From positions 2,855,135-2,919,134 of the forward strand of contig BCGQ01000001.1 in assembly GCA_001599355.1 (NCBI GenBank): a stretch of 64,000 bases of DNA. The letters run 5' to 3'. The notes beneath the pieces were generated by a model. It was given only the letters and a program-made list of their open reading frames with translations. It did no database searches and was not told where the DNA came from. The position numbers and the translations under genes are program-made. Position 1 is the first letter of the stretch; each line of letters starts with the position of its first letter. Source of the DNA: Nakazawaea peltata (taxonomy: Eukaryota > Ascomycota > Pichiomycetes > Alaninales > Pachysolenaceae). This document shows, piece by piece, positions 1-64,000 of the stretch.

Positions 1-216
1 TGGGAAGAGTCTTTGTAAGATGGGTCCTAATTTGTCTCCTATGAAACCCAGAGCTGATCTAAGCCTAAACCCCACCGTACGATACGACGGGTGGTATTTG
101 TTGGCCTTAGCTTTACGTCGAAGATTGGTGAGCCTCGGCATCTTGGTGCTAGTAGCGCTAAATCTTCTCGAGGAGATGGGTTTAAGTGAAGGAAAAGGTA
201 ATTTTTTTCCGCGCAT
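1..216 (-). CDS. Partial basic protein, unidentified, continues past left edge
   Basis: An open frame on the minus strand starts at ATG 216-214, just after an in-frame TAG, and stays open for 72 codons to the window edge. A second in-frame ATG lies at 141-139. The N-terminus is basic and hydroxylated (an RRFSATST segment), followed by a KYHPSYRTVGFRLR segment and a hydrophobic GFIGDKLGPILQRLFP segment. This could be a mitochondrial or membrane protein, but I do not recognise the family. A standard-code translation has one CTG-encoded residue here, which is probably alanine. Support is only the uninterrupted frame and its plausible composition, so it could be a chance ORF. Confidence 0.35.
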   Translation of the reverse strand, partial: MRGKKLPFPSLKPISSRRFSATSTKMPRLTNLRRKAKANKYHPSYRTVGFRLRSALGFIGDKLGPILQRLFP

Positions 217-736
217 GGGCTACTCAAAGATGAAGGGCAGAAACTTAGCAAAACGCATGGAATTGAAAGGCAGGCGGAACGGAGAAAACTAGAGGGAGAT
301 TTTTTTTAGGCGAGATCTGAACTAAAAGTGCAAGGTATTAAAACATGGCATCAAGTGGGTATGAGAAAAGGACATCACCTAATTAGGTGGTAGCTAATAC
401 TTGGATTGTGGCGTGTAGAGAGTAGTACAATGCTTATCAAGTAAATATCACCCCGGTATGTACTACTCTATAGCACATCACCTCTGGTGTTATTATTAAT
501 ACTCAAATTTATAAGTACTTAATAGATTAACGAAACAGGTAAAGCTTATTTCTCTTCTCATACATAGCTTCTCCTTAACTATGCGCTTCCCCTTCACTAT
601 GCGCTTCTCTTAGCTTGTTCAGTACTTGTTTTTCCTCCGTCTCTTCATTTCGTGCTCACTTGTATTTTCTAGCGCTTGAGGTGAAAAAACCTACTCATCT
701 CACCTTTACTCACCTCATCACTTACTCAATCCGACC
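217..736. other. Intergenic, upstream of RMP1
   Basis: No gene is seen. The stretch becomes pyrimidine-rich towards RMP1, with a direct repeat of an ACTATGCGCTTC element at about 580-608. It probably holds the divergent promoters of the left partial gene and RMP1. Confidence 0.5.
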
Positions 737-1357
737 ATGTTGGCTGAAGATCAACTCCGAAATGAATATGAATTGTTATTATTAAACTATCATCGGAACA
801 AAAACCAGCACAAATCGACAGTTTGGTTCAAATATTTGAACATATTGGTACGACAGTTGAGGAAACTCCTAAGCACCGATTCCTCTCTGGTAAAATCAAG
901 TATAGTCAAGTATTTGGATTCTCATTTAATCCCAAAACTGTACTATGCGTTCCAAGGAGTGATAGCTCAGGGACAGTTTATCACACTTGGATTCGCTTTG
1001 GTCGGAAGTTTGGCCAAAATTTATTGTCTTATTCAACCTGCAGTTGTGAAGAAGTCAGCCCTTCCTAGTGCGAGGGCAGCTGTCGGGGTCAAAGAAGCAG
1101 AAAATGCACAAGCCAGTTTAGCTACATATGCTAATGATGACATTGGCGAAGAGATTTCTATTGAAAGCTTGTCCGATAGAGCTCTGTCTCTGCCTCCTGT
1201 GGCCGTGTCTACTTCAATTTCTAAGAACAAATCAATTGACGACATATTCAAATCTAAGGTTAAGAAGTCTTCTATCGATGACATCTTTGGCTCTAAAAAG
1301 AGTTCCAAATCTAAAAAGAAGAAGAAGAAAAGTCTGATAGATAGCATTTTCGGTTAA
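737..1357 (+). CDS. RMP1: RNase MRP subunit Rmp1
   Basis: Rmp1 is the protein specific to RNase MRP, the nucleolar ribonucleoprotein that cleaves pre-rRNA at site A3 and shortens some mRNA 5' ends. The 206-residue product matches the usual size (about 200). The N-terminal half carries the family signature NYHRNKNQHKS at residues 17-27 followed by WFKYLNILVRQLRKLL. The C-terminus has three short repeats of the type IDDIF (SIDDIFK, SIDDIFG, LIDSIFG) separated by lysine/serine runs, a nuclear/nucleolar feature. The start is the first ATG after a pyrimidine-rich leader. Its stop lies 10 bp from that of convergent SPE3, so the two 3' UTRs must overlap. Assignment rests on the N-terminal motif; the rest of the family diverges quickly. 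Confidence 0.85.
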   Translation: MLAEDQLRNEYELLLLNYHRNKNQHKSTVWFKYLNILVRQLRKLLSTDSSLVKSSIVKYLDSHLIPKLYYAFQGVIAQGQFITLGFALVGSLAKIYCLIQPAVVKKSALPSARAAVGVKEAENAQASLATYANDDIGEEISIESLSDRALSLPPVAVSTSISKNKSIDDIFKSKVKKSSIDDIFGSKKSSKSKKKKKKSLIDSIFG

Positions 1358-1367
1358 TTAGAATTAT

Positions 1368-2258
1368 TTAATCTTTGTATATTATTTCTCTTGCCCATGT
1401 TGGGTGAATGAAGCTGGTCTTGTGAATTTCAGAATTGTAGTACTTGAATTTAGATGATTCTGTAGCCTCTGGAAGCACTCTACTTGGTTTCTTGACATCA
1501 TATTTCTTACTGCAGCACATCAATCCCAACTGACCGGAAGTATAAGATGGAATAGTGACATAAGCATACTCCGTAATAGGGAATACATCTTTACAAATTT
1601 TCCTCAACTCAGCTAACTTATCGATAGCAAGCCAGCAGTTTTCAGATGCTTGGGTGATCACAATACCGTCTTCATTTAAAGCATTGTAGAGAAGTTCAAA
1701 ATACTGTTTTTGGAAAAAAGCCTCGGCTGGTCCCTCTGGATCAGAAGAATCAGTAATGATCACATCGTATTTGATCTTAGAAGTCTCAAGATCCTTTAAA
1801 AACTTGAACCCATCAGCCAATACCACATTAGATTTTGGATGAGAAAATCCAGAAGCCATATGTGGTAAATATTTCTTACTTAACTTGATGACAGTCTCAT
1901 CAATCTCTACCAAAGTAGCCTCTTCGATCTCATCATGCTTCACGACCTCTCTCAATACACCACCATCACCTCCTCCAATGACAAGGACTCTCTTAGGTGA
2001 TGGATGTGAAAATAATGGCAAATGTGTAATCAATTCTTGGTACAGATACTCATCACGTTCCGTACACTGTACAATACCATCCAATACTAAAACGTTACCG
2101 TAAGTGGAGGAGCGGAAAACTAAGATGTCTTGGAACTCAGACTTGCCAGTGTATAAGATCTCCTCAACTTTCAAGCAAAAAGCTTGTCCTGGGAAAGACG
2201 ACTCTGAGATTTCACGGAACCATCCGTCTTTGATTGTGCTATGCTCTAACTTGGACAT
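1368..2258 (-). CDS. SPE3: Spermidine synthase
   Basis: Transfers an aminopropyl group from decarboxylated S-adenosylmethionine to putrescine, making spermidine in the cytosol. The 296-residue protein starts at ATG 2258 ([19 protein letters not shown]); the frame upstream has no ATG. Visible motifs are the N-terminal strand domain, [17 protein letters not shown], the nucleotide-binding loop [15 protein letters not shown], the acidic residue in TLVEIDE, and the catalytic region [19 protein letters not shown]. The position after ERDEY is a CTG codon (2043-2045) where yeast and plant enzymes have alanine, one of the best indications of CUG-Ala decoding. Spermine synthase (SPE4) is the main alternative, but the DSSDPEGPA motif and overall match favour Spe3. 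Confidence 0.95.
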
Positions 2259-2526
2259 CTTCCTCTCCACCTCTATGTAGTGTGACCCAAATTTGCAGCT
2301 TAATGGAAAAAAATCGAAAAAATATATAGGTAATAATTATGCTGAATTAGGGGCATTTTTCCTTTTCCTAACTCATTGCCTATTGAGAGTATTAAGTATG
2401 GATTGATACTACAGAGGAGGGGTACTTCTTGAGGGACAGTGACTAGTCAGGGGAACTGTTAATACTTGTATTGGTTGAAGTTTTCAACTGTACAAAATGG
2501 AAAAAAAAAAAAGAAATAACAAATAA

Positions 2527-2608
2527 TGGATGAAAGGAGGTTCGAACTCCTGCCTCTTTCGAGACTCGATCTTGAGTCGAGCGCCTTAGACCACTCGGCC
2601 ATCCATCC
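2527..2608 (-). tRNA. tRNA-Leu (anticodon CAA), copy 1
   Basis: An 82-nt class II tRNA folds fully by eye. The acceptor is GGATGGA with TTCATCC (one G-T pair) and discriminator A. The D arm starts TGGCCGAGTGGTC. The anticodon stem CTCGA/TCGAG holds loop CTCAAGA (anticodon CAA, reading TTG). There is a long variable arm TCTCGAAAGAGG, and a T stem AGGAG/CTCCT around TTCGAAC. It has no intron, unlike S. cerevisiae tRNA-Leu(CAA). Downstream on the minus strand is a T run suited to Pol III termination. Confidence 0.95.
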
Positions 2609-2878
2609 GTTTTGTTGTAAGTGTTTCCGAGTAATGGGTCCAACTTGTGTGGGATCATTTGTGATTAGGGGCTGTCTGGAATATGTGAAAAAAAAATTTC
2701 AGATGAGGAAGTATTTTGACTAAATGTCAATTTGGTAAATTAAGATCAAGTGGGAAGGTAAATATGATCTGAGAGTAGTTAGCTGATAGAAGAGGACTCG
2801 CTGACCCAGTCAAGATTGAACTCATTTTTCACTTCATTTCAACTGGCAAAAATTGAAAAAAAAAAGAATAACAAATAA

Positions 2879-2960
2879 TGGATGAAAGGAGGTTCGAACT
2901 CCTGCCTCTTTCGAGACTCGATCTTGAGTCGAGCGCCTTAGACCACTCGGCCATCCATCC
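2879..2960 (-). tRNA. tRNA-Leu (anticodon CAA), copy 2
   Basis: Identical in all 82 positions to the copy at 2527-2608: same CAA anticodon, long variable arm and T arm, again without an intron. It is followed by a T run on the minus strand. It belongs to the local duplication that also copied about 45 bases of 3' flank. Confidence 0.95.
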
Positions 2961-3118
2961 GTTTTGTTGAAGGAGTTTTCGCGCAATTCAGCCAAGTTAT
3001 GTATGACTCCTTTTTGCTCGAGACATGATCCAGAGCAATTTCCAAATTTTTCCCTAAAACGGCTCTCAGTGTGTATAATCTTGTGTACCGAAATTGAACT
3101 TTGTTTCACAACGTATTG

Positions 3119-3192
3119 GCTTCGGTGGCGCAGTTGGCTAGCGCATCAGTCTCATAATCTGGAGGTCGAGAGTTCGAGCCTCTCTCGGAGCA
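3119..3192 (+). tRNA. Elongator tRNA-Met (anticodon CAT)
   Basis: A 74-nt tRNA. Acceptor GCTTCGG pairs with TCGGAGC, discriminator A. Anticodon loop CTCATAA gives CAT, variable loop GAGGT, T arm GAGAG-TTCGAGC-CTCTC. The sequence resembles yeast elongator tRNA-Met rather than the initiator, which begins AGC and lacks the TTC loop. A long T run after 3200 is the Pol III terminator. No intron. Confidence 0.95.
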
Positions 3193-3303
3193 TTTACGTT
3201 TTTTTTTTTCAATTTTATATACGACGATTTTAATCGCGACTGCCATATTTTTTTTTCATAGTTGGACCGAGAGCTTCAATTTAACGCCAGACCATTGAAC
3301 AAG

Positions 3304-4353
3304 ATGAGTAGTATCAAGTCCGTGCTCCTTGTGGGGGGATCTGGTTTTTTGGGTTTACATTTGGTTGAGCAATTCTACAAGGTTGAACCAAGACCGAAGA
3401 TCAGTGTATTTGATGTCAGACCATTACCAGAGAAGCTTTCCAATTACTTCACTTTTGATCCAAAGGAGATCCAATTTTTCCAAGGTGACTTGACTTCGGA
3501 GGATGACGTGTCGAGGGCCATTAAGGAGTCCGGATGTAACGTAGTTGTCCATTCGGCCTCACCTATGCATGGTCTTGCTCAAGAGATCTATGAAAAGGTC
3601 AATGTCAAGGGAACTGAAAATTTATTGGCATGTTCTAAAAAGTTGGGTATTAAGGCCTTCGTATACACCTCGAGTGCCGGTGTTATTTTCAATGGACAGG
3701 ATGTACACAATGCAGATGAGTCATGGCCAATCCCAGAAGTCCCAATGGATGGTTATAATGATACCAAGGCCAGAGCAGAGAAGTTAGTTTTGGATTCCAA
3801 CTCTTTTGAGACTGGTTTCTTGACCGTTGCATTGAGACCAGCAGGTATCTTCGGTCCAGGTGACAGACAATTGGTTCCTGGTTTGAGAAATGTAGCCAGA
3901 TTGGGTCAATCCAAGTTCCAAATTGGTGATAATAACAATTTGTTCGACTGGACTTACGTTGGAAACGTTGCCGACTCTCATATATTGGCTCTGGAGAAAT
4001 TGTTGGATCCAAAGGGTGCCTCACAAGTTGGTGGAGAGGCTTTCTTCATCACTAATGATTCTCCATCTTATTTCTGGACGTTGGCCCGTACTGTCTGGAA
4101 AGCTGATGGTCATATCGACAAGCGTGTCATTGTATTATCCAGACCTGTTGCTTTGGTAGTTGGTTATTTATCCGAGGCCTTCGCTAAAATGGTTGGCAAA
4201 GAGCCTGGTATGACTCCATTCAGAGTCAAGATTGTATGTGCTTCTCGTTATCATAACATTTCAAAGGCTAAGGAGATCCTCGGATACAAGCCAATGGTCT
4301 CAATTGAGGAAGGTATTAAATACACTCTTGATTGGATGGATGAAACTGCTTAG
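3304..4353 (+). CDS. ERG26: C-3 sterol dehydrogenase (sterol-4-alpha-carboxylate 3-dehydrogenase)
   Basis: Acts in the ER C-4 demethylation complex of ergosterol synthesis with Erg25, Erg27 and Erg28: it oxidises the 3-hydroxyl of the 4-alpha-carboxysterol, leading to decarboxylation. The product has 349 residues, the same length I recall for S. cerevisiae Erg26. The start ATG is 3304 (MSSIKSVLLVGGSGFLG); the frame upstream opens only with TTG. An NAD-binding Rossmann loop GGSGFLG is near residue 9, and the short-chain dehydrogenase tyrosine/lysine pair is in YNDTK. The conserved ITNDSPSYFWTLARTVWKAD block is present. The HILAxEKLLDP segment has CTG (3991-3993) at a position that is alanine in S. 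cerevisiae. Confidence 0.96.
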   Translation: MSSIKSVLLVGGSGFLGLHLVEQFYKVEPRPKISVFDVRPLPEKLSNYFTFDPKEIQFFQGDLTSEDDVSRAIKESGCNVVVHSASPMHGLAQEIYEKVNVKGTENLLACSKKLGIKAFVYTSSAGVIFNGQDVHNADESWPIPEVPMDGYNDTKARAEKLVLDSNSFETGFLTVALRPAGIFGPGDRQLVPGLRNVARLGQSKFQIGDNNNLFDWTYVGNVADSHILALEKLLDPKGASQVGGEAFFITNDSPSYFWTLARTVWKADGHIDKRVIVLSRPVALVVGYLSEAFAKMVGKEPGMTPFRVKIVCASRYHNISKAKEILGYKPMVSIEEGIKYTLDWMDETA

Positions 4354-4392
4354 CTATCTATATATGTATATATATGTGAAATAATCAATGCG

Positions 4393-5122
4393 CTATAACA
4401 TCATGGAGATTCCCAGTAATATTAAAAGGTAAATTAATGACTCAGAGGTCTTGGAGGCTGTTGATTGTTTGCAATCTTCATTGATACCATTCAGAGTCAC
4501 ATTAGAGACTGGTTCATCGGGTTCTGAGGCATTGTTCTTAATCCTTGAGTTCAATATTATAGGCTCTGGGATGATTCTATCTTGAGCAGCAGCAAATTCT
4601 TTGTTCTGATGGACATTCATTTTCGACTGAACTTTTTCCAGGACAGCTATTGAACTCCTGTCTTTAGCATCAATTTTGAAAGATGACCTTGAGATTCTGG
4701 CTTCCGTGAAATCATTCTTCTTGAAAGGCAAGCCACATGAATTTATCTCGCTCAAAGACAGACAATCACTGATAAGTTGATCTAAAAGCTTAGCCGAAGG
4801 ATCACCTTTACAAATACCAAAGCAATGGGGGTCTAACGATTGTAACAGACAACATTCACAGGCTAAATCATCGGAGTTACATACATCTAACTTGGATAAA
4901 ATATCGTTAGCACAACTTCTCATTTGGATTAATTTATCCCCGTCCTATTACTATTAGTATTTATCATATTTGATAGGCCAAATTTTTACTTACACAAGCC
5001 TCATAAATTCGGGTATTTGGGTTAACATAGCTACCAAATTCCACCTCCCGTTGAACTGCCGCTCTCACACAATGGAATAATATCCAATAAGTCACTATAT
5101 GTATCCTCGAATTTACTCTCAT
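4393..5122 (-). CDS. Secreted cysteine-rich, probably GPI-anchored protein (two exons)
   Basis: Exon 1 is 5122-4994 and exon 2 is 4944-4393. Removing the 49-bp intron joins the frames in phase 0 and gives 226 residues. Exon 1 supplies what exon 2 alone lacks: a start, a hydrophobic signal peptide (HIVTYWILFHCVRAA) and the start of a cysteine domain (NPNTRIYEAC). Exon 2 continues with MRSCANDI, LACECCLLQSLDPHCFGIC and LISDC, a compact Cys-rich module, then a Ser/Asn-rich stretch with NVT and other glycosylation sites. It ends in a hydrophobic tail (LIYLLILLGISMML) typical of a GPI signal. It is convergent with ERG26 (39 bp gap). I recognise the pattern of a cell-wall or plasma-membrane protein but cannot name an orthologue. 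Confidence 0.75.
4945..4993 (-). other. Spliceosomal intron, 49 bp
   Basis: On the minus strand the intron begins GTAAGT (4993-4988), has branch motif TACTAAT (4959-4953) and ends TAG at 4945. The branch adenosine is about 9 nt from the acceptor. Splicing restores one continuous frame that begins with a signal peptide, which is the main argument for it. Confidence 0.75.
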
Positions 5123-5220
5123 TTCCTTACAAAGTTCATCTAAATAGAATAAAATTGGGGGTGTTTTTTTTTTCTACTAAGAAAAAAAAGGGATGCAAAT
5201 TACACAAAGTCACAAGTTTA

Positions 5221-8200
5221 TTATGGGTCACAAATTAAACAAGATTTTTGAGACAGACCACCGTTTAAACCGGCTAAACAGCTGTCATGGTATCCATGAA
5301 GACAATCAAAAATCGTTAGAGATAAGTTTGGGAGCTGAGACTGGGTTCCTATATTTAAAGATCCAAGCTTTGAATTTTTCCAAGCCTCATATATGTCGTT
5401 AGAGATGCGTGCACCCCAAAATGTTTTACCGCAAGCTGCACATTCGGGTCTTCCCGATGTAAGTCCCTTGACCTTTTGATCATAGACCAGTTCAACATCA
5501 CTGAAGATCCTGTCGTTTAAGATCTTCAAAACACTGGTTTGTAAAGCTGTGTCATACTTGAATGAGAGGAAAATTTCACTCAAGATGAGATTGACATCAG
5601 ATAATCTGGTCAGTTGTCTTGAGTCATCCGACAGGTAATTTTCCAAGAATTCGTTGAATACTGTGAAAAATGACAATTTCGTCCTTTTCAAGGTGTCCAA
5701 AGATTCATGTTCATGAGGCAAAGTCAAGTCTTCAGTGGATCGAGCATTAATTAAATTAGTGAAACAATCTTGGACTAATCTCTTGACAGTGTTCAAAATA
5801 TACAGATGGTTCTGATGATCTTGATCCTGATTATCTGTCAATACTATATTATTTATCAGTTTCAATATATCTACCGTAGCTCCAGACAATTTCAACCACA
5901 GCCATTCATTGCCTGTAAATTTATCATTATCAGGAGAAGAGTCGATCTCTTCTGTGTCGAGGATCTTGATTCCCAGGAATAAAAGTTTCCAAAGGGCAGA
6001 TTCAATCAGTTCGAATGTTGAGAAATCTTTCTTGCCGTGAAGGATTTCGACAATCTGGTTTTTCTCAAACTCTAACCCCTTACAAATCTCCTCAATACAT
6101 TTTACATACTTCTTGGATTGTTCATACAAGAAAATTATGCTATCTGTGGCATGATTAGTCTCTAAGGTGGGTATTAAATCGCTATCGTCTAAATCAAGCC
6201 CTCCAAGATCACCACGAAGGAAAACATTTAACTTTTCTTTGTCAAAGTAAGACAACATTTTGATATATTCCGGTCTGAGTTGCGAGTTTAAATGTACCCC
6301 CAACTTCTGAGCATGGTGCTCCTGGTAAATAATGTCCAAATATCTAAAAACATATTCTTTATCGGTGATATTTAATACTTCTGAGTGGATTTCTGGACAA
6401 AATTTGGTAAAGACCTTCACCATCTCTTTCATATCATCAACTACAAGATCTTTAAAATTACTTTTTACTGTCTGGATGATTTTAGACTGCTCGATTGAGT
6501 TATTCTTGGTCAACTGGAAACACTTCTTGACGATATCAGAGTCTGTTTCATAGAATTTCGAAGTGGTACGAAGAACTTCTTTCTCGAGCAGAGCTCTTTT
6601 TTTATTGGAAATCCATATCTCAAGAACTTTGTGGAACCTTTGCTCCGATTTATAAATCGAGAACAAAACATCATAAAACCCGGCCCTTTCAAAGAAATAT
6701 ACAAGTTCGTTAGCATTAAGAGGATGGTAGACAGATAGCAAACTCTGCAAACTGAGTTCACAGTCCTCTTTCAAGCTGGAATCTGGATATGAGCATAACG
6801 TCTCAACAAGATCCTCACAAATAGAGTCACTAAGGTCTATAAATTGTTTAAATTTAGGATAATTACGGGCCACAAAGATCAGGAGATAGGTGTTTTCGGT
6901 GACCGAGAACTTCGACAGATCCGACCGTACCAAGTCGTATAATATGTTGATAATATATTGTCTAGTGATCCTTAGCTCATAATCTCTGGTTGCCTCAATA
7001 GAATCTTGTTGGTCGTCGTCATTTAAAAGTCCGTCTTCAAACAGTTCATTTAAAGCTTTTAAGGTCTCGAAGAAATCGAAATGGAGTAAGGAGTATAAAT
7101 ATGGGAAGGCAGGTTCTGTTCGATAATCTGAAGAAATATGAATTTTATGACCTGAATTCTTAGGCCATCTTAAAGAAGTGCCACTGAATATCACATAGTA
7201 CAAATTTTGTTTCAGTTTCTTCATCATATCGTAGTTGATCTGTCTCTCAGTAGGGTATTGACGGCCAGTTAGAATGTAGGTGATATAAATGAACACTTTC
7301 CTCAGTTCGTCTCTCAAGGATTTCTTCTCCAGATCGTCTGCAGAGTTATATTTCATGATAAGTTCTATAAAATCGAAGAATGGAGTAATATAATCACCCA
7401 ATAAGCTATTCCATATATAGATTACAGTGTCTCTGAGATGATATTGCTGACAAAGAGAGAGTGTAAAGTCGATATCTAAGTTAGAAATATCCAACAAACA
7501 TAAAAGTTCCTCTAATTCTGGACCTTTACCTTCAGAAGTGTATTGCAGAACTAACAGTTTGAGAATTTCGGGGCTCAAATGAACAATTTCTTCTCTTCTA
7601 ATGAAAGACTTCAACTCATTAAAGAATATCTGTTCAAGATGAGACGAAGAGTACTTTTCATAAGCAGATTCCAAGAAATCTACGGGAATTCTACCTTTGA
7701 AATCAACATAAATTTGGAATAAGAGCTCTAAGAGGGTAGAATAATTCTCTTGAGCAGTGAGGTGTGATTCTCTGAAAGAGTATTCCAATGTCGCATTCAA
7801 TATCTCGATACAATTATCAAATATTATACTCTTTCTTCTCTCTTCAGACTCTGGTAATCCATACACAGCCAGTTCACTATCTTTACAAGTATATAAATGT
7901 CTACATTGGAGTAAAGCCTCCATATATTCACCTTTCTTGAGGTGATACACCAAAGTGTCGGCCCAATTAATCAAAGATACTACATAGACCTCATTAAGTC
8001 CAACGAAGAAAAGCTTACCCTTCACTGCCTTGAAACAATTAGTGTATGATTGGGGGTGAATGGGCTCGCTGAAAAGAGAAATGGAAGTTATACGTTTATC
8101 TAAGATATCAATTGTCTGGATGACTTGCATAGTATCATCGTTGATAAAAATTAACCGGTGACCCGAAGTCAATATGGCAATTACTTTATCATTGAACCAT

Positions 8201-9375
8201 TGAACAGCTAGGATACTTTCCTTGCCTACCCATCTCTTTTTTTTGGAGAATCTTACGAAGATATTGGTCTCATGAGAGTCATTGGACTTTATCTTCTCAT
8301 GTTCAACATCGAATACGGTTAAGACGTTACTCCAGCAGTAACAGAGTCTTGGGTTTGAGGACTTGGAGGACTCTGGAGAGATCAACAGAGGAAGCCAAGC
8401 CAAACATGCGGTTATTGGGCTATTTTTGGAGACAGCAGCAGGCCTACCCACTTTGAAATGGGTTTGCAACTGCGGATGTATAGAAATTACAATTAAAGTA
8501 TGTGGTGTTATGATGGCAGTGAGTCCCATAATATCTATAGCTTCTTTTGATGTTCCTAAGGGGAGTACTGACGACGCTAAAATTGGAGTAGGATGCTCAA
8601 TGCCTCTTTGAGGGGATGGATACCTTCCTATGATCTTCCTGCTTATCACATGATATCCCAAGAGGTCTCTATACCCATTATGATAGCACACTAAACCGTT
8701 GTTATCAGCAGAAATCAACGCAGTATGTCTCTTTCCTACAAAGTTCAAATGGTGGATTTTTGAACCCACCATATGGCCTTCTTTGGTACCTTTAGAAAGG
8801 TCTTTATCTGTGATTCCTGGAATAGTCAAAATTGGAGAGGTTTGTTTCTCAATATCCCATACAAATATGGTCCCATTTGTATAACCAATTGCAATATAAG
8901 TAGAGTCGGCAGAGATAGTCAACAGGGAGATGGAGCCGGATTCTAGACTTGATCTTGTTTGAAGAATGATGTGATGTGATGTTGTGCTTTGTACAAGGTC
9001 AAAAACCACCACATATCCTCGGGTAGTGCCCAATACCACGCTCTCTCCCATCGCTAAACAGCTTACACTTCCATACAGTTGGATGAACAGAGCAGTTGAG
9101 GTCACATTTGTGATGGATTTGAGTCTTAGTACTTTAACGAGTGGTTCCTGATGGTTATTCAGTGCCATTGAAGCTCTATTGATGGTATTTTTCAGGGGAG
9201 AGGCTCCTTGAAGGAGCCTACTTATGCGTGAAGTCGTTCTCTCATCGAGTCTTTTCTTAGTATGAGAAATGGGGGGCCTATTTCGGTTGGCGATTGGGGT
9301 TTCGTCGATATGATTTAGGTTGGAACCTTCCTTTAGGATGTCAATGGACATATCTGAGTCGGAATCCGTGGCCAT
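5221..9375 (-). CDS. VPS8: CORVET tethering subunit Vps8
   Basis: Vps8 is the Rab5/Vps21-binding subunit of CORVET, which tethers endosomes for fusion. The 1384-residue product (S. cerevisiae about 1270) starts most plausibly at ATG 9375 (MATDSDSDMSIDILKEG). An in-frame ATG at 9510 would add 45 His/Pro-rich residues of doubtful meaning. The N-terminal third is a beta-propeller with WD-like strands (GTTRGYVVVFDLV, IAIGYTNGTIFVWDIEK). The middle is helical solenoid (CLH-like repeats). The last 85 residues form a RING-H2-type finger: CAACGKTFWGARIS, then FDCLHGYHDSCL, then SCLICDP at the extreme C-terminus. The propeller, solenoid and terminal RING order is characteristic. Its 3' end faces the promoter of the spliced gene at 4393-5122. 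Confidence 0.93.
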   Translation of the reverse strand: MATDSDSDMSIDILKEGSNLNHIDETPIANRNRPPISHTKKRLDERTTSRISRLLQGASPLKNTINRASMALNNHQEPLVKVLRLKSITNVTSTALFIQLYGSVSCLAMGESVVLGTTRGYVVVFDLVQSTTSHHIILQTRSSLESGSISLLTISADSTYIAIGYTNGTIFVWDIEKQTSPILTIPGITDKDLSKGTKEGHMVGSKIHHLNFVGKRHTALISADNNGLVCYHNGYRDLLGYHVISRKIIGRYPSPQRGIEHPTPILASSVLPLGTSKEAIDIMGLTAIITPHTLIVISIHPQLQTHFKVGRPAAVSKNSPITACLAWLPLLISPESSKSSNPRLCYCWSNVLTVFDVEHEKIKSNDSHETNIFVRFSKKKRWVGKESILAVQWFNDKVIAILTSGHRLIFINDDTMQVIQTIDILDKRITSISLFSEPIHPQSYTNCFKAVKGKLFFVGLNEVYVVSLINWADTLVYHLKKGEYMEALLQCRHLYTCKDSELAVYGLPESEERRKSIIFDNCIEILNATLEYSFRESHLTAQENYSTLLELLFQIYVDFKGRIPVDFLESAYEKYSSSHLEQIFFNELKSFIRREEIVHLSPEILKLLVLQYTSEGKGPELEELLCLLDISNLDIDFTLSLCQQYHLRDTVIYIWNSLLGDYITPFFDFIELIMKYNSADDLEKKSLRDELRKVFIYITYILTGRQYPTERQINYDMMKKLKQNLYYVIFSGTSLRWPKNSGHKIHISSDYRTEPAFPYLYSLLHFDFFETLKALNELFEDGLLNDDDQQDSIEATRDYELRITRQYIINILYDLVRSDLSKFSVTENTYLLIFVARNYPKFKQFIDLSDSICEDLVETLCSYPDSSLKEDCELSLQSLLSVYHPLNANELVYFFERAGFYDVLFSIYKSEQRFHKVLEIWISNKKRALLEKEVLRTTSKFYETDSDIVKKCFQLTKNNSIEQSKIIQTVKSNFKDLVVDDMKEMVKVFTKFCPEIHSEVLNITDKEYVFRYLDIIYQEHHAQKLGVHLNSQLRPEYIKMLSYFDKEKLNVFLRGDLGGLDLDDSDLIPTLETNHATDSIIFLYEQSKKYVKCIEEICKGLEFEKNQIVEILHGKKDFSTFELIESALWKLLFLGIKILDTEEIDSSPDNDKFTGNEWLWLKLSGATVDILKLINNIVLTDNQDQDHQNHLYILNTVKRLVQDCFTNLINARSTEDLTLPHEHESLDTLKRTKLSFFTVFNEFLENYLSDDSRQLTRLSDVNLILSEIFLSFKYDTALQTSVLKILNDRIFSDVELVYDQKVKGLTSGRPECAACGKTFWGARISNDIYEAWKNSKLGSLNIGTQSQLPNLSLTIFDCLHGYHDSCLAGLNGGLSQKSCLICDP

Positions 9376-9710
9376 TTCGGTGGGCGTTATGGTGGTGGGG
9401 GTTGTTTTGTGATGAGATGAAAATCTGTGAGGGAAGAAATGATAGGAACACTTGTGTCGGCGGAGGATGCGCGGAGAGTGGGCGGGAGATGCGCAGAGGT
9501 GGGCGGACATCGGGTGGACAGTGGGAGAACCACAGCACTATAGACCTACAATGAAGAGCTAACCACTACAGGAACTACAAGGGCAGGAATTAAGTACAAT
9601 GTCAATATCAATGATACCACAGAACAACACTACTCTTCACTACACTCCACTACTCCCCACTACACTCCACTACTCCTTACTCTACAACCTCTCCATCAAA
9701 CATTTATTAC

Positions 9711-10349
9711 CTAAAGAATCTTCTGCTTAACAAAGAATCCCTTCAAGTGATACATTTGGTACATACCAACACCAACCAAAATAATAACTTGGATAATAGT
9801 ATATTTAACAGCACTGGAGTTAACACTCTCACTAATATCTCTGAATTCTCTCTCTCTTTCTCTTATTAACAATTCCTCATTCTTAATACTCTCTAACTTT
9901 CTGTTCAAAGACTTGACTCTCTCATTCAAAGATTGGACCTCTTTAGTCTTTTTCGAGTCCAAAATGGAATCATCTCCAACTTCAATATCAAAGACGATCT
10001 TAGTTCTGATCTTAGCAAACCATCCACCAAATTGAGGCTCTAAACAAATTCTATGCAAACCGGTTTCCAAAGTAGAGAAGGTGAATTCCGAGGTGGATGG
10101 ACCCTTTTGATTGACCACACGATGATCATTATCAAATACTTCTTCAATGTATACATTAACACCCAATTTTTCACTATTGAAAGAACCTTGAGTCTCGGCT
10201 GGTTCTACCTTGTATTTTCCAACAAGCAAGGAACCCTCCATCAATTCTTTATAGAAACACTTCTTTTCACCTCCATCTAAGTAGAAATGCAAGGCGCTCA
10301 CTTGAGCGAAGAGCAACCAAAGAGCTCCTAATACAGCTGATACCTTCAT
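9711..10349 (-). CDS. p24 family ER-Golgi cargo receptor (Erp1-like)
   Basis: A type I membrane protein of COPII/COPI vesicles that helps package secretory cargo, notably GPI proteins. In 212 residues there is a signal peptide (ALWLLFAQVSALHFYL), a GOLD domain with the two conserved cysteines (KKCFYKEL and HRICLEP), and a coiled-coil region (residues about 135-175). A transmembrane helix (YTIIQVIILVGVGMYQMY) and a short cytosolic tail with the FF motif (GFFVKQKIL) follow. Start, length and tail fit the alpha subfamily (ERP1/ERP5/ERP6); I cannot separate these three by eye. It shares a divergent promoter with SWD1. Confidence 0.9.
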   Translation of the reverse strand: MKVSAVLGALWLLFAQVSALHFYLDGGEKKCFYKELMEGSLLVGKYKVEPAETQGSFNSEKLGVNVYIEEVFDNDHRVVNQKGPSTSEFTFSTLETGLHRICLEPQFGGWFAKIRTKIVFDIEVGDDSILDSKKTKEVQSLNERVKSLNRKLESIKNEELLIREREREFRDISESVNSSAVKYTIIQVIILVGVGMYQMYHLKGFFVKQKIL

Positions 10350-10686
10350 TGTTATATCACTTGGTTATTACTGCTGAAGTTGTACTTTTGAAGTTATTGA
10401 TTCGTTGTTTTTTTTTCTTCCATTTTGAGGGAGCTACGCGTTTAGAGAGCAATGAGCGGAGGGAGCGAAATAGTGAAGGAGCGGAAAATTAAAGGAGGCG
10501 GAATAGTGAAGGAGCGCGCGGTGGGAGAGTAAAATGCTAGTCTGTTTGAGCATTTTACGATTTTATTGCTTACTTTTTCCTTACTTTTTCCTTACTTTTT
10601 CCCTGCCATTTCCTTCTACTCTCCCTCTATTTCTCTATTTCTCTTACTATTTAAACCCTCCGCCATCCCACTCACCTCTATTCCCC
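10350..10686. other. Divergent promoter between the p24 gene and SWD1
   Basis: No gene. It holds a repeated GTGAAGGAGCG element (around 10472-10518) on a purine-rich stretch, then three repeats of CTTACTTTTTC (10569-10600) and a pyrimidine-rich tract up to the SWD1 start. An ATG at 10534 is in frame with SWD1 but lies in this tract. Confidence 0.5.
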
Positions 10687-11979
10687 ATGAACTTATCCCT
10701 TTTAGACCCCTTCGCAGTCCTGAAAGAGTTCCCAGAAGCATTGACCAACACAATAGGTCTAGATGGTCATGCCACCTTCATTCGTTCAAGCGCCCTGGGT
10801 GACTATCTCGCGTGTGGTCTTCATGATGGCTCCATCGAAATAATAGACTTTGATACTAACGCGGTAATACAAACGTTACGTCATGGTCATTCAAGAGCAA
10901 TCACTTCATTGAGTTGGAGTCCATGTGGCCGTCTTTTGCTTAGTTCATCAAGAGATTGGTGTGTCAATTTATGGGATTTAGCCACCGGTGATGTGATCCA
11001 TTCCAAGACTTTTGAGAGCGCGATTTGGAACTGTGATTTGGATCCAAATAATAGTTTGAGATTCGTGGCGTCTATTTTCGAAGATAAACCTGTGTTTGTC
11101 AACTTTGAGACCGGTGAAATAGTGCAACTTCAAAGTGAACTGCCTGAAGACGCCGATATTCAAAAGAATTACGCTCTCGTTACCATTTTTCATCCACTGG
11201 GCAAGTATATTATCTCGGGTACTTCGAAAGGTTACTTGAATTTTATAGATGTTGAGTCATTACAGATTAAAAAATCGATCAAGTTGGCTAATTCCAACGT
11301 GAAGAATATCGTCGTCTCCAATAAGAATAACAAACTTGTGGTGAATTGTTCAGATCGTATAATAAGACAGATCACTCTTCCGAGTGAACTTTTGGAAGAA
11401 GATCATCCTAATGTGGAAGAATGGGATGACGATTTATTTGAAGTGGAGCAGAAATATCAAGATGTAGTAAACAGATTACAATGGAATAGTGTCCTGTTCA
11501 ATTTCAATGGTGAATATCTCATTCTGTCATCTTTAGGTTCATCTCATGACATTTATATGTGGGAGACATCCTTAGGATCTTTAGTAAAGATCTTGGAAGG
11601 TCCAAAAGAAGAGTTATTCGATGTAGATTGGAACTTCAAAAAATGTACAATACTGGCAACTGGACTTGACTCGGGTGAAATATATATATGGTCGATTCCG
11701 ATCCCACCCAAATGGAGTGCATTGGCTCCCGATTTCGTCGAAGTAGAAGAAAATATCGATTATGACGAAAAGGAAGATGAATTTGATATCATTGAGGATG
11801 AAGATGAGCTTACAAAGAATGATCAGATCGATGATACTAATCAGCAAGAGGAGATTGATGTTGTTTCTCGTGATATGGTGGATGCTCGAGGACTTCTTAT
11901 TCAGAATTCGTTTGTTATTCCTACGATTCTTACGTCACCGTTCTCTCATGCGATAATTTCAGTTGAAGATGTGGAGTGA
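10687..11979 (+). CDS. SWD1: COMPASS histone H3K4 methyltransferase subunit Swd1 (RbBP5)
   Basis: Swd1 is the RbBP5-type WD40 subunit of COMPASS, needed for Set1 stability and H3K4 methylation. The start at 10687 gives MNLSLLDPFAVLKEFPE, matching the beginning of S. cerevisiae Swd1 (MNILLQDPFAVLKE as I recall) and a 430-residue product, close to the 426 known. The in-frame ATG at 10534 would add 51 hydrophobic residues with no counterpart. WD repeats are evident (SLSWSPCGRLLLSSSRDWCVNLWDL; GEYLILSS, IYMWETS; GLDSGEIYIWSIP). An acidic segment (residues about 340-400) precedes the C-terminal GLLIQNSFVIPTILTSPFSH. Confidence 0.96.
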   Translation: MNLSLLDPFAVLKEFPEALTNTIGLDGHATFIRSSALGDYLACGLHDGSIEIIDFDTNAVIQTLRHGHSRAITSLSWSPCGRLLLSSSRDWCVNLWDLATGDVIHSKTFESAIWNCDLDPNNSLRFVASIFEDKPVFVNFETGEIVQLQSELPEDADIQKNYALVTIFHPLGKYIISGTSKGYLNFIDVESLQIKKSIKLANSNVKNIVVSNKNNKLVVNCSDRIIRQITLPSELLEEDHPNVEEWDDDLFEVEQKYQDVVNRLQWNSVLFNFNGEYLILSSLGSSHDIYMWETSLGSLVKILEGPKEELFDVDWNFKKCTILATGLDSGEIYIWSIPIPPKWSALAPDFVEVEENIDYDEKEDEFDIIEDEDELTKNDQIDDTNQQEEIDVVSRDMVDARGLLIQNSFVIPTILTSPFSHAIISVEDVE

Positions 11980-12295
11980 GATCTGGCAATGTGAGACTCT
12001 TCGCACTTCTTCTTATCCCTTCCCAGTTTGTGCCCGATCTCCTCATCTTGCCCCTTCATGTCCCTCCCGTTCATGCCCTTTATGCCCCTGCCTCCCTTGT
12101 ATAATAGTAGTGCATTTCTTCCCAATTTCCCCTTTTGTGTAACCGACAAAATATTAATTATATAATGAATTTTTACTGAAGTGCAGAAGAAGAAGAGGGG
12201 GCAGTAATTGACAGATCAATCTTAAAGTGGAGTTAAACTTCTGTTAATCTCATTCTGGAGACCCATAACAATACATTAGTTGAAAAATTGAGGCG
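11980..12295. other. Intergenic, SWD1 terminator and CDH1 promoter
   Basis: No gene. It contains a C/T-rich run with irregular repeats of TTCATGCCC/TTTATGCCCC (about 12050-12095) and an A/T-rich part before CDH1. Confidence 0.5.
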
Positions 12296-14125
12296 ATGGC
12301 TTCCTCGAATGGGAGAAATAGTAGGGCATTTGACGATGGCCCTTTCAATACGCCGCAGTCCCCATCACGGTCCACAAATCGAGACGAACCGCCGTCGTTA
12401 CAAAACTCGGCAATCAATCCACTTCTTAGATCTCCAACGACTCCAAGGAGAAAGAAAGTCGTCTACAGTGATAGGTTCATCCCAAATAGAACGGGAGTTG
12501 ATTTACAAGCGGCTTTCAATTTAGCAAATGACGAAATTAATACAAGGAGGGTGTTAGTGGAGGATTTCGACTCGGTGCCCAGTACTTCTGGCAGTGGACA
12601 TGGCACCAATGGTACGGGAAATGTTAGCGCCGGCTCCAATATCCATAATAACAATAATATAGACTCGGGAAGTGGAGCCAGTGGTAACTCTAATCATCGT
12701 AATAATCTGGCTGATAGTGATATCGATACTCTGAGAGAGGAACAGGCCAATAGAACGTTTAATAGTGTGTTGAAGGCCGAGTTATTCGGTGATAATGTAC
12801 CTAGTGTCGCTGCCAGTTTACATTCCTCCAATAATGGAGATGGTCCCGGTAATAATAATGGTAGTGGAATTGGAGGATCAGCATCTTCTGGAATGCTCGC
12901 ACAGGAAAGAACTCCTCCTAGATCCACCACGACAAGTTCAAGTTTCACAGATTTACTTAATAATGGGACCTCACTGCATTTGGGCAAGACTGCTACAACT
13001 CCGAGACAGAGTGGGAATCTCTTCACTTATCAATCGCCTACCAAAAGTAGACCTACGTCCTCTTCATTGGATATCCATAATGAATTGTATTCTCTTTCTC
13101 CCGTGAGGGCCGAATCTCAACGGTTACTTTTATCCCCACAGAAAAAATTGAGGAATATTTCTAAGGTGCCTTATAGAGTGCTAGACGCTCCGGAACTTGC
13201 TGATGATTTCTATCTCAATTTGGTGGATTGGGGGTCGACTGATATTTTGGGGGTGGGGTTGGGATCTTGTGTATATTTATGGAATGCCAGTACGGGTTCA
13301 GTTAATAGGTTATGTGATTTGGGTCCAAATGACCCGGTTACTAGTATTTCTTGGATCGGGTCTGGTAGCCATTTGGCAATTGGAACTGGGAAAGGTTTGG
13401 TGGAGATTTGGGACGTGCTGACTTCCAAGTGTACTAGAACTATGACAGGTCATACTCTGAGGACCACTTCGTTAGCATGGAACTCTCATATTTTATCTTC
13501 CGGGTCAAGGGATCGTAGTATTTTGCATCGTGATGTTAGAGATCCTTCTCATTTTATTAAAAGATTAGAGGTTCACAAACAAGAAGTCTGTGGATTGAAA
13601 TGGAACGTTGAGGAAAATAAACTTGCCTCGGGAGGTAATGACAATAAACTCTACGTATGGGACGGGTTAAATCAAAAACCTTTGCATAAATTTACCGAGC
13701 ATGTTGCTGCTGTTAAGCTGATTAGTTGGTCTCCACATCAACGTGGGATTCTTGCTTCTGGAGGAGGTACTGCCGATAGACGAATTAAGATTTGGAATAC
13801 TACAAATGGTACGAAATTGCATGACATTGATACGGGATCGCAAGTTTGTAATCTTGCATGGTCGAAGAATTCGAATGAGCTTGTATCAACTCATGGATTT
13901 TCGAAGAATCAAATTATTGTTTGGAAATATCCTTCGATGCAACAAGTGGCTTCATTGATGGGGCATACATACCGTGTACTTTATTTGGCGATGTCACCAG
14001 ATGGTCAAACAGTGGTGACTGGAGCTGGTGATGAAACTCTTCGATTCTGGAATATATTTGACAAAAATAAGAATGAGAATGATCCACCATCAGTTCTATT
14101 GGATGCTTTTATGCAACTTAGATGA
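12296..14125 (+). CDS. CDH1: APC/C activator Cdh1 (Hct1, fizzy-related)
   Basis: WD40 activator that brings substrates to the anaphase-promoting complex in late mitosis and G1. In 609 residues, the C-box DRFIPNR is at residues 59-65 and is preceded by proline-directed sites (TPQSPSR, RSPTTPRRKK) suited to CDK inhibition. A long Asn/Ser/Gly-rich linker follows, then KVPYRVLDAPELADDFYLNLVDW and seven WD repeats including SSGSRDRSI and LASGGGTADRRI. The C-terminus is MQLR, an IR-tail variant. Two CTG codons (13457-13459 in GHTxRTTSLAWN; 13718-13720 in AAVKxISWSPHQ) lie where Cdh1 proteins have alanine. Cdc20 is excluded by the KVPYRVLDAPEL block and long N-terminus. Confidence 0.96.
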   Translation: MASSNGRNSRAFDDGPFNTPQSPSRSTNRDEPPSLQNSAINPLLRSPTTPRRKKVVYSDRFIPNRTGVDLQAAFNLANDEINTRRVLVEDFDSVPSTSGSGHGTNGTGNVSAGSNIHNNNNIDSGSGASGNSNHRNNLADSDIDTLREEQANRTFNSVLKAELFGDNVPSVAASLHSSNNGDGPGNNNGSGIGGSASSGMLAQERTPPRSTTTSSSFTDLLNNGTSLHLGKTATTPRQSGNLFTYQSPTKSRPTSSSLDIHNELYSLSPVRAESQRLLLSPQKKLRNISKVPYRVLDAPELADDFYLNLVDWGSTDILGVGLGSCVYLWNASTGSVNRLCDLGPNDPVTSISWIGSGSHLAIGTGKGLVEIWDVLTSKCTRTMTGHTLRTTSLAWNSHILSSGSRDRSILHRDVRDPSHFIKRLEVHKQEVCGLKWNVEENKLASGGNDNKLYVWDGLNQKPLHKFTEHVAAVKLISWSPHQRGILASGGGTADRRIKIWNTTNGTKLHDIDTGSQVCNLAWSKNSNELVSTHGFSKNQIIVWKYPSMQQVASLMGHTYRVLYLAMSPDGQTVVTGAGDETLRFWNIFDKNKNENDPPSVLLDAFMQLR

Positions 14126-15253
14126 CTGTATAAGATGGTGAATAAAGATTTGATTCAGGAGATGTGTAGTATGGGCCAGCAATATGAGCAAACGAATGAC
14201 TGAACGAGCGGTAAATTAACCCCCCTCCCCTATAACAGCAAACTGATAGTCTGAAGGGGGGCCTGATTCTCGTAAAGACTCCCCCGTGGTGGTGCCTTAA
14301 GGTCCTAGTTCATTTCGTTTCCCTATCTTATCCAAAACACAAAAATTTTAAAACTCTGTAATCAAAGGATCTACCCCAATCCATAATATGCTTTGTTCTG
14401 TTATCGATAAGGGATACATATTATAGTATGTAAAATATGTTGAATATGTGAAATATATGCGGTATGTAGAATCAGTCTGCGCGAGACAAACAAGACGAGT
14501 CATCTCAAAAAGATAATAGCAGGAGAATGCCGTTCGGTGGGATCACTTAGAATTTACTTATCAGATCAACGTAGGAGCGGTGTGATATGCAAAATTTGTC
14601 AGCAGTTCATGTAAAGTGTTCATGTTAACTGGTCATCTCATATCCACAGCCAAACTGTTTCTATGCTTTTTCCCAGTCTTTTTCTCAGGCCTTTCTTTAA
14701 GCTTTTCAAACCCCTTTCGCAGACTTTTTCAGACTTTCCCGAAGCTTTTTGCTGTTCTTTTAAAATAATTTTTCACACTAACTATCGAAATATAAAAGGT
14801 AGTTAGCTGGCTTATGAAATATTAGTGTCTTCTTGTAGCTAATTTGATAGGTGGTCTTATAACCAAGCTCACGGTTCATCTCTAACTTCGTCTCATATTT
14901 CGTCTCACACTCCATCTCTCCGTCTCTCCATCTCATTCCCCAAATAAATTTCTCTCCCCTCCCATCGCACATTTCCTATCTAGTCGATTACTCATCACTT
15001 TACCCGTAACACACAAAAAAAAACCCGTCTATAACCAGTCCCCAGAAAAAGGGTAGCACAGCCGTTCTACCTTTTACGGGTCCCCACTCCCGCAACTGCG
15101 CTACCCTCCCCGATGACTCGATAACGGAAAAGTGCCCTACAAGCAGGCGCGCACTGCGCTTCCAATCTGCTTTTTTTTTCACCTATATAAAAAGAAGAAT
15201 CCGGCAGGATTTTCCTTCGGCGGATAAGTGAACAAATAGAGTAAGTAGATAAA
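14126..15253. other. 1.1-kb intergenic region upstream of ARO8
   Basis: No gene or tRNA seen. It holds a C/G-run region (14220-14290), an AT-rich stretch with repeated TATGT/AATATG words (14400-14465), CTTTTTC-rich pyrimidine tracts (14660-14760) and a GC-richer segment just before the TATA box at 15184. Short ORFs here look random. Confidence 0.5.
15184..15191 (+). promoter_or_regulatory. TATA box of ARO8
   Basis: TATATAAA lies 63 bp before the ARO8 start codon, matching the yeast TATA consensus; an A-rich leader follows. Confidence 0.6.
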
Positions 15254-16669
15254 ATGACCGTTGCTGATTTGAGCCATTTGTTGTCTGAGGAGTCTAAGAG
15301 ACGTCAAGAGTCTTTGATGAAGAGTGCTTTCAAGTACTTCTTCGATCCAAACGTTGTTTTCCTTGGTGGTGGTTTACCATTGTCCGATTACTTCCCATGG
15401 GACAAGATTAGTGGAGTTTCTCCATCTGTTCCATTCACTAAAGGTATCGGGGCTAAGCCTACTGAGGAGGATGGTTTGGTTGTTGAGATCACCAAGGAAG
15501 TTACCAACCCAGAAGACATCGAGTTGAAGACTGCTTTGCAATATGGTCACACTGAGGGTCACCCTAAGTTCAGAAAGTATTTGGAGGAGCACACCGAGTT
15601 GATTCACCACCCACCATATGAAGGATGGAAATGTATTTTGACTGTTGGTAACACTCAAGCTTGGGATGCTGTATTGAGAACTTTCTGTGACGTTGGAGAC
15701 ACCATTTTGGTCGAGAACTATACTTTCCCAGCTGCTTTGGAAGCTGCTAGAGCTCAAGGTGTTAAGTATGTTCCAATGGAGCTCGACGACTTTGGTATTG
15801 TCCCAGAGAAGTTGGAGGAACAATTAGCCAACTGGGAGGGTAAAAAGCCAAAGTTATTGTACACCATTCCAACTGGTCAAAACCCTACTGGATCTTGTTT
15901 GAGTACCGAGAGAAGAAAGCTGATCGTTGAGATCGCCAACAAATATGACTTTGTCATCATCGAGGATGAACCATACTACTTCTTGCAAATGGATGACTAC
16001 ATTGCTGATGCCAGCAAGAGAGAGAGTGCTGGTGTTCACTCCCATGAAGAGTTCAAGAACTGTCTTGTTAAGTCTATGTTGTCCATGGACACTCAAGGTA
16101 GAGTTTTGAGATTGGATTCTATGTCCAAGGTCTTGGCTCCAGGTACCAGATTCGGTTGGATTACTGGACAAGCTGCTATTTTGGAGAGATTTGTTAGACT
16201 TCACGAAGTTTCCATCCAATCTCCATCTGGTTTCTCCATGTCTATGGTATTGGGTACTTTAACAAGATGGGGTCAATCTGGTTACCTTGACTGGTTGATC
16301 GGATTGCGTCATGAGTACACCATCAAGAGAGATGCTGCTATTGATGCTATCAACAAATACTTCCCATCTGAAGTCACTACTTGTCTTCTGCCAACTGCTG
16401 GTATGTTCTTCACCGTTCAATTCGATGTCTCTAAACATCCTAAGTTTGAGACCGAATTCAAGAAGGATGTCATTCTGGCTGAGACAAGTCTTTACCATGC
16501 TGCTTTGGAGGGTGGCTGTTTAATGATTCCAGGTTCTTGGTTCAGTGTTGAGAAGATGGCTGGAACTACTGTTTTCTTCAGAGGTACCTATGCTGCCGTT
16601 CCATTGGACGAGTTGACTGAGGGTTTGAAGAGATACGGTGCTGTCGTCAAGAAGGAATTTGAGTTATAA
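15254..16669 (+). CDS. ARO8: Aromatic amino-acid aminotransferase (Aro8-like)
   Basis: PLP enzyme of aspartate-aminotransferase fold that converts phenylpyruvate and hydroxyphenylpyruvate to Phe and Tyr, and also acts on 2-aminoadipate and Trp. In 471 residues: substrate-arm motif FLGGGLPLSDYFPW, YGHTEGHPKFRKYL, TVGNTQAWDAVL, PTGQNPTGSCLS, EDEPYYFLQM, and the PLP lysine in DSMSKVLAPGTRFGW. The C-terminus (GSWFSVEKMAGTTVFFRGTYAAVP) is typical of the Aro8 rather than the Aro9 branch, though separation by eye is imperfect. Codon use is strongly biased (GGT, TCC/TCT, AAG), suggesting high expression, and a TATA box is present. CTG is rare in this gene, as expected if it is a poorly used reassigned codon. 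Confidence 0.9.
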   Translation: MTVADLSHLLSEESKRRQESLMKSAFKYFFDPNVVFLGGGLPLSDYFPWDKISGVSPSVPFTKGIGAKPTEEDGLVVEITKEVTNPEDIELKTALQYGHTEGHPKFRKYLEEHTELIHHPPYEGWKCILTVGNTQAWDAVLRTFCDVGDTILVENYTFPAALEAARAQGVKYVPMELDDFGIVPEKLEEQLANWEGKKPKLLYTIPTGQNPTGSCLSTERRKLIVEIANKYDFVIIEDEPYYFLQMDDYIADASKRESAGVHSHEEFKNCLVKSMLSMDTQGRVLRLDSMSKVLAPGTRFGWITGQAAILERFVRLHEVSIQSPSGFSMSMVLGTLTRWGQSGYLDWLIGLRHEYTIKRDAAIDAINKYFPSEVTTCLLPTAGMFFTVQFDVSKHPKFETEFKKDVILAETSLYHAALEGGCLMIPGSWFSVEKMAGTTVFFRGTYAAVPLDELTEGLKRYGAVVKKEFEL

Positions 16670-17117
16670 GCATATATAGAATATATAGTATTAATATTTG
16701 TTAAAAGTTATAGTTATAGTTAAGATGTAGAGAGGGTTGACGTTTGATGTTTAGGCTATAGATCAGCTTCAGGTCGGCTTCAAAAATTAATATATTGCTC
16801 TTCAATATTCCATTACCCTGAGATCCCCAGCACCAGATTACAGACTGAACTGAGTTCCTATTCAGGCCAACCTGAGTGCCTGATGAAGTGCAGCTAAGTC
16901 CCCGCCTAGTCCCCGCCTAGTCCCTTCCCGGCCGACCCACATTCTACCCTCTCTTACCTCTTACCTTCTGCTGTCCTGCCCTGCCTGCCCTGCCTGCCCA
17001 CCCGTACGGCTCTCTAACAAAATCCCAAAGATAAGCGAGCCGCGCATTAGAAAAGCTTAAATAAGGTTCGATTCCCCGATTGGGGGTAATTTTTTAGTTA
17101 ATTTTCGGGTCATCGAG
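16670..17117. other. Intergenic between ARO8 and the first carboxypeptidase Y gene
   Basis: No gene. Contains small direct repeats of CTAGTCCCCGC (16897-16920) and of CCTGCCTGCC (16978-17000). Confidence 0.5.
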
Positions 17118-18584
17118 ATGAAGGTTGGGGTATTATCTATTTTGGCCAGCGCGGTCCATGGATTCAATTTATTTGAATGGGCTTTCGACCAGGCTACAGG
17201 AATTGAGCCTATTATTCAACAAGGAAATTCTGTCAAGGGGTTCTTCAATGAGTTACACCACAGTTGGGAACATGTTAAAGATGAGGCCCTTGATGGTTAC
17301 TCCATAAGAGTTAAACAACAACTGTCACCTGAAAGTTTGGGGATTGACACTGTAGATCAATATTCTGGATATTTAGATATTGAAAATGAAGATAAACATT
17401 ACTTTTATTGGTTTTTTGAGTCTAGAAATGACCCAGCTAATGACCCGGTCATTTTATGGTTGAATGGAGGACCTGGTTGTTCAAGTATGACAGGATTGTT
17501 CTTCGAATTGGGACCTTCTTCGATAGGACAAGATTTGAAACCAATTTATAACCCATATTCTTGGAATTCTAATGCTTCTGTTATCTTCTTGGATCAACCA
17601 ATTGGAGTGGGATATTCTTATTCTTCCACTCAAAATGTGTCATCTACAGCACTGGCTGCAAAAGATGTGTATGCTTTCTTACATTTATTCTTCTCTAAAT
17701 TCGATCATTTGCAGAAGAATGACTTCCATTTAGCAGGAGAGAGTTATGCTGGTCATTATATTCCTAAATTTGCTTCAGAAATCATTAATCATAAAGATAG
17801 CATCTTCAAATTGACCTCTGCCATTATTGGGAATGGTATTGTGAACGCCAAGATTCAACATGCTTCATTCAAGCCGATGGCATGTGGTGAAGGGGGTGTT
17901 CCTCAACTTATAAGTGACGAAGAATGTGCCGAAATTGATGCTATGTATCCAGAATGTGTTAGACTGATCGAGGTTTGTGAATCTCATCCTTCTATTCTTA
18001 CTTGTGAACTGGCTTCTGATTATTGTACTAAGATGTTGGAGCCAGTCATGAAAACAGGCAGGAACCCTTACGATCTTCGTGTTAATTGTACTGGGAATGG
18101 AGGTTGTTATGAGCAAGAGAATTGGTTCACCGAATTCTTAAACTTACCAGATGTCATGGATCTGTTAGGTGTTGAAGTTTCGTCTTATGAATCCTGTAAT
18201 GGGGAAGTGTTGAAAAATTTCTATCATCAAGGTGATAGAGTCTTCCCATTCGATGGGTATGTGACAGAATTACTCGAAAATGGGGTTCCAGTCTTAATTT
18301 ATGCCGGTGATAAAGATTTCAGATGTAATTGGGTCGGTACTGAAATGTGGACTAGTCGATTACCATGGTCAGGTCATGAAAACTTCAACGAGAAACCTTT
18401 AGAACCTTGGTTTACCGATTATCAACCAGACAAATCTCTGGGAGAACTCAAAAGTTATAATAATTTCACCTACTTGAGGATCTACGAAGCTGGACATATG
18501 GTCCCATTCAACCAGCCAGAAAATTCCCTTCTGATGATCAATGAATGGATCTCAGGAAACTACATTTTAAATAAGAAGAAATAA
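17118..18584 (+). CDS. Vacuolar serine carboxypeptidase Y, copy A (S10 family)
   Basis: Vacuolar protease that removes C-terminal residues. In 488 residues: signal peptide (MKVGVLSILASAVHG), short propeptide, then the mature domain from about residue 75. The catalytic triad is visible: Ser209 in GESYAG, Asp400 in GDKDF, His460 in GHMVPF. WLNGGPGCSS holds Cys121, and YESCN holds Cys360; these equal the Cys56-Cys298 disulfide of S. cerevisiae CPY, and all eight other disulfide cysteines are also present. N-glycosylation sites (NAS, NVS, NCT, NFT) are visible. A CTG at 18162-18164 falls where the family has alanine (before LG in VMDxLGVE). A paralogue lies at 43135. Confidence 0.93.
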   Translation: MKVGVLSILASAVHGFNLFEWAFDQATGIEPIIQQGNSVKGFFNELHHSWEHVKDEALDGYSIRVKQQLSPESLGIDTVDQYSGYLDIENEDKHYFYWFFESRNDPANDPVILWLNGGPGCSSMTGLFFELGPSSIGQDLKPIYNPYSWNSNASVIFLDQPIGVGYSYSSTQNVSSTALAAKDVYAFLHLFFSKFDHLQKNDFHLAGESYAGHYIPKFASEIINHKDSIFKLTSAIIGNGIVNAKIQHASFKPMACGEGGVPQLISDEECAEIDAMYPECVRLIEVCESHPSILTCELASDYCTKMLEPVMKTGRNPYDLRVNCTGNGGCYEQENWFTEFLNLPDVMDLLGVEVSSYESCNGEVLKNFYHQGDRVFPFDGYVTELLENGVPVLIYAGDKDFRCNWVGTEMWTSRLPWSGHENFNEKPLEPWFTDYQPDKSLGELKSYNNFTYLRIYEAGHMVPFNQPENSLLMINEWISGNYILNKKK

Positions 18585-18674
18585 AATCTCAAAATATTAT
18601 AATTCATTCCATAATATTAAAGCTGTAAATGCAAAAAGTCAAATTCTATAGAGGGAAATGTGAATCTAGGTGAT

Positions 18675-20588
18675 CTAGTATTGGTAGGTGTGAATTTCTG
18701 GAACGTGTTCAACCTTAACCATTGGTCTATATTGAGGTCTCCACATTTGCTTCTTGACCCATTCGACACATTCATCAAAGTCTCTTGGGACTTGAACTTG
18801 TTGACCGTCTGGTCTTTGTTCGGACTCGACTCTGGCAACACCTTCTTCCAAGGCTTGCAAGATCATGGCAGTAGCAACTTGAGCAGAGACTTCATCGATC
18901 TCTTCCAATCTTGGCAACAAACCGGCTCTTGGGTCCTTGAACAGAGGAGACAAGGACAGTAATTTGTCAACAGCAGCAGAGATCATGGTGTCGGTGATAA
19001 CAGAGGCTCTGGACAACAAAGCACCCAAACCAATACCTGGGAAGGTGAAACAGTTGTTGTTCTCGGAGATAACGTGACCATTAACTGGCTTGAATGGAGA
19101 TCCAGTAGCAATAAGAGCTTGCTCGTCGGTCCATTTCATAATGTCAGCTGGGATGGCTTCATGCAATCTAGTTGGGTTGGAAAGTGGGAAGACAATTGGT
19201 CTAGAGTTGTGTTTGTGCATTTCTCTAATGATTTCTTCGGTGAAGGCACCAGCTTGGGTGGAACATCCAACCAAAACAGTTGGCTTGATCTTCTTGACAA
19301 CCTCCAAAAGACTGGATTTGTCAACACCTTCCCATTCTTTAGCACTGTCGGCATATTTCATTTGATCTTCGGTGTTAGAAGTGGAGTCATCGAGGATCAA
19401 ACCGTTTCTGTCAAGACAGTGAATCTTAGCTCTAGCCTCCTCTGGAGTAGCACCATGAGAAACCATGTGGTTAACAATTTGATCGGCAATACCTAAACCG
19501 GCGGAACCAGCACCGTAGATGATGACCTCGGAATCCAACAAGTTTCTGTCGGTGATCTTCAAAGCAGCGGTCATAGAAGCCATGACAACGGCACCGGTAC
19601 CTTGAATATCGTCATTGAAACATGGGACAATGTCTCTGAACTTCTTCAAGATTGGTCTGGCGTTCAAGACACCGAAATCTTCAAAGTGAACAATAGCACC
19701 TGGGAATTTCTCCTTGACGGTCAAGAGGAACTTCTCGATGAATTGATCGTATTGTTCACCTCTAACTCTTGGGAATTTGTTACCCATGTACAACTCATCG
19801 TTGATCAAGTTTTGGTTGTTAGTACCGGTATCTAAAGTGACTGGGATAACTCTACCTGGGTGAATACCACCACACAAGGTCATCAAACCTAACTTGGCAA
19901 TGGCAATTCTGATACCACCGACACCTTGGTCTCCAATACCCAAGATACCTTCACCGTCACTTACAACGATGTAGTCGATATCCTTAGATTCACCGAATCT
20001 GGACAAACGGTCACCGATGGAGTCTGGGTCGGTGATATCCAAGAAACAACCTTCTGGCTTTCTGAAACGGTTAGAGTAAGCAGCAATAGCATCACCTTCA
20101 GTTGGAGTGTAGACAATTGGCAATAATTCTCTAATATGTCTTCTAACCAATTCGTAGTATAAGACCTTGTTTTGGACTCTCATGGAGGAACAGAAATCGT
20201 TCTTCAGCAATGGGGTCTTCAAGTAACACAATTGAGCGTAAGCTCTTTCGACTTGCTCGTCCAAAGTGTTAACTTGACTTGGCAACAAACCGGTCAAATT
20301 GAAGGCATCTCTTTCCTCGTGAGTGAAGGCAGAACCCTTGTTGAACAATGGGGAGTTCAACAATTGGAAACCGGTCAAATCACATTCAACTGGACCTTCA
20401 ACCGATAATCTGGTGATCTTTGGCAGACTCAACTTAGATTCAAGTTCCAGTTGGTGGCCGACAGGAGTCTTAACAGTGTGAGTGTGTAAATGAGTGGACT
20501 GCAGCGCGGCAGCAGAGGTTGGCTTCGAGTAGAAGCGAACTCTTTGTCCCAAAGTTCTAGTATTGATTCTATTAGAAATTCTCAACAT
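18675..20588 (-). CDS. MAE1: Mitochondrial NAD-dependent malic enzyme
   Basis: Oxidatively decarboxylates malate to pyruvate in the mitochondrial matrix. The start is ATG 20588 (MLRISNRINTRTLGQRVRFYSK), giving a clear mitochondrial targeting sequence; the frame upstream begins only with TTG. In 637 residues: malic-enzyme signatures LPIVYTPTEGDAI, FLDITDPDSIG, VSDGEGILGIGDQGVGGI, HFEDFG, FNDDIQGTGAVV, and the Rossmann loop IYGAGSAGLGIA. The C-terminal VDKLxSLSP segment has CTG (18957-18959) where malic enzymes have alanine. Codon bias suggests strong expression. It is convergent with carboxypeptidase Y copy A (90 bp gap). Confidence 0.96.
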   Translation of the reverse strand: MLRISNRINTRTLGQRVRFYSKPTSAAALQSTHLHTHTVKTPVGHQLELESKLSLPKITRLSVEGPVECDLTGFQLLNSPLFNKGSAFTHEERDAFNLTGLLPSQVNTLDEQVERAYAQLCYLKTPLLKNDFCSSMRVQNKVLYYELVRRHIRELLPIVYTPTEGDAIAAYSNRFRKPEGCFLDITDPDSIGDRLSRFGESKDIDYIVVSDGEGILGIGDQGVGGIRIAIAKLGLMTLCGGIHPGRVIPVTLDTGTNNQNLINDELYMGNKFPRVRGEQYDQFIEKFLLTVKEKFPGAIVHFEDFGVLNARPILKKFRDIVPCFNDDIQGTGAVVMASMTAALKITDRNLLDSEVIIYGAGSAGLGIADQIVNHMVSHGATPEEARAKIHCLDRNGLILDDSTSNTEDQMKYADSAKEWEGVDKSSLLEVVKKIKPTVLVGCSTQAGAFTEEIIREMHKHNSRPIVFPLSNPTRLHEAIPADIMKWTDEQALIATGSPFKPVNGHVISENNNCFTFPGIGLGALLSRASVITDTMISAAVDKLLSLSPLFKDPRAGLLPRLEEIDEVSAQVATAMILQALEEGVARVESEQRPDGQQVQVPRDFDECVEWVKKQMWRPQYRPMVKVEHVPEIHTYQY

Positions 20589-21718
20589 CTTTATATTGTG
20601 TTGTCTCAATTATCATCACTCTAATTCTAAGGGCGGTTTCAACTTATTAAATACTTTATCGGATTTGACTCTTTATGCATCCCGAAGAGGGGTTATAAAA
20701 AGAAAAAAAATTTTCATGTATGTTACGAAAATAGAGAAGAATCGTGCATGGATTTGGTAGACTAGTGGATCGGAGGAGGGGAGGGGAGGTGAGGGGGAGT
20801 AGCAGGGGGAGTAGCAGGGGAGGGAGGTGAGAGTGATGAGAGGTGGTGTTGATGGGAGTGGTGAGAACGGTGAGAGGTGGTCAGAGTGATGAGATATGAT
20901 GAGAGATGGACTGGTACGCCGAACTTCAATACTATCACACCATACCGATGAGTCTATTTTTCTTCGCGTAATCTAAAGAAAATACCTCACCAGGTACATC
21001 AAACCATCTACACCGATTCAATAGTACTAAAAAATTTAAAACCACACAATTCTAGCCAATACCTAAACAACGTCCATCTTACTTCGAACACCGATATACC
21101 GAAATTCGAGGCTCCGGCATCGCATCAATGCCTTCCTTTAGTCGTGGTTATTATCGGTCCCCTCCTCGATGACACCAAACTGCTCACCAAATATTATTTT
21201 AGCTGCGCTGCGCTAACCCAAGATGCGTCTTCACCCGAGAAATTACGGTTACGGATTAGTGGAAGTTGGGTCTCAGCTGAGTTTTTCCGAAAATTTTTTC
21301 CCAATTTCCATATATCGGAGAAGCAATATTCGTTTAAGATAGGGTGAGTATATCGGATTAATAGCTCCCACAGTAAGGCTGAACAAATGTGATTTGCTTG
21401 AATCTTTTGATTCCGGTAACGGAGATGGATCTTAAGACGATCGATTTTTGACAACTTTTTGATTCGGCTTCACTTCCGTTCTCTAGCCTATTACGACCCT
21501 ACTTCAACAGATACTTAAAACAAGGCTAAGCTACGTCCCTTATCCTAACGCCCATCCTACACTTTACGAAACCTCACGCTGCATAAACAGCTCTTCCCCT
21601 CTTTTGCTACTCTTCCCCTCTTTTTGCGTGCTTAAAATTTCACGATCGCTCGACAGAAAAAAAAAATATCTACTTAATTAGGAAATGTAAATAGGAATAA
21701 AAGGGGAGTCTTTTTAAT
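20589..21718. other. 1.1-kb intergenic region upstream of MAE1
   Basis: No gene seen. A G-rich tract (20766-20900) carries irregular repeats of GGGGGAGTAGCA and GTGATGAGAGGTGG type; the rest is mixed sequence with short random ORFs. It contains the MAE1 promoter and the 3' region of the F-box gene. Confidence 0.5.
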
Positions 21719-22954
21719 TTAATCACTCATACAAGACACTATACTTTGAGCTGTGTTGATGTCAAAGATCAACCCATTCAAGTTCACACGAGAGAGATTA
21801 CGGATTCCATAAGGATCGGCACTTGTCGGTTCCAATAATTTCTCCAAATGTGCTTGCACAAGCTCTTTATATAATTCGATTCCCTCGTCTGTAGCCTCCA
21901 AAACAAAATTATCAGCAAGATATTGCGTTTGAGATCTGCTCTTTGATAACCAGCTCAACTCCTTTAAAAGCTTAAGCTGCGTGGTAGAGAGTCGGGTGCC
22001 GGTAAATTTCCCGTACATTGAGTAGTCTTTAATTACGCATCCCCCTTCCATCATATTTATCTTTAAATCATAAATCTCTTCAAGGGGTAGGAAATGGGTG
22101 TCAAGATTTCCGAAGAAACATAGTTCTTCGAGGTTCTTATGCTGTAATATACAATCTTTCAAACACAGGATACTAAACTCATTCAGGAGCTTGATGCTGA
22201 GCTTGTTTAACTTTTCAGATTTGATTCTTTTGATAAACTCCCCAATATTAGGCTGCACCTTCTTATGTATAATAGCCGTTTTTCTGATATCTAAGATCAG
22301 TATATGCAATTTTTGTAAATTGCTCAATTGGGGCAGAAGTTGATATAGGAACTCATTCAAATCTCTTAGTCTGATCAAAGCCTCATTGGGAATGATATAA
22401 GGATTATCTGATAGATTCAAAGCAGATACAACTTCTATCTCCAACAGTTCCAATTTAGATAATGACAAATCTCTTTCAATTGTATCTAAGAATGAGTTAT
22501 ATTTAAAATTTTTATGATCGATAATTCTGATTTTCAAATGTTTGACAGCAGTTAGAGAATGAGTAGTATCCATTACCTGTATTTTATCATCATGGTTGAC
22601 CAGCAATCCATGAATGTCATCTTCTAACAAGTGAATCTTATTCAATAAGTTTTGAGAGATATTCTGTTTCGTCAACTGCTCATGTATATGTGAAGTCGTG
22701 TGAATGCTCGAAATGTACTTGTAAACTTGAGGGTCCAATTTATCAAAGTCCCTGCAAACGCTCAAATAGCGATTAATCAATTTTTCTCGAGGCTTGATCA
22801 AATACAAATCATGATATATCAACTGTTTGCAGAGCTCGGCAAATAACTTGCAACTCTCGGATAATCTTAACCGTTCTCTAAACGGTAAGAACTCGAGGAT
22901 AAACTTGATTATCTCCAAGGGAAGATCAACCAAGGAGACCAATTTGCGATTCAT
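21719..22954 (-). CDS. F-box protein, unidentified
   Basis: 411 residues starting MNRKLVSLVDLPLEIIKFILEFLP. Residues about 7-50 match an F-box (LVDLPLEIIKFILEFLPFRERLRLSESCKLFAEL), the Skp1-binding module of SCF ubiquitin ligases. The remainder is helical and leucine-rich with stretches resembling irregular leucine-rich repeats (LRDLNEFLYQLLPQLSNLQKLHILILDI; LEELCFFGNLD). A substrate-receptor role is an inference from architecture; no orthologue is evident. The frame is clean and the ATG is followed directly by the F-box. Confidence 0.75.
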   Translation of the reverse strand: MNRKLVSLVDLPLEIIKFILEFLPFRERLRLSESCKLFAELCKQLIYHDLYLIKPREKLINRYLSVCRDFDKLDPQVYKYISSIHTTSHIHEQLTKQNISQNLLNKIHLLEDDIHGLLVNHDDKIQVMDTTHSLTAVKHLKIRIIDHKNFKYNSFLDTIERDLSLSKLELLEIEVVSALNLSDNPYIIPNEALIRLRDLNEFLYQLLPQLSNLQKLHILILDIRKTAIIHKKVQPNIGEFIKRIKSEKLNKLSIKLLNEFSILCLKDCILQHKNLEELCFFGNLDTHFLPLEEIYDLKINMMEGGCVIKDYSMYGKFTGTRLSTTQLKLLKELSWLSKSRSQTQYLADNFVLEATDEGIELYKELVQAHLEKLLEPTSADPYGIRNLSRVNLNGLIFDINTAQSIVSCMSD

Positions 22955-23275
22955 TTTCCCACAAACTGACAGTCCCTTTCACAGACCTTTACACACCCTT
23001 TACTCTACTCTCTCATCTATATATACTCCTACACTTGGCTCCCACTCTTCACTCCCCACCATCACTCATTCACATGTTAACCCCCCTAAGTCAAAGGGGA
23101 AAGGGAAGGAAAAAAGGAAATGACACAAGAGGAGAAAAAAAAAAGAAATAATCCACAAACCTAGAAGCGGTTAAAGTATGGGGAAATAGAGAGATGGATT
23201 TCTAAGCAGAAATTTACAGGATTAAAGTTTTTGATGACATTCGTAAAATTATGATTGCTTGGAAATTAAAAATAA
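22955..23275. other. Intergenic, F-box promoter and RRN3 3' region
   Basis: No gene; C/T-rich stretch and an AT-rich end. Confidence 0.5.
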
Positions 23276-25066
23276 TTATTTGCCGAGATCTTCTTCATCT
23301 TGATCTGACTCCTCATCTTCATCGTTATTCCAATCGACATAATATTCTTGTACTAATTTCTTACTTTGCTTCAACATTAATGGATCGAATGGGAAGTAAC
23401 CGTTCAATTCGTTTAAATTGATAGACAGTTGGTTTAATCCATAACTCTCTCTTCTGTTCTTATCAATAATACTGTAGCAGTAGCATGCATTCTCTCTTGC
23501 GCTCAATTCGGCAAAAATCTTTACCACATTCTCATTGCAGTATTTCAATGGGTTAAACTTGCTAATTATAGCAGTCTGGAAAAATCTATCAATATTGCAT
23601 TCCCACTCTTCTCCATCATCATTTTTCTTCAATTCTTTATATTTGAAACAGAAAATGTAGAGTAAAGTTTGGAAACAATGATAGAATAATTTGAATTTAG
23701 TCAATAAATTCTGACGGGTCTCATCGACCTCTATCTCACGTTCTTGGATAAATCTTGTTAACCAACTAATGAGGAAACTAATGACAAACTGAAGTTTGTC
23801 TTTTGGCAAATTATCACAACGAGCAATAAATGAAGAAATATATTGCATACTTTTCAATCTGTTATTCAACAATTCCTGTTGTTGGAATGAGATCTCGATG
23901 AGGAGATACAAAAATGAGTCCATTAATTGTTCATCTCTGGTGGCCAAATTGAAAATCAAATATTGAACACAACGAGTGAAATGAGTAGGTAAAATGTGAG
24001 ATTTGAATAATGATGACATAACATTGTATAATTCGACACCTTTACCATTTTCCATATCTTCCTTTGTGAGTGTGGTGTCTTTCAAAAGTAATACCATAAT
24101 AGAGTCTAATTTTGAAGATAAATCTGAAACTGCCTTCATAGCGAATTGGGCTTCATGAACTTCTTCATCTTCTTCGAAATCATCTTCTAAATACAGGTTA
24201 GGTTCATCGTCATCGTCATCATCATCGTCTTCTTCATCGTCTTCCTCATCTTCATCATCGTCATCAAGATCATCATCAATTTCTTCGTCATCATCAAGTT
24301 CGTCCAATTCATTTTGTAACTCCACATCTAATTTAATGCAATTTTCAATAATCACCGACCAATTCAGGTACCTTAACTCCGGACAGTATTGGTTTAACAG
24401 TAATAAATTCTTGACATAATTCACCAAATCAGACTTCTTGTGGTTTTTATTAGGGTATAATGAATGAATTTTCTTTTGTAATGAGCTGATAGAAGTAGGG
24501 ATGATGGTGAGCACTTTCTTTAATATCTGATGGTGGAATTCTATGTCATCGTGGACAAAATCAGCCACAATTTTACCGGCAATCTCATTCCACCATTTAG
24601 GAATACCCGATGACAAGACAATAACAAACATTTGATAGTTACTTCTCAAGTCACTGCTGTTCTTGAGTCTGTCAACTTTGCAATTCACCAAACTCAATAT
24701 CAATTGCAGGCAGTGCTTGTTATCTATACGTGCTATCTCTTTGGATAAATTATTCATTATTAATGCAAGGTTAGAGTCAGATATACTCTCTGGATGTGAA
24801 TCTGACAAGTTGATTTGCGACGACAATTTGTCGATCAGCAAGTGATCTTCTTTCCTTTCTAGCAGGTCCAACAGTGTGTTGATATAACTCTTATACACCT
24901 GAGCTTGGAATCTGGTGGATCCAGGATCGGCCTGGTCTGCAGCTTTATTAGGCGATGCCGCATCTACTTTTCTCTTTTTAAAGGGGAGTTCCTCAGCGTT
25001 CGGGCCAGCTGAAGCACCGCGCTTGAGATCTTCGTGAGTCGCAATAGGCTGCTGAATTGACATCAT
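23276..25066 (-). CDS. RRN3: RNA polymerase I initiation factor Rrn3 (TIF-IA)
   Basis: Rrn3 binds the A43/A14 stalk of RNA polymerase I and links it to core factor at the rDNA promoter. The start is ATG 25066 or 25063 (MMSIQQPIATHEDLKRG); upstream of that the frame opens only with TTG. The 596-residue protein shows the HEAT-repeat family pattern: QVYKSYINTLLDLLERKEDHLLI, NYVKNLLLLNQYCPELRYLNWSVI, a long Asp/Glu tract (residues about 255-300) interrupting the repeats as in S. cerevisiae, HILPTHFTRCVQYLIF, and the conserved C-terminal FNPLKYCNENVVKIFAELSA with YFPFDPLMLKQSKKLV. Confidence 0.95.
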   Translation of the reverse strand: MMSIQQPIATHEDLKRGASAGPNAEELPFKKRKVDAASPNKAADQADPGSTRFQAQVYKSYINTLLDLLERKEDHLLIDKLSSQINLSDSHPESISDSNLALIMNNLSKEIARIDNKHCLQLILSLVNCKVDRLKNSSDLRSNYQMFVIVLSSGIPKWWNEIAGKIVADFVHDDIEFHHQILKKVLTIIPTSISSLQKKIHSLYPNKNHKKSDLVNYVKNLLLLNQYCPELRYLNWSVIIENCIKLDVELQNELDELDDDEEIDDDLDDDDEDEEDDEEDDDDDDDDEPNLYLEDDFEEDEEVHEAQFAMKAVSDLSSKLDSIMVLLLKDTTLTKEDMENGKGVELYNVMSSLFKSHILPTHFTRCVQYLIFNLATRDEQLMDSFLYLLIEISFQQQELLNNRLKSMQYISSFIARCDNLPKDKLQFVISFLISWLTRFIQEREIEVDETRQNLLTKFKLFYHCFQTLLYIFCFKYKELKKNDDGEEWECNIDRFFQTAIISKFNPLKYCNENVVKIFAELSARENACYCYSIIDKNRRESYGLNQLSINLNELNGYFPFDPLMLKQSKKLVQEYYVDWNNDEDEESDQDEEDLGK

Positions 25067-25304
25067 CCTTTTGTCGACCTTCTTCAACTCTACTTAGATC
25101 CTTGATATCTCTTCAATCTATCGCCTTCCCTGCTTTTATTAAAGAAAAAAAAAGAAAAAAGAAAAAAGAAAAAAAATTTTCCCCTTCTTCTTAGTGATAA
25201 AGAAGGGAAAATTTTTTAAGGAGATGACTTCCGAAAGGGGAAGGGTGTTTGGGGTTTCCTAAATAGGTAATACATATATATAAGCTAAAGGTTTATTAGA
25301 TGCA

Positions 25305-26426
25305 TTAGATCATGAGACGACGAAGACAGTCGATTTTCCAGGTGGTGTCGGGGTCTGGCTTACAATTGAGAAGTAATTGGCCAGATACTGGACAGCGGGG
25401 TGTGGTTTGTGGATCTAAGTCCATAATATATGAATGAATACATGAATAGCAGAAAACGTAGCCAGTATCGAGTAACAGAGGTGTAGTGATTGGGTCATGA
25501 CATAATGGACAAGAGTCTGTGGATTGGTAGATTTGTTTGTGGATTGGAGGATCGATATCAATGTCGTTTTGTTGATGTTTGAGCTTGGAAACAAACTCAC
25601 TGGAGTTCCACCATTCAAGAAATTTCAATAAAAAGATCGAGAGAGGGAATACTTTGTTGGAAACGAAATAAAACAGCAGTTGTCCATTTCTCGAAAGCAT
25701 TGATAATGTTCTGAGAGCTGATTGGCCAGGTGTAGGAGGTCTGACAGATGTAGTATCGAATTTATGAGTCATTGATTTCTTTGCCTTGACAGAATCATTC
25801 AAATCGTAATCATATTGGTTGAATCTTGAGTATCTAATCTTAAATATCCAGGTCAACAATGATGGGCTCTTATTCTTTCCATTCAAAAGACTTATCAAAC
25901 AAATAACATTAAGTAATTGGCCCACAAACTTCAATACAGGATACACTTTAATAAACCATTTCTGAGTTGTAGTCACATTATTCATGAGAAACTTCGAATA
26001 TATCTTATCATAATAAATATCTAACTTCTCCCGAATATACGGAATCCCTATTATCTCGATCAAACTGATTATTATCTGCTTCTTAGTCAACCGTTTCTTG
26101 GCCTCTCGAAGCTCTAATGGGATATTTGGATTCTTCAAATATAACAGATCATTACATCTCTTGATACCATAAAACTTCTCGATGAACGAGCTATTCCAGT
26201 TCTCAAGACAACTATACTCAACCAGACCTCTTAACACAAGATTTATCTCGTCAAATTTGTTAAGTATTCTTATCAATAAATGCGGGTATCTTTGAGTATA
26301 ATGAACGAGAATATACCGTAGAGAGGGAGTCAAAAGTCCGTCCAATTGCTGAGAAGATATCAACTCGAACAACGTCGGAGTCTCAGGATCCAAGAATCTT
26401 GAATCTAATGATGAATAATAGTCCAT
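25305..26426 (-). CDS. PEX12: Peroxisomal RING protein Pex12
   Basis: Integral peroxisomal membrane protein; with Pex2 and Pex10 it forms the ubiquitin ligase that recycles the import receptor Pex5. In 373 residues, the N-terminus MDYYSSLDSRFLDPETPTLFEL matches the Pex12 start. Hydrophobic segments (FVGQLLNVICLISLL; GQLLFYFVSNKVFPLSIFLLKF) fit the membrane part. The C-terminal RING (CPLCHDPITTPLLLDTGYVFC, YSCIHSYI, PRCPVSGQLL) has the reduced cysteine set of Pex12 rather than a full C3HC4 finger. The closing segment KIDCLRRLMI is also typical. Confidence 0.93.
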   Translation of the reverse strand: MDYYSSLDSRFLDPETPTLFELISSQQLDGLLTPSLRYILVHYTQRYPHLLIRILNKFDEINLVLRGLVEYSCLENWNSSFIEKFYGIKRCNDLLYLKNPNIPLELREAKKRLTKKQIIISLIEIIGIPYIREKLDIYYDKIYSKFLMNNVTTTQKWFIKVYPVLKFVGQLLNVICLISLLNGKNKSPSLLTWIFKIRYSRFNQYDYDLNDSVKAKKSMTHKFDTTSVRPPTPGQSALRTLSMLSRNGQLLFYFVSNKVFPLSIFLLKFLEWWNSSEFVSKLKHQQNDIDIDPPIHKQIYQSTDSCPLCHDPITTPLLLDTGYVFCYSCIHSYIMDLDPQTTPRCPVSGQLLLNCKPDPDTTWKIDCLRRLMI

Positions 26427-26682
26427 TGCTTCTGGTGGTGTACCCTTCTATTGCCAACTCTTTAAATGAGCCTTCTCTAATATTGTATTGCTCAGCAAAA
26501 TACGAATAAACAAGCAGCTTATGTAATACAATTTACAAAAGTGATTTAGCTGAGCACAATATGAAAATTGAAATAGCTTACATAATACAAACTACAAAAA
26601 TAGTTTTATTGAGCAAAATACGAAACACCGTCCTATTACTATACAATTACACCAGTCTTATCGATTCAATAAGACATTCCTA

Positions 26683-28719
26683 TTACAACTCGTCTTTATC
26701 AGAACCATTAAACTCCTTTTCACATTCCTCAGCCACCAAATCCTCTAAATCTTCCAAGCGTGTCTGGATATTCACCTTGAAGTTGATAATGGACTCCAAA
26801 TATTTCTCAAATTGATTATGCATTTCAAGCCTGGCGAAATTCAAGTCATGTTTCAAATTGTCATACTCAAGCTTAACATTGGTGAGTCTTTGGTTCACGG
26901 ATACGGTAGATTCTTGTTTCTTGAAGTTCAGGGCTTGTAGATCACGTTGAGTCTTCTCGATTTCCAAACTGATATTGGATATGAGCTGATTGATATTCTC
27001 ATATTGTTGATCATAAGCTAATTTGGAGGCTGAAAGTTTACTTTCCAAATTCTCCAATTCTTCACTTTTTTCATTTATCGACTCTTGTAGCAAATCCAAG
27101 GTCTCTTGTAATTTGATTGTTTCATCTTGGAGTTGATGTGTCTTCTCAGATACCCATTTCTTCACACTGAATAAATGAGTCTTAATTTCATTCTCTTTCA
27201 TTTCTGGTATAAGAGCCTCAGGTTTCAGTCCAAGATTCTCATCGTTCAAAAGCGAGATGTTGATAGAATTCACCTCGAAATTGAAATCTGGATGTGCTTC
27301 TTTCAAATTCATAGCATTAGAGATCTTGTACATGGTAGAGTTATAACGATTCACCAATTTCTCTAACAAATAGAAGGTATCAGATAACACTCTTTCCTTA
27401 TCTTTCACTAATTTGGATGTCTGATCTATCTTTAAGTTCCAGTTCTCGAGATTCTTACTTAATCTGTCTCTATCTTGTGACATTTTATCCAAATCATCGA
27501 CGGTGAATCCCATAGAACTCAACTCTTTATAAATATCTTGTTTCTCTTGATTTACATGTTGTAATTCCTTCTCTTGAAGATCAATATTCGTTCTAATATC
27601 GGTCAATATTGGATCCCATCTCTTCTTACTATTCTCCATCTTATTGATATAGTCTTTGAATTTGACTATATCATCTTTTAATACAAGTGACTTGTTCATG
27701 GCCAGCTTCACGATATTGTTTTGATTCTTTACGGTTGTATATTCTGAGGACATGCTTTCGATTTTCTGTTTCAACAGTTGAATCTTAGCCAATGATTGCT
27801 TATTAGCCAGGTCGAAATCCTTTTCTAATTCCTGCTGGTATTCAGAATAATCATCTTCATTGTTTAAGAACAGTTTATAAGATTTCAAGACGTATCTGAC
27901 ATACAATTTGTCAACTAAGTCGCCAAAATCTTCGTCCTCCAGTTTTTCTTCCTCTTCTGAAGAAGTCAGAATTAATCCACTCTCAGGTTCATCCAATTTC
28001 ATCAATGTTAAGATCAATTGGACCATCCAATGTAATACACTCAAGAAAACAGGCCAATGTTGACCTCCAACTGCCGAAATTTGAGACTTATTGATAGACT
28101 CCAAGTAAGGATACCTGATGGTCTTCAACAAAAAGTACACCTCTTGCTCAATAGACTTCTGAAATCTGTATCCCGGGTCTATTTTATTATATAACCACTG
28201 GAAAATGAAGACGAAATCCTTCTGTGTTGGTTGTTTCAAAGTCTTCAGAGTCAAAGGATGTTTCATTTCGATCTCAAATTGATTATTATGGCCTAAGAAA
28301 TCCAAAATATCTTGCTGTAATTGTAGCTGGAAGTTCTTGTCTCTCAAAGGTCTAGGATCTTTGACCAATGACGACGTGGTACCATAAATGGATAATCTGT
28401 TGTTTGTGGTACCGAAAGACGCGAGTGATTTCCTGACGCCACCGGTATTACTACCCATACTGCTTCTACGATTGGATGATCTGAGACCAAAAGACGAGGT
28501 TCTGCGATGCAGACCATTCATCGAAGTGGTTGCTTGTCCCAAATTCAATAATCTTTCACCGCTGATGCGTCTACTGTCAGGCATCGAAAGGCGCTTATTA
28601 GTAGAGGAGGTCCGTTTAGCTCCAGTATGTGCCAAATTGGAGAGCTGTTGTGGGTCCAAACTTGAAAGTATGTTACTTCCAGTCATCGTGACACGGTCTC
28701 TGCGATGATCACGACTCAT
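26683..28719 (-). CDS. NDC80: Kinetochore protein Ndc80 (Hec1)
   Basis: Microtubule-binding subunit of the Ndc80 complex at the outer kinetochore. The start is ATG 28719 (MSRDHRRDRVTMTGSNILS); the frame upstream begins only with TTG. Layout in 678 residues: a basic, Ser/Arg-rich disordered N-tail (about 1-110) with many Aurora B/Ipl1-like sites (RRTS, RRSS, KRLS); a calponin-homology domain from DPRPLRDKNFQLQLQQDILDF to GGQHWPVFLSVLHWMVQLI (about 115-240); an acidic patch; then long coiled coil to the C-terminus. Very strong family match. Confidence 0.97.
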   Translation of the reverse strand: MSRDHRRDRVTMTGSNILSSLDPQQLSNLAHTGAKRTSSTNKRLSMPDSRRISGERLLNLGQATTSMNGLHRRTSSFGLRSSNRRSSMGSNTGGVRKSLASFGTTNNRLSIYGTTSSLVKDPRPLRDKNFQLQLQQDILDFLGHNNQFEIEMKHPLTLKTLKQPTQKDFVFIFQWLYNKIDPGYRFQKSIEQEVYFLLKTIRYPYLESINKSQISAVGGQHWPVFLSVLHWMVQLILTLMKLDEPESGLILTSSEEEEKLEDEDFGDLVDKLYVRYVLKSYKLFLNNEDDYSEYQQELEKDFDLANKQSLAKIQLLKQKIESMSSEYTTVKNQNNIVKLAMNKSLVLKDDIVKFKDYINKMENSKKRWDPILTDIRTNIDLQEKELQHVNQEKQDIYKELSSMGFTVDDLDKMSQDRDRLSKNLENWNLKIDQTSKLVKDKERVLSDTFYLLEKLVNRYNSTMYKISNAMNLKEAHPDFNFEVNSINISLLNDENLGLKPEALIPEMKENEIKTHLFSVKKWVSEKTHQLQDETIKLQETLDLLQESINEKSEELENLESKLSASKLAYDQQYENINQLISNISLEIEKTQRDLQALNFKKQESTVSVNQRLTNVKLEYDNLKHDLNFARLEMHNQFEKYLESIINFKVNIQTRLEDLEDLVAEECEKEFNGSDKDEL

Positions 28720-29033
28720 TTCTCTTGCTCTACTTCCACAAATCAATGATCAATTTAACTGTTTTGTTTATGTTTTGATTCTATTTTTCTCTTAAAGGAG
28801 TTTTTTGAAGTATTACCGGATTTGGAAATAATATATTTTTTCGTGTTTGTGGTGAGCAGAATACGAAAAGAAGTCGCCTGGGAAGAGTGCAAGTCCAAGG
28901 GTGGGCACTCAGTGGGTATTGTGCGCACCGAGAGCTGATTTGGCAGCTGATTTGGCAGCTGCAACAGCGATATTTTGCGCCGGTGAAGTGTTTGTGGATT
29001 TTGGAGACCTGAAGAAGCCTGTGGACAATTTTG
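28720..29033. other. Divergent promoter between NDC80 and the NECAP-like gene
   Basis: No gene. A 12-bp direct repeat AGCTGATTTGGC occurs twice in tandem at 28932-28955, followed by a partial third unit AGCTG. Confidence 0.55.
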
Positions 29034-29825
29034 ATGGGTAGCTTCATGGACGACGAAAAGTTGGAGGCGATTCTCTATGAGTTTTCCAATGTGGAGCTCT
29101 ATAGTGTCCCACTGCCGCAATTATTTCGGGTGGGGGATCATATGAGGGAGATACATGACTTTGATAAGTGGAGTTTGAAGAAAGAGAACAGGGTGTTCCG
29201 CGGGTTTCTAAGGGTGGTTGAGCAAGAGATATTTGAGAACGATAGAGATAGTGATGACGATGATGATGATAGTGATGATGAACTGCATGAACAAGATTCT
29301 GGAAAGGGGCTACGAAGGTCCGCGGAAGAGGAAGCACAAGACCGTTTCTCACTTTTAGTTCAATTTTTGGATCCTGTTACTCATGAGAAATGGGCTACTG
29401 TTAAGTATGTCAAATTACTGCCCGAAATCACTACAATTGATGATGATCTGTTCTACTCGATCCAACCTGTACCACATTCCGATGTATTTGCAACGTATAT
29501 CGAGACGGAGTCTGGGTTGAGGATTGGATTGGGATTGAAATTCCCAGACCGTCATGAGTCTAAGAATTTCCAGTTAGTTTTAAGGGATTATTTGAAAGAT
29601 TTGGGCAATTACATTACGATGATTGAGAATAATAGACGATTCCAACTGGAATACGCTCGTAATACTGACGCTTTGACCGATGTGATGCAACAAACCAACC
29701 TTAATGGCTCCCCCGAGAATAGAGTCGTTGTTAAAGAGGTACCTGCATCATCGGGTGACGATGACGATGATGATGATGATGATGATGATGACGATTTTGG
29801 CGATTTTGTCGGCCATTCAAGTTAA
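29034..29825 (+). CDS. NECAP-like clathrin adaptor accessory protein
   Basis: The product (263 residues from ATG 29034; the next ATG is 29046) has a NECAP PH-like domain. It shows YSVPLPQLFRVGDHMREIHDFDKW, FRGFLRVVEQE, SLLVQFLDPVTHEKWATVKYV and a DVFATYIETESGLRIGLGLKF block, closing with FQLVLRDYLKDLG. NECAPs bind AP-1/AP-2 adaptors and modulate clathrin coat assembly. An acidic insertion (residues about 75-90) splits the domain. The C-terminus has a long Asp run followed by DFGDFVGHSS, in which DFGDF fits the DFGx-aromatic/hydrophobic motif bound by gamma-adaptin and GGA ear domains. To my knowledge S. cerevisiae lacks a clear NECAP. Convergent with MRPL20 (51 bp gap). Confidence 0.75.
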   Translation: MGSFMDDEKLEAILYEFSNVELYSVPLPQLFRVGDHMREIHDFDKWSLKKENRVFRGFLRVVEQEIFENDRDSDDDDDDSDDELHEQDSGKGLRRSAEEEAQDRFSLLVQFLDPVTHEKWATVKYVKLLPEITTIDDDLFYSIQPVPHSDVFATYIETESGLRIGLGLKFPDRHESKNFQLVLRDYLKDLGNYITMIENNRRFQLEYARNTDALTDVMQQTNLNGSPENRVVVKEVPASSGDDDDDDDDDDDDDFGDFVGHSS

Positions 29826-29876
29826 TGTTTTTTTACTTTGTTTCATATTGATCATATATATATTATTTACAAGAAA

Positions 29877-30446
29877 TCAATATTCATCTCTTAACCACAT
29901 TTGTTGTCTTTTGGCCTTGGATTCCTTGGCTGAAATCTTTCCCTGTGTCCATCTCTTCTTCAGTTTAGCAAGTTTGGATTGGTATTTCAGTACTGTTTCA
30001 GGAGAAGCGTCTGTACTCAAGCTCAAGAATAAGTTAGATATTCCGAATTTTTCAATAAGATCCTTTCTCTTCATTCCTTGATTTCTTAATTGTTGCATTT
30101 CCGCTATTTGTTCCTTGGTCATATGGTATTTCTTCTCGGATTTGGTCTCCAATTCTGGCATGTACTCTAATGGAGTCTTGTTAGCTTCCACGTTGTACAA
30201 AGGATGGTTCTTTCTAGAATCAGATTCTGGCAAAAATGCATTAGGAGTCTTTGTTGGGGTTGGAGCAGCTGGTGCTGGGTTGAAATAGATACCTGCTCCT
30301 GGATATTTAGGCTTGAAATTAAACGCCGAATTTGTGTCGTTATATTTGTTTGGTGTCTTCAATAAAGTTTGAATATTGGACTTGGAAGACTGGAATCTTC
30401 TTCCAGATATGTTCACCAACTCTTTTTTAACAGTACTACTGAACAT
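29877..30446 (-). CDS. MRPL20: Mitochondrial large ribosomal subunit protein mL58 (Mrpl20)
   Basis: Component specific to fungal mitochondrial 54S subunits. In 189 residues (S. cerevisiae 195) the N-terminus is a targeting sequence (VKKELVNISGRRFQSSKSN). There follows a proline-rich stretch, then the family core YHMTKEQIAEMQQLRNQGMKRKDLIEKFGIS followed by NLFLSLSTDASPE and a basic helical end (KLAKLKKRWTQGKISAKESKAKRQQMW). The core arrangement is specific to this family. Confidence 0.88.
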   Translation of the reverse strand: MFSSTVKKELVNISGRRFQSSKSNIQTLLKTPNKYNDTNSAFNFKPKYPGAGIYFNPAPAAPTPTKTPNAFLPESDSRKNHPLYNVEANKTPLEYMPELETKSEKKYHMTKEQIAEMQQLRNQGMKRKDLIEKFGISNLFLSLSTDASPETVLKYQSKLAKLKKRWTQGKISAKESKAKRQQMWLRDEY

Positions 30447-31031
30447 CTTGACGGTTTATTCGACCTTGAATCCTTCAACTTCAACCCTTTAAAGGAGTGA
30501 TTTTCAACTCCTTGAAAATTTTTTTCTTCTTTGGGAAAGAGAGGTAGTGCACAAAAGATCAAATCGTTAGATACGAATTTTGAGCCGCACTCAAGTTCAA
30601 TTAACCCCCTTTTAAGGGATAAGGATTTAAAATCAATCGTGTATTAAAAATAAATAAGCGTCTATATGGGAGGAAAATGCAGCGTAAGGAAATGTAATGA
30701 CAGGTAAATGCTGGATCATGGAAATGACATAGCGGCGATATATCGAGATATCGTGTAATAATTTAACAAAACAGACAACAAACAAATTCTCTAATTAATA
30801 GCAATGCAGAACAGCAGTAAACATCCTCTAGATCCTCAATTAAACAAAACAAACAAGATGAAGGCATTAGCAATCCCTATAATAATAACAAAAAAACAAC
30901 GCAGCAAGACAGAAAAACGTATCCAGAAAAACATGAGAGCAGGTGTGAAAAAGGTTTGGGGTACGAGGCACGCACCCTAAATGGTATGCACTTCAAATAG
31001 CATAGACGTGGTAGGAGGAAGTCGGTATTAT
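30447..31031. other. Intergenic, MRPL20 promoter and 3' region of the next gene
   Basis: 585 bp, AT-rich, no gene or RNA recognised. A small inverted pair (AAAGGAGT ... ACTCCTT) is near 30489-30514. Confidence 0.5.
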
Positions 31032-31655
31032 TCAGTACCTGACTCTCTGGGTGTTATTGTTGTAGTTCGAGTTCGAATTAGGTGAAGTGTAGTTTCTCGA
31101 ATAGTTATTGCCTCTACCTCTATTGTAGTAAGATGAAGAATTGATCAGAGAGTTCAATCTTTGGGCAGTGGTCATACCAGTAGCGGCAGCGTAGCTCGAG
31201 TTCTGAACTGGGGTGGACAACTGAGATGAATTGTTCGAGTTTGGTCCGTACATGTTCGACGAATTGTTCAAAGATGTATGGTAATGAGAACTATCAGGTG
31301 TACTTAAAGGGGAGGTGAAATTGTGTTCAGTGTCCTGTCTTGGAGAGACGAAGATACCAACTTTTTGCATCGAGGCACCATTATCGTACAGATGAGGATA
31401 AAACTCATCATCCTCTTCCAGTTCAAATGATTTATACAGGTCGAGTTCCTCTCTAGCAACCTTCACCTCCTGGATCTTCCTCAAGGAATCATTGTCCAAG
31501 TAGTTATGTTTACCTTTGTTGTAGAGCAGTTGCTGTTGTTGCTGTGGGGTCAGATATGAAGCTCTATTTTTCTCCCCATATCTCATGCCGTATCTCTGCT
31601 GGACTTGGCTGGAGTATCTCGAAGCCTGTTCCACCATGGTCTCACTCTGATTCAT
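31032..31655 (-). CDS. Uncharacterised Asn/Ser/Tyr-rich protein
   Basis: The first ATG in the frame is 31655 (MNQSETMVEQASRYSSQVQQ), giving 207 residues; upstream codons open only with GTG. The N-terminal half has a Gln run, a helical charged segment (LRKIQEVKVAREELDLYKSFELEEDDEFYPHL) and a short VGIFVSPRQDTEH stretch. The rest is low complexity, with Asn/Ser repeats, an STPDSS and an STPVQN phosphosite-like motif, and a C-terminal NYSRNYTSPNSNSNYNNN tail with RGRG. Composition resembles RNA-binding-associated or condensate proteins, but no domain is recognised and function is unknown. Confidence 0.65.
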   Translation of the reverse strand: MNQSETMVEQASRYSSQVQQRYGMRYGEKNRASYLTPQQQQQLLYNKGKHNYLDNDSLRKIQEVKVAREELDLYKSFELEEDDEFYPHLYDNGASMQKVGIFVSPRQDTEHNFTSPLSTPDSSHYHTSLNNSSNMYGPNSNNSSQLSTPVQNSSYAAATGMTTAQRLNSLINSSSYYNRGRGNNYSRNYTSPNSNSNYNNNTQRVRY

Positions 31656-31790
31656 CTTCTCCGATTCCTTCGGTCTCAAACATTCTGGAAAATTTTTAAG
31701 GGGGAGCTCGCTTCTAAAATTTTTCACTTTTTCGCTACCTAAGACTGGACAGGTTGGGCGGGGAGAATTTGAAGCAGCTTAAAGAAGGGG

Positions 31791-33377
31791 ATGACAAAGG
31801 AGGTAGTGCATGGAAGGTGGATGATGTTGAGACATTCGGTGCGATTTTACTCTGGATTTTCGTTGAGGAAGCCAGCTGCGCTGGTAAATAGTGCAAAATC
31901 CAGCGTCAGGACAAGATTCGCTCCATCTCCTACCGGGTTTCTTCATTTGGGTTCTTTAAGGACCGCTTTGTACAATTATCTCTATGCTCGAGCCACGGGT
32001 GGGAAGTTTTTGTTGAGATTGGAAGATACTGACCAGAAGAGATTGGTGCCTGGACTGGAACAGAACCTTTATGATACTTTGAAATGGTTAGGAATCACGT
32101 ATGATGAGGGTCCATTAGTTGGTGGACCTTCCGATCCTTATCGTCAGAGTGAAAGGACATTGATCTATAAGAAATATGTTGATCAACTTTTAGAAGAAGG
32201 TCATCTGTATCGTTGTTTCTGTTCTAAAGAGAGATTACAGACCTTGAGGGATACTGCAAAACTACTCAAACCGCCTACTACTGTGTCATATGATCGTCAT
32301 TGTTTAACTCATTTTTCCAAAACTGAATCGGACTCTAAGCTGACTAATGGGGAAGAATATACCGTAAGATTCAAGAGTCCAGATATTTATCCTGCTTTTA
32401 AAGATGTGTTACATGGAACAGTTAACTTACAACCTCAGATCAACCCTAACGATAGAAGATACGACGACTTGGTATTATTGAAATCGGATTTATTACCTAC
32501 ATATCATTTGGCGAATGTTATTGATGATCATTTGATGGAAATTACACATGTCATTAGGGGAGAAGAGTGGTTACCATCGACTCCTAAACATATTGCATTG
32601 TATAAAGCATTCAATTGGAAGAGCCCCGAGTTTGTTCATATTCCACTTTTGACCTCGATGGACGATAAAAAATTGTCGAAAAGAAGTGGTGATATTGATA
32701 TTATGTCGTTGAAATCCAAGGGGTATTTGAAAGAGGCATTAATTAACTTTGCTGTCTTGTTTGGATGGGCTCCAAAGAGGGAACTGAATGTTTCTGTAAA
32801 GGAGGTGTTCGGGATGCTGGAGTTAGAGAAGATTTTCAATTTAGAGCAATTGACTAGAGGTAATGCTAAAGTGGATTTTAAGAAATTGGATTTCTTGAAT
32901 AAACATTACCTTGGAGAGAAGTTGAAAAATGATGTAAAATTTTTTGAGGAGTCAGTAGAAGAGATTCAACAGTGGATACCAGATGCTTCTAAAGAGTACA
33001 TCTCGAAGATATTAAAGGAGATTTCACCATCTATAACCAAGTTGAATGACATTACGACCGAGAATTTTATTTATCTCTTTGAAGATCCAGATTTAAACAG
33101 CATTTCTTCCCAAAAATTTTTAGCCAATTTCGATCCAGAAGAAGTGAAATTGATTTTGCAGAAGTTCACTGTGTTATTCAAGGACAAAGATATCGATTCA
33201 TGCGTCCAGGAGTTATCCAAAGAGCATAAAAAGAAAACCATTTTCCAGAGTTTGCGATTCGCTATCAGCGGATCGATCCCAGGGTTGAAGCTCCCCCAAT
33301 TAGTGGAGTTACTTGGCGCAGAGAAAATCAGACAAAGAGCTCAAGCCGCACTCGCGCACCTACAAAGCGCTAGATAA
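31791..33377 (+). CDS. MSE1: Mitochondrial glutamyl-tRNA synthetase
   Basis: Charges mitochondrial tRNA-Glu (and in yeasts tRNA-Gln before amidation). In 528 residues from ATG 31791; ATGs at 31821/31824 (MMLRHSVRFYSGFSLRK) give a better mitochondrial presequence and may be the real start. Class I signatures: RFAPSPTGFLHLGSLRTAL (HIGH-type), RLEDTDQKR, IRGEEWLPSTPKHIALY, and KKLSKRSGDI (KMSKS-type). The C-terminal helical anticodon-binding region is present. Size is near the 536 of S. cerevisiae Mse1. Convergent with OPI10 (48 bp gap). Confidence 0.95.
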   Translation: MTKEVVHGRWMMLRHSVRFYSGFSLRKPAALVNSAKSSVRTRFAPSPTGFLHLGSLRTALYNYLYARATGGKFLLRLEDTDQKRLVPGLEQNLYDTLKWLGITYDEGPLVGGPSDPYRQSERTLIYKKYVDQLLEEGHLYRCFCSKERLQTLRDTAKLLKPPTTVSYDRHCLTHFSKTESDSKLTNGEEYTVRFKSPDIYPAFKDVLHGTVNLQPQINPNDRRYDDLVLLKSDLLPTYHLANVIDDHLMEITHVIRGEEWLPSTPKHIALYKAFNWKSPEFVHIPLLTSMDDKKLSKRSGDIDIMSLKSKGYLKEALINFAVLFGWAPKRELNVSVKEVFGMLELEKIFNLEQLTRGNAKVDFKKLDFLNKHYLGEKLKNDVKFFEESVEEIQQWIPDASKEYISKILKEISPSITKLNDITTENFIYLFEDPDLNSISSQKFLANFDPEEVKLILQKFTVLFKDKDIDSCVQELSKEHKKKTIFQSLRFAISGSIPGLKLPQLVELLGAEKIRQRAQAALAHLQSAR

Positions 33378-33425
33378 GCGAAAAAATCATAACTGTTTAT
33401 AGAATTCATGTACATATTAGCCCAA

Positions 33426-34109
33426 TTAAACACTATCTTGATCGAGCAACTTGGGGTTGTTCTCTAATTTCTGAATGTATCGTTTCCACCACTCGTTGAA
33501 TTTGGCAATCGGCACTTTCTTTTGTGGGTCTTCGTAGCTTGATAAATAATTATAGCAATTCTCTATGATTTTGTTGGATATTCTCAACTTCTCTTTGAGG
33601 GGCATCTCACTGCTGGATGAGGAGGCATGAGCCGTGCTTGTTAGAAGGAGTGGGGTGGTTCCACGAGACAGTGCCAGCAGTTGTTGCTGTTTCAAATTCA
33701 GTAGAAGCATTTCCAGTTGTTCATTTGGTTCAATGGAAATTCCGATAATAACTTCATGTAATTCAGGGGGTGCTCCACCAATGTCAATGTCATCGACCAT
33801 CATTTCGGTGCTATTATTGAAGGCAGCTCCTCCATTTTTAGAGCCATTTCTGATCTTAAAAATAGCCGATTGTTTATTCATATTGATACCACCTAAAAGC
33901 TGAAACTCCAGGCTTGCTGGCTGCCCGGGGACATTGATCTGGAAGTATATTAGGGCGGTAAAGTTGGGGTCAAACTCCACATTAGGTAGCATGAACAACG
34001 TGACATGTGAGATATTATTGGGCAATTGTGGGAAATTGATCACATATTTCAAATTATCTACCTGTTGGGCCATAACAACAGGTTGTCCAGAACAACATGC
34101 ACCAAACAT
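33426..34109 (-). CDS. OPI10: Hikeshi family protein Opi10
   Basis: Orthologue of human Hikeshi, the carrier that imports Hsp70 into the nucleus during heat stress; in S. cerevisiae, loss causes inositol overproduction. In 227 residues the N-terminus MFGACCSGQPVV and the N-domain pattern FPQLPNNISHVTLFMLPNVEFDPNFTALIYFQI fit the family. So do the strand LEFQLLGGINMNKQSAIFKIR and the C-terminal helices ending FNEWWKRYIQKLENNPKLL. The promoter has a perfect three-unit heat-shock element (34201-34214) and a TATAAA on the coding strand (34172-34177), fitting the proposed stress role. Confidence 0.93.
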   Translation of the reverse strand: MFGACCSGQPVVMAQQVDNLKYVINFPQLPNNISHVTLFMLPNVEFDPNFTALIYFQINVPGQPASLEFQLLGGINMNKQSAIFKIRNGSKNGGAAFNNSTEMMVDDIDIGGAPPELHEVIIGISIEPNEQLEMLLLNLKQQQLLALSRGTTPLLLTSTAHASSSSSEMPLKEKLRISNKIIENCYNYLSSYEDPQKKVPIAKFNEWWKRYIQKLENNPKLLDQDSV

Positions 34110-34636
34110 CTTTGAAAATTATCTGGTCTTGTCAACTACTCTCTTCCTTAGTTAGAGCACATCCCATCGCCTTTATATCGCCGTGCATCTCCCGCTCAAA
34201 GAAGCTTCTGGAAGTTTGGTCCGATTTACACGACTTTTGAAATATACAGTGAGAAAATTTTTCCTTTCCTATATAAAAGGGGGATCTGCCCCTTTACAGA
34301 ATGTGTATACTTAACTATAGCGCTGACAGCGCTAATGAGTGGAACGCAAAGGGTCTTTAAGGGGACACTTAAAGTTTTGAGTGGTCTTTTGGAGACGTTT
34401 TACGTTTGGGTGGAAAAGAAAATGGTTGAATGCTGGGATATGGTACGGGGGTATCTGTTGTGCTGAAGTAGATCTCTACAACGGTGCTTGGACAGGTATC
34501 CTTCATATCCTTAATTATTTAATCATTGATACATCTATCCTATAATAAATACGTTGAACATATTTTCCATCTTTCGTTGCGTATATTCATGCAAAAAGAT
34601 GAATATGGGAAAGATACTTCGTGACATTTTTAGTAA
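34110..34636. other. OPI10 promoter and ATS1 3' region
   Basis: No gene. Contains the OPI10 TATA element and heat-shock element near its left end and a TATATAAAAG stretch at about 34271-34280; nothing else recognised. Confidence 0.55.
34201..34214 (-). promoter_or_regulatory. Heat-shock element of OPI10
   Basis: GAAGCTTCTGGAAG contains three alternating units GAA-nn-TTC-nn-GAA with exact spacing, the binding site of an Hsf1 trimer. It lies about 92-105 bp upstream of the OPI10 ATG, just beyond the TATAAA (34172-34177). Confidence 0.7.
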
Positions 34637-35782
34637 TTAGTTTTGTGTGATGACCCAGGTCGTGGCACATCCACCGTAGATATTTCTAATTTGGGAATTT
34701 GATAAGATTGGGTTGAGATATGCAAATACCACTTGTTCTTTGGGTGTCTCACCTGTTTTATGTTTCCCACAGTTCCCATGTTCTCCCCATCCCCATGTAA
34801 AGAGTGTAGAGTTGGACACTACGATTCCATGTTCGCTTCCTACTGTGAACTTGTCAATGGTGAGGTTTTGATCAGATGGGAAAAGTTGTCCATGCGAGTT
34901 GTTTCCAATGGATATAATCTGTAGACTTGAAGATCCCGGCTTTTGTACGAGAAAATGCACCGATGACCACATTGCCTTGATATCTACTAGTTTGTATTGA
35001 GAGATCTCTTTTAAGCTCTGGCAAATGCCAAAGTTATCCTTGCCATGGTATGATAAGCTTCCATCTGAGAGTAAAAAAAGACTGAAATCTCTGCCTAAGA
35101 CGAAGTCGTGCACATTGCTAATGTCTAGCTTGATAGGGCTCCATATTATCTTGTTGCTCTTCGTAGAATCATGTATAGTTAACTGCTGTTTCTTATTATT
35201 ACCCCAGCCGTATAAATCTCCATTGGAAAGTAGTACCACTGTATGATGGAGAGAAGATTGTATCTTGAGTATTTGGTAGTCGAATATAGCTAACTTTGTA
35301 AGGTGGGGGGACCTGGAGTGGGTCTTGCCAAGTCCCAATTCTCCATTTAGTCCTTCTCCGCACGACCAAAGCTCATTCGAGCTATTGCAAAATATAGAAA
35401 AGGCCCATCCGCAGGAGACGTGAGTCCAATTGGAGGTGGAACCTATTTGGTGGAATTTTATTAAATGGGGTGACAGAGACACCATCTGCGAGTCTTGGGA
35501 TCTCAGTGAGTCTAGGGATCCCAGTGAGTCTAGGGATCCCAGTGACTCCACTTCAATCCCACATTGCCCCTCACTATTATCTCCACACGCCATCACCGTT
35601 CCTTGTCTCTCCAAAATTAAAGTGTGATTCCCGCCGCATGCAATAGTAATCGGCTCCTCTTCCAATTCTAAACACTCCTGCCATTCATCATGATCATCAT
35701 CTCCTTCTAAACCTAACTGGTAATTCCCATTGCTCCCCAAACAAAGCACCTTGTACACCATCTCTCTTCCTTGTACCTCCAT
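34637..35782 (-). CDS. ATS1: RCC1-repeat protein Ats1 (Kti13)
   Basis: Ats1/Kti13 binds Kti11 (Dph3) and supports Elongator-dependent wobble uridine modification and diphthamide synthesis. In 381 residues RCC1 blades are visible: VLCLGSNGNYQLGL, IACGGNHTLILE, GTVMACGDNSEGQCG, ELWSCGEGLNGELGLGK, GDLYGWGNNKKQQL, IISIGNNSHGQLF, STLFTWGWGEHGNCGKH and GGCATTWVI. A second ATG 21 bases in (MVYKVLCLGSNG) may be the true start. One loop (residues about 85-97) contains a small repeat (SLGSLDSLGSLDSL) encoded by near-perfect 18-bp DNA repeats. Longer than S. cerevisiae Ats1 (333), partly because of this insert. Confidence 0.88.
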   Translation of the reverse strand: MEVQGREMVYKVLCLGSNGNYQLGLEGDDDHDEWQECLELEEEPITIACGGNHTLILERQGTVMACGDNSEGQCGIEVESLGSLDSLGSLDSLRSQDSQMVSLSPHLIKFHQIGSTSNWTHVSCGWAFSIFCNSSNELWSCGEGLNGELGLGKTHSRSPHLTKLAIFDYQILKIQSSLHHTVVLLSNGDLYGWGNNKKQQLTIHDSTKSNKIIWSPIKLDISNVHDFVLGRDFSLFLLSDGSLSYHGKDNFGICQSLKEISQYKLVDIKAMWSSVHFLVQKPGSSSLQIISIGNNSHGQLFPSDQNLTIDKFTVGSEHGIVVSNSTLFTWGWGEHGNCGKHKTGETPKEQVVFAYLNPILSNSQIRNIYGGCATTWVITQN

Positions 35783-35975
35783 CTCATCAAAAATCTGAAC
35801 GGAGCATAAAACAAATTCCTAAACTTAGCAGTAAATTACCCCTAACTAACTCGAGGTCTTCGAATCGTGCTGAGATCAAATTTTTCGTGCTTCGCGACCG
35901 TTATAACGCGCCAAATAAGGTTAGTTAAGCTTCAAATTAGGGTTTGAGTATTAATACTTTGAGTAGGTGAAAAAT

Positions 35976-38900
35976 ATGGATAAGACACCTAAAAAAGAGG
36001 GCTCATTTATTCAGGTGCCGGGGTCGTCTCCGAGTGCTGGGGCTGGCTCACCACAGCTGCCTGTGCCACCAAGCAGGTTATCTTCGTTGAAGGACCGTTT
36101 TGCGTACCAACCGGGGGCCGCGTCGCTGACTTCAAATGCCATGCTGATGAACCAAATGAAACAGAACGTGTTGATCTTGAAGAAGAGGTATCCTTATATT
36201 GATGCTGAGAAGATCATTGAGGTTTTCAAGCTGAGTAATAGGAACTTGAGGGAGACTTCATCCAAGTTGAGTCTTTTACCGAAGCCAGAGGCTAGTGCAA
36301 GTGGGGCTGTCAAAGCTGGAACTACCAGCGTTGATACCAAACCTAAGGAACCTTACAGACCATTTATCAAGTTTTCTCAGAACTCACCTTCAAAGGACAC
36401 CAAAGTGATGTTGAACAAGCCGATGACCACGATTGCATCCAGATATTTGAACAAAGACAAGCTTCAAAGTAAGCTCAACTTCAATACCATGAACCAGAAA
36501 CCAAAGAAGAGAAAGTTGATGAGGGGAAGTGAGATGGAACTGACAGATTCGTTCATCTATGATGGAGAAGATCTCGATCAGATGGAGAAGGCTGCTAAGA
36601 GTAAACTGAAGCTGCCGAAAAAGAGTAAGAAATCGGCTCTTAGTGATTCGGAGGAGGAGCAATTGGAGGAGGATCTATTATTAGAGGAAGATGACTTCGA
36701 TGACTCTGATGATGAGGATGTAGTGATGGTTTCTAAACAGACACTGTTCGATGACCGTGTTTTAAGCTTTTTAAATACGGCTGACAGACGTGATGTGATA
36801 GACGTAGCTGGGATCACTCCTGCTGTCGCTGATATCTTTATTAAACAAAGACCATTTGCTTCTTTGTACGATATTCAGTCGAATGATTTCACCGAGACTC
36901 TGACTACTCTGTCTAAACACTCTAGAAAGAAGTTGACTGGTGAAAGAATCGTAGATAAGACATCGGTCACCTTGAAAGGTTATGATGCTGTAGACTCTTT
37001 GATCAAGAAATGTTCCGAGTATGGAGATTTGATCTCTTCCGAGATCAAGAACTGGGGTGTAGGTATAGATGGTACTATTGGAGAGTTAGAATTAGTAGAG
37101 ATCGACGTAGAATCCGATGAAGGGGCTGCTATTGAGGAAGTTCATGAGTCTCATCATAGTAAAGCCATACATTTAGATGATGAATCTGAAGACGATAAAC
37201 TGATGGGATCCAGTGAGGATGACGAATCAGATGAAGACTATAGTGATACCGAATCTAGACCTAAGAAGGCCAAGAAGACTAAGAAACAACGTAATGGACT
37301 GCATAAGAGATATTTCAAAGAAAAACCAGCTCTTTTATCTCCAGATCTCGATTTGAAAAATTACCAACAGGTGGGAATCAATTGGTTGAACTTGTTATAC
37401 CAAAATAACTTATCTTGTATTTTAGCAGATGAGATGGGATTGGGTAAGACATGTCAGGTGATCGCTTTTCTTGCTCATTTGAAGGAATTGAAGTACAAAG
37501 GTCCTCATCTTGTAGTGGTTCCATCTTCCACATTGGAAAATTGGCTTAGAGAGTTTGAGAAATTCTGTCCGGATTTGGTTGTAGTTCCATATTACGGATC
37601 TCAGCAGGAGAGACTGGAGCAAAGATACGAGTTGGAAGATACTTCCAAGTACGATGTCTTGGTCACTACTTATAATCTTGCTACTGGTAACAAATATGAC
37701 CAAAATTTCTTAAGATCATGCCATTTTAATGTTGTGGTGTATGATGAGGGACATATGCTTAAGAATTCGGCCAGTGAGAGATACACCAAGTTAATGAAGT
37801 TGAAAGCCGACTTCAGAGTCTTACTTACTGGTACTCCATTACAGAACAATTTGAGAGAGTTGATTTCGTTACTTGCTTTTATTTTACCGGACTTGTTTGT
37901 GGAGAAGAAAGAGGATTTGCTTACGTTATTTGATCAAAAGGTGACTACTAAATCGAATTCTGCCGAGAACAACTCTGAACAAGATGAAAAGTATAATCCA
38001 TTGTTATCTGAACAATCGATCTCCAAGGCTAAGACTATGATGACACCATTTGTATTGAGAAGAAAGAAGGAGCAAGTGTTGAAGCATTTGCCGGAGAAGC
38101 TACACTTTGTTGAGAAGTGTGAATTGACCGAGGAGCAGAGTAAAATTTATAATAATTATGTAGAGACGGCTCGTCAATTCAAAGAGCTGAGATTGAGACT
38201 GAAAATTTCGGCTAAAGCGGATAAAGCGGATAAAGCGGATAAAGACCCAGTAGTAGATTTGACCCTCGATACTACCGGTACTCCAGATGAAAACCTCAAA
38301 TCAACTAACGTTATAATGCAGTTACGTAAGGCCTCTTTGCATCCGTTGTTGTTCCGGACCTTGTACACCGACGAAAAGTTGAGGAAGATGTCCAAAGTCA
38401 TTATGGGTGAGCCTGAATACGTCGAAGCTAACAGAGAATATATCTTTGAGGATATGCAAGTGATGTCGGACTTTGAGCTTGATAGGTTATGCCAGAAATT
38501 CCCTCATACGATGTCGCAATTCATGTTAGATGATGACGATTTCTTGAAGAGTGGTAAGATCCAAAAAATGAAGGAATTATTGACCCTGATCATCGGCAGA
38601 CAAGAGAGGGTATTGATTTTCTCGTTATTCACCCAGGTTTTGGATATCTTGGAGAGATGTTTGTCGGTTTTGGATATCAAGTTCATCCGTTTGGATGGTC
38701 AGACTACCGTCAATGAGAGACAGCAAATCATTGACACTTTTTACCAAGACGAGACGATTCCTGTGTTCTTACTTTCTACTAAAGCTGGTGGATTCGGTAT
38801 CAATTTGGTATGTGCTAATAATGTGATCATCTTTGACTCGTCTTTCAACCCTCATGATGATAGACAAGCTGAAGACAGATGTCATAGAGTTGGTCAGACT

Positions 38901-39026
38901 AAGAAGGTTAGTGTTTACAAGTTGATTACGGAGAATTCGATCGAAGGAAGTATCCAACAGATGGCAGAAAGTAAATTGGAATTGGATCAAAAGGTCAGTG
39001 AAGAGGAGCTGTTAATGTTGGTGTGA
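35976..39026 (+). CDS. FUN30: Snf2-type chromatin remodeller Fun30 (SMARCAD1)
   Basis: ATP-dependent nucleosome remodeller acting in heterochromatin silencing and DNA end resection. ATG 35976 (MDKTPKKEGSFIQVPGSS) is chosen; upstream only GTG is in frame. In 1016 residues: CUE-like motif (MKQNVLILKKRYPYIDAEKIIEVF, about 55-95), acidic/basic linker, a helix-hairpin-type segment (DVAGITPAVADIFIKQRPFASLYDIQ). Then the Snf2 ATPase follows with DEMGLGKT, YDEGHMLKN and LLTGTPLQNN, and the helicase-C lobe with LIFSLFTQVLDILE, LDGQTTVNERQQII, LSTKAGGFGINL and DDRQAEDRCHRVGQ. Lys-Ala-Asp triplets (38215-38245) come from a 9-bp repeat. The last codons and stop are tandemly duplicated downstream. Confidence 0.96.
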   Translation: MDKTPKKEGSFIQVPGSSPSAGAGSPQLPVPPSRLSSLKDRFAYQPGAASLTSNAMLMNQMKQNVLILKKRYPYIDAEKIIEVFKLSNRNLRETSSKLSLLPKPEASASGAVKAGTTSVDTKPKEPYRPFIKFSQNSPSKDTKVMLNKPMTTIASRYLNKDKLQSKLNFNTMNQKPKKRKLMRGSEMELTDSFIYDGEDLDQMEKAAKSKLKLPKKSKKSALSDSEEEQLEEDLLLEEDDFDDSDDEDVVMVSKQTLFDDRVLSFLNTADRRDVIDVAGITPAVADIFIKQRPFASLYDIQSNDFTETLTTLSKHSRKKLTGERIVDKTSVTLKGYDAVDSLIKKCSEYGDLISSEIKNWGVGIDGTIGELELVEIDVESDEGAAIEEVHESHHSKAIHLDDESEDDKLMGSSEDDESDEDYSDTESRPKKAKKTKKQRNGLHKRYFKEKPALLSPDLDLKNYQQVGINWLNLLYQNNLSCILADEMGLGKTCQVIAFLAHLKELKYKGPHLVVVPSSTLENWLREFEKFCPDLVVVPYYGSQQERLEQRYELEDTSKYDVLVTTYNLATGNKYDQNFLRSCHFNVVVYDEGHMLKNSASERYTKLMKLKADFRVLLTGTPLQNNLRELISLLAFILPDLFVEKKEDLLTLFDQKVTTKSNSAENNSEQDEKYNPLLSEQSISKAKTMMTPFVLRRKKEQVLKHLPEKLHFVEKCELTEEQSKIYNNYVETARQFKELRLRLKISAKADKADKADKDPVVDLTLDTTGTPDENLKSTNVIMQLRKASLHPLLFRTLYTDEKLRKMSKVIMGEPEYVEANREYIFEDMQVMSDFELDRLCQKFPHTMSQFMLDDDDFLKSGKIQKMKELLTLIIGRQERVLIFSLFTQVLDILERCLSVLDIKFIRLDGQTTVNERQQIIDTFYQDETIPVFLLSTKAGGFGINLVCANNVIIFDSSFNPHDDRQAEDRCHRVGQTKKVSVYKLITENSIEGSIQQMAESKLELDQKVSEEELLMLV

Positions 39027-39089
39027 AGCAAAGTCGTAAATGTCAGTGAAGACGATCAGTTAATGTTGGTATGAAGTTAAGTCGTAAAT
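38994..39089 (+). repeat. 48-bp tandem duplication across the FUN30 stop codon
   Basis: Unit 1 (38994-39041) holds the last ten codons, the TGA and 15 bases of 3' UTR. Unit 2 (39042-39089) repeats the same 48 bp with seven changes, mostly clustered. The second unit is non-coding because translation ends in the first. Confidence 0.85.
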
Positions 39090-39124
39090 GTATTTAGTTG
39101 ATATATAACCAATAGAGATTTTGT

Positions 39125-41641
39125 TCATTTCTTCTTCTTACGGTAGTAGACCTTTTGAATGATCGAGTTACCTTTGAGTTCCTTATTCTTGTTCTTTCCA
39201 TATTCGATGTAGGCCATATCTTCACCACCTGCCAAACTTGCTAATGTTCCTGCTGTTCTGTTGGCTCTGGAACGGTTCAGGTCATTTCTGGCTCTCTTGT
39301 TGATACCACCGCCTACTAAATTATCGGCATCTTCACCGGCCTCGATACCTGCGGCATCCTCGTTCTTTAAGAGCACTTGTTGAAGCAATTCTCTACGCTC
39401 TCTCGCTGAGGCATATGCTAAATCAGGAAGGTTTTCCATCCCGTGTAAATGAGTGATCACTTTGAAAGCATACCCTTGATCTACTAAGAACAGTTGTCTT
39501 TTGGTGGAGTAGTACATTTCTTGAGTGTCTTTGGACACCAATGAATAGAAGAAAGCATTGAAACCTTCGTCATTTCTTCTCTTGGCTCTCAAAATTCTAC
39601 CTAATCTTTGGGCTTCTTGACGTCTTGAACCATAATGAGAAGAGATTTGAATCAAGCAAGTCAGTTCAGGCAAATCAATCGAGGTGTCTCCCACTTTCGA
39701 TAAGAAAATAGTATTCACTTGGTCATTATATTGGAAATTTTGTAAGATATTCATTCTCTCCAGTTGAGGAGTTGATCCGTAAATGAAAGGTTTACCCAAT
39801 TTCAATGCATATTCTTGTAAAGCATAAACGTTATCGGAGAAGACAATGATCTTGTCACCTCTTGTTTCATGATAATGAATCAAAAATTGACATGCTTGGA
39901 ATTTGGTTGGGTTCATAATGTATAAAAGCATTCTTTTTCTGGCGCTTTCTTTCAAATATTCTTGATAGAATTCGGCCGTCATTGGACACCAAACTTCGGC
40001 ACATTGAACGTTAGCAATATGACCCTTCTGAGCCAAATCCATCCAATTGGCCTCATATAATTTAGGTCCAATAAGGAAATTCAAATCTCCGATTTTATCA
40101 TCTTCTCTAACCAAAGTAGCTGTTAATCCCAATTTAGCGTGAGCAGCAATGGTTGTGACGACTCTTCTGAACATTGCAGCTGGAACGACATGCACTTCAT
40201 CCATGATAATGAAACCCCATTCTCTTCCTGTTAAGAAATCCATCACTTTTTGAGAATCATGAGATCTATTTCTGGTGTTAGCCACCATGGAATAAGTCGA
40301 AACCACCAAACCGGCTTCAGTTGCAAACATTTCTTTATTTTCAGAGGTGAAAACCGCCACTTGTTCAGGTTGTAAAGTACACCATTGCAAAAATTGTTGT
40401 CTCCATTGCATAACAGACACCGAAGAAGTACATAAAACGATTACTGACTTCTTTATAGTACAAGCAGCTGTAATTCCTACTAAAGTTTTACCAGCACCAC
40501 AAGGTAAGACAATGATACCTGATCTTGCACGACCATTACCAAACATTTTACTCAAAGACTTCTCTTGATATGGTCTAATTTGCGTGGAAGGTTTCAAATC
40601 GATCTCCAAATTAGGATTTCTTGTATCGTTTTTGAAATCGTATTCTTCTAAGACTGGGTAGTCGATTTCTTGACATCTTTTCTTGACAAGTTCGACAGAT
40701 TCATGAGAGATTTCGAACGAATGAACAGTCTCCATGTCATCGTCGTCATCAGCTTTGTCTCCAATGACAGAGGCAAAGATATCTTCTATATCTTCATTTT
40801 CGTTTTTCTCAGGTTCTTGATTGACTTTGGTACCGTCAGGCTTCAAAGTTCCTGGGATCACCAAATCACCTTGAGTAGGTTTAGCATCTCTTAATAATTC
40901 CTCAGTGGTGGTCTTGACTCTAAGAGGTCCAATGACTTCATCTTGTAATAACATCCTCAAAATATCAGCATGAGGAGATTCGACGAAATATCTATTATGT
41001 TTCAAGACCAATTTGACTTTACCATAAGAAATGGTGGCAGATCTGATGAAATTGATGATCGAAGGAGCCACCGGGACTTTGGATAATCTATTCAACACAC
41101 TAATAATGTCTTCAGTTTCTAAACCAACCGAAACAGCGGCATACAAAGAGTACGCAGTGATTCTATACTCATGAATAAAGCTGGGACGACTGATAGGTTC
41201 AGCTATGGTGACTAAGAAATCTTGAGCCTGTTCGAAAAGAGGCGAGAATCCTTCTAAAATGATCCTACCGTCATTAGGAGAGATCCATAACGGTCTAGAT
41301 GAATGATCAGGTTTCAATTTGAGGTATGAAAAGTCTGTCCGACCGAAAATATGCGACACAGAGTCGGGAATGAAGTCCGAAGGTCTCTCCATACTCACCT
41401 CTATCAACTCGTCGTCATTATATTGCACGTCATCGACTTCAGAGCGGATTTTATCGACGGCGCTCTTAGCGCGGACGTTCCTCAGCAGCTTCAGCTTGAA
41501 TTGATCTTCGTAATCGGACATGCTGGTGTCCGAATCCGAGGAGAAGTCGTCATCTCTTGGCTCTTCATCGATATTGACGGCGGCAGAGTTGCCTCCATTC
41601 AACTCCAGATAATTTTGTCTGGTTCTTTGACGTGTTGACAT
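39125..41641 (-). CDS. SSL2: TFIIH helicase/translocase Ssl2 (Rad25, XPB)
   Basis: XPB translocase of TFIIH, which opens promoters for RNA polymerase II and damaged DNA in nucleotide-excision repair. In 838 residues (S. cerevisiae 843): N-terminal domain with [20 protein letters not shown], then [20 protein letters not shown], Walker [16 protein letters not shown] box [26 protein letters not shown], and helicase motifs [36 protein letters not shown]. The C-terminus has [19 protein letters not shown]. Two CTG codons, 39662-39664 ([13 protein letters not shown]) and 39491-39493 ([16 protein letters not shown]), sit at alanine positions of S. cerevisiae Ssl2. Convergent with FUN30. Confidence 0.98.
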
Positions 41642-41889
41642 GCTCTGTTAACGACCTGAGAAGATGCTTCGGATGAATTAATTAATAATTGAGGAGGCGA
41701 AAATTATATGCGCGAGGGGTAGCAAAATACGAAAATGAATTTGATTCTTGGAGAAGAATTCTTGGAGAAGATTTAAAGGGGTGAATCTTCTCCAGATGGA
41801 GAAAACTACAATTGCTCATTCAATTAATTTATTAAGTATACAGATGACAAATATGAAGACAGAACCAGTCCGAGTTCAGACATGGATTT

Positions 41890-42834
41890 TTATTCGGTGA
41901 ATTTGTAACTTCCACTGGCCATGGTGATCGATCCACCTCTATAAGCACCACGCTTCATTTTGTTCTTGTTCTTTGTGAAGTCTTTACCTCTTACCAGACC
42001 CAATTTAACGTTGGCGATTTCACCCCAAGTACCAGCGGCTCCTTTGTAGGTGTTATCTTGTAATTCTTGACTTTCGAAAGAGATTTTTGATCTATCGATT
42101 CTAGAAAAATGGTGTCTTTGACCAGGTTTTAATTCTTCCTGGTTTTCGGATGCAGAGACGTATTCTTCAGAGGAGCTTCTGGAGATGTCATTGGATGATT
42201 CGGTTTTTGGTTTTTTGGTAGCTGGGGTTTCAGATTCTTCTGATTTTCTTTTGTTTGATTCTGAGTCAGAACTAGAATCCGAGTCAGAGTCAGAGTCGGA
42301 GTCAGAATCGGAGTCAGAGCTAGAGTCAGAGTCAGAGTCAGAACTAGAGTCGGAGTCAGAATCAGAATCAGAGCTAGAGTCAGAATCAGAGTCAGAGTCA
42401 CTAGAGCTTGAACCAGACTCAGTCTTCTCGTCCTTCTTAGATTCAGTTTCAGACTCAGAATCAGAACTCGAATCGGAGTCGGAATCAGAATCAGAATCGG
42501 AGTCAGAGTCAGAACTAGATTCAGAGTCGGAGTCAGAATCAGAGTCAGAATCGGAGTCAGAACTAGAGTCAGAGTCAGAGTCAGAGCTATCATCAGAGCT
42601 ATCATCAGAGCTATCATCAGAGCTATCGTCAGAGCTGTCATCAGAGTCAGAACCATCATCAGATCCAGACTTCTCCTCCTCCTTTCCTAACAACTTCTCC
42701 AACTTCTCATCGTCCTTCAACTCAACAACCTCAACATCTTTCTCCTTAAGCTCCTTACTCAAGGCTTTCAGAGCCTTTCCAAATCCTTTCAGGGTCAAAT
42801 ACTCCAAAACTTGTGATAATTCCTTACTAGACAT
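41890..42834 (-). CDS. SRP40: Nucleolar Ser/Asp-repeat protein Srp40 (Nopp140-like)
   Basis: Nucleolar chaperone-like phosphoprotein related to Nopp140, linked to snoRNP and pre-ribosome transport. The start is ATG 42834 ([22 protein letters not shown]); the frame upstream has only TTG. In 314 residues: an N-terminal LisH-like motif (residues 1-35), a long alternating Ser/Asp run (about 60-210) that would be a CK2 substrate, a KRKSEE nuclear signal, and the conserved C-terminal SRP40 domain. The latter shows [48 protein letters not shown] and [13 protein letters not shown]. The repeat DNA explains several long overlapping frames on both strands; these are not genes. Confidence 0.93.
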
Positions 42835-43085
42835 CGTATGTTTCTTTTCAACTACCCTCTTTATCTCATCTAAAATCAAGATGAAAATTTTTTAAATTTG
42901 ATTTTTCAAAATTTTCTTTTCTTTTCCGTGATGAGCTTCCTTATTAGGCAATAAAAGTGATATCCGTATCTGGAAGTCAAAACATATGTCAGAACACCGG
43001 ATTCCTAATTAGGAAGTTGCTAGGTCTTCCCGATGAGGAAACCCCATCGGGCTTATCTTTCCCCCCGTACGGCTCCAAATTCAAT

Positions 43086-43093
43086 TATAAATA
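43086..43093 (+). promoter_or_regulatory. TATA box of carboxypeptidase Y copy B
   Basis: TATAAATA, an exact consensus match, lies 42 bp before the preferred start codon at 43135. It argues against the longer in-frame opening at 43033, which is upstream of it. Confidence 0.6.
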
Positions 43094-43134
43094 TACAACA
43101 GATAGGTCCCAAAGAAGGTCAATTGAGGTCAAAG

Positions 43135-44739
43135 ATGAAATTATCAGTTATTGCCACTTTGTTGGGAGTATCCAACGCAATCAATTTACAGCAACTGTTC
43201 GTGTCGAAATTCCTGGACTCGGAATTGCTCAACAAAGCCGCCCTGTTGTACGGTGGCCACCATACTGAGGGGTTAAATGAAGGTATCTTATCTGCTTGGA
43301 TGGAGATGGAAAAGGTCGTTCCAAAGGAGGAGATCGAGGCTGCTATGAAGAACTTCAATGAGTATGTCCAAGGCCCTGTTAAGTCTGGACTGAAGAAAGC
43401 TGTTGACAAAGCTAAGCAAATCGCCTGGGATTATGTGGCCAATGAGGACAAATTCCTGGATTACAAGTTGAGAGTCAAGAAAACTCACCCTGAAACCTTG
43501 GGTGTTGACACTGTTGAACAATACTCTGGTTACTTGGATGTTGAATCTGAGGACAAACATTTCTTCTACTGGTTCTTTGAGTCCCGTAACGACCCAGCTA
43601 ATGACCCTGTCGTTTTATGGTTGAATGGAGGACCTGGTTCTTCAAGTATGACTGGATTATTCTTTGAATTGGGTCCTTCTATGATCACCGATCAAAAGGG
43701 ACCTCACTTCAATCCTTACTCTTGGAACTCTAATGCTTCTGTTATCTTTTTGGAGCAACCTGTCGGTGTAGGATATTCTTACTCTGGTGGAGCCAAAATT
43801 GGATCTTCTGCACTGGCTGCTAAAGATGTCTATGTTTTTTTGGAATTGTTCTTCCAAAGATTCCCTCAATTCTTGAAGAATGATTTCCACATCTCCGGAG
43901 AGAGTTACGGTGGTCATTATTTACCAGCTATTGGATCTGAGATCATCAACAGGGCCGACAGATCGTTCCAATTGAAATCTGTCTTGATTGGTAACGGAAT
44001 CACCGATGCTTTAATCCAATACGCTTACTATCAACCAATGGCCTGTGGTAAGGGAGGATACAAACAAGTCATTTCCGATGAAGAATGTGAAGAATTGGAC
44101 GAACTTTATCCAAAATGTGCCAAATTAATTCAAACTTGTTACGATACCCAGAACGCTTTCGCTTGTATCCCAGCTTACTTGTATTGTGAGTCCAAGATCA
44201 TGACTCCTTACTCCAAGACTGGATTAAACGTCTACGATATCAGAAAAGACTGTGGTGAAAGTAACTTGTGTTACGATGAGTTGACTTACATGGAAGAATA
44301 CATGAACAAGCCAGAGGTTATGGAGCTGTTGGGAGCCGAAGTCGATGAGTACAAGATGGCCAGTGACTCCGTTTTCCAACAATTCTTCTTAACTGGAGAT
44401 GAACCTAAACCATTCCAACAATTTGTTGCCGAATTATTGGAAGCCAAGGTCCCGGTCTTGCTCTATGCTGGAGACAAGGATTACATTTGTAACTGGTTAG
44501 GTAACCATGCTTGGTCCGATCTGTTAGAATGGTCAGGTCATGAAGGTTTCGCTAGTGATGAATTGAAACCTTGGGTCACTTTAGATTCTGAAATCCATGC
44601 TGGTGATGTTAAGAGTTTCGGTAACTTCACTTTCTTGAGGGTTTACGATGCTGGTCATATGGTTCCATTTGATCAACCAGAGACTGCCTTAGATATGCTC
44701 AACAGATGGCTTGGTGGGGATTATACATTTGGATATTAG
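43135..44739 (+). CDS. Vacuolar serine carboxypeptidase Y, copy B
   Basis: Preferred start 43135 gives a signal peptide (MKLSVIATLLGVSNAI), a propeptide of roughly 100 residues and the mature S10 domain, 534 residues in all. Triad: Ser257 (GESYGG), Asp449 (GDKDY), His508 (GHMVPF). It is closely related to copy A at 17118 but has stronger codon bias. Unlike copy A and S. cerevisiae CPY, the cysteine in the GGPGxSS loop is Ser (residue 169, codon 43639-43641) and its disulfide partner is Ala (residue 409, codon 44359-44361). The other eight disulfide cysteines remain. CTG 44326-44328 (VMExLGAE) falls on a family alanine. Which copy is the PRC1 orthologue cannot be settled by eye. Confidence 0.94.
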   Translation: MKLSVIATLLGVSNAINLQQLFVSKFLDSELLNKAALLYGGHHTEGLNEGILSAWMEMEKVVPKEEIEAAMKNFNEYVQGPVKSGLKKAVDKAKQIAWDYVANEDKFLDYKLRVKKTHPETLGVDTVEQYSGYLDVESEDKHFFYWFFESRNDPANDPVVLWLNGGPGSSSMTGLFFELGPSMITDQKGPHFNPYSWNSNASVIFLEQPVGVGYSYSGGAKIGSSALAAKDVYVFLELFFQRFPQFLKNDFHISGESYGGHYLPAIGSEIINRADRSFQLKSVLIGNGITDALIQYAYYQPMACGKGGYKQVISDEECEELDELYPKCAKLIQTCYDTQNAFACIPAYLYCESKIMTPYSKTGLNVYDIRKDCGESNLCYDELTYMEEYMNKPEVMELLGAEVDEYKMASDSVFQQFFLTGDEPKPFQQFVAELLEAKVPVLLYAGDKDYICNWLGNHAWSDLLEWSGHEGFASDELKPWVTLDSEIHAGDVKSFGNFTFLRVYDAGHMVPFDQPETALDMLNRWLGGDYTFGY

Positions 44740-46153
44740 TGGTATTCAAGTGAGCAAATGATGTGATATATTCTATGCTACAGAGTATATTCCATGCTAC
44801 ATAGTCAGTGCTACAGAGGCAATGCCACAGTTTATATAGTGATCTATATATCAAATCAATTATACCTTACTTTCTAAGATTGTAGTGACTTTGAGGGGTT
44901 ACCATGTGGGATTCATTTAGGTGATAAGGGAAGCGATGAGGGGATAAGGGGTAACAATGAGTAACTAATGAGGGATTTATATGATCTTAAGGAATAACTA
45001 GAGATGAGTACATGATCTTTAGGAATAACTAGAGAGGGGTACATGATCTTAAGGGATTACTCGAAAGGGGTACATGATTTTGAGGGAAATGAGGGATTTG
45101 TTTATGATCTTAAGGGTAAATGAGGGGATGCACATACTTTAAGGGGTATATTAAGAGTTTCGAGTTTCCTGTATTGTGAGTGACCTTGTAATTGTGCCAT
45201 GTGATAATTATTTGCATGTGATTTTTAATATGCAACAGTTAAGCATTTAAGATCTGCCTTACATAGTGGTCTCCTCTTGTAATTAATATGTCAGTCTAGT
45301 TTAGCACCCTGACTCAGCCGTACTATCCCCTCCTTTTAGTGATGACTTTTTCAATCCCCTCAATTAAAGATATTGTTGAACCTTATTGACAATAAATAAG
45401 TGATGTAAATACAATATGGAGGGGTAAAGGGGAGTGCATGATTAGCGGAGAAGAGAAGAAGGAAAGAAAAGAAAAGAAAGCAAGGGAGAACTCAGTAAAG
45501 GGAAACTCAGTAAAGGGTAAGGGGGTACAGGAAAAGGAGGTGAAGAGCATATTGAAAATATTGAACATATTGAACATATTGAGGATATTGAGGATATTGA
45601 GGACTGAGGAGTAGATAAGTACACCGGGTAGAATTAAGGTTTAAAGTTGACAGCAATCACTCGTGACTAATCATCTGCTCTTTAGTACAAACAATTTAAG
45701 GATTTAAGATATTACACATGATTTGTATCTTGCTACTCTCCTCACTCTCCTTCTAGCTTGCTGTGTTCCCTGCCACTCTTCCTCAGTACCCTGCCACTCT
45801 TTCTCAATTCTCCGCAGTTCCCCTTTCTCCTGACGCTCTCCCTCCCCCCTTCAATTTTCCTTCCCTTCCCTTTTGATTTCCCTCCCTTTTGATTTCCCTC
45901 CCTTTTCATTCTCCCTCCTTTAATTTTCCTTCAGTTCCCTCCATTTCTTCAGTTTTTCCTTCAGTCTTCCTTTCAGTTTTCCTTCAGTCTCTCCTTCAGG
46001 TCCCTCACTTTCTCCTTTTCCCTTTCTCCTTTCCACTTTCTCTTTCCCTTAATTTTCCCCCCATCCGATAATTAATAATCCGCTACACCCAATTACATTT
46101 AAATACCGCACCATTAATCCAACTGATCACATCATCATCAAACATAATCTGTG
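44740..46153. other. 1.4-kb intergenic region upstream of RIM15
   Basis: No gene seen. It contains a 31-bp tandem repeat (44981-45073), eleven AGGGG/CCCCT words between 44894 and 45432, a 9-bp-type repeat of ATATTGAAC/ATATTGAGG (45551-45602), and a long polypyrimidine tract (45730-46060) with repeats of TTTTGATTTCCCTCCC. The pyrimidine tract gives spurious Ser/Phe/Pro-rich frames. Probably the RIM15 promoter. Confidence 0.55.
44981..45073. repeat. 31-bp tandem repeat, three units plus degenerate copies
   Basis: Units at 44981-45011, 45012-45042 and 45043-45073 each begin ATGATCTT and end GTAC. Weaker copies continue at 45074 and 45104. Two of the three full units carry AGGGG. Confidence 0.85.
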
Positions 46154-49100
46154 ATGGCCAATTCACAGGACAATGTCTTCGAAGATGACCCGCCGGTATC
46201 AGAGACCTTCCCGCGCTCACAACTGTACTCATTAAACGTGAGCGCCGTCTCTTTAGACCGTGCCAGGTCCTTATCGCCTTTCCAAGTGCTTCCCGATGAG
46301 GAAGCGCCGCTGCCTGATGACACTTTTGACACCAACGACGAGCAAGATGACTTGATATATGCCACCTCGGGTAACCCGGCCGCTGTTCTAGAATTGGATA
46401 TGGATTGTAACGTGCGATATTTGAGTCGCAATTGGGAGTCCATAGTGGGGACCAAGATCCTGAAGATTTTACATAAGCCCGTGGAGGAGATTGTCATAGC
46501 GGAGAGTGATTTTGATAAGCAGATCTTTACAAGGGCAGTTGAGAGTATGAGCAAAGAGGATACGAGTTATAGGGTGAAGTTTATTACGCCTACGAATGAG
46601 ATTAGGGAGAGACGTAGTAGTGGAAGTAGTGTTGGGTCAGGGGAGAGTGATCATTCACAGGGGAGTGTTAGGTCTGGAGAGAGTGGTCACTCACAAGAGA
46701 GTGCTCTGTCCGGAGCCTCTGGAGCATCCAGAGCATCCAAAATCTCCACAGACGGTGGTTTCATAGAAATTGAAGGCCAAGGTATTCTCATCCATGACCT
46801 CAAAACTCAATTACCCACCCATTCAATGTGGGTGCTAAGACCTTTCATACCCATCGAAGTCACCCTCGAATTACCTGAAGATCTCGTAGACAAATTAGGT
46901 TCAGGAATTGATATTTTTGAAGGATATTTGATGACTTTAAATGACGAGGGAATCATAGATATAGATGCTGTTCCAGCTCCAACTCAAGTGCTATGTCGTA
47001 TTTGTGAGCAACAAGTACCTGCATGGTGGCTTGAGCGTCATTCAGAGACTTGTTTAGTTGAGCATAAACTTGAGGATACTGTGAGATCATCCCATGAAGC
47101 TTTGGTCGAACATAGAGACTTATTATTATCAATGATCGATCTGTTATCGATGTCTTCGGTTGCTCCTGTATCTCCAGTATCAACTGGCTCATCTTCGTCA
47201 TCTCAATCTTCATTATCATCTCCATCTTCCCCCACTTCTCCTTCATATTTCACCAATAATGAGCATCTCCGTAAAAGATCAACTATAGATTACAAAGGGT
47301 ACCTTCTCCCACTTCCCAGATCATCAGGAGCAGTCGCATCATCGCCATTATCAAGTGGATCTTCCACAGGAACTTCGTCTCCTCAGCCAGGGTGGAAAGG
47401 ATCCTCTTCCATATTCAACAACATGAGATTCCCGCTCAAAAATTTGGAAATTTTGGTCCAGTATTGCAATGAAGCTATAGCTGTAAACCCTGGGGAATTG
47501 AGATCGAAAGATGGCCAGAAAATACTGGACGTAGCTTACTCTCCTCGCTCTGAAAAGGCTTTTAAATATCTTCTAAATGTGGTGTTACCCGAATCTTCTG
47601 ATCCAGCGATCTCTCTTCTCACCGAAGATACCAAAAACATGGCCAGAGAAAAACTTGAAGCCATAGAAAGATTGGGATCGAGTTTACAATACTCTGAGAA
47701 ACTTAAGAACGAAATAGATCTGCATGTATTGACTGCTGTCACCAATACTGTGCTTCAAATACGAGAAAAAACCATGGACAGGGACTCTTCTTATAAAGAA
47801 GTCAAATTTTATATGGAAAGTGAGGTTAGTAGTGTGTCTGAGGAGCAAAAAAATGCCGAGATATCTCCAATTTTACGTCTTTCAACCTTAGCTGACTCTC
47901 TCCCGAGAGCTGAGACACCCAAGATCCAAATCCCTGACCCTGTTGCCATGACACCAGACGGCCAAACAGATCGTGGCCGGAAATTGAAATATAACCAACC
48001 AAGAACAGCATATCTGTCACCTAGAAGACTGATTTCCCCGGCTCCTAAAGCCTTCTTATCGAGTTCACCAATGTCTTCTCTTCAAAGGAATCCTAAACCT
48101 CAAAATTCCCCAGCATTATCGACTTCTTCACCTCTTTTATCAGCCACAGATTCACCAATTCATTCTGTGATGCTGAGGTCAGCTAACCTGCCACCTCCTC
48201 AGCATCCACCATTGCTAACCCACTTTGATTCGCTCTCTTCTGATAGACATTCTTCCTTAGATAGTAACTCTCTCACTCCATTGAGCAGCTCAGCAGGAAA
48301 ACCCCCACTTTCACCTCTTCTTGTTTCGGGCTCTATGTCGGGAAAACTGATTGTTCCTTCGATCAAAGACTATGAGATTATTAAACCAATCAGTAAAGGT
48401 GCTTTTGGATCCGTTTTCTTGACCAGAAGAAAGTTGACCGGTGATTATTTCGCCATTAAAGTGTTGAAAAAGTCCGATATGATCGCTAAGAATCAGGTGC
48501 CTAATGTAAAGCAAGAGAGAGCCATTATGATGAGACAAGCTGACTCTCCATACGTAGCAGGACTTTATTCGACGTTCCAAAGTAAAGACTATTTGTTTTT
48601 AGTGATGGAATACTTGAGTGGAGGTGACACAGCTTCACTACTCAAAGTATTGGGCACTTTATCCAACGATTGGGCCCGAAGATATATAGCAGAAGTAATT
48701 GTAGGCGTAGATGATTTACATCAGAAGGGAATTGTTCATAGAGATTTGAAGCCCGATAATTTGTTGATCGATAATAATGGACATTTGAAATTGACCGATT
48801 TCGGATTATCAAGGATGGGTTTAATTGGTCGTCAGAGGAGAGTACGCCGTGAGAGTGGTTCTGGAAGTGTCACAGGAACTGTATTATTGGATGCGATGCA
48901 AGGCAATACTTCGAGACATCATGCCCGGACTTCTTCTATCACTCCATTCTCGTTGTCGCCTAATCTTGAGAGAGCTTCTTTGGCAACGACTCCTCTTACT
49001 AAACAACCTGAAAGTGTAGGTTCATTATCACCTGGAAATACCCCGGTTATGAGTACTTTTGAGACTTTATTCAAACGAGAAGGTATTCGTAGATCCTCTT

Positions 49101-50974
49101 CCAATGCCAGTAGTAATGAATCTCCACTTATTCGTCCTATGATACCTCGAAGCAACTCCCAAACTTCATTTGCCATAGCTGATGATATTGCTACGGACTC
49201 TCCATCAAGCGAGAATAATCCATATGCATTGTTTGATCCTCAGAATTCGATGCAATCGAGAAAATTCGTGGGAACTCCAGATTATTTGGCTCCGGAGACT
49301 ATTGAAGGTTTGGGACAAGATGAAGTTTCCGATTGGTGGTCAATCGGATGTATTTTATTCGAATTCTTGATGGGATATCCGCCATTCCATGCTAGTACTT
49401 CGGAAAAAGTATTTGAAAACATCTTGAAGGCTGATATCGATTGGCCTGATCTTCCTGAAGCTGATTTCAAGTCTATTTGTCCCGATGATGCTAAAGATTT
49501 GATCACTAAACTTTTGATCAAGGATCCAGACCAAAGATTAGGAGCCCACGGAACTGAAGAAATCAAAAATCATCCATATTTCAAAGGACTTCAATGGGAA
49601 ACTCTTTTCGAAGAAGAAGCTTCGTTTATTCCAATGGTTGAAGATCCTGAGTCCACTGATTATTTCGATTCTAGAGGAGCTGAGAACTCTACTTTCCCTA
49701 GTGTAGATGACGATGAAGATGATGAAGCTATTATTGGTGATGAGGATGACGATGATGACACAGATTATGAACATGATGTGTCAAATAGTTTGGATTTCTC
49801 CAACGCAACGAAGGTTTCCAGTCCTACTTTCATTGACATGGACCGGAACACATTCCTTGCACCACAGCTTCCAACCTCGATGAGAGAAAGACGTAGAAGT
49901 AGTAAGTTGATGGAGAATAGCTCGGGAGAATTTGGATCTTTCCAATTCCGGAATTTAGCAGCTTTAGATCGTGCTAATAAAGATCTGATTAACCGATTGA
50001 AAACTGAGCATCTGGAACATCGGGGAAGTTTCTCAATGTCTTCAACATCGACTGATTCTGGAGGTCCTTCGAGATCAAGAGGATACTCCGCCTCCAAAAG
50101 ACCTGGATCTCCTTTGATATTGGGTACTCCTTCGAAATCGGGATCAATTTCTATTCCTGGAGGTGGCTCCGGATCAGGTTCCGGATCTGTGCAAGGATCT
50201 ATCACCACAACTGCTCATCTGAATGTTCCTGATAGTATTTCTGGTGACGATAATTCTTCCACACCTCTTCAGAATGACTCTTCTGGACGTAACTCCCCTC
50301 TAATGTCATCATTCCAGATCAGATCAACTGATTCTGGATCACCTGTACCTAGGATCTTAAAGCCAGGTAGTAAGAGTGGGTCCATTTCGCTGCTGGTGTC
50401 TCCTCAGTACACGGCATTCAAGCTGCTCAATACCTCGATGCTCGATTTTTCACCTTCAAGTTCCGATAACGAGGACTCGAGGAACTCAGCCATCTTAAGA
50501 GTCCGTAAAAGACGTAGTTCTCGTAGGTTGGACTCCGGTTCTTCTGAGCTTCGTCGCCCATTGATTAGCTACGATGTTTTGTTATGTGAACCAATCCCAA
50601 TCTTACGAGACTCCATTAAGACAATGCTACAGAAACTCGGATGTGCCGTTGTAGCGATAAAAGACGGTGATGAGTTGGTCAGAAGAGCTACTGGTGAAAT
50701 CAGATTCGATTTCATAGTCACTGCTTTGAAAACCCCCAAAATCAGTGCTATCGATGTGATCAAGTTGATTAAAAATACAGCCTCAGTAAATTCAGAGACA
50801 TGTGTAATCGCTGTCACCGCTTACTATAAAGAACTGATCCTGTCTGGAGTATTCGATTGTGTCTTGGAGAAACCTATAAGTCATAAACTGTTGAGGGATG
50901 CGTTGGTGAAGTTTTCTGATGAGAGAAGATTTGTTACTCTGGAGGCTATAAGTGATGGAGAGGGATTAAATTAG
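46154..50974 (+). CDS. RIM15: Nutrient-sensing protein kinase Rim15 (Greatwall type)
   Basis: Rim15 integrates PKA, TORC1, Sch9 and Pho85 signals for entry into quiescence, phosphorylating endosulfines Igo1/2 to inhibit PP2A. ATG 46154; 1606 residues. Order: PAS-like domain (residues about 70-155), a C2HC finger CRICEQQVPAWWLERHSETC (near 280), Ser/Pro linker, kinase domain (about 740-1170) with GKGAFG-like SKGAFGSVFL, HRDLKPDN, DFGLSRMG, then a long Ser-rich insert before GTPDYLAPE, the Greatwall hallmark. An AGC tail and a C-terminal receiver-like domain (about 1470-1600) follow. The receiver keeps TAY and the EKP lysine, but the phospho-acceptor position reads as Thr/Ala (FIVTALKTP), so it is probably not a phosphorelay receiver. 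Confidence 0.95.
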   Translation: MANSQDNVFEDDPPVSETFPRSQLYSLNVSAVSLDRARSLSPFQVLPDEEAPLPDDTFDTNDEQDDLIYATSGNPAAVLELDMDCNVRYLSRNWESIVGTKILKILHKPVEEIVIAESDFDKQIFTRAVESMSKEDTSYRVKFITPTNEIRERRSSGSSVGSGESDHSQGSVRSGESGHSQESALSGASGASRASKISTDGGFIEIEGQGILIHDLKTQLPTHSMWVLRPFIPIEVTLELPEDLVDKLGSGIDIFEGYLMTLNDEGIIDIDAVPAPTQVLCRICEQQVPAWWLERHSETCLVEHKLEDTVRSSHEALVEHRDLLLSMIDLLSMSSVAPVSPVSTGSSSSSQSSLSSPSSPTSPSYFTNNEHLRKRSTIDYKGYLLPLPRSSGAVASSPLSSGSSTGTSSPQPGWKGSSSIFNNMRFPLKNLEILVQYCNEAIAVNPGELRSKDGQKILDVAYSPRSEKAFKYLLNVVLPESSDPAISLLTEDTKNMAREKLEAIERLGSSLQYSEKLKNEIDLHVLTAVTNTVLQIREKTMDRDSSYKEVKFYMESEVSSVSEEQKNAEISPILRLSTLADSLPRAETPKIQIPDPVAMTPDGQTDRGRKLKYNQPRTAYLSPRRLISPAPKAFLSSSPMSSLQRNPKPQNSPALSTSSPLLSATDSPIHSVMLRSANLPPPQHPPLLTHFDSLSSDRHSSLDSNSLTPLSSSAGKPPLSPLLVSGSMSGKLIVPSIKDYEIIKPISKGAFGSVFLTRRKLTGDYFAIKVLKKSDMIAKNQVPNVKQERAIMMRQADSPYVAGLYSTFQSKDYLFLVMEYLSGGDTASLLKVLGTLSNDWARRYIAEVIVGVDDLHQKGIVHRDLKPDNLLIDNNGHLKLTDFGLSRMGLIGRQRRVRRESGSGSVTGTVLLDAMQGNTSRHHARTSSITPFSLSPNLERASLATTPLTKQPESVGSLSPGNTPVMSTFETLFKREGIRRSSSNASSNESPLIRPMIPRSNSQTSFAIADDIATDSPSSENNPYALFDPQNSMQSRKFVGTPDYLAPETIEGLGQDEVSDWWSIGCILFEFLMGYPPFHASTSEKVFENILKADIDWPDLPEADFKSICPDDAKDLITKLLIKDPDQRLGAHGTEEIKNHPYFKGLQWETLFEEEASFIPMVEDPESTDYFDSRGAENSTFPSVDDDEDDEAIIGDEDDDDDTDYEHDVSNSLDFSNATKVSSPTFIDMDRNTFLAPQLPTSMRERRRSSKLMENSSGEFGSFQFRNLAALDRANKDLINRLKTEHLEHRGSFSMSSTSTDSGGPSRSRGYSASKRPGSPLILGTPSKSGSISIPGGGSGSGSGSVQGSITTTAHLNVPDSISGDDNSSTPLQNDSSGRNSPLMSSFQIRSTDSGSPVPRILKPGSKSGSISLLVSPQYTAFKLLNTSMLDFSPSSSDNEDSRNSAILRVRKRRSSRRLDSGSSELRRPLISYDVLLCEPIPILRDSIKTMLQKLGCAVVAIKDGDELVRRATGEIRFDFIVTALKTPKISAIDVIKLIKNTASVNSETCVIAVTAYYKELILSGVFDCVLEKPISHKLLRDALVKFSDERRFVTLEAISDGEGLN

Positions 50975-51223
50975 AATTTTAACTGGAAATTTATATCATG
51001 TGAATAAATGTGCTTAACGTTTTAGATCTTTTAGTTCTATAGATTCTATCTTTTTGATCAACTCAATCAGCTAGCCCCTCTTATAGTGTGATGATATGCT
51101 TACGTAATATATCCCGATTTGTATTTTTAGCTATACACGACTTCTATGTTAAATCTTCGGGGCATCAACCCCTGGCAGTACATCGTCTACTGTTCAATTT
51201 ATATCAAGCTCAATCTATTTCCA

Positions 51224-52834
51224 TTATACAATGTAATATCCGTCTGTAGTCAAATTGTAATAGAGGTCGAATGGCAATTGTTCACCTTCGGTATCAGCAG
51301 CAATGCTGGAAACCCCCGATACTTCGACTCCACTCATATTGGAGAGACCGTTTTCGACGGAGAAACTGACTTCCATTGGGAATAACGACTCTTCATCATC
51401 GCATTCTACAGAGAATTCGAACGAACCAGCAGAAATTGAGTCCAATTTGGAAATTTGGAATACAAATCCTTCATCCATGTGCTCCATGTTAACGACGTTA
51501 TTCTCATCTTCTTTTAAGACCGAGTTACAACCGGCAGCTGGTACGAAAATGAGCAGTTGAGAAATTGGATGGTCAGAGTCTTGGAATCTCTCGGTAATTT
51601 CGTACTCTAAAGTGACATCAACAACACCATTTCCATCGTTATTGACCCAACAAGAGAAAGTGATTGGTAACAAAGAAGAATCGTCTGATTTTCCGGCTCC
51701 TCTCCATCTCAAAACACCCAATGATTGATCATTCGAAGGGAAACCTTTGTTCTTATCTTTGAGACCCAATATGCTATCTTGGTTGAACAACAGTTTGTCC
51801 ACGTTAGGGTGAGTTTTATATTGAACGTCCAAGTTTTTGTTGAGATCTAATAAGATTGTAGAATGAGCCAAACCTTCATCGTTAACTCTTAATTGGAAAT
51901 CACCCTTGATTTCACTGTTCTCAATCGAACCGTCTCTGGAGATAGTGGCCGAAACCTTTTCATTGATAGCAATCAAGATACCATTGTTGTTCAATTTAGG
52001 AGCAGCAGCCGGTTTAGGAGTGGCAGATCCAGATGGAGTGTATTCTTCCTCATACAGAGGTTGCTTAGCAACTCTTGGGGCAGCAGCACTTGGAGAAACC
52101 AATAATGGCAGCAGAGACTCGGTTGGCTTATTCTTCTTACCCAATTGTAATCCACCACGTCTTGGTTGTCTAGCAGATCCCAAAGTGGATGCTGGCAGAG
52201 TTGGAGCTGGTGAAAGAGCTGGCAGAGAAGAGTATGTATTAGGCATGGCCTGTTGTTGCTGTTGTTGCATATAATTCTCAGCTGGGAGATTATAAGCAGC
52301 ACTAGTTTTACGAGCAAACTCTTTCAGTTGGATCTCTTTAGCACGTCTCTTACGTTCTTCAGCAGCCTCCAATTCTTTGTTCTTCTCGATGATATCTTGG
52401 ATACGTTCCTCATACGAATCCAGCTCCAAGAAGGTACGGATCTGCGATATGGTCAAGTCCTCTTTATAACCCAAATTGATGATCTCATCAAAAGCGCTCA
52501 AGATTTGGAAACAGTTCTCCAATACTTCACGTTCATCGACTACTCTCAACATAGAGGTGATGGTCTGGGTGAGCAAATGCAACGAATCGATGTCTTGCAA
52601 GATGTTGGAGTGTTTATTGGTGATCAAGACCACATACAAGTCCTCCAAAGGTTGGTAGACATATCTTACGTTGCCATCTTCAATCGTGGTATTCTGTTGA
52701 GATTTCAAGTCGGCAAGTAAAAGAGGGAACGCCGCCAAAAGCGCCGTAACACGATCCTTCGATAAATCCTTGAATTGTCTCGAAAGGATCGATTTCCCGC
52801 TTCTAGAGCAAACACTAGCTGCTAATACCGCCAT
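51224..52834 (-). CDS. RET2: COPI coatomer delta subunit Ret2
   Basis: Delta-COP of the coatomer that coats Golgi-to-ER vesicles. In 536 residues (S. cerevisiae 546): N-terminal longin-type domain (MAVLAASVCSRSGKSILSRQF, YVYQPLEDLYVVLITNKHSNILQDID), a helical linker (KNKELEAAEERKRRAKEIQLKEF), a Pro/Ala/Gln linker, and a C-terminal mu-homology domain. The latter starts near GILIAINEKVSATISRDGSIE and includes LGVLRWRGAGKSDDSSLLPITFSCWVN. Clean frame and start. Confidence 0.96.
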   Translation of the reverse strand: MAVLAASVCSRSGKSILSRQFKDLSKDRVTALLAAFPLLLADLKSQQNTTIEDGNVRYVYQPLEDLYVVLITNKHSNILQDIDSLHLLTQTITSMLRVVDEREVLENCFQILSAFDEIINLGYKEDLTISQIRTFLELDSYEERIQDIIEKNKELEAAEERKRRAKEIQLKEFARKTSAAYNLPAENYMQQQQQQAMPNTYSSLPALSPAPTLPASTLGSARQPRRGGLQLGKKNKPTESLLPLLVSPSAAAPRVAKQPLYEEEYTPSGSATPKPAAAPKLNNNGILIAINEKVSATISRDGSIENSEIKGDFQLRVNDEGLAHSTILLDLNKNLDVQYKTHPNVDKLLFNQDSILGLKDKNKGFPSNDQSLGVLRWRGAGKSDDSSLLPITFSCWVNNDGNGVVDVTLEYEITERFQDSDHPISQLLIFVPAAGCNSVLKEDENNVVNMEHMDEGFVFQISKLDSISAGSFEFSVECDDEESLFPMEVSFSVENGLSNMSGVEVSGVSSIAADTEGEQLPFDLYYNLTTDGYYIV

Positions 52835-53028
52835 TTTTCTCTATATTCAATTGATATCAGATGGTATCCTTTAGGGCCGTGTTCATCAACAAATTAAGCT
52901 ACGTGTTTTCAAATCAACAAAAAAGGAGGGAAAAATTTGGTTTAGTGCCTGATTGGGAAATTACTTTAAGGGGAAGTCGGGGTAATGGGAGGGATCGTTA
53001 TTTATGACTGCCTAATAAGGCATTTACT

Positions 53029-54021
53029 TTATTTGTTAATATTGTTATATAATGATTCCCAGTCGTTCCGCTGGCGGACAAACCAGGTAGGAAGGTTGGA
53101 TTCAGGAGGGAGGATCACCTTGATTGTTTTGTTAGTCTTTCTGTTGGAGTCCTGTACGTGAGATCCAGGAGTTTTGTAGTACAGGTACGATTGGAGTGAC
53201 GGGAGTGAACTGGAGGAAGGAGTATCTTCATCTTCATCTTTGGAGATGGTTTTCTTCAGTTTCCGCAGTTTAGCTAATTTAAGAAGCTCATGAGGAATTT
53301 GAGGTGATGCTGAAAGTGCCATATCATCTTCAAGAGGAGATCCCAGATCATATGACCCAATTCCCATATCATCTATACTTTGTGATAATGAAGATACACT
53401 GGATCTGGAAGAGAAACTTTTACGATGAGCTGCCATCTTGATACCTCCTTTATTATATTTTGCGGTTTCTTCTTGTTGTTGCAGTTCATTTTCTTCAAAC
53501 GAGACTAAATCTATCTCGACAAGCTCTAAATATGTTTCCGTGGTGTACGTAGAACGATTCCCCGCATAAAGTCTGTATTCACTGATGATCGAAGAGAAAC
53601 TCCATTTCTGTATCTTACGGATAAGTCCAATGATCAGTTCTGTCTTATCAACGACCATGACATTATGTTTGGATCTATTGAAGATGATCTCTAAAATCTC
53701 GGCCACCAAAGCTGGTCTTAAAATCATCCAATCCTGTAAATCTTCGTACCCACTCTTAGAAGAATGGTTACCTTCATGAACATAAGAGTCCTCTTCTTCT
53801 CCATACTCCACCATCTTCAATCCAGCTCGCCCCACATAGTATAAAGTTGTCTGTTTATCCTCAAAATAGTTGAGTAATGCTCTTGGTAACTTCTCTGCAT
53901 CAAGGACTACCAAAGATTTAAGCTCTAAAGTTTCAAGAAAAGCGAAATTTAACGGATCCAACTTAGCACTCCGATAAATTCCCTCTTCCACAATTCCATA
54001 ATTCTCCGGGGGCACCAACAT
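53029..54021 (-). CDS. OCA4: Oca4-like inactive tyrosine phosphatase family protein
   Basis: One of the Oca/Siw14 family of atypical dual-specificity phosphatases; Oca4 belongs to the Oca1-6 group implicated in inositol pyrophosphate signalling. In 330 residues the start MLVPPENYGIVEEGIYRSAKLDPLNFAFLETL is characteristic. The P-loop region reads VMVVDKTELIIGLIRKIQKW, without the HCxxxxxR nucleophile, as I recall for S. cerevisiae Oca4 as well. It is therefore a pseudoenzyme probably acting in a complex. A Ser-rich C-terminal half (HRKSFSSRSSVSSLSQS) follows. Divergent from PDE1. Confidence 0.88.
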   Translation of the reverse strand: MLVPPENYGIVEEGIYRSAKLDPLNFAFLETLELKSLVVLDAEKLPRALLNYFEDKQTTLYYVGRAGLKMVEYGEEEDSYVHEGNHSSKSGYEDLQDWMILRPALVAEILEIIFNRSKHNVMVVDKTELIIGLIRKIQKWSFSSIISEYRLYAGNRSTYTTETYLELVEIDLVSFEENELQQQEETAKYNKGGIKMAAHRKSFSSRSSVSSLSQSIDDMGIGSYDLGSPLEDDMALSASPQIPHELLKLAKLRKLKKTISKDEDEDTPSSSSLPSLQSYLYYKTPGSHVQDSNRKTNKTIKVILPPESNLPTWFVRQRNDWESLYNNINK

Positions 54022-54279
54022 CCTGCAATTTCAACCCCTTTACAACCCCTTTACAAGGTCCGGACCCTCCACAGAAAAATCCTCCCACAATTGGCGCTCG
54101 CTGTCGATAACACTGCAGAGCAATTTACAGAAATAATGCTGAAATTAGCTACCCATAGCGACTAGGTGCGGCGAGCGACAAGCTATCGCCAAGATCTGCG
54201 AAGAGACAAACGAGGGGAACAAACAAGACTCGATGAGCTAAAGTTCACTGGAAGGTGGAGCAGCAGTGCATTAACATCG

Positions 54280-55356
54280 ATGGGAGTTTTTCACTTTACT
54301 GTTTTGGGGTGCAGTGGAGGTCCGCTTGAGCGGTTGACCTGCGCTTACCTTTTGAAACCTGCCGATTTGCCCTATAATGAGCTTTTATTGGAGGAGAATA
54401 GGTTTATTTGCATTGATGGGGGTAGTGGGTTGGCTCTGATCACAGATTGGATAGAAGGGGTGCGTAAAGGGGCTAAGAGCAATTATTTATTGGATTTATA
54501 CAATGATTCAGGGCGGATAGAAGAATACACCGGTTGTAATACTGTCACCCCATTTGAGGTTGCTACCTTAACAAATTTGACTAGCTATCAGTGGGCGACA
54601 AAAGTGTTGGGGAATTTACAGAATATCTTGGTCACGCATCTGCATGTCGATCACATCCTTGGAATTATAGTCAATTCTCCCTTTTTGACGAGCATCACCT
54701 TGAATGGTTCTGAAGAGACCGTCAATTCTTTGAGGCTGCATATTTTTAACAATAAGATCTGGCCAAGGTTGGAGCAAGTCAAATTTAAAGTGATGGAGAC
54801 GGGCTCGGAGACAGTTCAATGGACTCAGATCACCCCAGATTTCAAAGTTAAGATATTCACAAGTAGTCATGGGTCCTTCCGAGAGCTGGGGCAAGAAATA
54901 AGATACGATTCAAATGCCTTTTTGATAAATTATTCCAAATATGATCAAAATATATTGGTGTTTGGAGATTTGGAACCCGATTCTGTTTCTTCGACCACCC
55001 GTAACGAATTCATTTTACAGAAACAGATCGCCCCTCTCATTGCTGCAGGTAAGATAGCTGGCATTGTCATAGAATGTTCTAGTTGTACCGTACCTACATC
55101 TGTTCCATTGTACGGGCATATGAGCCCTGAGTTTTTGATCCAAGAGTTTGCCCTGTTGAATCGCGTATTACGAGATGAACATGGTTCAAGTCAAGGTCTA
55201 AGGGGTCTCAATGTCATAATCACCCATGTTAAGGAATCTACAGATGGACTCGATCCAAGGAAACGAGTCCTTGCAGAACTCAAACTGTTGGATGCACTGC
55301 ATAATATCGGATTAAACTATACAATCGCCTTACCGGGCTTGACATATAATTTATAA
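54280..55356 (+). CDS. PDE1: Low-affinity cAMP phosphodiesterase Pde1 (class II)
   Basis: Hydrolyses cAMP after glucose- or acid-induced spikes, damping PKA. The start is ATG 54280 (MGVFHFTVLGCSGGPLE); upstream the frame begins only with GTG. 358 residues of metallo-beta-lactamase fold with the class II motif THxHVDHILGIIVNSPF (metal ligands), then TSSHGSFRELG, VFGDLEPDS, ECS, GHMSPEFLIQE and VIITHVKES. The x is a CTG codon (54640-54642); alanine or proline is usual there, so CUG-Ala restores a normal motif. Its stop is 19 bp from the stop of convergent PRE4. Confidence 0.94.
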   Translation: MGVFHFTVLGCSGGPLERLTCAYLLKPADLPYNELLLEENRFICIDGGSGLALITDWIEGVRKGAKSNYLLDLYNDSGRIEEYTGCNTVTPFEVATLTNLTSYQWATKVLGNLQNILVTHLHVDHILGIIVNSPFLTSITLNGSEETVNSLRLHIFNNKIWPRLEQVKFKVMETGSETVQWTQITPDFKVKIFTSSHGSFRELGQEIRYDSNAFLINYSKYDQNILVFGDLEPDSVSSTTRNEFILQKQIAPLIAAGKIAGIVIECSSCTVPTSVPLYGHMSPEFLIQEFALLNRVLRDEHGSSQGLRGLNVIITHVKESTDGLDPRKRVLAELKLLDALHNIGLNYTIALPGLTYNL

Positions 55357-55375
55357 TTTGATGACAAATTCTTAA

Positions 55376-56170
55376 TCAAACGGTTTGTGTTCCGTAACCA
55401 ACAATATCTTTGGCAAAACTCCAATTCATCTCTTCACATGTTAAACCTTTGAAGAATTTGACACCTTCGGATTTGCTAATCACAACCAACGAATACTTGT
55501 CTAAAGCTCTACCGTCTCTGTAATAAAGCACCTTCATACATTCTCTTACCAACTTGACACCTTTTTCCTCACTGAGGTTTTTACTGTCTTCTTCGGTCTC
55601 GACTTTCTTTCTCAATAATGGAACAGCCAAATAAGCACCGAAACCAGTGGCCAAAGAAGGCGATCCGTAGGTGACTCCCAATAAGTCAGCGTATTTCAAG
55701 AAAGGTTCACCGGTCTCGGCATCAATTCCTCCCACAACACAAGCATTCCATAAAGGATCCATCTTGCTTCTTCTATTGTATAATAATCTAGATAAGTATT
55801 CGTGTACGTGATTGGCTTTCAACTCGTCATTCTCAATATCGTAACCGTTGTCAACTTCGAGCTCATCCAAGATACGCTCAATCTGTTGCAAGTCGGAGAT
55901 ATCTCCCGATACACCGACTACAGTCTCCTTTCCCACCTTGATCAATCTTTCTACATCATCAAAACGAGCCAATGACCCATAAGAGGCCAAGTTATCGGCT
56001 GCCAAAATAACACCATCTTTGTACTTGATACCAATGACAGAAGTACCCGTCACAATTGGCTGTTGAGTGGCCATCTTTGGCTGATAAGAGGTGGCATTGG
56101 CAATTTTTTGGTTGTAGGCACCATAAGTCTCATTAGACGGTCTGCCCCAGGCATACGGATCGTGATTCAT
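55376..56170 (-). CDS. PRE4: 20S proteasome beta-7 subunit Pre4
   Basis: Non-catalytic beta7 subunit that contributes to the post-glutamyl site of the 20S core by its C-terminal tail. In 264 residues (S. cerevisiae 266): propeptide ending before the mature TQQPIVTGTSVIGIKYKDGVILAADNLASYGSL, then VGVSGDISDLQQIERIL, LYNRRSKMDPLWNACVVGGID and LATGFGAYLAVPLLRK. The long C-terminal part ends VGYGTQTV. The match to beta7 rather than other beta subunits is clear from the QQPIVTGTSV start and the WNACVVGG block. Confidence 0.97.
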   Translation of the reverse strand: MNHDPYAWGRPSNETYGAYNQKIANATSYQPKMATQQPIVTGTSVIGIKYKDGVILAADNLASYGSLARFDDVERLIKVGKETVVGVSGDISDLQQIERILDELEVDNGYDIENDELKANHVHEYLSRLLYNRRSKMDPLWNACVVGGIDAETGEPFLKYADLLGVTYGSPSLATGFGAYLAVPLLRKKVETEEDSKNLSEEKGVKLVRECMKVLYYRDGRALDKYSLVVISKSEGVKFFKGLTCEEMNWSFAKDIVGYGTQTV

Positions 56171-56450
56171 CGTGCTGTTGATTCGTTGTATAAGCGCTTA
56201 AGAATAGTGGCGAATTGAATTATTTTAGTTGAAGATAATTGGGGGATTGTGCACGACTTATTGAGGGGTCTGGCAAGAGGGGTGACAGGATGGGAGAGGA
56301 GGGAACAAGGGAAGAGTGATGATAACGGGCAAGATGTCAGGCGAGACAGCCCACAACATCCATCCTAATCACATTTCATCCCACTCAGCCTTACAATTAT
56401 TCAATAAATAACAAGATATATTACTATATTAACACCTAACCTAACGGCTC

Positions 56451-56768
56451 TTAATAGACAACCTTGGTACCTCCAGTGTTGATCTCCTCCATTTCTAATT
56501 CCTCTACGACACCATATCTGAATCTCTTGGACAATTGACTTCTAGATGTCAAAATACGAGGAGCAGTGCCAACACTACCTGGAAGCACATTATTAGGGGC
56601 ACATGGGTGAGCCTTAATAGCAGAAGAAACGCTGCCTTTGGGGGTAGTTAGTACTTGAACATTTCTGACTCAATCCAGTTCGAATTTCAACTTACTTGGA
56701 TGTGGATGTGGTCCTCCAACGAACTTTATCAATGGGACGTGCTTCAATAAACTCAAACTGGCTCTCAT
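56451..56768 (-). CDS. KGD4: Alpha-ketoglutarate dehydrogenase subunit 4 (two exons)
   Basis: Kgd4 (Ymr31) tethers the E3 subunit to the E2 core of mitochondrial 2-oxoglutarate dehydrogenase. Exon 1 is 56768-56696 and exon 2 is 56635-56451; splicing joins phase 1 and yields 85 residues. Exon 1 encodes a short basic amphipathic start and PLIKFVGGPHPHP. Exon 2 encodes KAHPCAPNNVLPGS, LSKRFRYGVVEELEMEEINTGG and VVY, matching the conserved HP.A.N..LPGS and RFRY...EIE.INSGG blocks as I recall them. The gene is split, so no single long ORF shows it. It lies between PRE4 and the Sel1-repeat gene, divergent from the latter. Confidence 0.9.
56636..56695 (-). other. Spliceosomal intron of KGD4, 60 bp
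   Basis: On the minus strand: donor GTAAGT (56695-56690), perfect branch motif TACTAAC (56653-56647), acceptor AAAG ending at 56636. The branch adenosine is about 12 nt from the acceptor. It interrupts the protein just after the conserved GGPHPHP segment and keeps the frame. Confidence 0.9.
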
Positions 56769-57044
56769 TTCTGTCTATTCTTCAACCTATTTCTTCAATA
56801 TATCTCTCTTCTTGCTCTGATTTTCAATGCTTTTCGCCTCGGTTCCGGGGCCTTAGTCCTGAAATGGATTTTTGAATTTTAGTGCACTACTTTTAAAATT
56901 CGTTTTTGCCTCGCGCGCCGTTTACGCGCCTCTTCGTATTTTGCTCAGATGAGCCTATTGTTTGAGATATTGCCCTTGTGATCGAATTTATAAATAGATT
57001 TTGGTGTCAATTGAACTGTAGACAGAGTGCAATTGTCAAATAAG

Positions 57045-59276
57045 ATGTCTTACGCGTATCTGCCGGATCAGAACTATGGGAAAGTGCGTGGGAATGTACC
57101 TAGACATGGTGCTGGTGATAATTACTACCCCCAGCTGCCTGTCCAGACTCCTCAACAACCCATGTATTCACAGCCGACAAGGAATCCTCTGCCATACCAG
57201 GGCCAACCAAGACCATATCAACAGCAGGGATATCAACAACAGCCTCATCAGCGTCAACATCTGCCGAATCAACAACAGATGACTTCGTATGGACGTCAAC
57301 ACCAAGGCTACCACCCTCATCAACAACATTACCCCCTGCAACAGCGCCCTCCCCAGGGTTCAATGGGCCATCAACTGCCACCAATGCAACACCAAAATGC
57401 TCCGGTACGCGCTGCTGTAACACACCTGCCCCCTCCACAATCTTATCACAGCAATGTCAACCCATATTTACAGCCATCTTCTAACATTTACCTTCAATCG
57501 ACCAATGTTCCTCCCCCACCTGTTGAAGATGAGAATGAATTTCATTTCGAACAAACACGAAGCCCCTCGGCCAATTCTTTTGGATTTGATGACCCTAAGC
57601 CTGTGTTGCCTCCTAAATTACCAATCATCCCAGCTAGTCCATCCATAGAAACCTTGTCAAAGGTCAATCTGTCAAATAGTCAAAATAGTAGCAGAATGCT
57701 GAGTAATAATCTGAAAGATGACCCCTTCCATCAAGGTTTACATGGCAATTCTCAGTCGTCACCAAACAATAGTATGGATGATCTCATAGACAAGTATATG
57801 GAGGGGATGAATACTAAGGATACTTCTGCTGCTAAGGCTGGTGAGGCTTATAGAAAAACTCGTCTCTTGGATGAGAAACCTCCTCCACCTTATGAGACTT
57901 TGGATCGCTCAAAAGTCAGCTCTTATGACAAGAAGGAAAAAGCTGCTACTGTGCAATTGGGATCATCTTCGTCGCTGGACTCTAAGAAACTGCTGCCATA
58001 TCCTTCTGATGATCACCTTCCCCTTCCTTCAGAGCCAAAGCATACTCGTAGAAGAAGTTACACTGACGAATTATTGGATAAAATCACCGAATCTAGGGCT
58101 GTATCCTCCAAAGAAGATGATTTAGAAGAAGTTGATCCTGTTGCCAATTTCTTGACCAAGAGAAGAGATGCTATTCTGGATTATAAATCGTTTTCCTTAG
58201 ATGTACAATTGGCGTGGGCTAAAACTTTATTGGACTCAGTTTTGATTGATTCTGTAGTGACCACATTGAATATTTCAGGTCAGCAATTCGGCACACCCCC
58301 AGATGACGAAGAATTGAAGAAAAATAAACTCATGTTCCTGAACTCTGCAATTAAAGTGTTAAAAAAATTGGCTGAAAAATATGACGATAGCGAGTCTCAG
58401 GCTATCTTGGGAGACTTGTATTCCGGTTCCCGTTTGTCTGATTTGACTGAGAAAAACATCGATAAGGGATTCGAGTATTATCTTCGAGCAACGAAGGGGA
58501 AACATGCCAATGCGACTTATAAAACTGGATGTTGTTTAGAACATGGAATGGGAACGAAGAAAGATCTTGAGAAATGTTTCTATTTCTACGAAAAATCGGC
58601 ACTTTTAGGAGACTCGGATGGAATGTGCAAGCTTGGAATAATATATATTAAAGGATTATTGGGCCAGAAAAGATCAGCACAGAAAGCTGTATATTGGTTA
58701 AACAAATCTATAGCGGCCAATGACCTTAACGTACTCCCGATCTTCATATTGGCCAAAATCCATGAGACTGACGTATCTGCGTTAAATTTAGACCCACAAA
58801 AAAGACCAGAAGATCTGAACGTAGTTTCCGAAATGCGCGAATTGAAAGTTTATAAAGATGTTAAGACACTGCTCCAATTGTATCTCAAAGCAGCCAAATT
58901 GGGCCATATAAAATCCCAGACTCATCTAGGATACTGCTACGAATTTGGGGCTATGGGATGTTCTGTGAACGCCCGGACTTCTATTTATTGGTATTCAAAG
59001 GCTGCGCTGAAAGGAGATGCTAATGCCGAAATGGGTTTAAGTGGCTGGTACTTAACAGGAGCCGATGGAGTTTTAACCCAAAGCGATGTCGAGCTGTATT
59101 TGTGGGCCAGAAAGGCCTCCGAGGAAGGCTTGGCAAAGGCAGAATATGCTCTCGGATATTTCCACGAGGTGGGTGTAGGAACTTCCAAAAACCTCAAAGA
59201 GGCTCAACGGTGGTATCTCAAAGCCGCATCTCAGGGCTACGCAAAGGCGCGCAACAAACTCCAAGCGCTTCGCTAG
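57045..59276 (+). CDS. Sel1-repeat protein of the Skt5/Chs4-Ack1 family
   Basis: ATG 57045 (MSYAYLPDQNYGKVRG); only GTG lies upstream in frame. 743 residues. The N-terminal 150 are Gln/Pro/His-rich; EKPPPPYETL is a PY motif fitting WW-domain ubiquitin ligase binding. RKTRLL and RRRS sites precede a helical region (FLTKRRDAILDYKSFSLDVQLAWAKTLLD) and six or so Sel1 repeats from residue 440 to the end (ANATYKTGCCLEHGMGTKKDLEKC; GYCYEFGAMGCSVNARTSIYWYSKAALKGDANAEMGLSGWYL). Skt5/Chs4 activates chitin synthase III and normally ends in a CaaX box; this protein ends NKLQALR without one, which favours the Ack1-like branch. Exact orthology is unresolved. Confidence 0.85.
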   Translation: MSYAYLPDQNYGKVRGNVPRHGAGDNYYPQLPVQTPQQPMYSQPTRNPLPYQGQPRPYQQQGYQQQPHQRQHLPNQQQMTSYGRQHQGYHPHQQHYPLQQRPPQGSMGHQLPPMQHQNAPVRAAVTHLPPPQSYHSNVNPYLQPSSNIYLQSTNVPPPPVEDENEFHFEQTRSPSANSFGFDDPKPVLPPKLPIIPASPSIETLSKVNLSNSQNSSRMLSNNLKDDPFHQGLHGNSQSSPNNSMDDLIDKYMEGMNTKDTSAAKAGEAYRKTRLLDEKPPPPYETLDRSKVSSYDKKEKAATVQLGSSSSLDSKKLLPYPSDDHLPLPSEPKHTRRRSYTDELLDKITESRAVSSKEDDLEEVDPVANFLTKRRDAILDYKSFSLDVQLAWAKTLLDSVLIDSVVTTLNISGQQFGTPPDDEELKKNKLMFLNSAIKVLKKLAEKYDDSESQAILGDLYSGSRLSDLTEKNIDKGFEYYLRATKGKHANATYKTGCCLEHGMGTKKDLEKCFYFYEKSALLGDSDGMCKLGIIYIKGLLGQKRSAQKAVYWLNKSIAANDLNVLPIFILAKIHETDVSALNLDPQKRPEDLNVVSEMRELKVYKDVKTLLQLYLKAAKLGHIKSQTHLGYCYEFGAMGCSVNARTSIYWYSKAALKGDANAEMGLSGWYLTGADGVLTQSDVELYLWARKASEEGLAKAEYALGYFHEVGVGTSKNLKEAQRWYLKAASQGYAKARNKLQALR

Positions 59277-59416
59277 CCATCTTTGGCGCATATCTCCTTT
59301 TTTGTATAATTAATAGTCAAAAAAAGCTTATCTGTTGAGCAATTTACGATAAATCGATAAGATGAACGGCTCTAGTCAGCGGCCGTTTTGCGCCGAGGGT
59401 TGTCTAGTTACAGGGG

Positions 59417-59424
59417 TATAAATA
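59417..59424 (+). promoter_or_regulatory. TATA box of the GH127 gene
   Basis: TATAAATA, 52 bp upstream of the start codon. Just before it (59366-59398) are CGGCTC, GCGGCCG and GCGCCG, CGG/CCG triplets of the sort bound by Zn2Cys6 activators; the pairing is not exact for Gal4 spacing. Confidence 0.55.
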
Positions 59425-59475
59425 GAGTGATAAAAGCCTAAGGTAGTTAGAAATTAGTGTAGGACAAGCACAAAA

Positions 59476-61278
59476 ATGACTGACAGTAGAGTTAATGATG
59501 AGTTCTGGAGTTCTAGGATCTCTGTCGTGAGAGAAAATACCCTCCCATCGATGTATAAATTGTTGAAAGAGACAGGGAGATGGGACTTGATGAAACTTAA
59601 GGTGAAGGAAGGCTCGAAGCCACATTATTTCTGGGATTCGGATGTGGCCAAGTTTTTGGAGGCTGTGTGTTATTCCTTGCATTATATGACCCCTGAAGAC
59701 CCATTGTACGAGACCTTCCACTCGTGGGTCGATGAGCTGGCTCATATGATCGTACTGGCTCAGCAGCCTGATGGATATCTCAACAGTTATTTTACTATAG
59801 TTGAGCCTGAGAAGAAATTGACCAATATCACTGAGAAGCATGAGCTTTACTGTTTGGGTCACTTATTGGAAGCTGCAATTGCTCATTTCAAGCTCACTGG
59901 TAAGACTTATCTTTTGGATGCTCTCTGTCGGTACTTGGACTTAATTTGTGACATTTTTGGTCCTGAAGAGGGGAAAAGACATGGATATCCTGGTCATCAA
60001 GAAGTTGAGTTGGCAATTGCTAAATTGCTCGATGTCAAATGGGAGGAAAGATACTTTAAACTTTTGAACTATTTCATCGAACAAAGAGGTTATAATGATG
60101 GAGAATTTTTCGATCAGGAAGCACGTGGTAGAGGTATCGACCCTTACAGATACATTCTTGGTGATAGTGAAGGTGCACCATCTTGGCCAAGACCTAGATT
60201 TTACGAGTATTATCAGGCAGAAACTCAAATTAGAGATACAAAAGAGGTCAAGGGTCATGCCGTAAGACAATTCTATTTCCTCACTGGAGTCCAGAGATTG
60301 GCTCAATTCAAGGATGATGACTCTCTTAGAGAGGCTGTCACTTTGTTATGGAATAATCTGGCTTCCAAAAAGATGTATTTACATGGAGGTATTGGCGCAG
60401 TTGGTAATTGGGAGGGCTTTGGAGATGAGTATGTATTACCTTGGGAAGGTTACTCGGAAACTTGTGCCTCTTGTGCCATGGTTTTCTGTGCTCAGGCTAT
60501 CTTGAAAGACCGTCTCGATGCGAATGTTGCACTTATCCTGGAGAGAGCTCTTTTCAACGATGTCCTTGGAGGAGTCTCTTTGGATGGTCTTGCCTATTAT
60601 TATGACCAACCTATCTGTGGAAGCAAGGGTCTCAAAAGACAGGACTGGTTTGTCTGTAGTTGTTGTCCTCCAAATGTGGCTAGGTTGTTCAACAATCTTG
60701 AGGAGTATGTATGTTCTAAGCTTGGAGATGTTTTAGCTATTCATTACTATATCGGAGGAACCTACTACCTGGAAGGCAGTAAAATCACCGTCAAATCCCA
60801 ATATCCTTACTATGGGAGCTTAGAGGTCAGTGTATCTGAAGAAAATGTCGCTGAGTTGGCCATTAGAGCACCAACTCATGCATTCACCATCAATACCTCT
60901 GACTGGAGACTCCAAGATGGATATATTTTATTCGGTGCAAAGCTGCTCTCAGGTACTATTAAGATCGATTTCAAAATGCAGGTTGAAACCATTGCCCCAA
61001 ATCCAAAAGTTCATGCCAATAGGGGATGTCTTGCAGTTAAGTTTGGGCCATTTGTTTATGCAATTGAAGCCAATGGTGTACAATCGGGTTACTCATTAGA
61101 CGATTTGAGATTGTCCAAACATACGGTTTTCACCAAGGTAAAAGCTTCGTTGAATGGCTGCCATTTTTGGCAATTAAAAGCCGATTTAAACGGTATCGAG
61201 CTGAACTTTGTTCCTTATTTTGTTACTGGGAACATTCACCCTGGTGAAGACTTTAGAATGTGGGTGAAGGAGCTGTAA
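59476..61278 (+). CDS. GH127 family glycoside hydrolase (beta-L-arabinofuranosidase-like)
   Basis: 600 residues with no signal peptide or membrane segment, so probably cytosolic. The family (formerly DUF1680) removes beta-L-arabinofuranose from plant or hydroxyproline-linked sugars; some members act on other sugars. Conserved features: NDEFWSSRI start, AQQPDGYLNSYFT, ELYCLGHLLEAAIAH, GYPGHQEVELA, GHAVRQFYFLTG, MYLHGGIGA and YVLPW. The catalytic zinc/cysteine set is intact: Glu328 and Cys330 in SETCAS, Cys396 and Cys397 in SCCPPN, corresponding to Glu338, Cys340, Cys417 and Cys418 of the Bifidobacterium enzyme as I recall. CTG 59755-59757 (IVxAQQPDGYL) is at a family alanine. The family is bacterial and filamentous-fungal and scattered in yeasts, so transfer is likely. 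Confidence 0.9.
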   Translation: MTDSRVNDEFWSSRISVVRENTLPSMYKLLKETGRWDLMKLKVKEGSKPHYFWDSDVAKFLEAVCYSLHYMTPEDPLYETFHSWVDELAHMIVLAQQPDGYLNSYFTIVEPEKKLTNITEKHELYCLGHLLEAAIAHFKLTGKTYLLDALCRYLDLICDIFGPEEGKRHGYPGHQEVELAIAKLLDVKWEERYFKLLNYFIEQRGYNDGEFFDQEARGRGIDPYRYILGDSEGAPSWPRPRFYEYYQAETQIRDTKEVKGHAVRQFYFLTGVQRLAQFKDDDSLREAVTLLWNNLASKKMYLHGGIGAVGNWEGFGDEYVLPWEGYSETCASCAMVFCAQAILKDRLDANVALILERALFNDVLGGVSLDGLAYYYDQPICGSKGLKRQDWFVCSCCPPNVARLFNNLEEYVCSKLGDVLAIHYYIGGTYYLEGSKITVKSQYPYYGSLEVSVSEENVAELAIRAPTHAFTINTSDWRLQDGYILFGAKLLSGTIKIDFKMQVETIAPNPKVHANRGCLAVKFGPFVYAIEANGVQSGYSLDDLRLSKHTVFTKVKASLNGCHFWQLKADLNGIELNFVPYFVTGNIHPGEDFRMWVKEL

Positions 61279-63006
61279 TAGAGCAGCCCATTGTTTATAT
61301 AACTTGATCTTCTTCTATTGTATAGCCTGAGTTTAATACAAAGAATTACATATCCAACTGTTTGGCTACTATGTAGAATTTCTAATCATTTGTGAGCTCT
61401 GTTGTTAAAAAAGAACAGAAATTTAGATTTGCGAAAAAGCCAGGGTGTCTTTGCTTATCAAATTAAGTCTGTACAGATGATCTGTAATATTTGTGCTCTT
61501 CTCATATGAGCTTTTTACGAAATCACTCCCTGCGTATGTCAAAAAGTCGAGCAACTCCGCCTTTTCTCCGAGATAGAAACGCTTCCGAGACTCTTAATCT
61601 GGAGTTTGTGAGAATCTTTAGACCAATACAATTCCACTCTAGTCAAAATCAAGAAATCTGTAAGGAGCTAATTGGACCATGTCTTCTAAAGCTTTTTACT
61701 GCTTCTTCAATATTGGTGGATTTTGTTTTCACCCCCAATTTTTGTCTTCATCTAATGAAGACAAGGTTGTTTAGAATGATGAAAAAAAAAAGAAAAGGTT
61801 GTATAAACAGAGATCAGCGAAAACTCGATTAAACATTGAACTTTGATAGCAGAAGAGTTTTTTCTTGAGCCCGGTATCTTATTGGCGGACTGACTGTCGC
61901 TTCTCGGCCCTTTCACTAAATTTTGTGATTTCTAGTGTTTTTTTACCCTTTTCGGAAATGACAAATAAAAAAAAAGTCGGCCCGCGCTAAGAACCCTACC
62001 TATATCGTGAGGAGGCCCCGCAAAAAAAAGATTTTGAGAGAAAAACCAAGAACGTCTCAAACACCTCCTCTGGACAACGCATAGCTTTGGACTCTTCGCA
62101 CTATATATTTGAATTACAGCACACTTCTTCCTTTATTTTACCTTAGCATGAGAGACATATCTGTTTAAATTCAGTTTCTAATGCTGCTCCTGTGTTCAAA
62201 AAAAGAGAACATTCGATTTCAACGGGAGATAAGAGAGGTGCAAACGAAGTCTCATTCTGAAAATCTCGGCATTTCCTTGCAGAAGCGACTTGCACCAATG
62301 AAGACTCAAAAGAGTGCTAAAATTGAACAATGCAATTATTTTATAAGAGGTTGATTGATTACAAGCCCAAATAGGATACATTTCGCTCTTGCCAATCATG
62401 TACTCAGTTATTGTCTCAGTATCACGCAAATTGTATGAATCATTTGCTGACATCTTGTTAACACCTGATTACACGCTTCTCGTTTGTACAATTGACGCAG
62501 AACGCTCGTATCTCAATAATTTGACGAAAATGGATAAAAATGCATGGATCTTAACGTGTTTTTCTTTTTCTTTTCAAAACTTTTTCTCCTTGGAACAGAT
62601 ATAAAACGACATGAATTTCGCTTTTGACTTCTTTTTTATCATTTTTCAGACTAATGCCATTAATTACTGTCAGAGTTTTCGAGTTCAAACAAAAGTTTAA
62701 GCTTTGAGACCACTGAGGTCTGCCGTGGTCTGTAAGCCGCCTATATATGATACTTTGTTCACGGAAACTTGAGGACAAAACACTGGATCTGATATTTTCA
62801 GGGTGCCAAATCCGGTATTGTGTCTAAAGCCCTCCGACAGAAGTTCACCTTTCAGACTAGGTGAATGCCAATATGTTTTTCTGAGGTAACTCATAGAAAA
62901 ATGGCCTGTGGTTCAAAGGCCCAATAATTTTTTTGATAAGATATAAAAGGTGGGACTTTTGCTGCTTCTCGATCCTCAGTGACAATCAACTGCACAACAT
63001 AATAAG
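61279..63006. other. 1.7-kb gene-poor region before the adhesin
   Basis: No convincing gene. A 113-codon frame (61491-61832) has no recognisable domain and a Lys-rich low-complexity end. Contents are A/T-rich runs, a 13-bp match to the 5' end of U2 snRNA at about 61897-61909 that does not extend, and a TATA box near the adhesin. Large regulatory regions are usual for adhesin genes. Confidence 0.5.
62941..62948 (+). promoter_or_regulatory. TATA box of the adhesin gene
   Basis: ATATAAAA at 62941-62948, about 60 bp upstream of the ATG at 63007. Confidence 0.5.
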
Positions 63007-64000
63007 ATGAGAGGTCAACTTAAATGGGCATCATTGGCTCTTTGGTGTTGCCTTGCAGGCATATCTCAAGCGGCAGGTGACGGTAATAACTCCCTGTCAG
63101 ATGAAGCTTATGGATGTGATGTCGCCCTTTCTGCTTATTCAACAGGATTCAACGTTCAGTTTTATGACTACCCTTACAATGATACAGTTTTGTATTATGA
63201 GCTGGAATTCATGGAATCGGGTTATACTTCCCAGACAAAGACCGCAAATACCACTGGAGTCAATAATATTACTATCTGGCAACCTGATATTGATATCGCG
63301 GACACTTCTACGTCTACAGGTGAAATATATGGAGTAACAATTTATTGGAGTCACTTCGTGGCTGAGTTGAAGGGATATTTTTATGCCAAAGAGTCTGGGC
63401 ATTACTTGTTCAACTTACTTGTGGCAGATGACGCTTGTATGGTTTTCTTCGGAACAGAATCCGCTTTCGAGTGCTGTAACGATAACGCCTATGTTATCGA
63501 TAATAACACTGACCCTTATTTACTCTACACCACCAGAGCAATCAGCGAACTGGTCTATTCGTCTATGAGTGCTTCGAAATATCTTGAAGCAGGCTATTAC
63601 TATCCTATGAGAGTCGTTTATGTCAATAGAATCAAAATTGCGTTGCTCAATTTCACCGTCACTACACCTTCCAAGGAAGTCATTCAAAATTGGGATGAAT
63701 GGATTTACGAATTTGATGACACAGATGATGAAGATCAATGCAGCTCAGTTACAGCATCTGTATCTACTACTACCCTCACCTCCCATTGGCTGGAGTCGTA
63801 TACATCAACCACCACGACAACACTGACGAATGGAGATGTTACCGAGATCGTAGATGTCCCTTATTCAACTGAAACAACAACTGAGGGATGGAGCAACCAG
63901 TACACCAGTACCACAACAACCACTGGCCCTGACGGAGATGTAACAGTCATCGTTGAGACGCCTACTCATGTACCATCCACTGTCACAACTACTGATCCTT
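63007..64000 (+). CDS. Flocculin-like adhesin with PA14/GLEYA lectin domain, partial
   Basis: The frame opens at ATG 63007 and has no stop through the right edge (331 codons seen). Signal peptide LKWASLALWCCLAGISQA; then a PA14/GLEYA-type domain: GCDVALSAYSTGFNVQFYDYPYND, IYGVTIYWSHFVAELKGYFYAKESGHYLFNLLVADD, SAFECCN. Asp141-Asp142 fit the calcium-binding DcisD motif of yeast flocculins, and the CC pair (156-157) is typical. From about residue 245 come Thr-rich repeats (YTSTTTTT, DGDVTVIVETPT) like Flo1-type repeats; the part seen has about two and a half units. Expected to continue as a long Ser/Thr stalk with a GPI signal. Role: cell-cell or surface adhesion, ligand unknown. Confidence 0.88.
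   Translation, partial: MRGQLKWASLALWCCLAGISQAAGDGNNSLSDEAYGCDVALSAYSTGFNVQFYDYPYNDTVLYYELEFMESGYTSQTKTANTTGVNNITIWQPDIDIADTSTSTGEIYGVTIYWSHFVAELKGYFYAKESGHYLFNLLVADDACMVFFGTESAFECCNDNAYVIDNNTDPYLLYTTRAISELVYSSMSASKYLEAGYYYPMRVVYVNRIKIALLNFTVTTPSKEVIQNWDEWIYEFDDTDDEDQCSSVTASVSTTTLTSHWLESYTSTTTTTLTNGDVTEIVDVPYSTETTTEGWSNQYTSTTTTTGPDGDVTVIVETPTHVPSTVTTTDP

Follow-up and report, generated by a model that had tools for sequence, protein, structure and literature searches.

In-frame CTG codons of a 64-kb yeast locus fall most often at alanine positions, as in the CUG-Ala clade

The decoding of CUG as alanine was reportedly first described in papers of 2016. PMC5951914 reports this code for Pachysolen, Nakazawaea, and Peterozyma, the Ala clade, deducing it from BLAST and mass spectrometry results, and lists it among the very few sense-codon changes in nuclear genomes. 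The same source describes, for this clade, a novel CAG-anticodon tRNA derived from tRNA-Ala. With an estimated probability of about 95%, the 64,000-nucleotide window analyzed here comes from the nuclear genome of a budding yeast that belongs to this clade (Alaninales) and decodes CUG as alanine. Among the residues that the window's in-frame CTG codons face in homologs, alanine ranks first, ahead of leucine, serine, and all others. Membership of the Ala clade (order Alaninales) is the most likely placement, drawn from the code alone. Judging from the literature, CUG would be decoded by a tRNA-Ala whose anticodon has mutated to CAG; AlaRS appears to be indifferent to particular anticodon bases and would therefore charge the mutated tRNA(CAG) with alanine. 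The original tRNA-Leu(CAG) would have been lost from the genome. There is a small chance that CUG is mainly alanine with a real leucine minority, through incomplete reassignment or a retained competing tRNA-Leu(CAG), or that the window stems from a CUG-Ala yeast beyond the three known genera.

ARAGORN and Rfam both report three tRNA genes in the window, namely a tRNA-Leu with anticodon CAA, reading TTG (2527-2608, minus strand), an identical copy of it (2879-2960, minus strand), and a tRNA-Met with anticodon CAT (3119-3192, plus strand). Neither program found a tRNA(CAG) in the 64 kb, a result that concerns the window and implies nothing about genome-wide content. A T-arm pattern scan of the window returned one match, with 1.1 expected by chance, and no further tRNA.

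The window's ORF list, minus two overlapping ORFs at 42129-42895, comprises 32 ORFs with 16,412 codons (stops included), 232 of them in-frame CTG. The residues opposite CTG were tabulated from PDB homologs (18 distinct sequences in 19 pairings, taken from 38 listed alignments, several homologs being trimmed to one aligned stretch), and the filter kept 37 of the 81 CTG codons of 11 aligned proteins. Over these sites the column score is +15.3 bits for alanine, +1.1 for serine, and -15.5 for leucine; upon bootstrapping, alanine is best in 1950 of 2000 replicates and leucine in 0 of 2000. Emissions estimated from the window's own codons place serine 31.4 bits and leucine 69.3 bits below alanine. 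The commonest residue opposite CTG is alanine, without a majority (35.6% of the 37 aligned sites vs 60.5% for GCN codons), and CTG lies mainly neither at serine positions, as under a CUG-Ser code, nor at leucine positions, as under the standard code. The filtered CTG columns with at least two agreeing homologs comprise three with Ala, one with Arg, and one with Leu. In the identical pipeline, 58 of the 59 other sense codons with data return their standard amino acid, including all five other leucine codons and all six serine codons, the single miss being CGG (3 sites); this control covers sense codons, the ORFs themselves being delimited by stop codons. The alanine signal of CTG exceeds chance: other codons recover their standard residue, and CTG gives alanine.

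The initial annotation had cited 12 CTG codons, 11 for alanine and one against, and all 12 are correctly positioned and in frame of the named ORF. Nine of the eleven are backed as alanine sites, four of them weakly. Ssl2 codon 660 (DLPExTC; 39662-39664, minus strand) faces Ala in the yeast and animal proteins, and codon 717 (KRQxFLVDQG; 39491-39493, minus strand) faces Ala in yeast and Arg in the animal protein. Cdh1 codon 475 (AAVKxISWSPH; 13718-13720, plus strand) faces Ala in all five listed alignments, in essence two distinct proteins (yeast and Fizzy-related), and at codon 388 (GHTxR; 13457-13459, plus strand) the Fizzy-related homolog has Ala and yeast Asp. Codon 544 of the malic enzyme Mae1 (18957-18959, minus strand) aligns with Ala in three of three listed homologs. 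For the single CTG codons of Erg26 and Spe3, Pfam slightly prefers alanine (292.4 for Ala, 290.7 for Leu, 291.3 for Ser, and 242.7, 241.9, and 242.1, respectively). The two remaining cited sites were dropped as evidence for alanine: GH127 codon 94 faces Arg or Gly in the listed homologs, and Pde1 codon 121 faces Pro in its one homolog. As for the counter-site, Mae1 codon 549 (18942-18944, minus strand), Leu does occur among its homologs, but the column is variable (Leu/Asn/Gln).

The two carboxypeptidase Y (CPY) paralogs hold the other cited sites. Codon 349 of paralog 1 (VMDxLG; 18162-18164, plus strand) faces Ala in yeast CPY and two listed animal lysosomal homologs and pairs with a CTG of paralog 2, whose own cited codon 432 (VMExLG; 44326-44328, plus strand) faces Ala in yeast CPY. 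Nine columns of the paralog comparison bear a CTG. In two of them both paralogs have CTG, both at Ala positions of yeast CPY; one CTG stands opposite GCT (Ala), one opposite TTA (Leu), and five opposite other residues. Codon 179 of paralog 1 (17652-17654, plus strand), where paralog 2 also has CTG (43813-43815), faces Ala in yeast CPY and Glu in the animal homologs. Codon 441 (18438-18440, plus strand), the one opposite GCT, faces Ala in yeast and animal homologs. Beyond these, codon 139 of the glutamyl-tRNA synthetase (GluRS) (EEGHxYRC; 32205-32207, plus strand) faces Ala in five of five listed homologs, and at Swd1 codon 331 (LIxSSL; 11524-11526, plus strand) the S. cerevisiae and K. lactis proteins, together with a third SWD1-like homolog, all have Ala. 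GluRS codon 89 (32055-32057, plus strand) is mixed (Ala/Ser/Ser/Tyr/Ala). Four CTG sites are Leu- or Met-like: Ret2 codon 138; Swd1 codon 63 (FAVxKE; 10720-10722, plus strand), the clearest site against alanine, where both the S. cerevisiae and K. lactis proteins have Leu, as does a third homolog, in which the residue adjoins a gap; GH127 codon 355 (ALIxERAL; 60538-60540, plus strand), with Met/Leu/Leu in three distinct homologs; and CPY paralog 1 codon 283 (17964-17966, plus strand), where yeast CPY has Leu and paralog 2 TTA. The latter two also count against alanine. A search for prokaryotic relatives of GH127 gave 24 pattern-matching stretches, none a relative by tblastn, and added no columns.

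Pfam profiles were scored under NCBI tables 26, 1, and 12 (a check confirmed that CTG becomes Ala under 26 and Ser under 12) for 20 ORFs out of the 30 that contain CTG; these 20 hold 184 of the 232 CTG codons. Summed over 34 domain matches in 20 proteins, which were hand-picked at one family per stretch with overlapping rows omitted and scores transcribed by hand, alanine leads leucine by 121.6 bits, with 20 matches scoring higher under alanine, 7 lower, and 7 equal, and leads serine by 34.8 bits (22 higher, 3 lower, 9 equal). Leucine scores higher most clearly for GH127 (3.7 bits) and a Ret2 domain (2.7 bits), and serine is preferred for PDEase_II, DUF5595, and TPR_VPS8_2. Among the omitted rows, leucine is favored for Erg26 (Epimerase, Ala 101.6 vs 103.2; GDP_Man_Dehyd, 56.7 vs 57.9), Cdh1 (PF25173, 169.6 vs 171.8; PF25175, 74.5 vs 76.4), and Fun30 (ResIII, 54.7 vs 56.1), and alanine for Ssl2 (Helicase_C, 52.8 vs 49.7). 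Swd1 was summed via WD40, although PF25174 is its top-scoring family; with PF25174 instead, the totals are +115.3 bits over leucine and +32.6 over serine. The alanine reading proposed from the cited sites is best in both the residue and the profile tests, and in the tabulation CTG positions align mainly with neither Leu nor Ser.

The alternative that survives best, although it is very unlikely, is that CUG encodes serine, the reading known from the Ser1 clade of Candida and the Ser2 clade of Saccharomycopsis/Ascoidea, and that the alanine sites might be misjudged because alanine and serine columns are alike. Serine is second-best in both column scores and wins the three Pfam families named above. 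However, besides its Pfam and empirical-emission deficits, it stands 14.2 bits below alanine by BLOSUM score, its best-fit fraction in a mixture with a background component is 0 (0-14%), and six of six true serine codons return serine in the column test, which CTG does not. The serine reading was rejected on its loss to alanine in the Pfam and column scores. There is even less to be said for an ambiguous CUG, mostly alanine with a sizeable leucine share through competing tRNAs or mischarging. A two-component Ala/Leu mixture does assign 13% to leucine (2-31%), and the Ser2 clade is described in PMC5951914 as having competing CAG tRNA genes. A third component was added because leucine is expected at background frequency in unconstrained positions; the leucine share then becomes 4% (0-22%) and is not significant, its removal costing 2dLL 0.45, the two scripts also differing in pseudocounts and in the averaging of several homologs per site. 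The leucine component is unnecessary once unconstrained sites are modeled, and translational ambiguity is in any case invisible to alignment columns. An alignment-free context classifier distinguishes CTG from alanine contexts (p 8e-5 for Ala/Leu, 1.3e-5 for Ala/Ser, 7e-4 for Ala/Thr) and does not separate it from leucine (p 0.33) or serine (p 0.66); this counts against alanine but weighs little, because class separation is poor (AUC 0.51 to 0.60). Finally, that CUG is ordinary leucine and the alanine sites arise by chance can practically be dismissed: despite the few Leu-like sites (Swd1-63, GH127-355, CPY1-283), the GH127 profile, and the weak classifier, leucine falls below background in the column score whereas its five other codons return it, it loses to alanine in the Pfam sum as well, and this already contradicted reading could be rescued only by an alignment error confined to CTG.

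The alanine meaning of CUG in the window is very probably real, rightly interpreted, and already known, repeating the published CUG-Ala clade; the three genera initially named for it agree with those given in PMC5951914, and literature searches returned the known clades. The analysis adds one further locus with internal controls and indicates that 64 kb can suffice to determine the code. Table 26 is needed for translation, as otherwise about 1.4% of the listed-ORF residues would be wrong (232 of 16,412 codons). The G+C content of P. tannophilus is about 30%. That of the window, 40.4%, is nearer to the 42.3% given for Nakazawaea ambrosiae in Table 2 of PMC10106607 than to this value. The CUG-Ser codes (NCBI table 12; Ser1 and Ser2) likewise reassign the identical codon via another amino acid's mutated CAG-anticodon tRNA, as described in PMC5951914, but differ from the window in the amino acid, the Pfam score under serine being 34.8 bits under that for alanine. 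With table 26, the CUG-Ala code of Pachysolen tannophilus nuclei, no difference was found in the window: the CTG columns return alanine, 58 of the 59 other tested codons are standard, and the Pfam score is the highest among tables 1, 12, and 26.

The initial annotation had proposed that CTG codons encode alanine here, a claim that proves correct and well made, alanine being the best reading both by Pfam profile scores and by the residues found in homologs. The data set comprises 32 ORFs of the window, two overlapping ORFs being left out, with clear yeast homologs for many of the products, and contains 232 CTG among 16,412 codons, stops included. The 12 CTG codons cited individually in the annotation are all in frame and correctly placed. 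Pfam analysis covered 20 of the 30 CTG-bearing proteins, each translated by NCBI tables 26 (CTG as Ala), 1 (Leu) and 12 (Ser), and totals were summed over 34 domain matches, with a single family per stretch. The alanine translation leads the leucine one by 121.6 bits, scoring higher in 20 matches and lower in 7, with 7 ties; its lead over the serine one is 34.8 bits (22 higher, 3 lower, 9 ties). Substituting the best-scoring family for WD40 in Swd1 brings these leads to 115.3 and 32.6 bits, respectively. The largest gains of alanine over leucine are reported for the Sel1 repeats (20.8 bits), Rrn3 (13.4 bits) and the Vps8 TPR (12.5 bits), while Erg26 and Spe3, with a single CTG each, favor alanine by only 1.7 and 0.8 bits. 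Conversely, leucine scores better by 3.7 bits in the GH127 catalytic domain, by 2.7 bits in the Ret2 adaptor domain, and by at most 1.1 bits in each of five further matches.

The residues facing CTG were examined by comparing PDB chains with ten window proteins, in which CTG was translated as X; the second carboxypeptidase Y paralog was aligned to yeast CPY. For the residue tally, 18 homologs were realigned and every codon was counted, sites being restricted to those with well-matched flanks. This tally recovers the standard amino acid for 58 of the 59 other sense codons with data, the exception being CGG, represented by 3 sites. For CTG (37 of 81 sites), the column score is +15.3 bits for alanine, followed by serine at +1.1 bits, and −15.5 bits for leucine. 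Alanine is returned in 1950 of 2000 bootstraps, the remainder going to Lys (25), Gln (12), Met (7), Ser (3), Asn (2) and Arg (1). With emission tables trained on the window's own codons, leucine is 69.3 bits and serine 31.4 bits worse than alanine. Among the filtered CTG columns with at least two agreeing homologs, three display alanine (Cdh1-475, GluRS-139 and Swd1-331, named by protein and codon number), one arginine (GH127-94) and one leucine (Swd1-63). As for the codons cited as alanine sites, alanine is absent at GH127-94 and Pde1-121 in the homologs examined, and is seen, albeit weakly, at Ssl2-717, Cdh1-388, Erg26 and Spe3. At Mae1-549, put forward as a counter-example, leucine does occur, but the column is variable (Leu, Asn, Gln).

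Leucine or methionine faces CTG at Swd1-63, CPY1-283 (carboxypeptidase Y paralog 1), GH127-355 and Ret2-138, and the paralog carries TTA at the position of CPY1-283. A two-part mixture of alanine and leucine assigns 13% (2–31%) to leucine, a share falling to 4% (0–22%) when a background component is added; dropping leucine from the latter model causes no significant loss, whereas dropping alanine costs ~23 in 2dLL. Alanine is less frequent at CTG sites (35.6%) than at GCN sites (60.5%), indicating that CTG sites are less conserved. We infer that this lack of uniformity reflects drift at loose positions; low-level incorporation of leucine at CUG, alongside alanine, is a less likely possibility. 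An alignment-free context classifier was weak and without preference for alanine.

Several genes of the window deserve comment. The Swd1 ORF (10534-11979, + strand) carries ~51 surplus N-terminal residues as listed; since the alignments of its homologs begin at Met52 or residue 53, Met52 is the likelier start. The carboxypeptidase Y paralogs (17118-18584 and 43033-44739, both + strand) lie ~24 kb apart and share 56% identity over 432 aligned residues. A long Ser/Asp repeat protein (41890-42834, − strand), resembling Srp40, is encoded by a repeat that keeps overlapping ORFs open on both strands. The GH127 β-L-arabinofuranosidase-like enzyme (59476-61278, + strand) is 35–38% identical to its aligned PDB homologs, which we take to be bacterial. 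The gene may have a horizontal origin; when the protein was used in a single scan of prokaryote genomes, the method applied detected no relative.

The tRNA genes found in the window are two for Leu(CAA), identical and ~270 bases apart (2527-2608 and 2879-2960, − strand), and one for Met. Decoding of CUG in this genome would involve a tRNA-Ala with an anticodon mutated to CAG, the mechanism reported for the CUG-Ala clade by Krassowski et al. 2018 (PMC5951914). The G+C content of the window is 40.4% (36–43% per 4 kb). That of Pachysolen tannophilus is near 30%, which would make this species a less probable source. Nakazawaea ambrosiae has 42.3% (PMC10106607, Table 2). The family Pachysolenaceae, order Alaninales, comprises exactly three genera in the NCBI taxonomy, Pachysolen, Nakazawaea and Peterozyma, which are those of the CUG-Ala clade. 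According to Shulgina and Eddy 2021 (PMC8629427), the predicted meaning of CUG matched the known clades for 453 of 462 yeast species. The CTG reading observed here is the known code variant of table 26.
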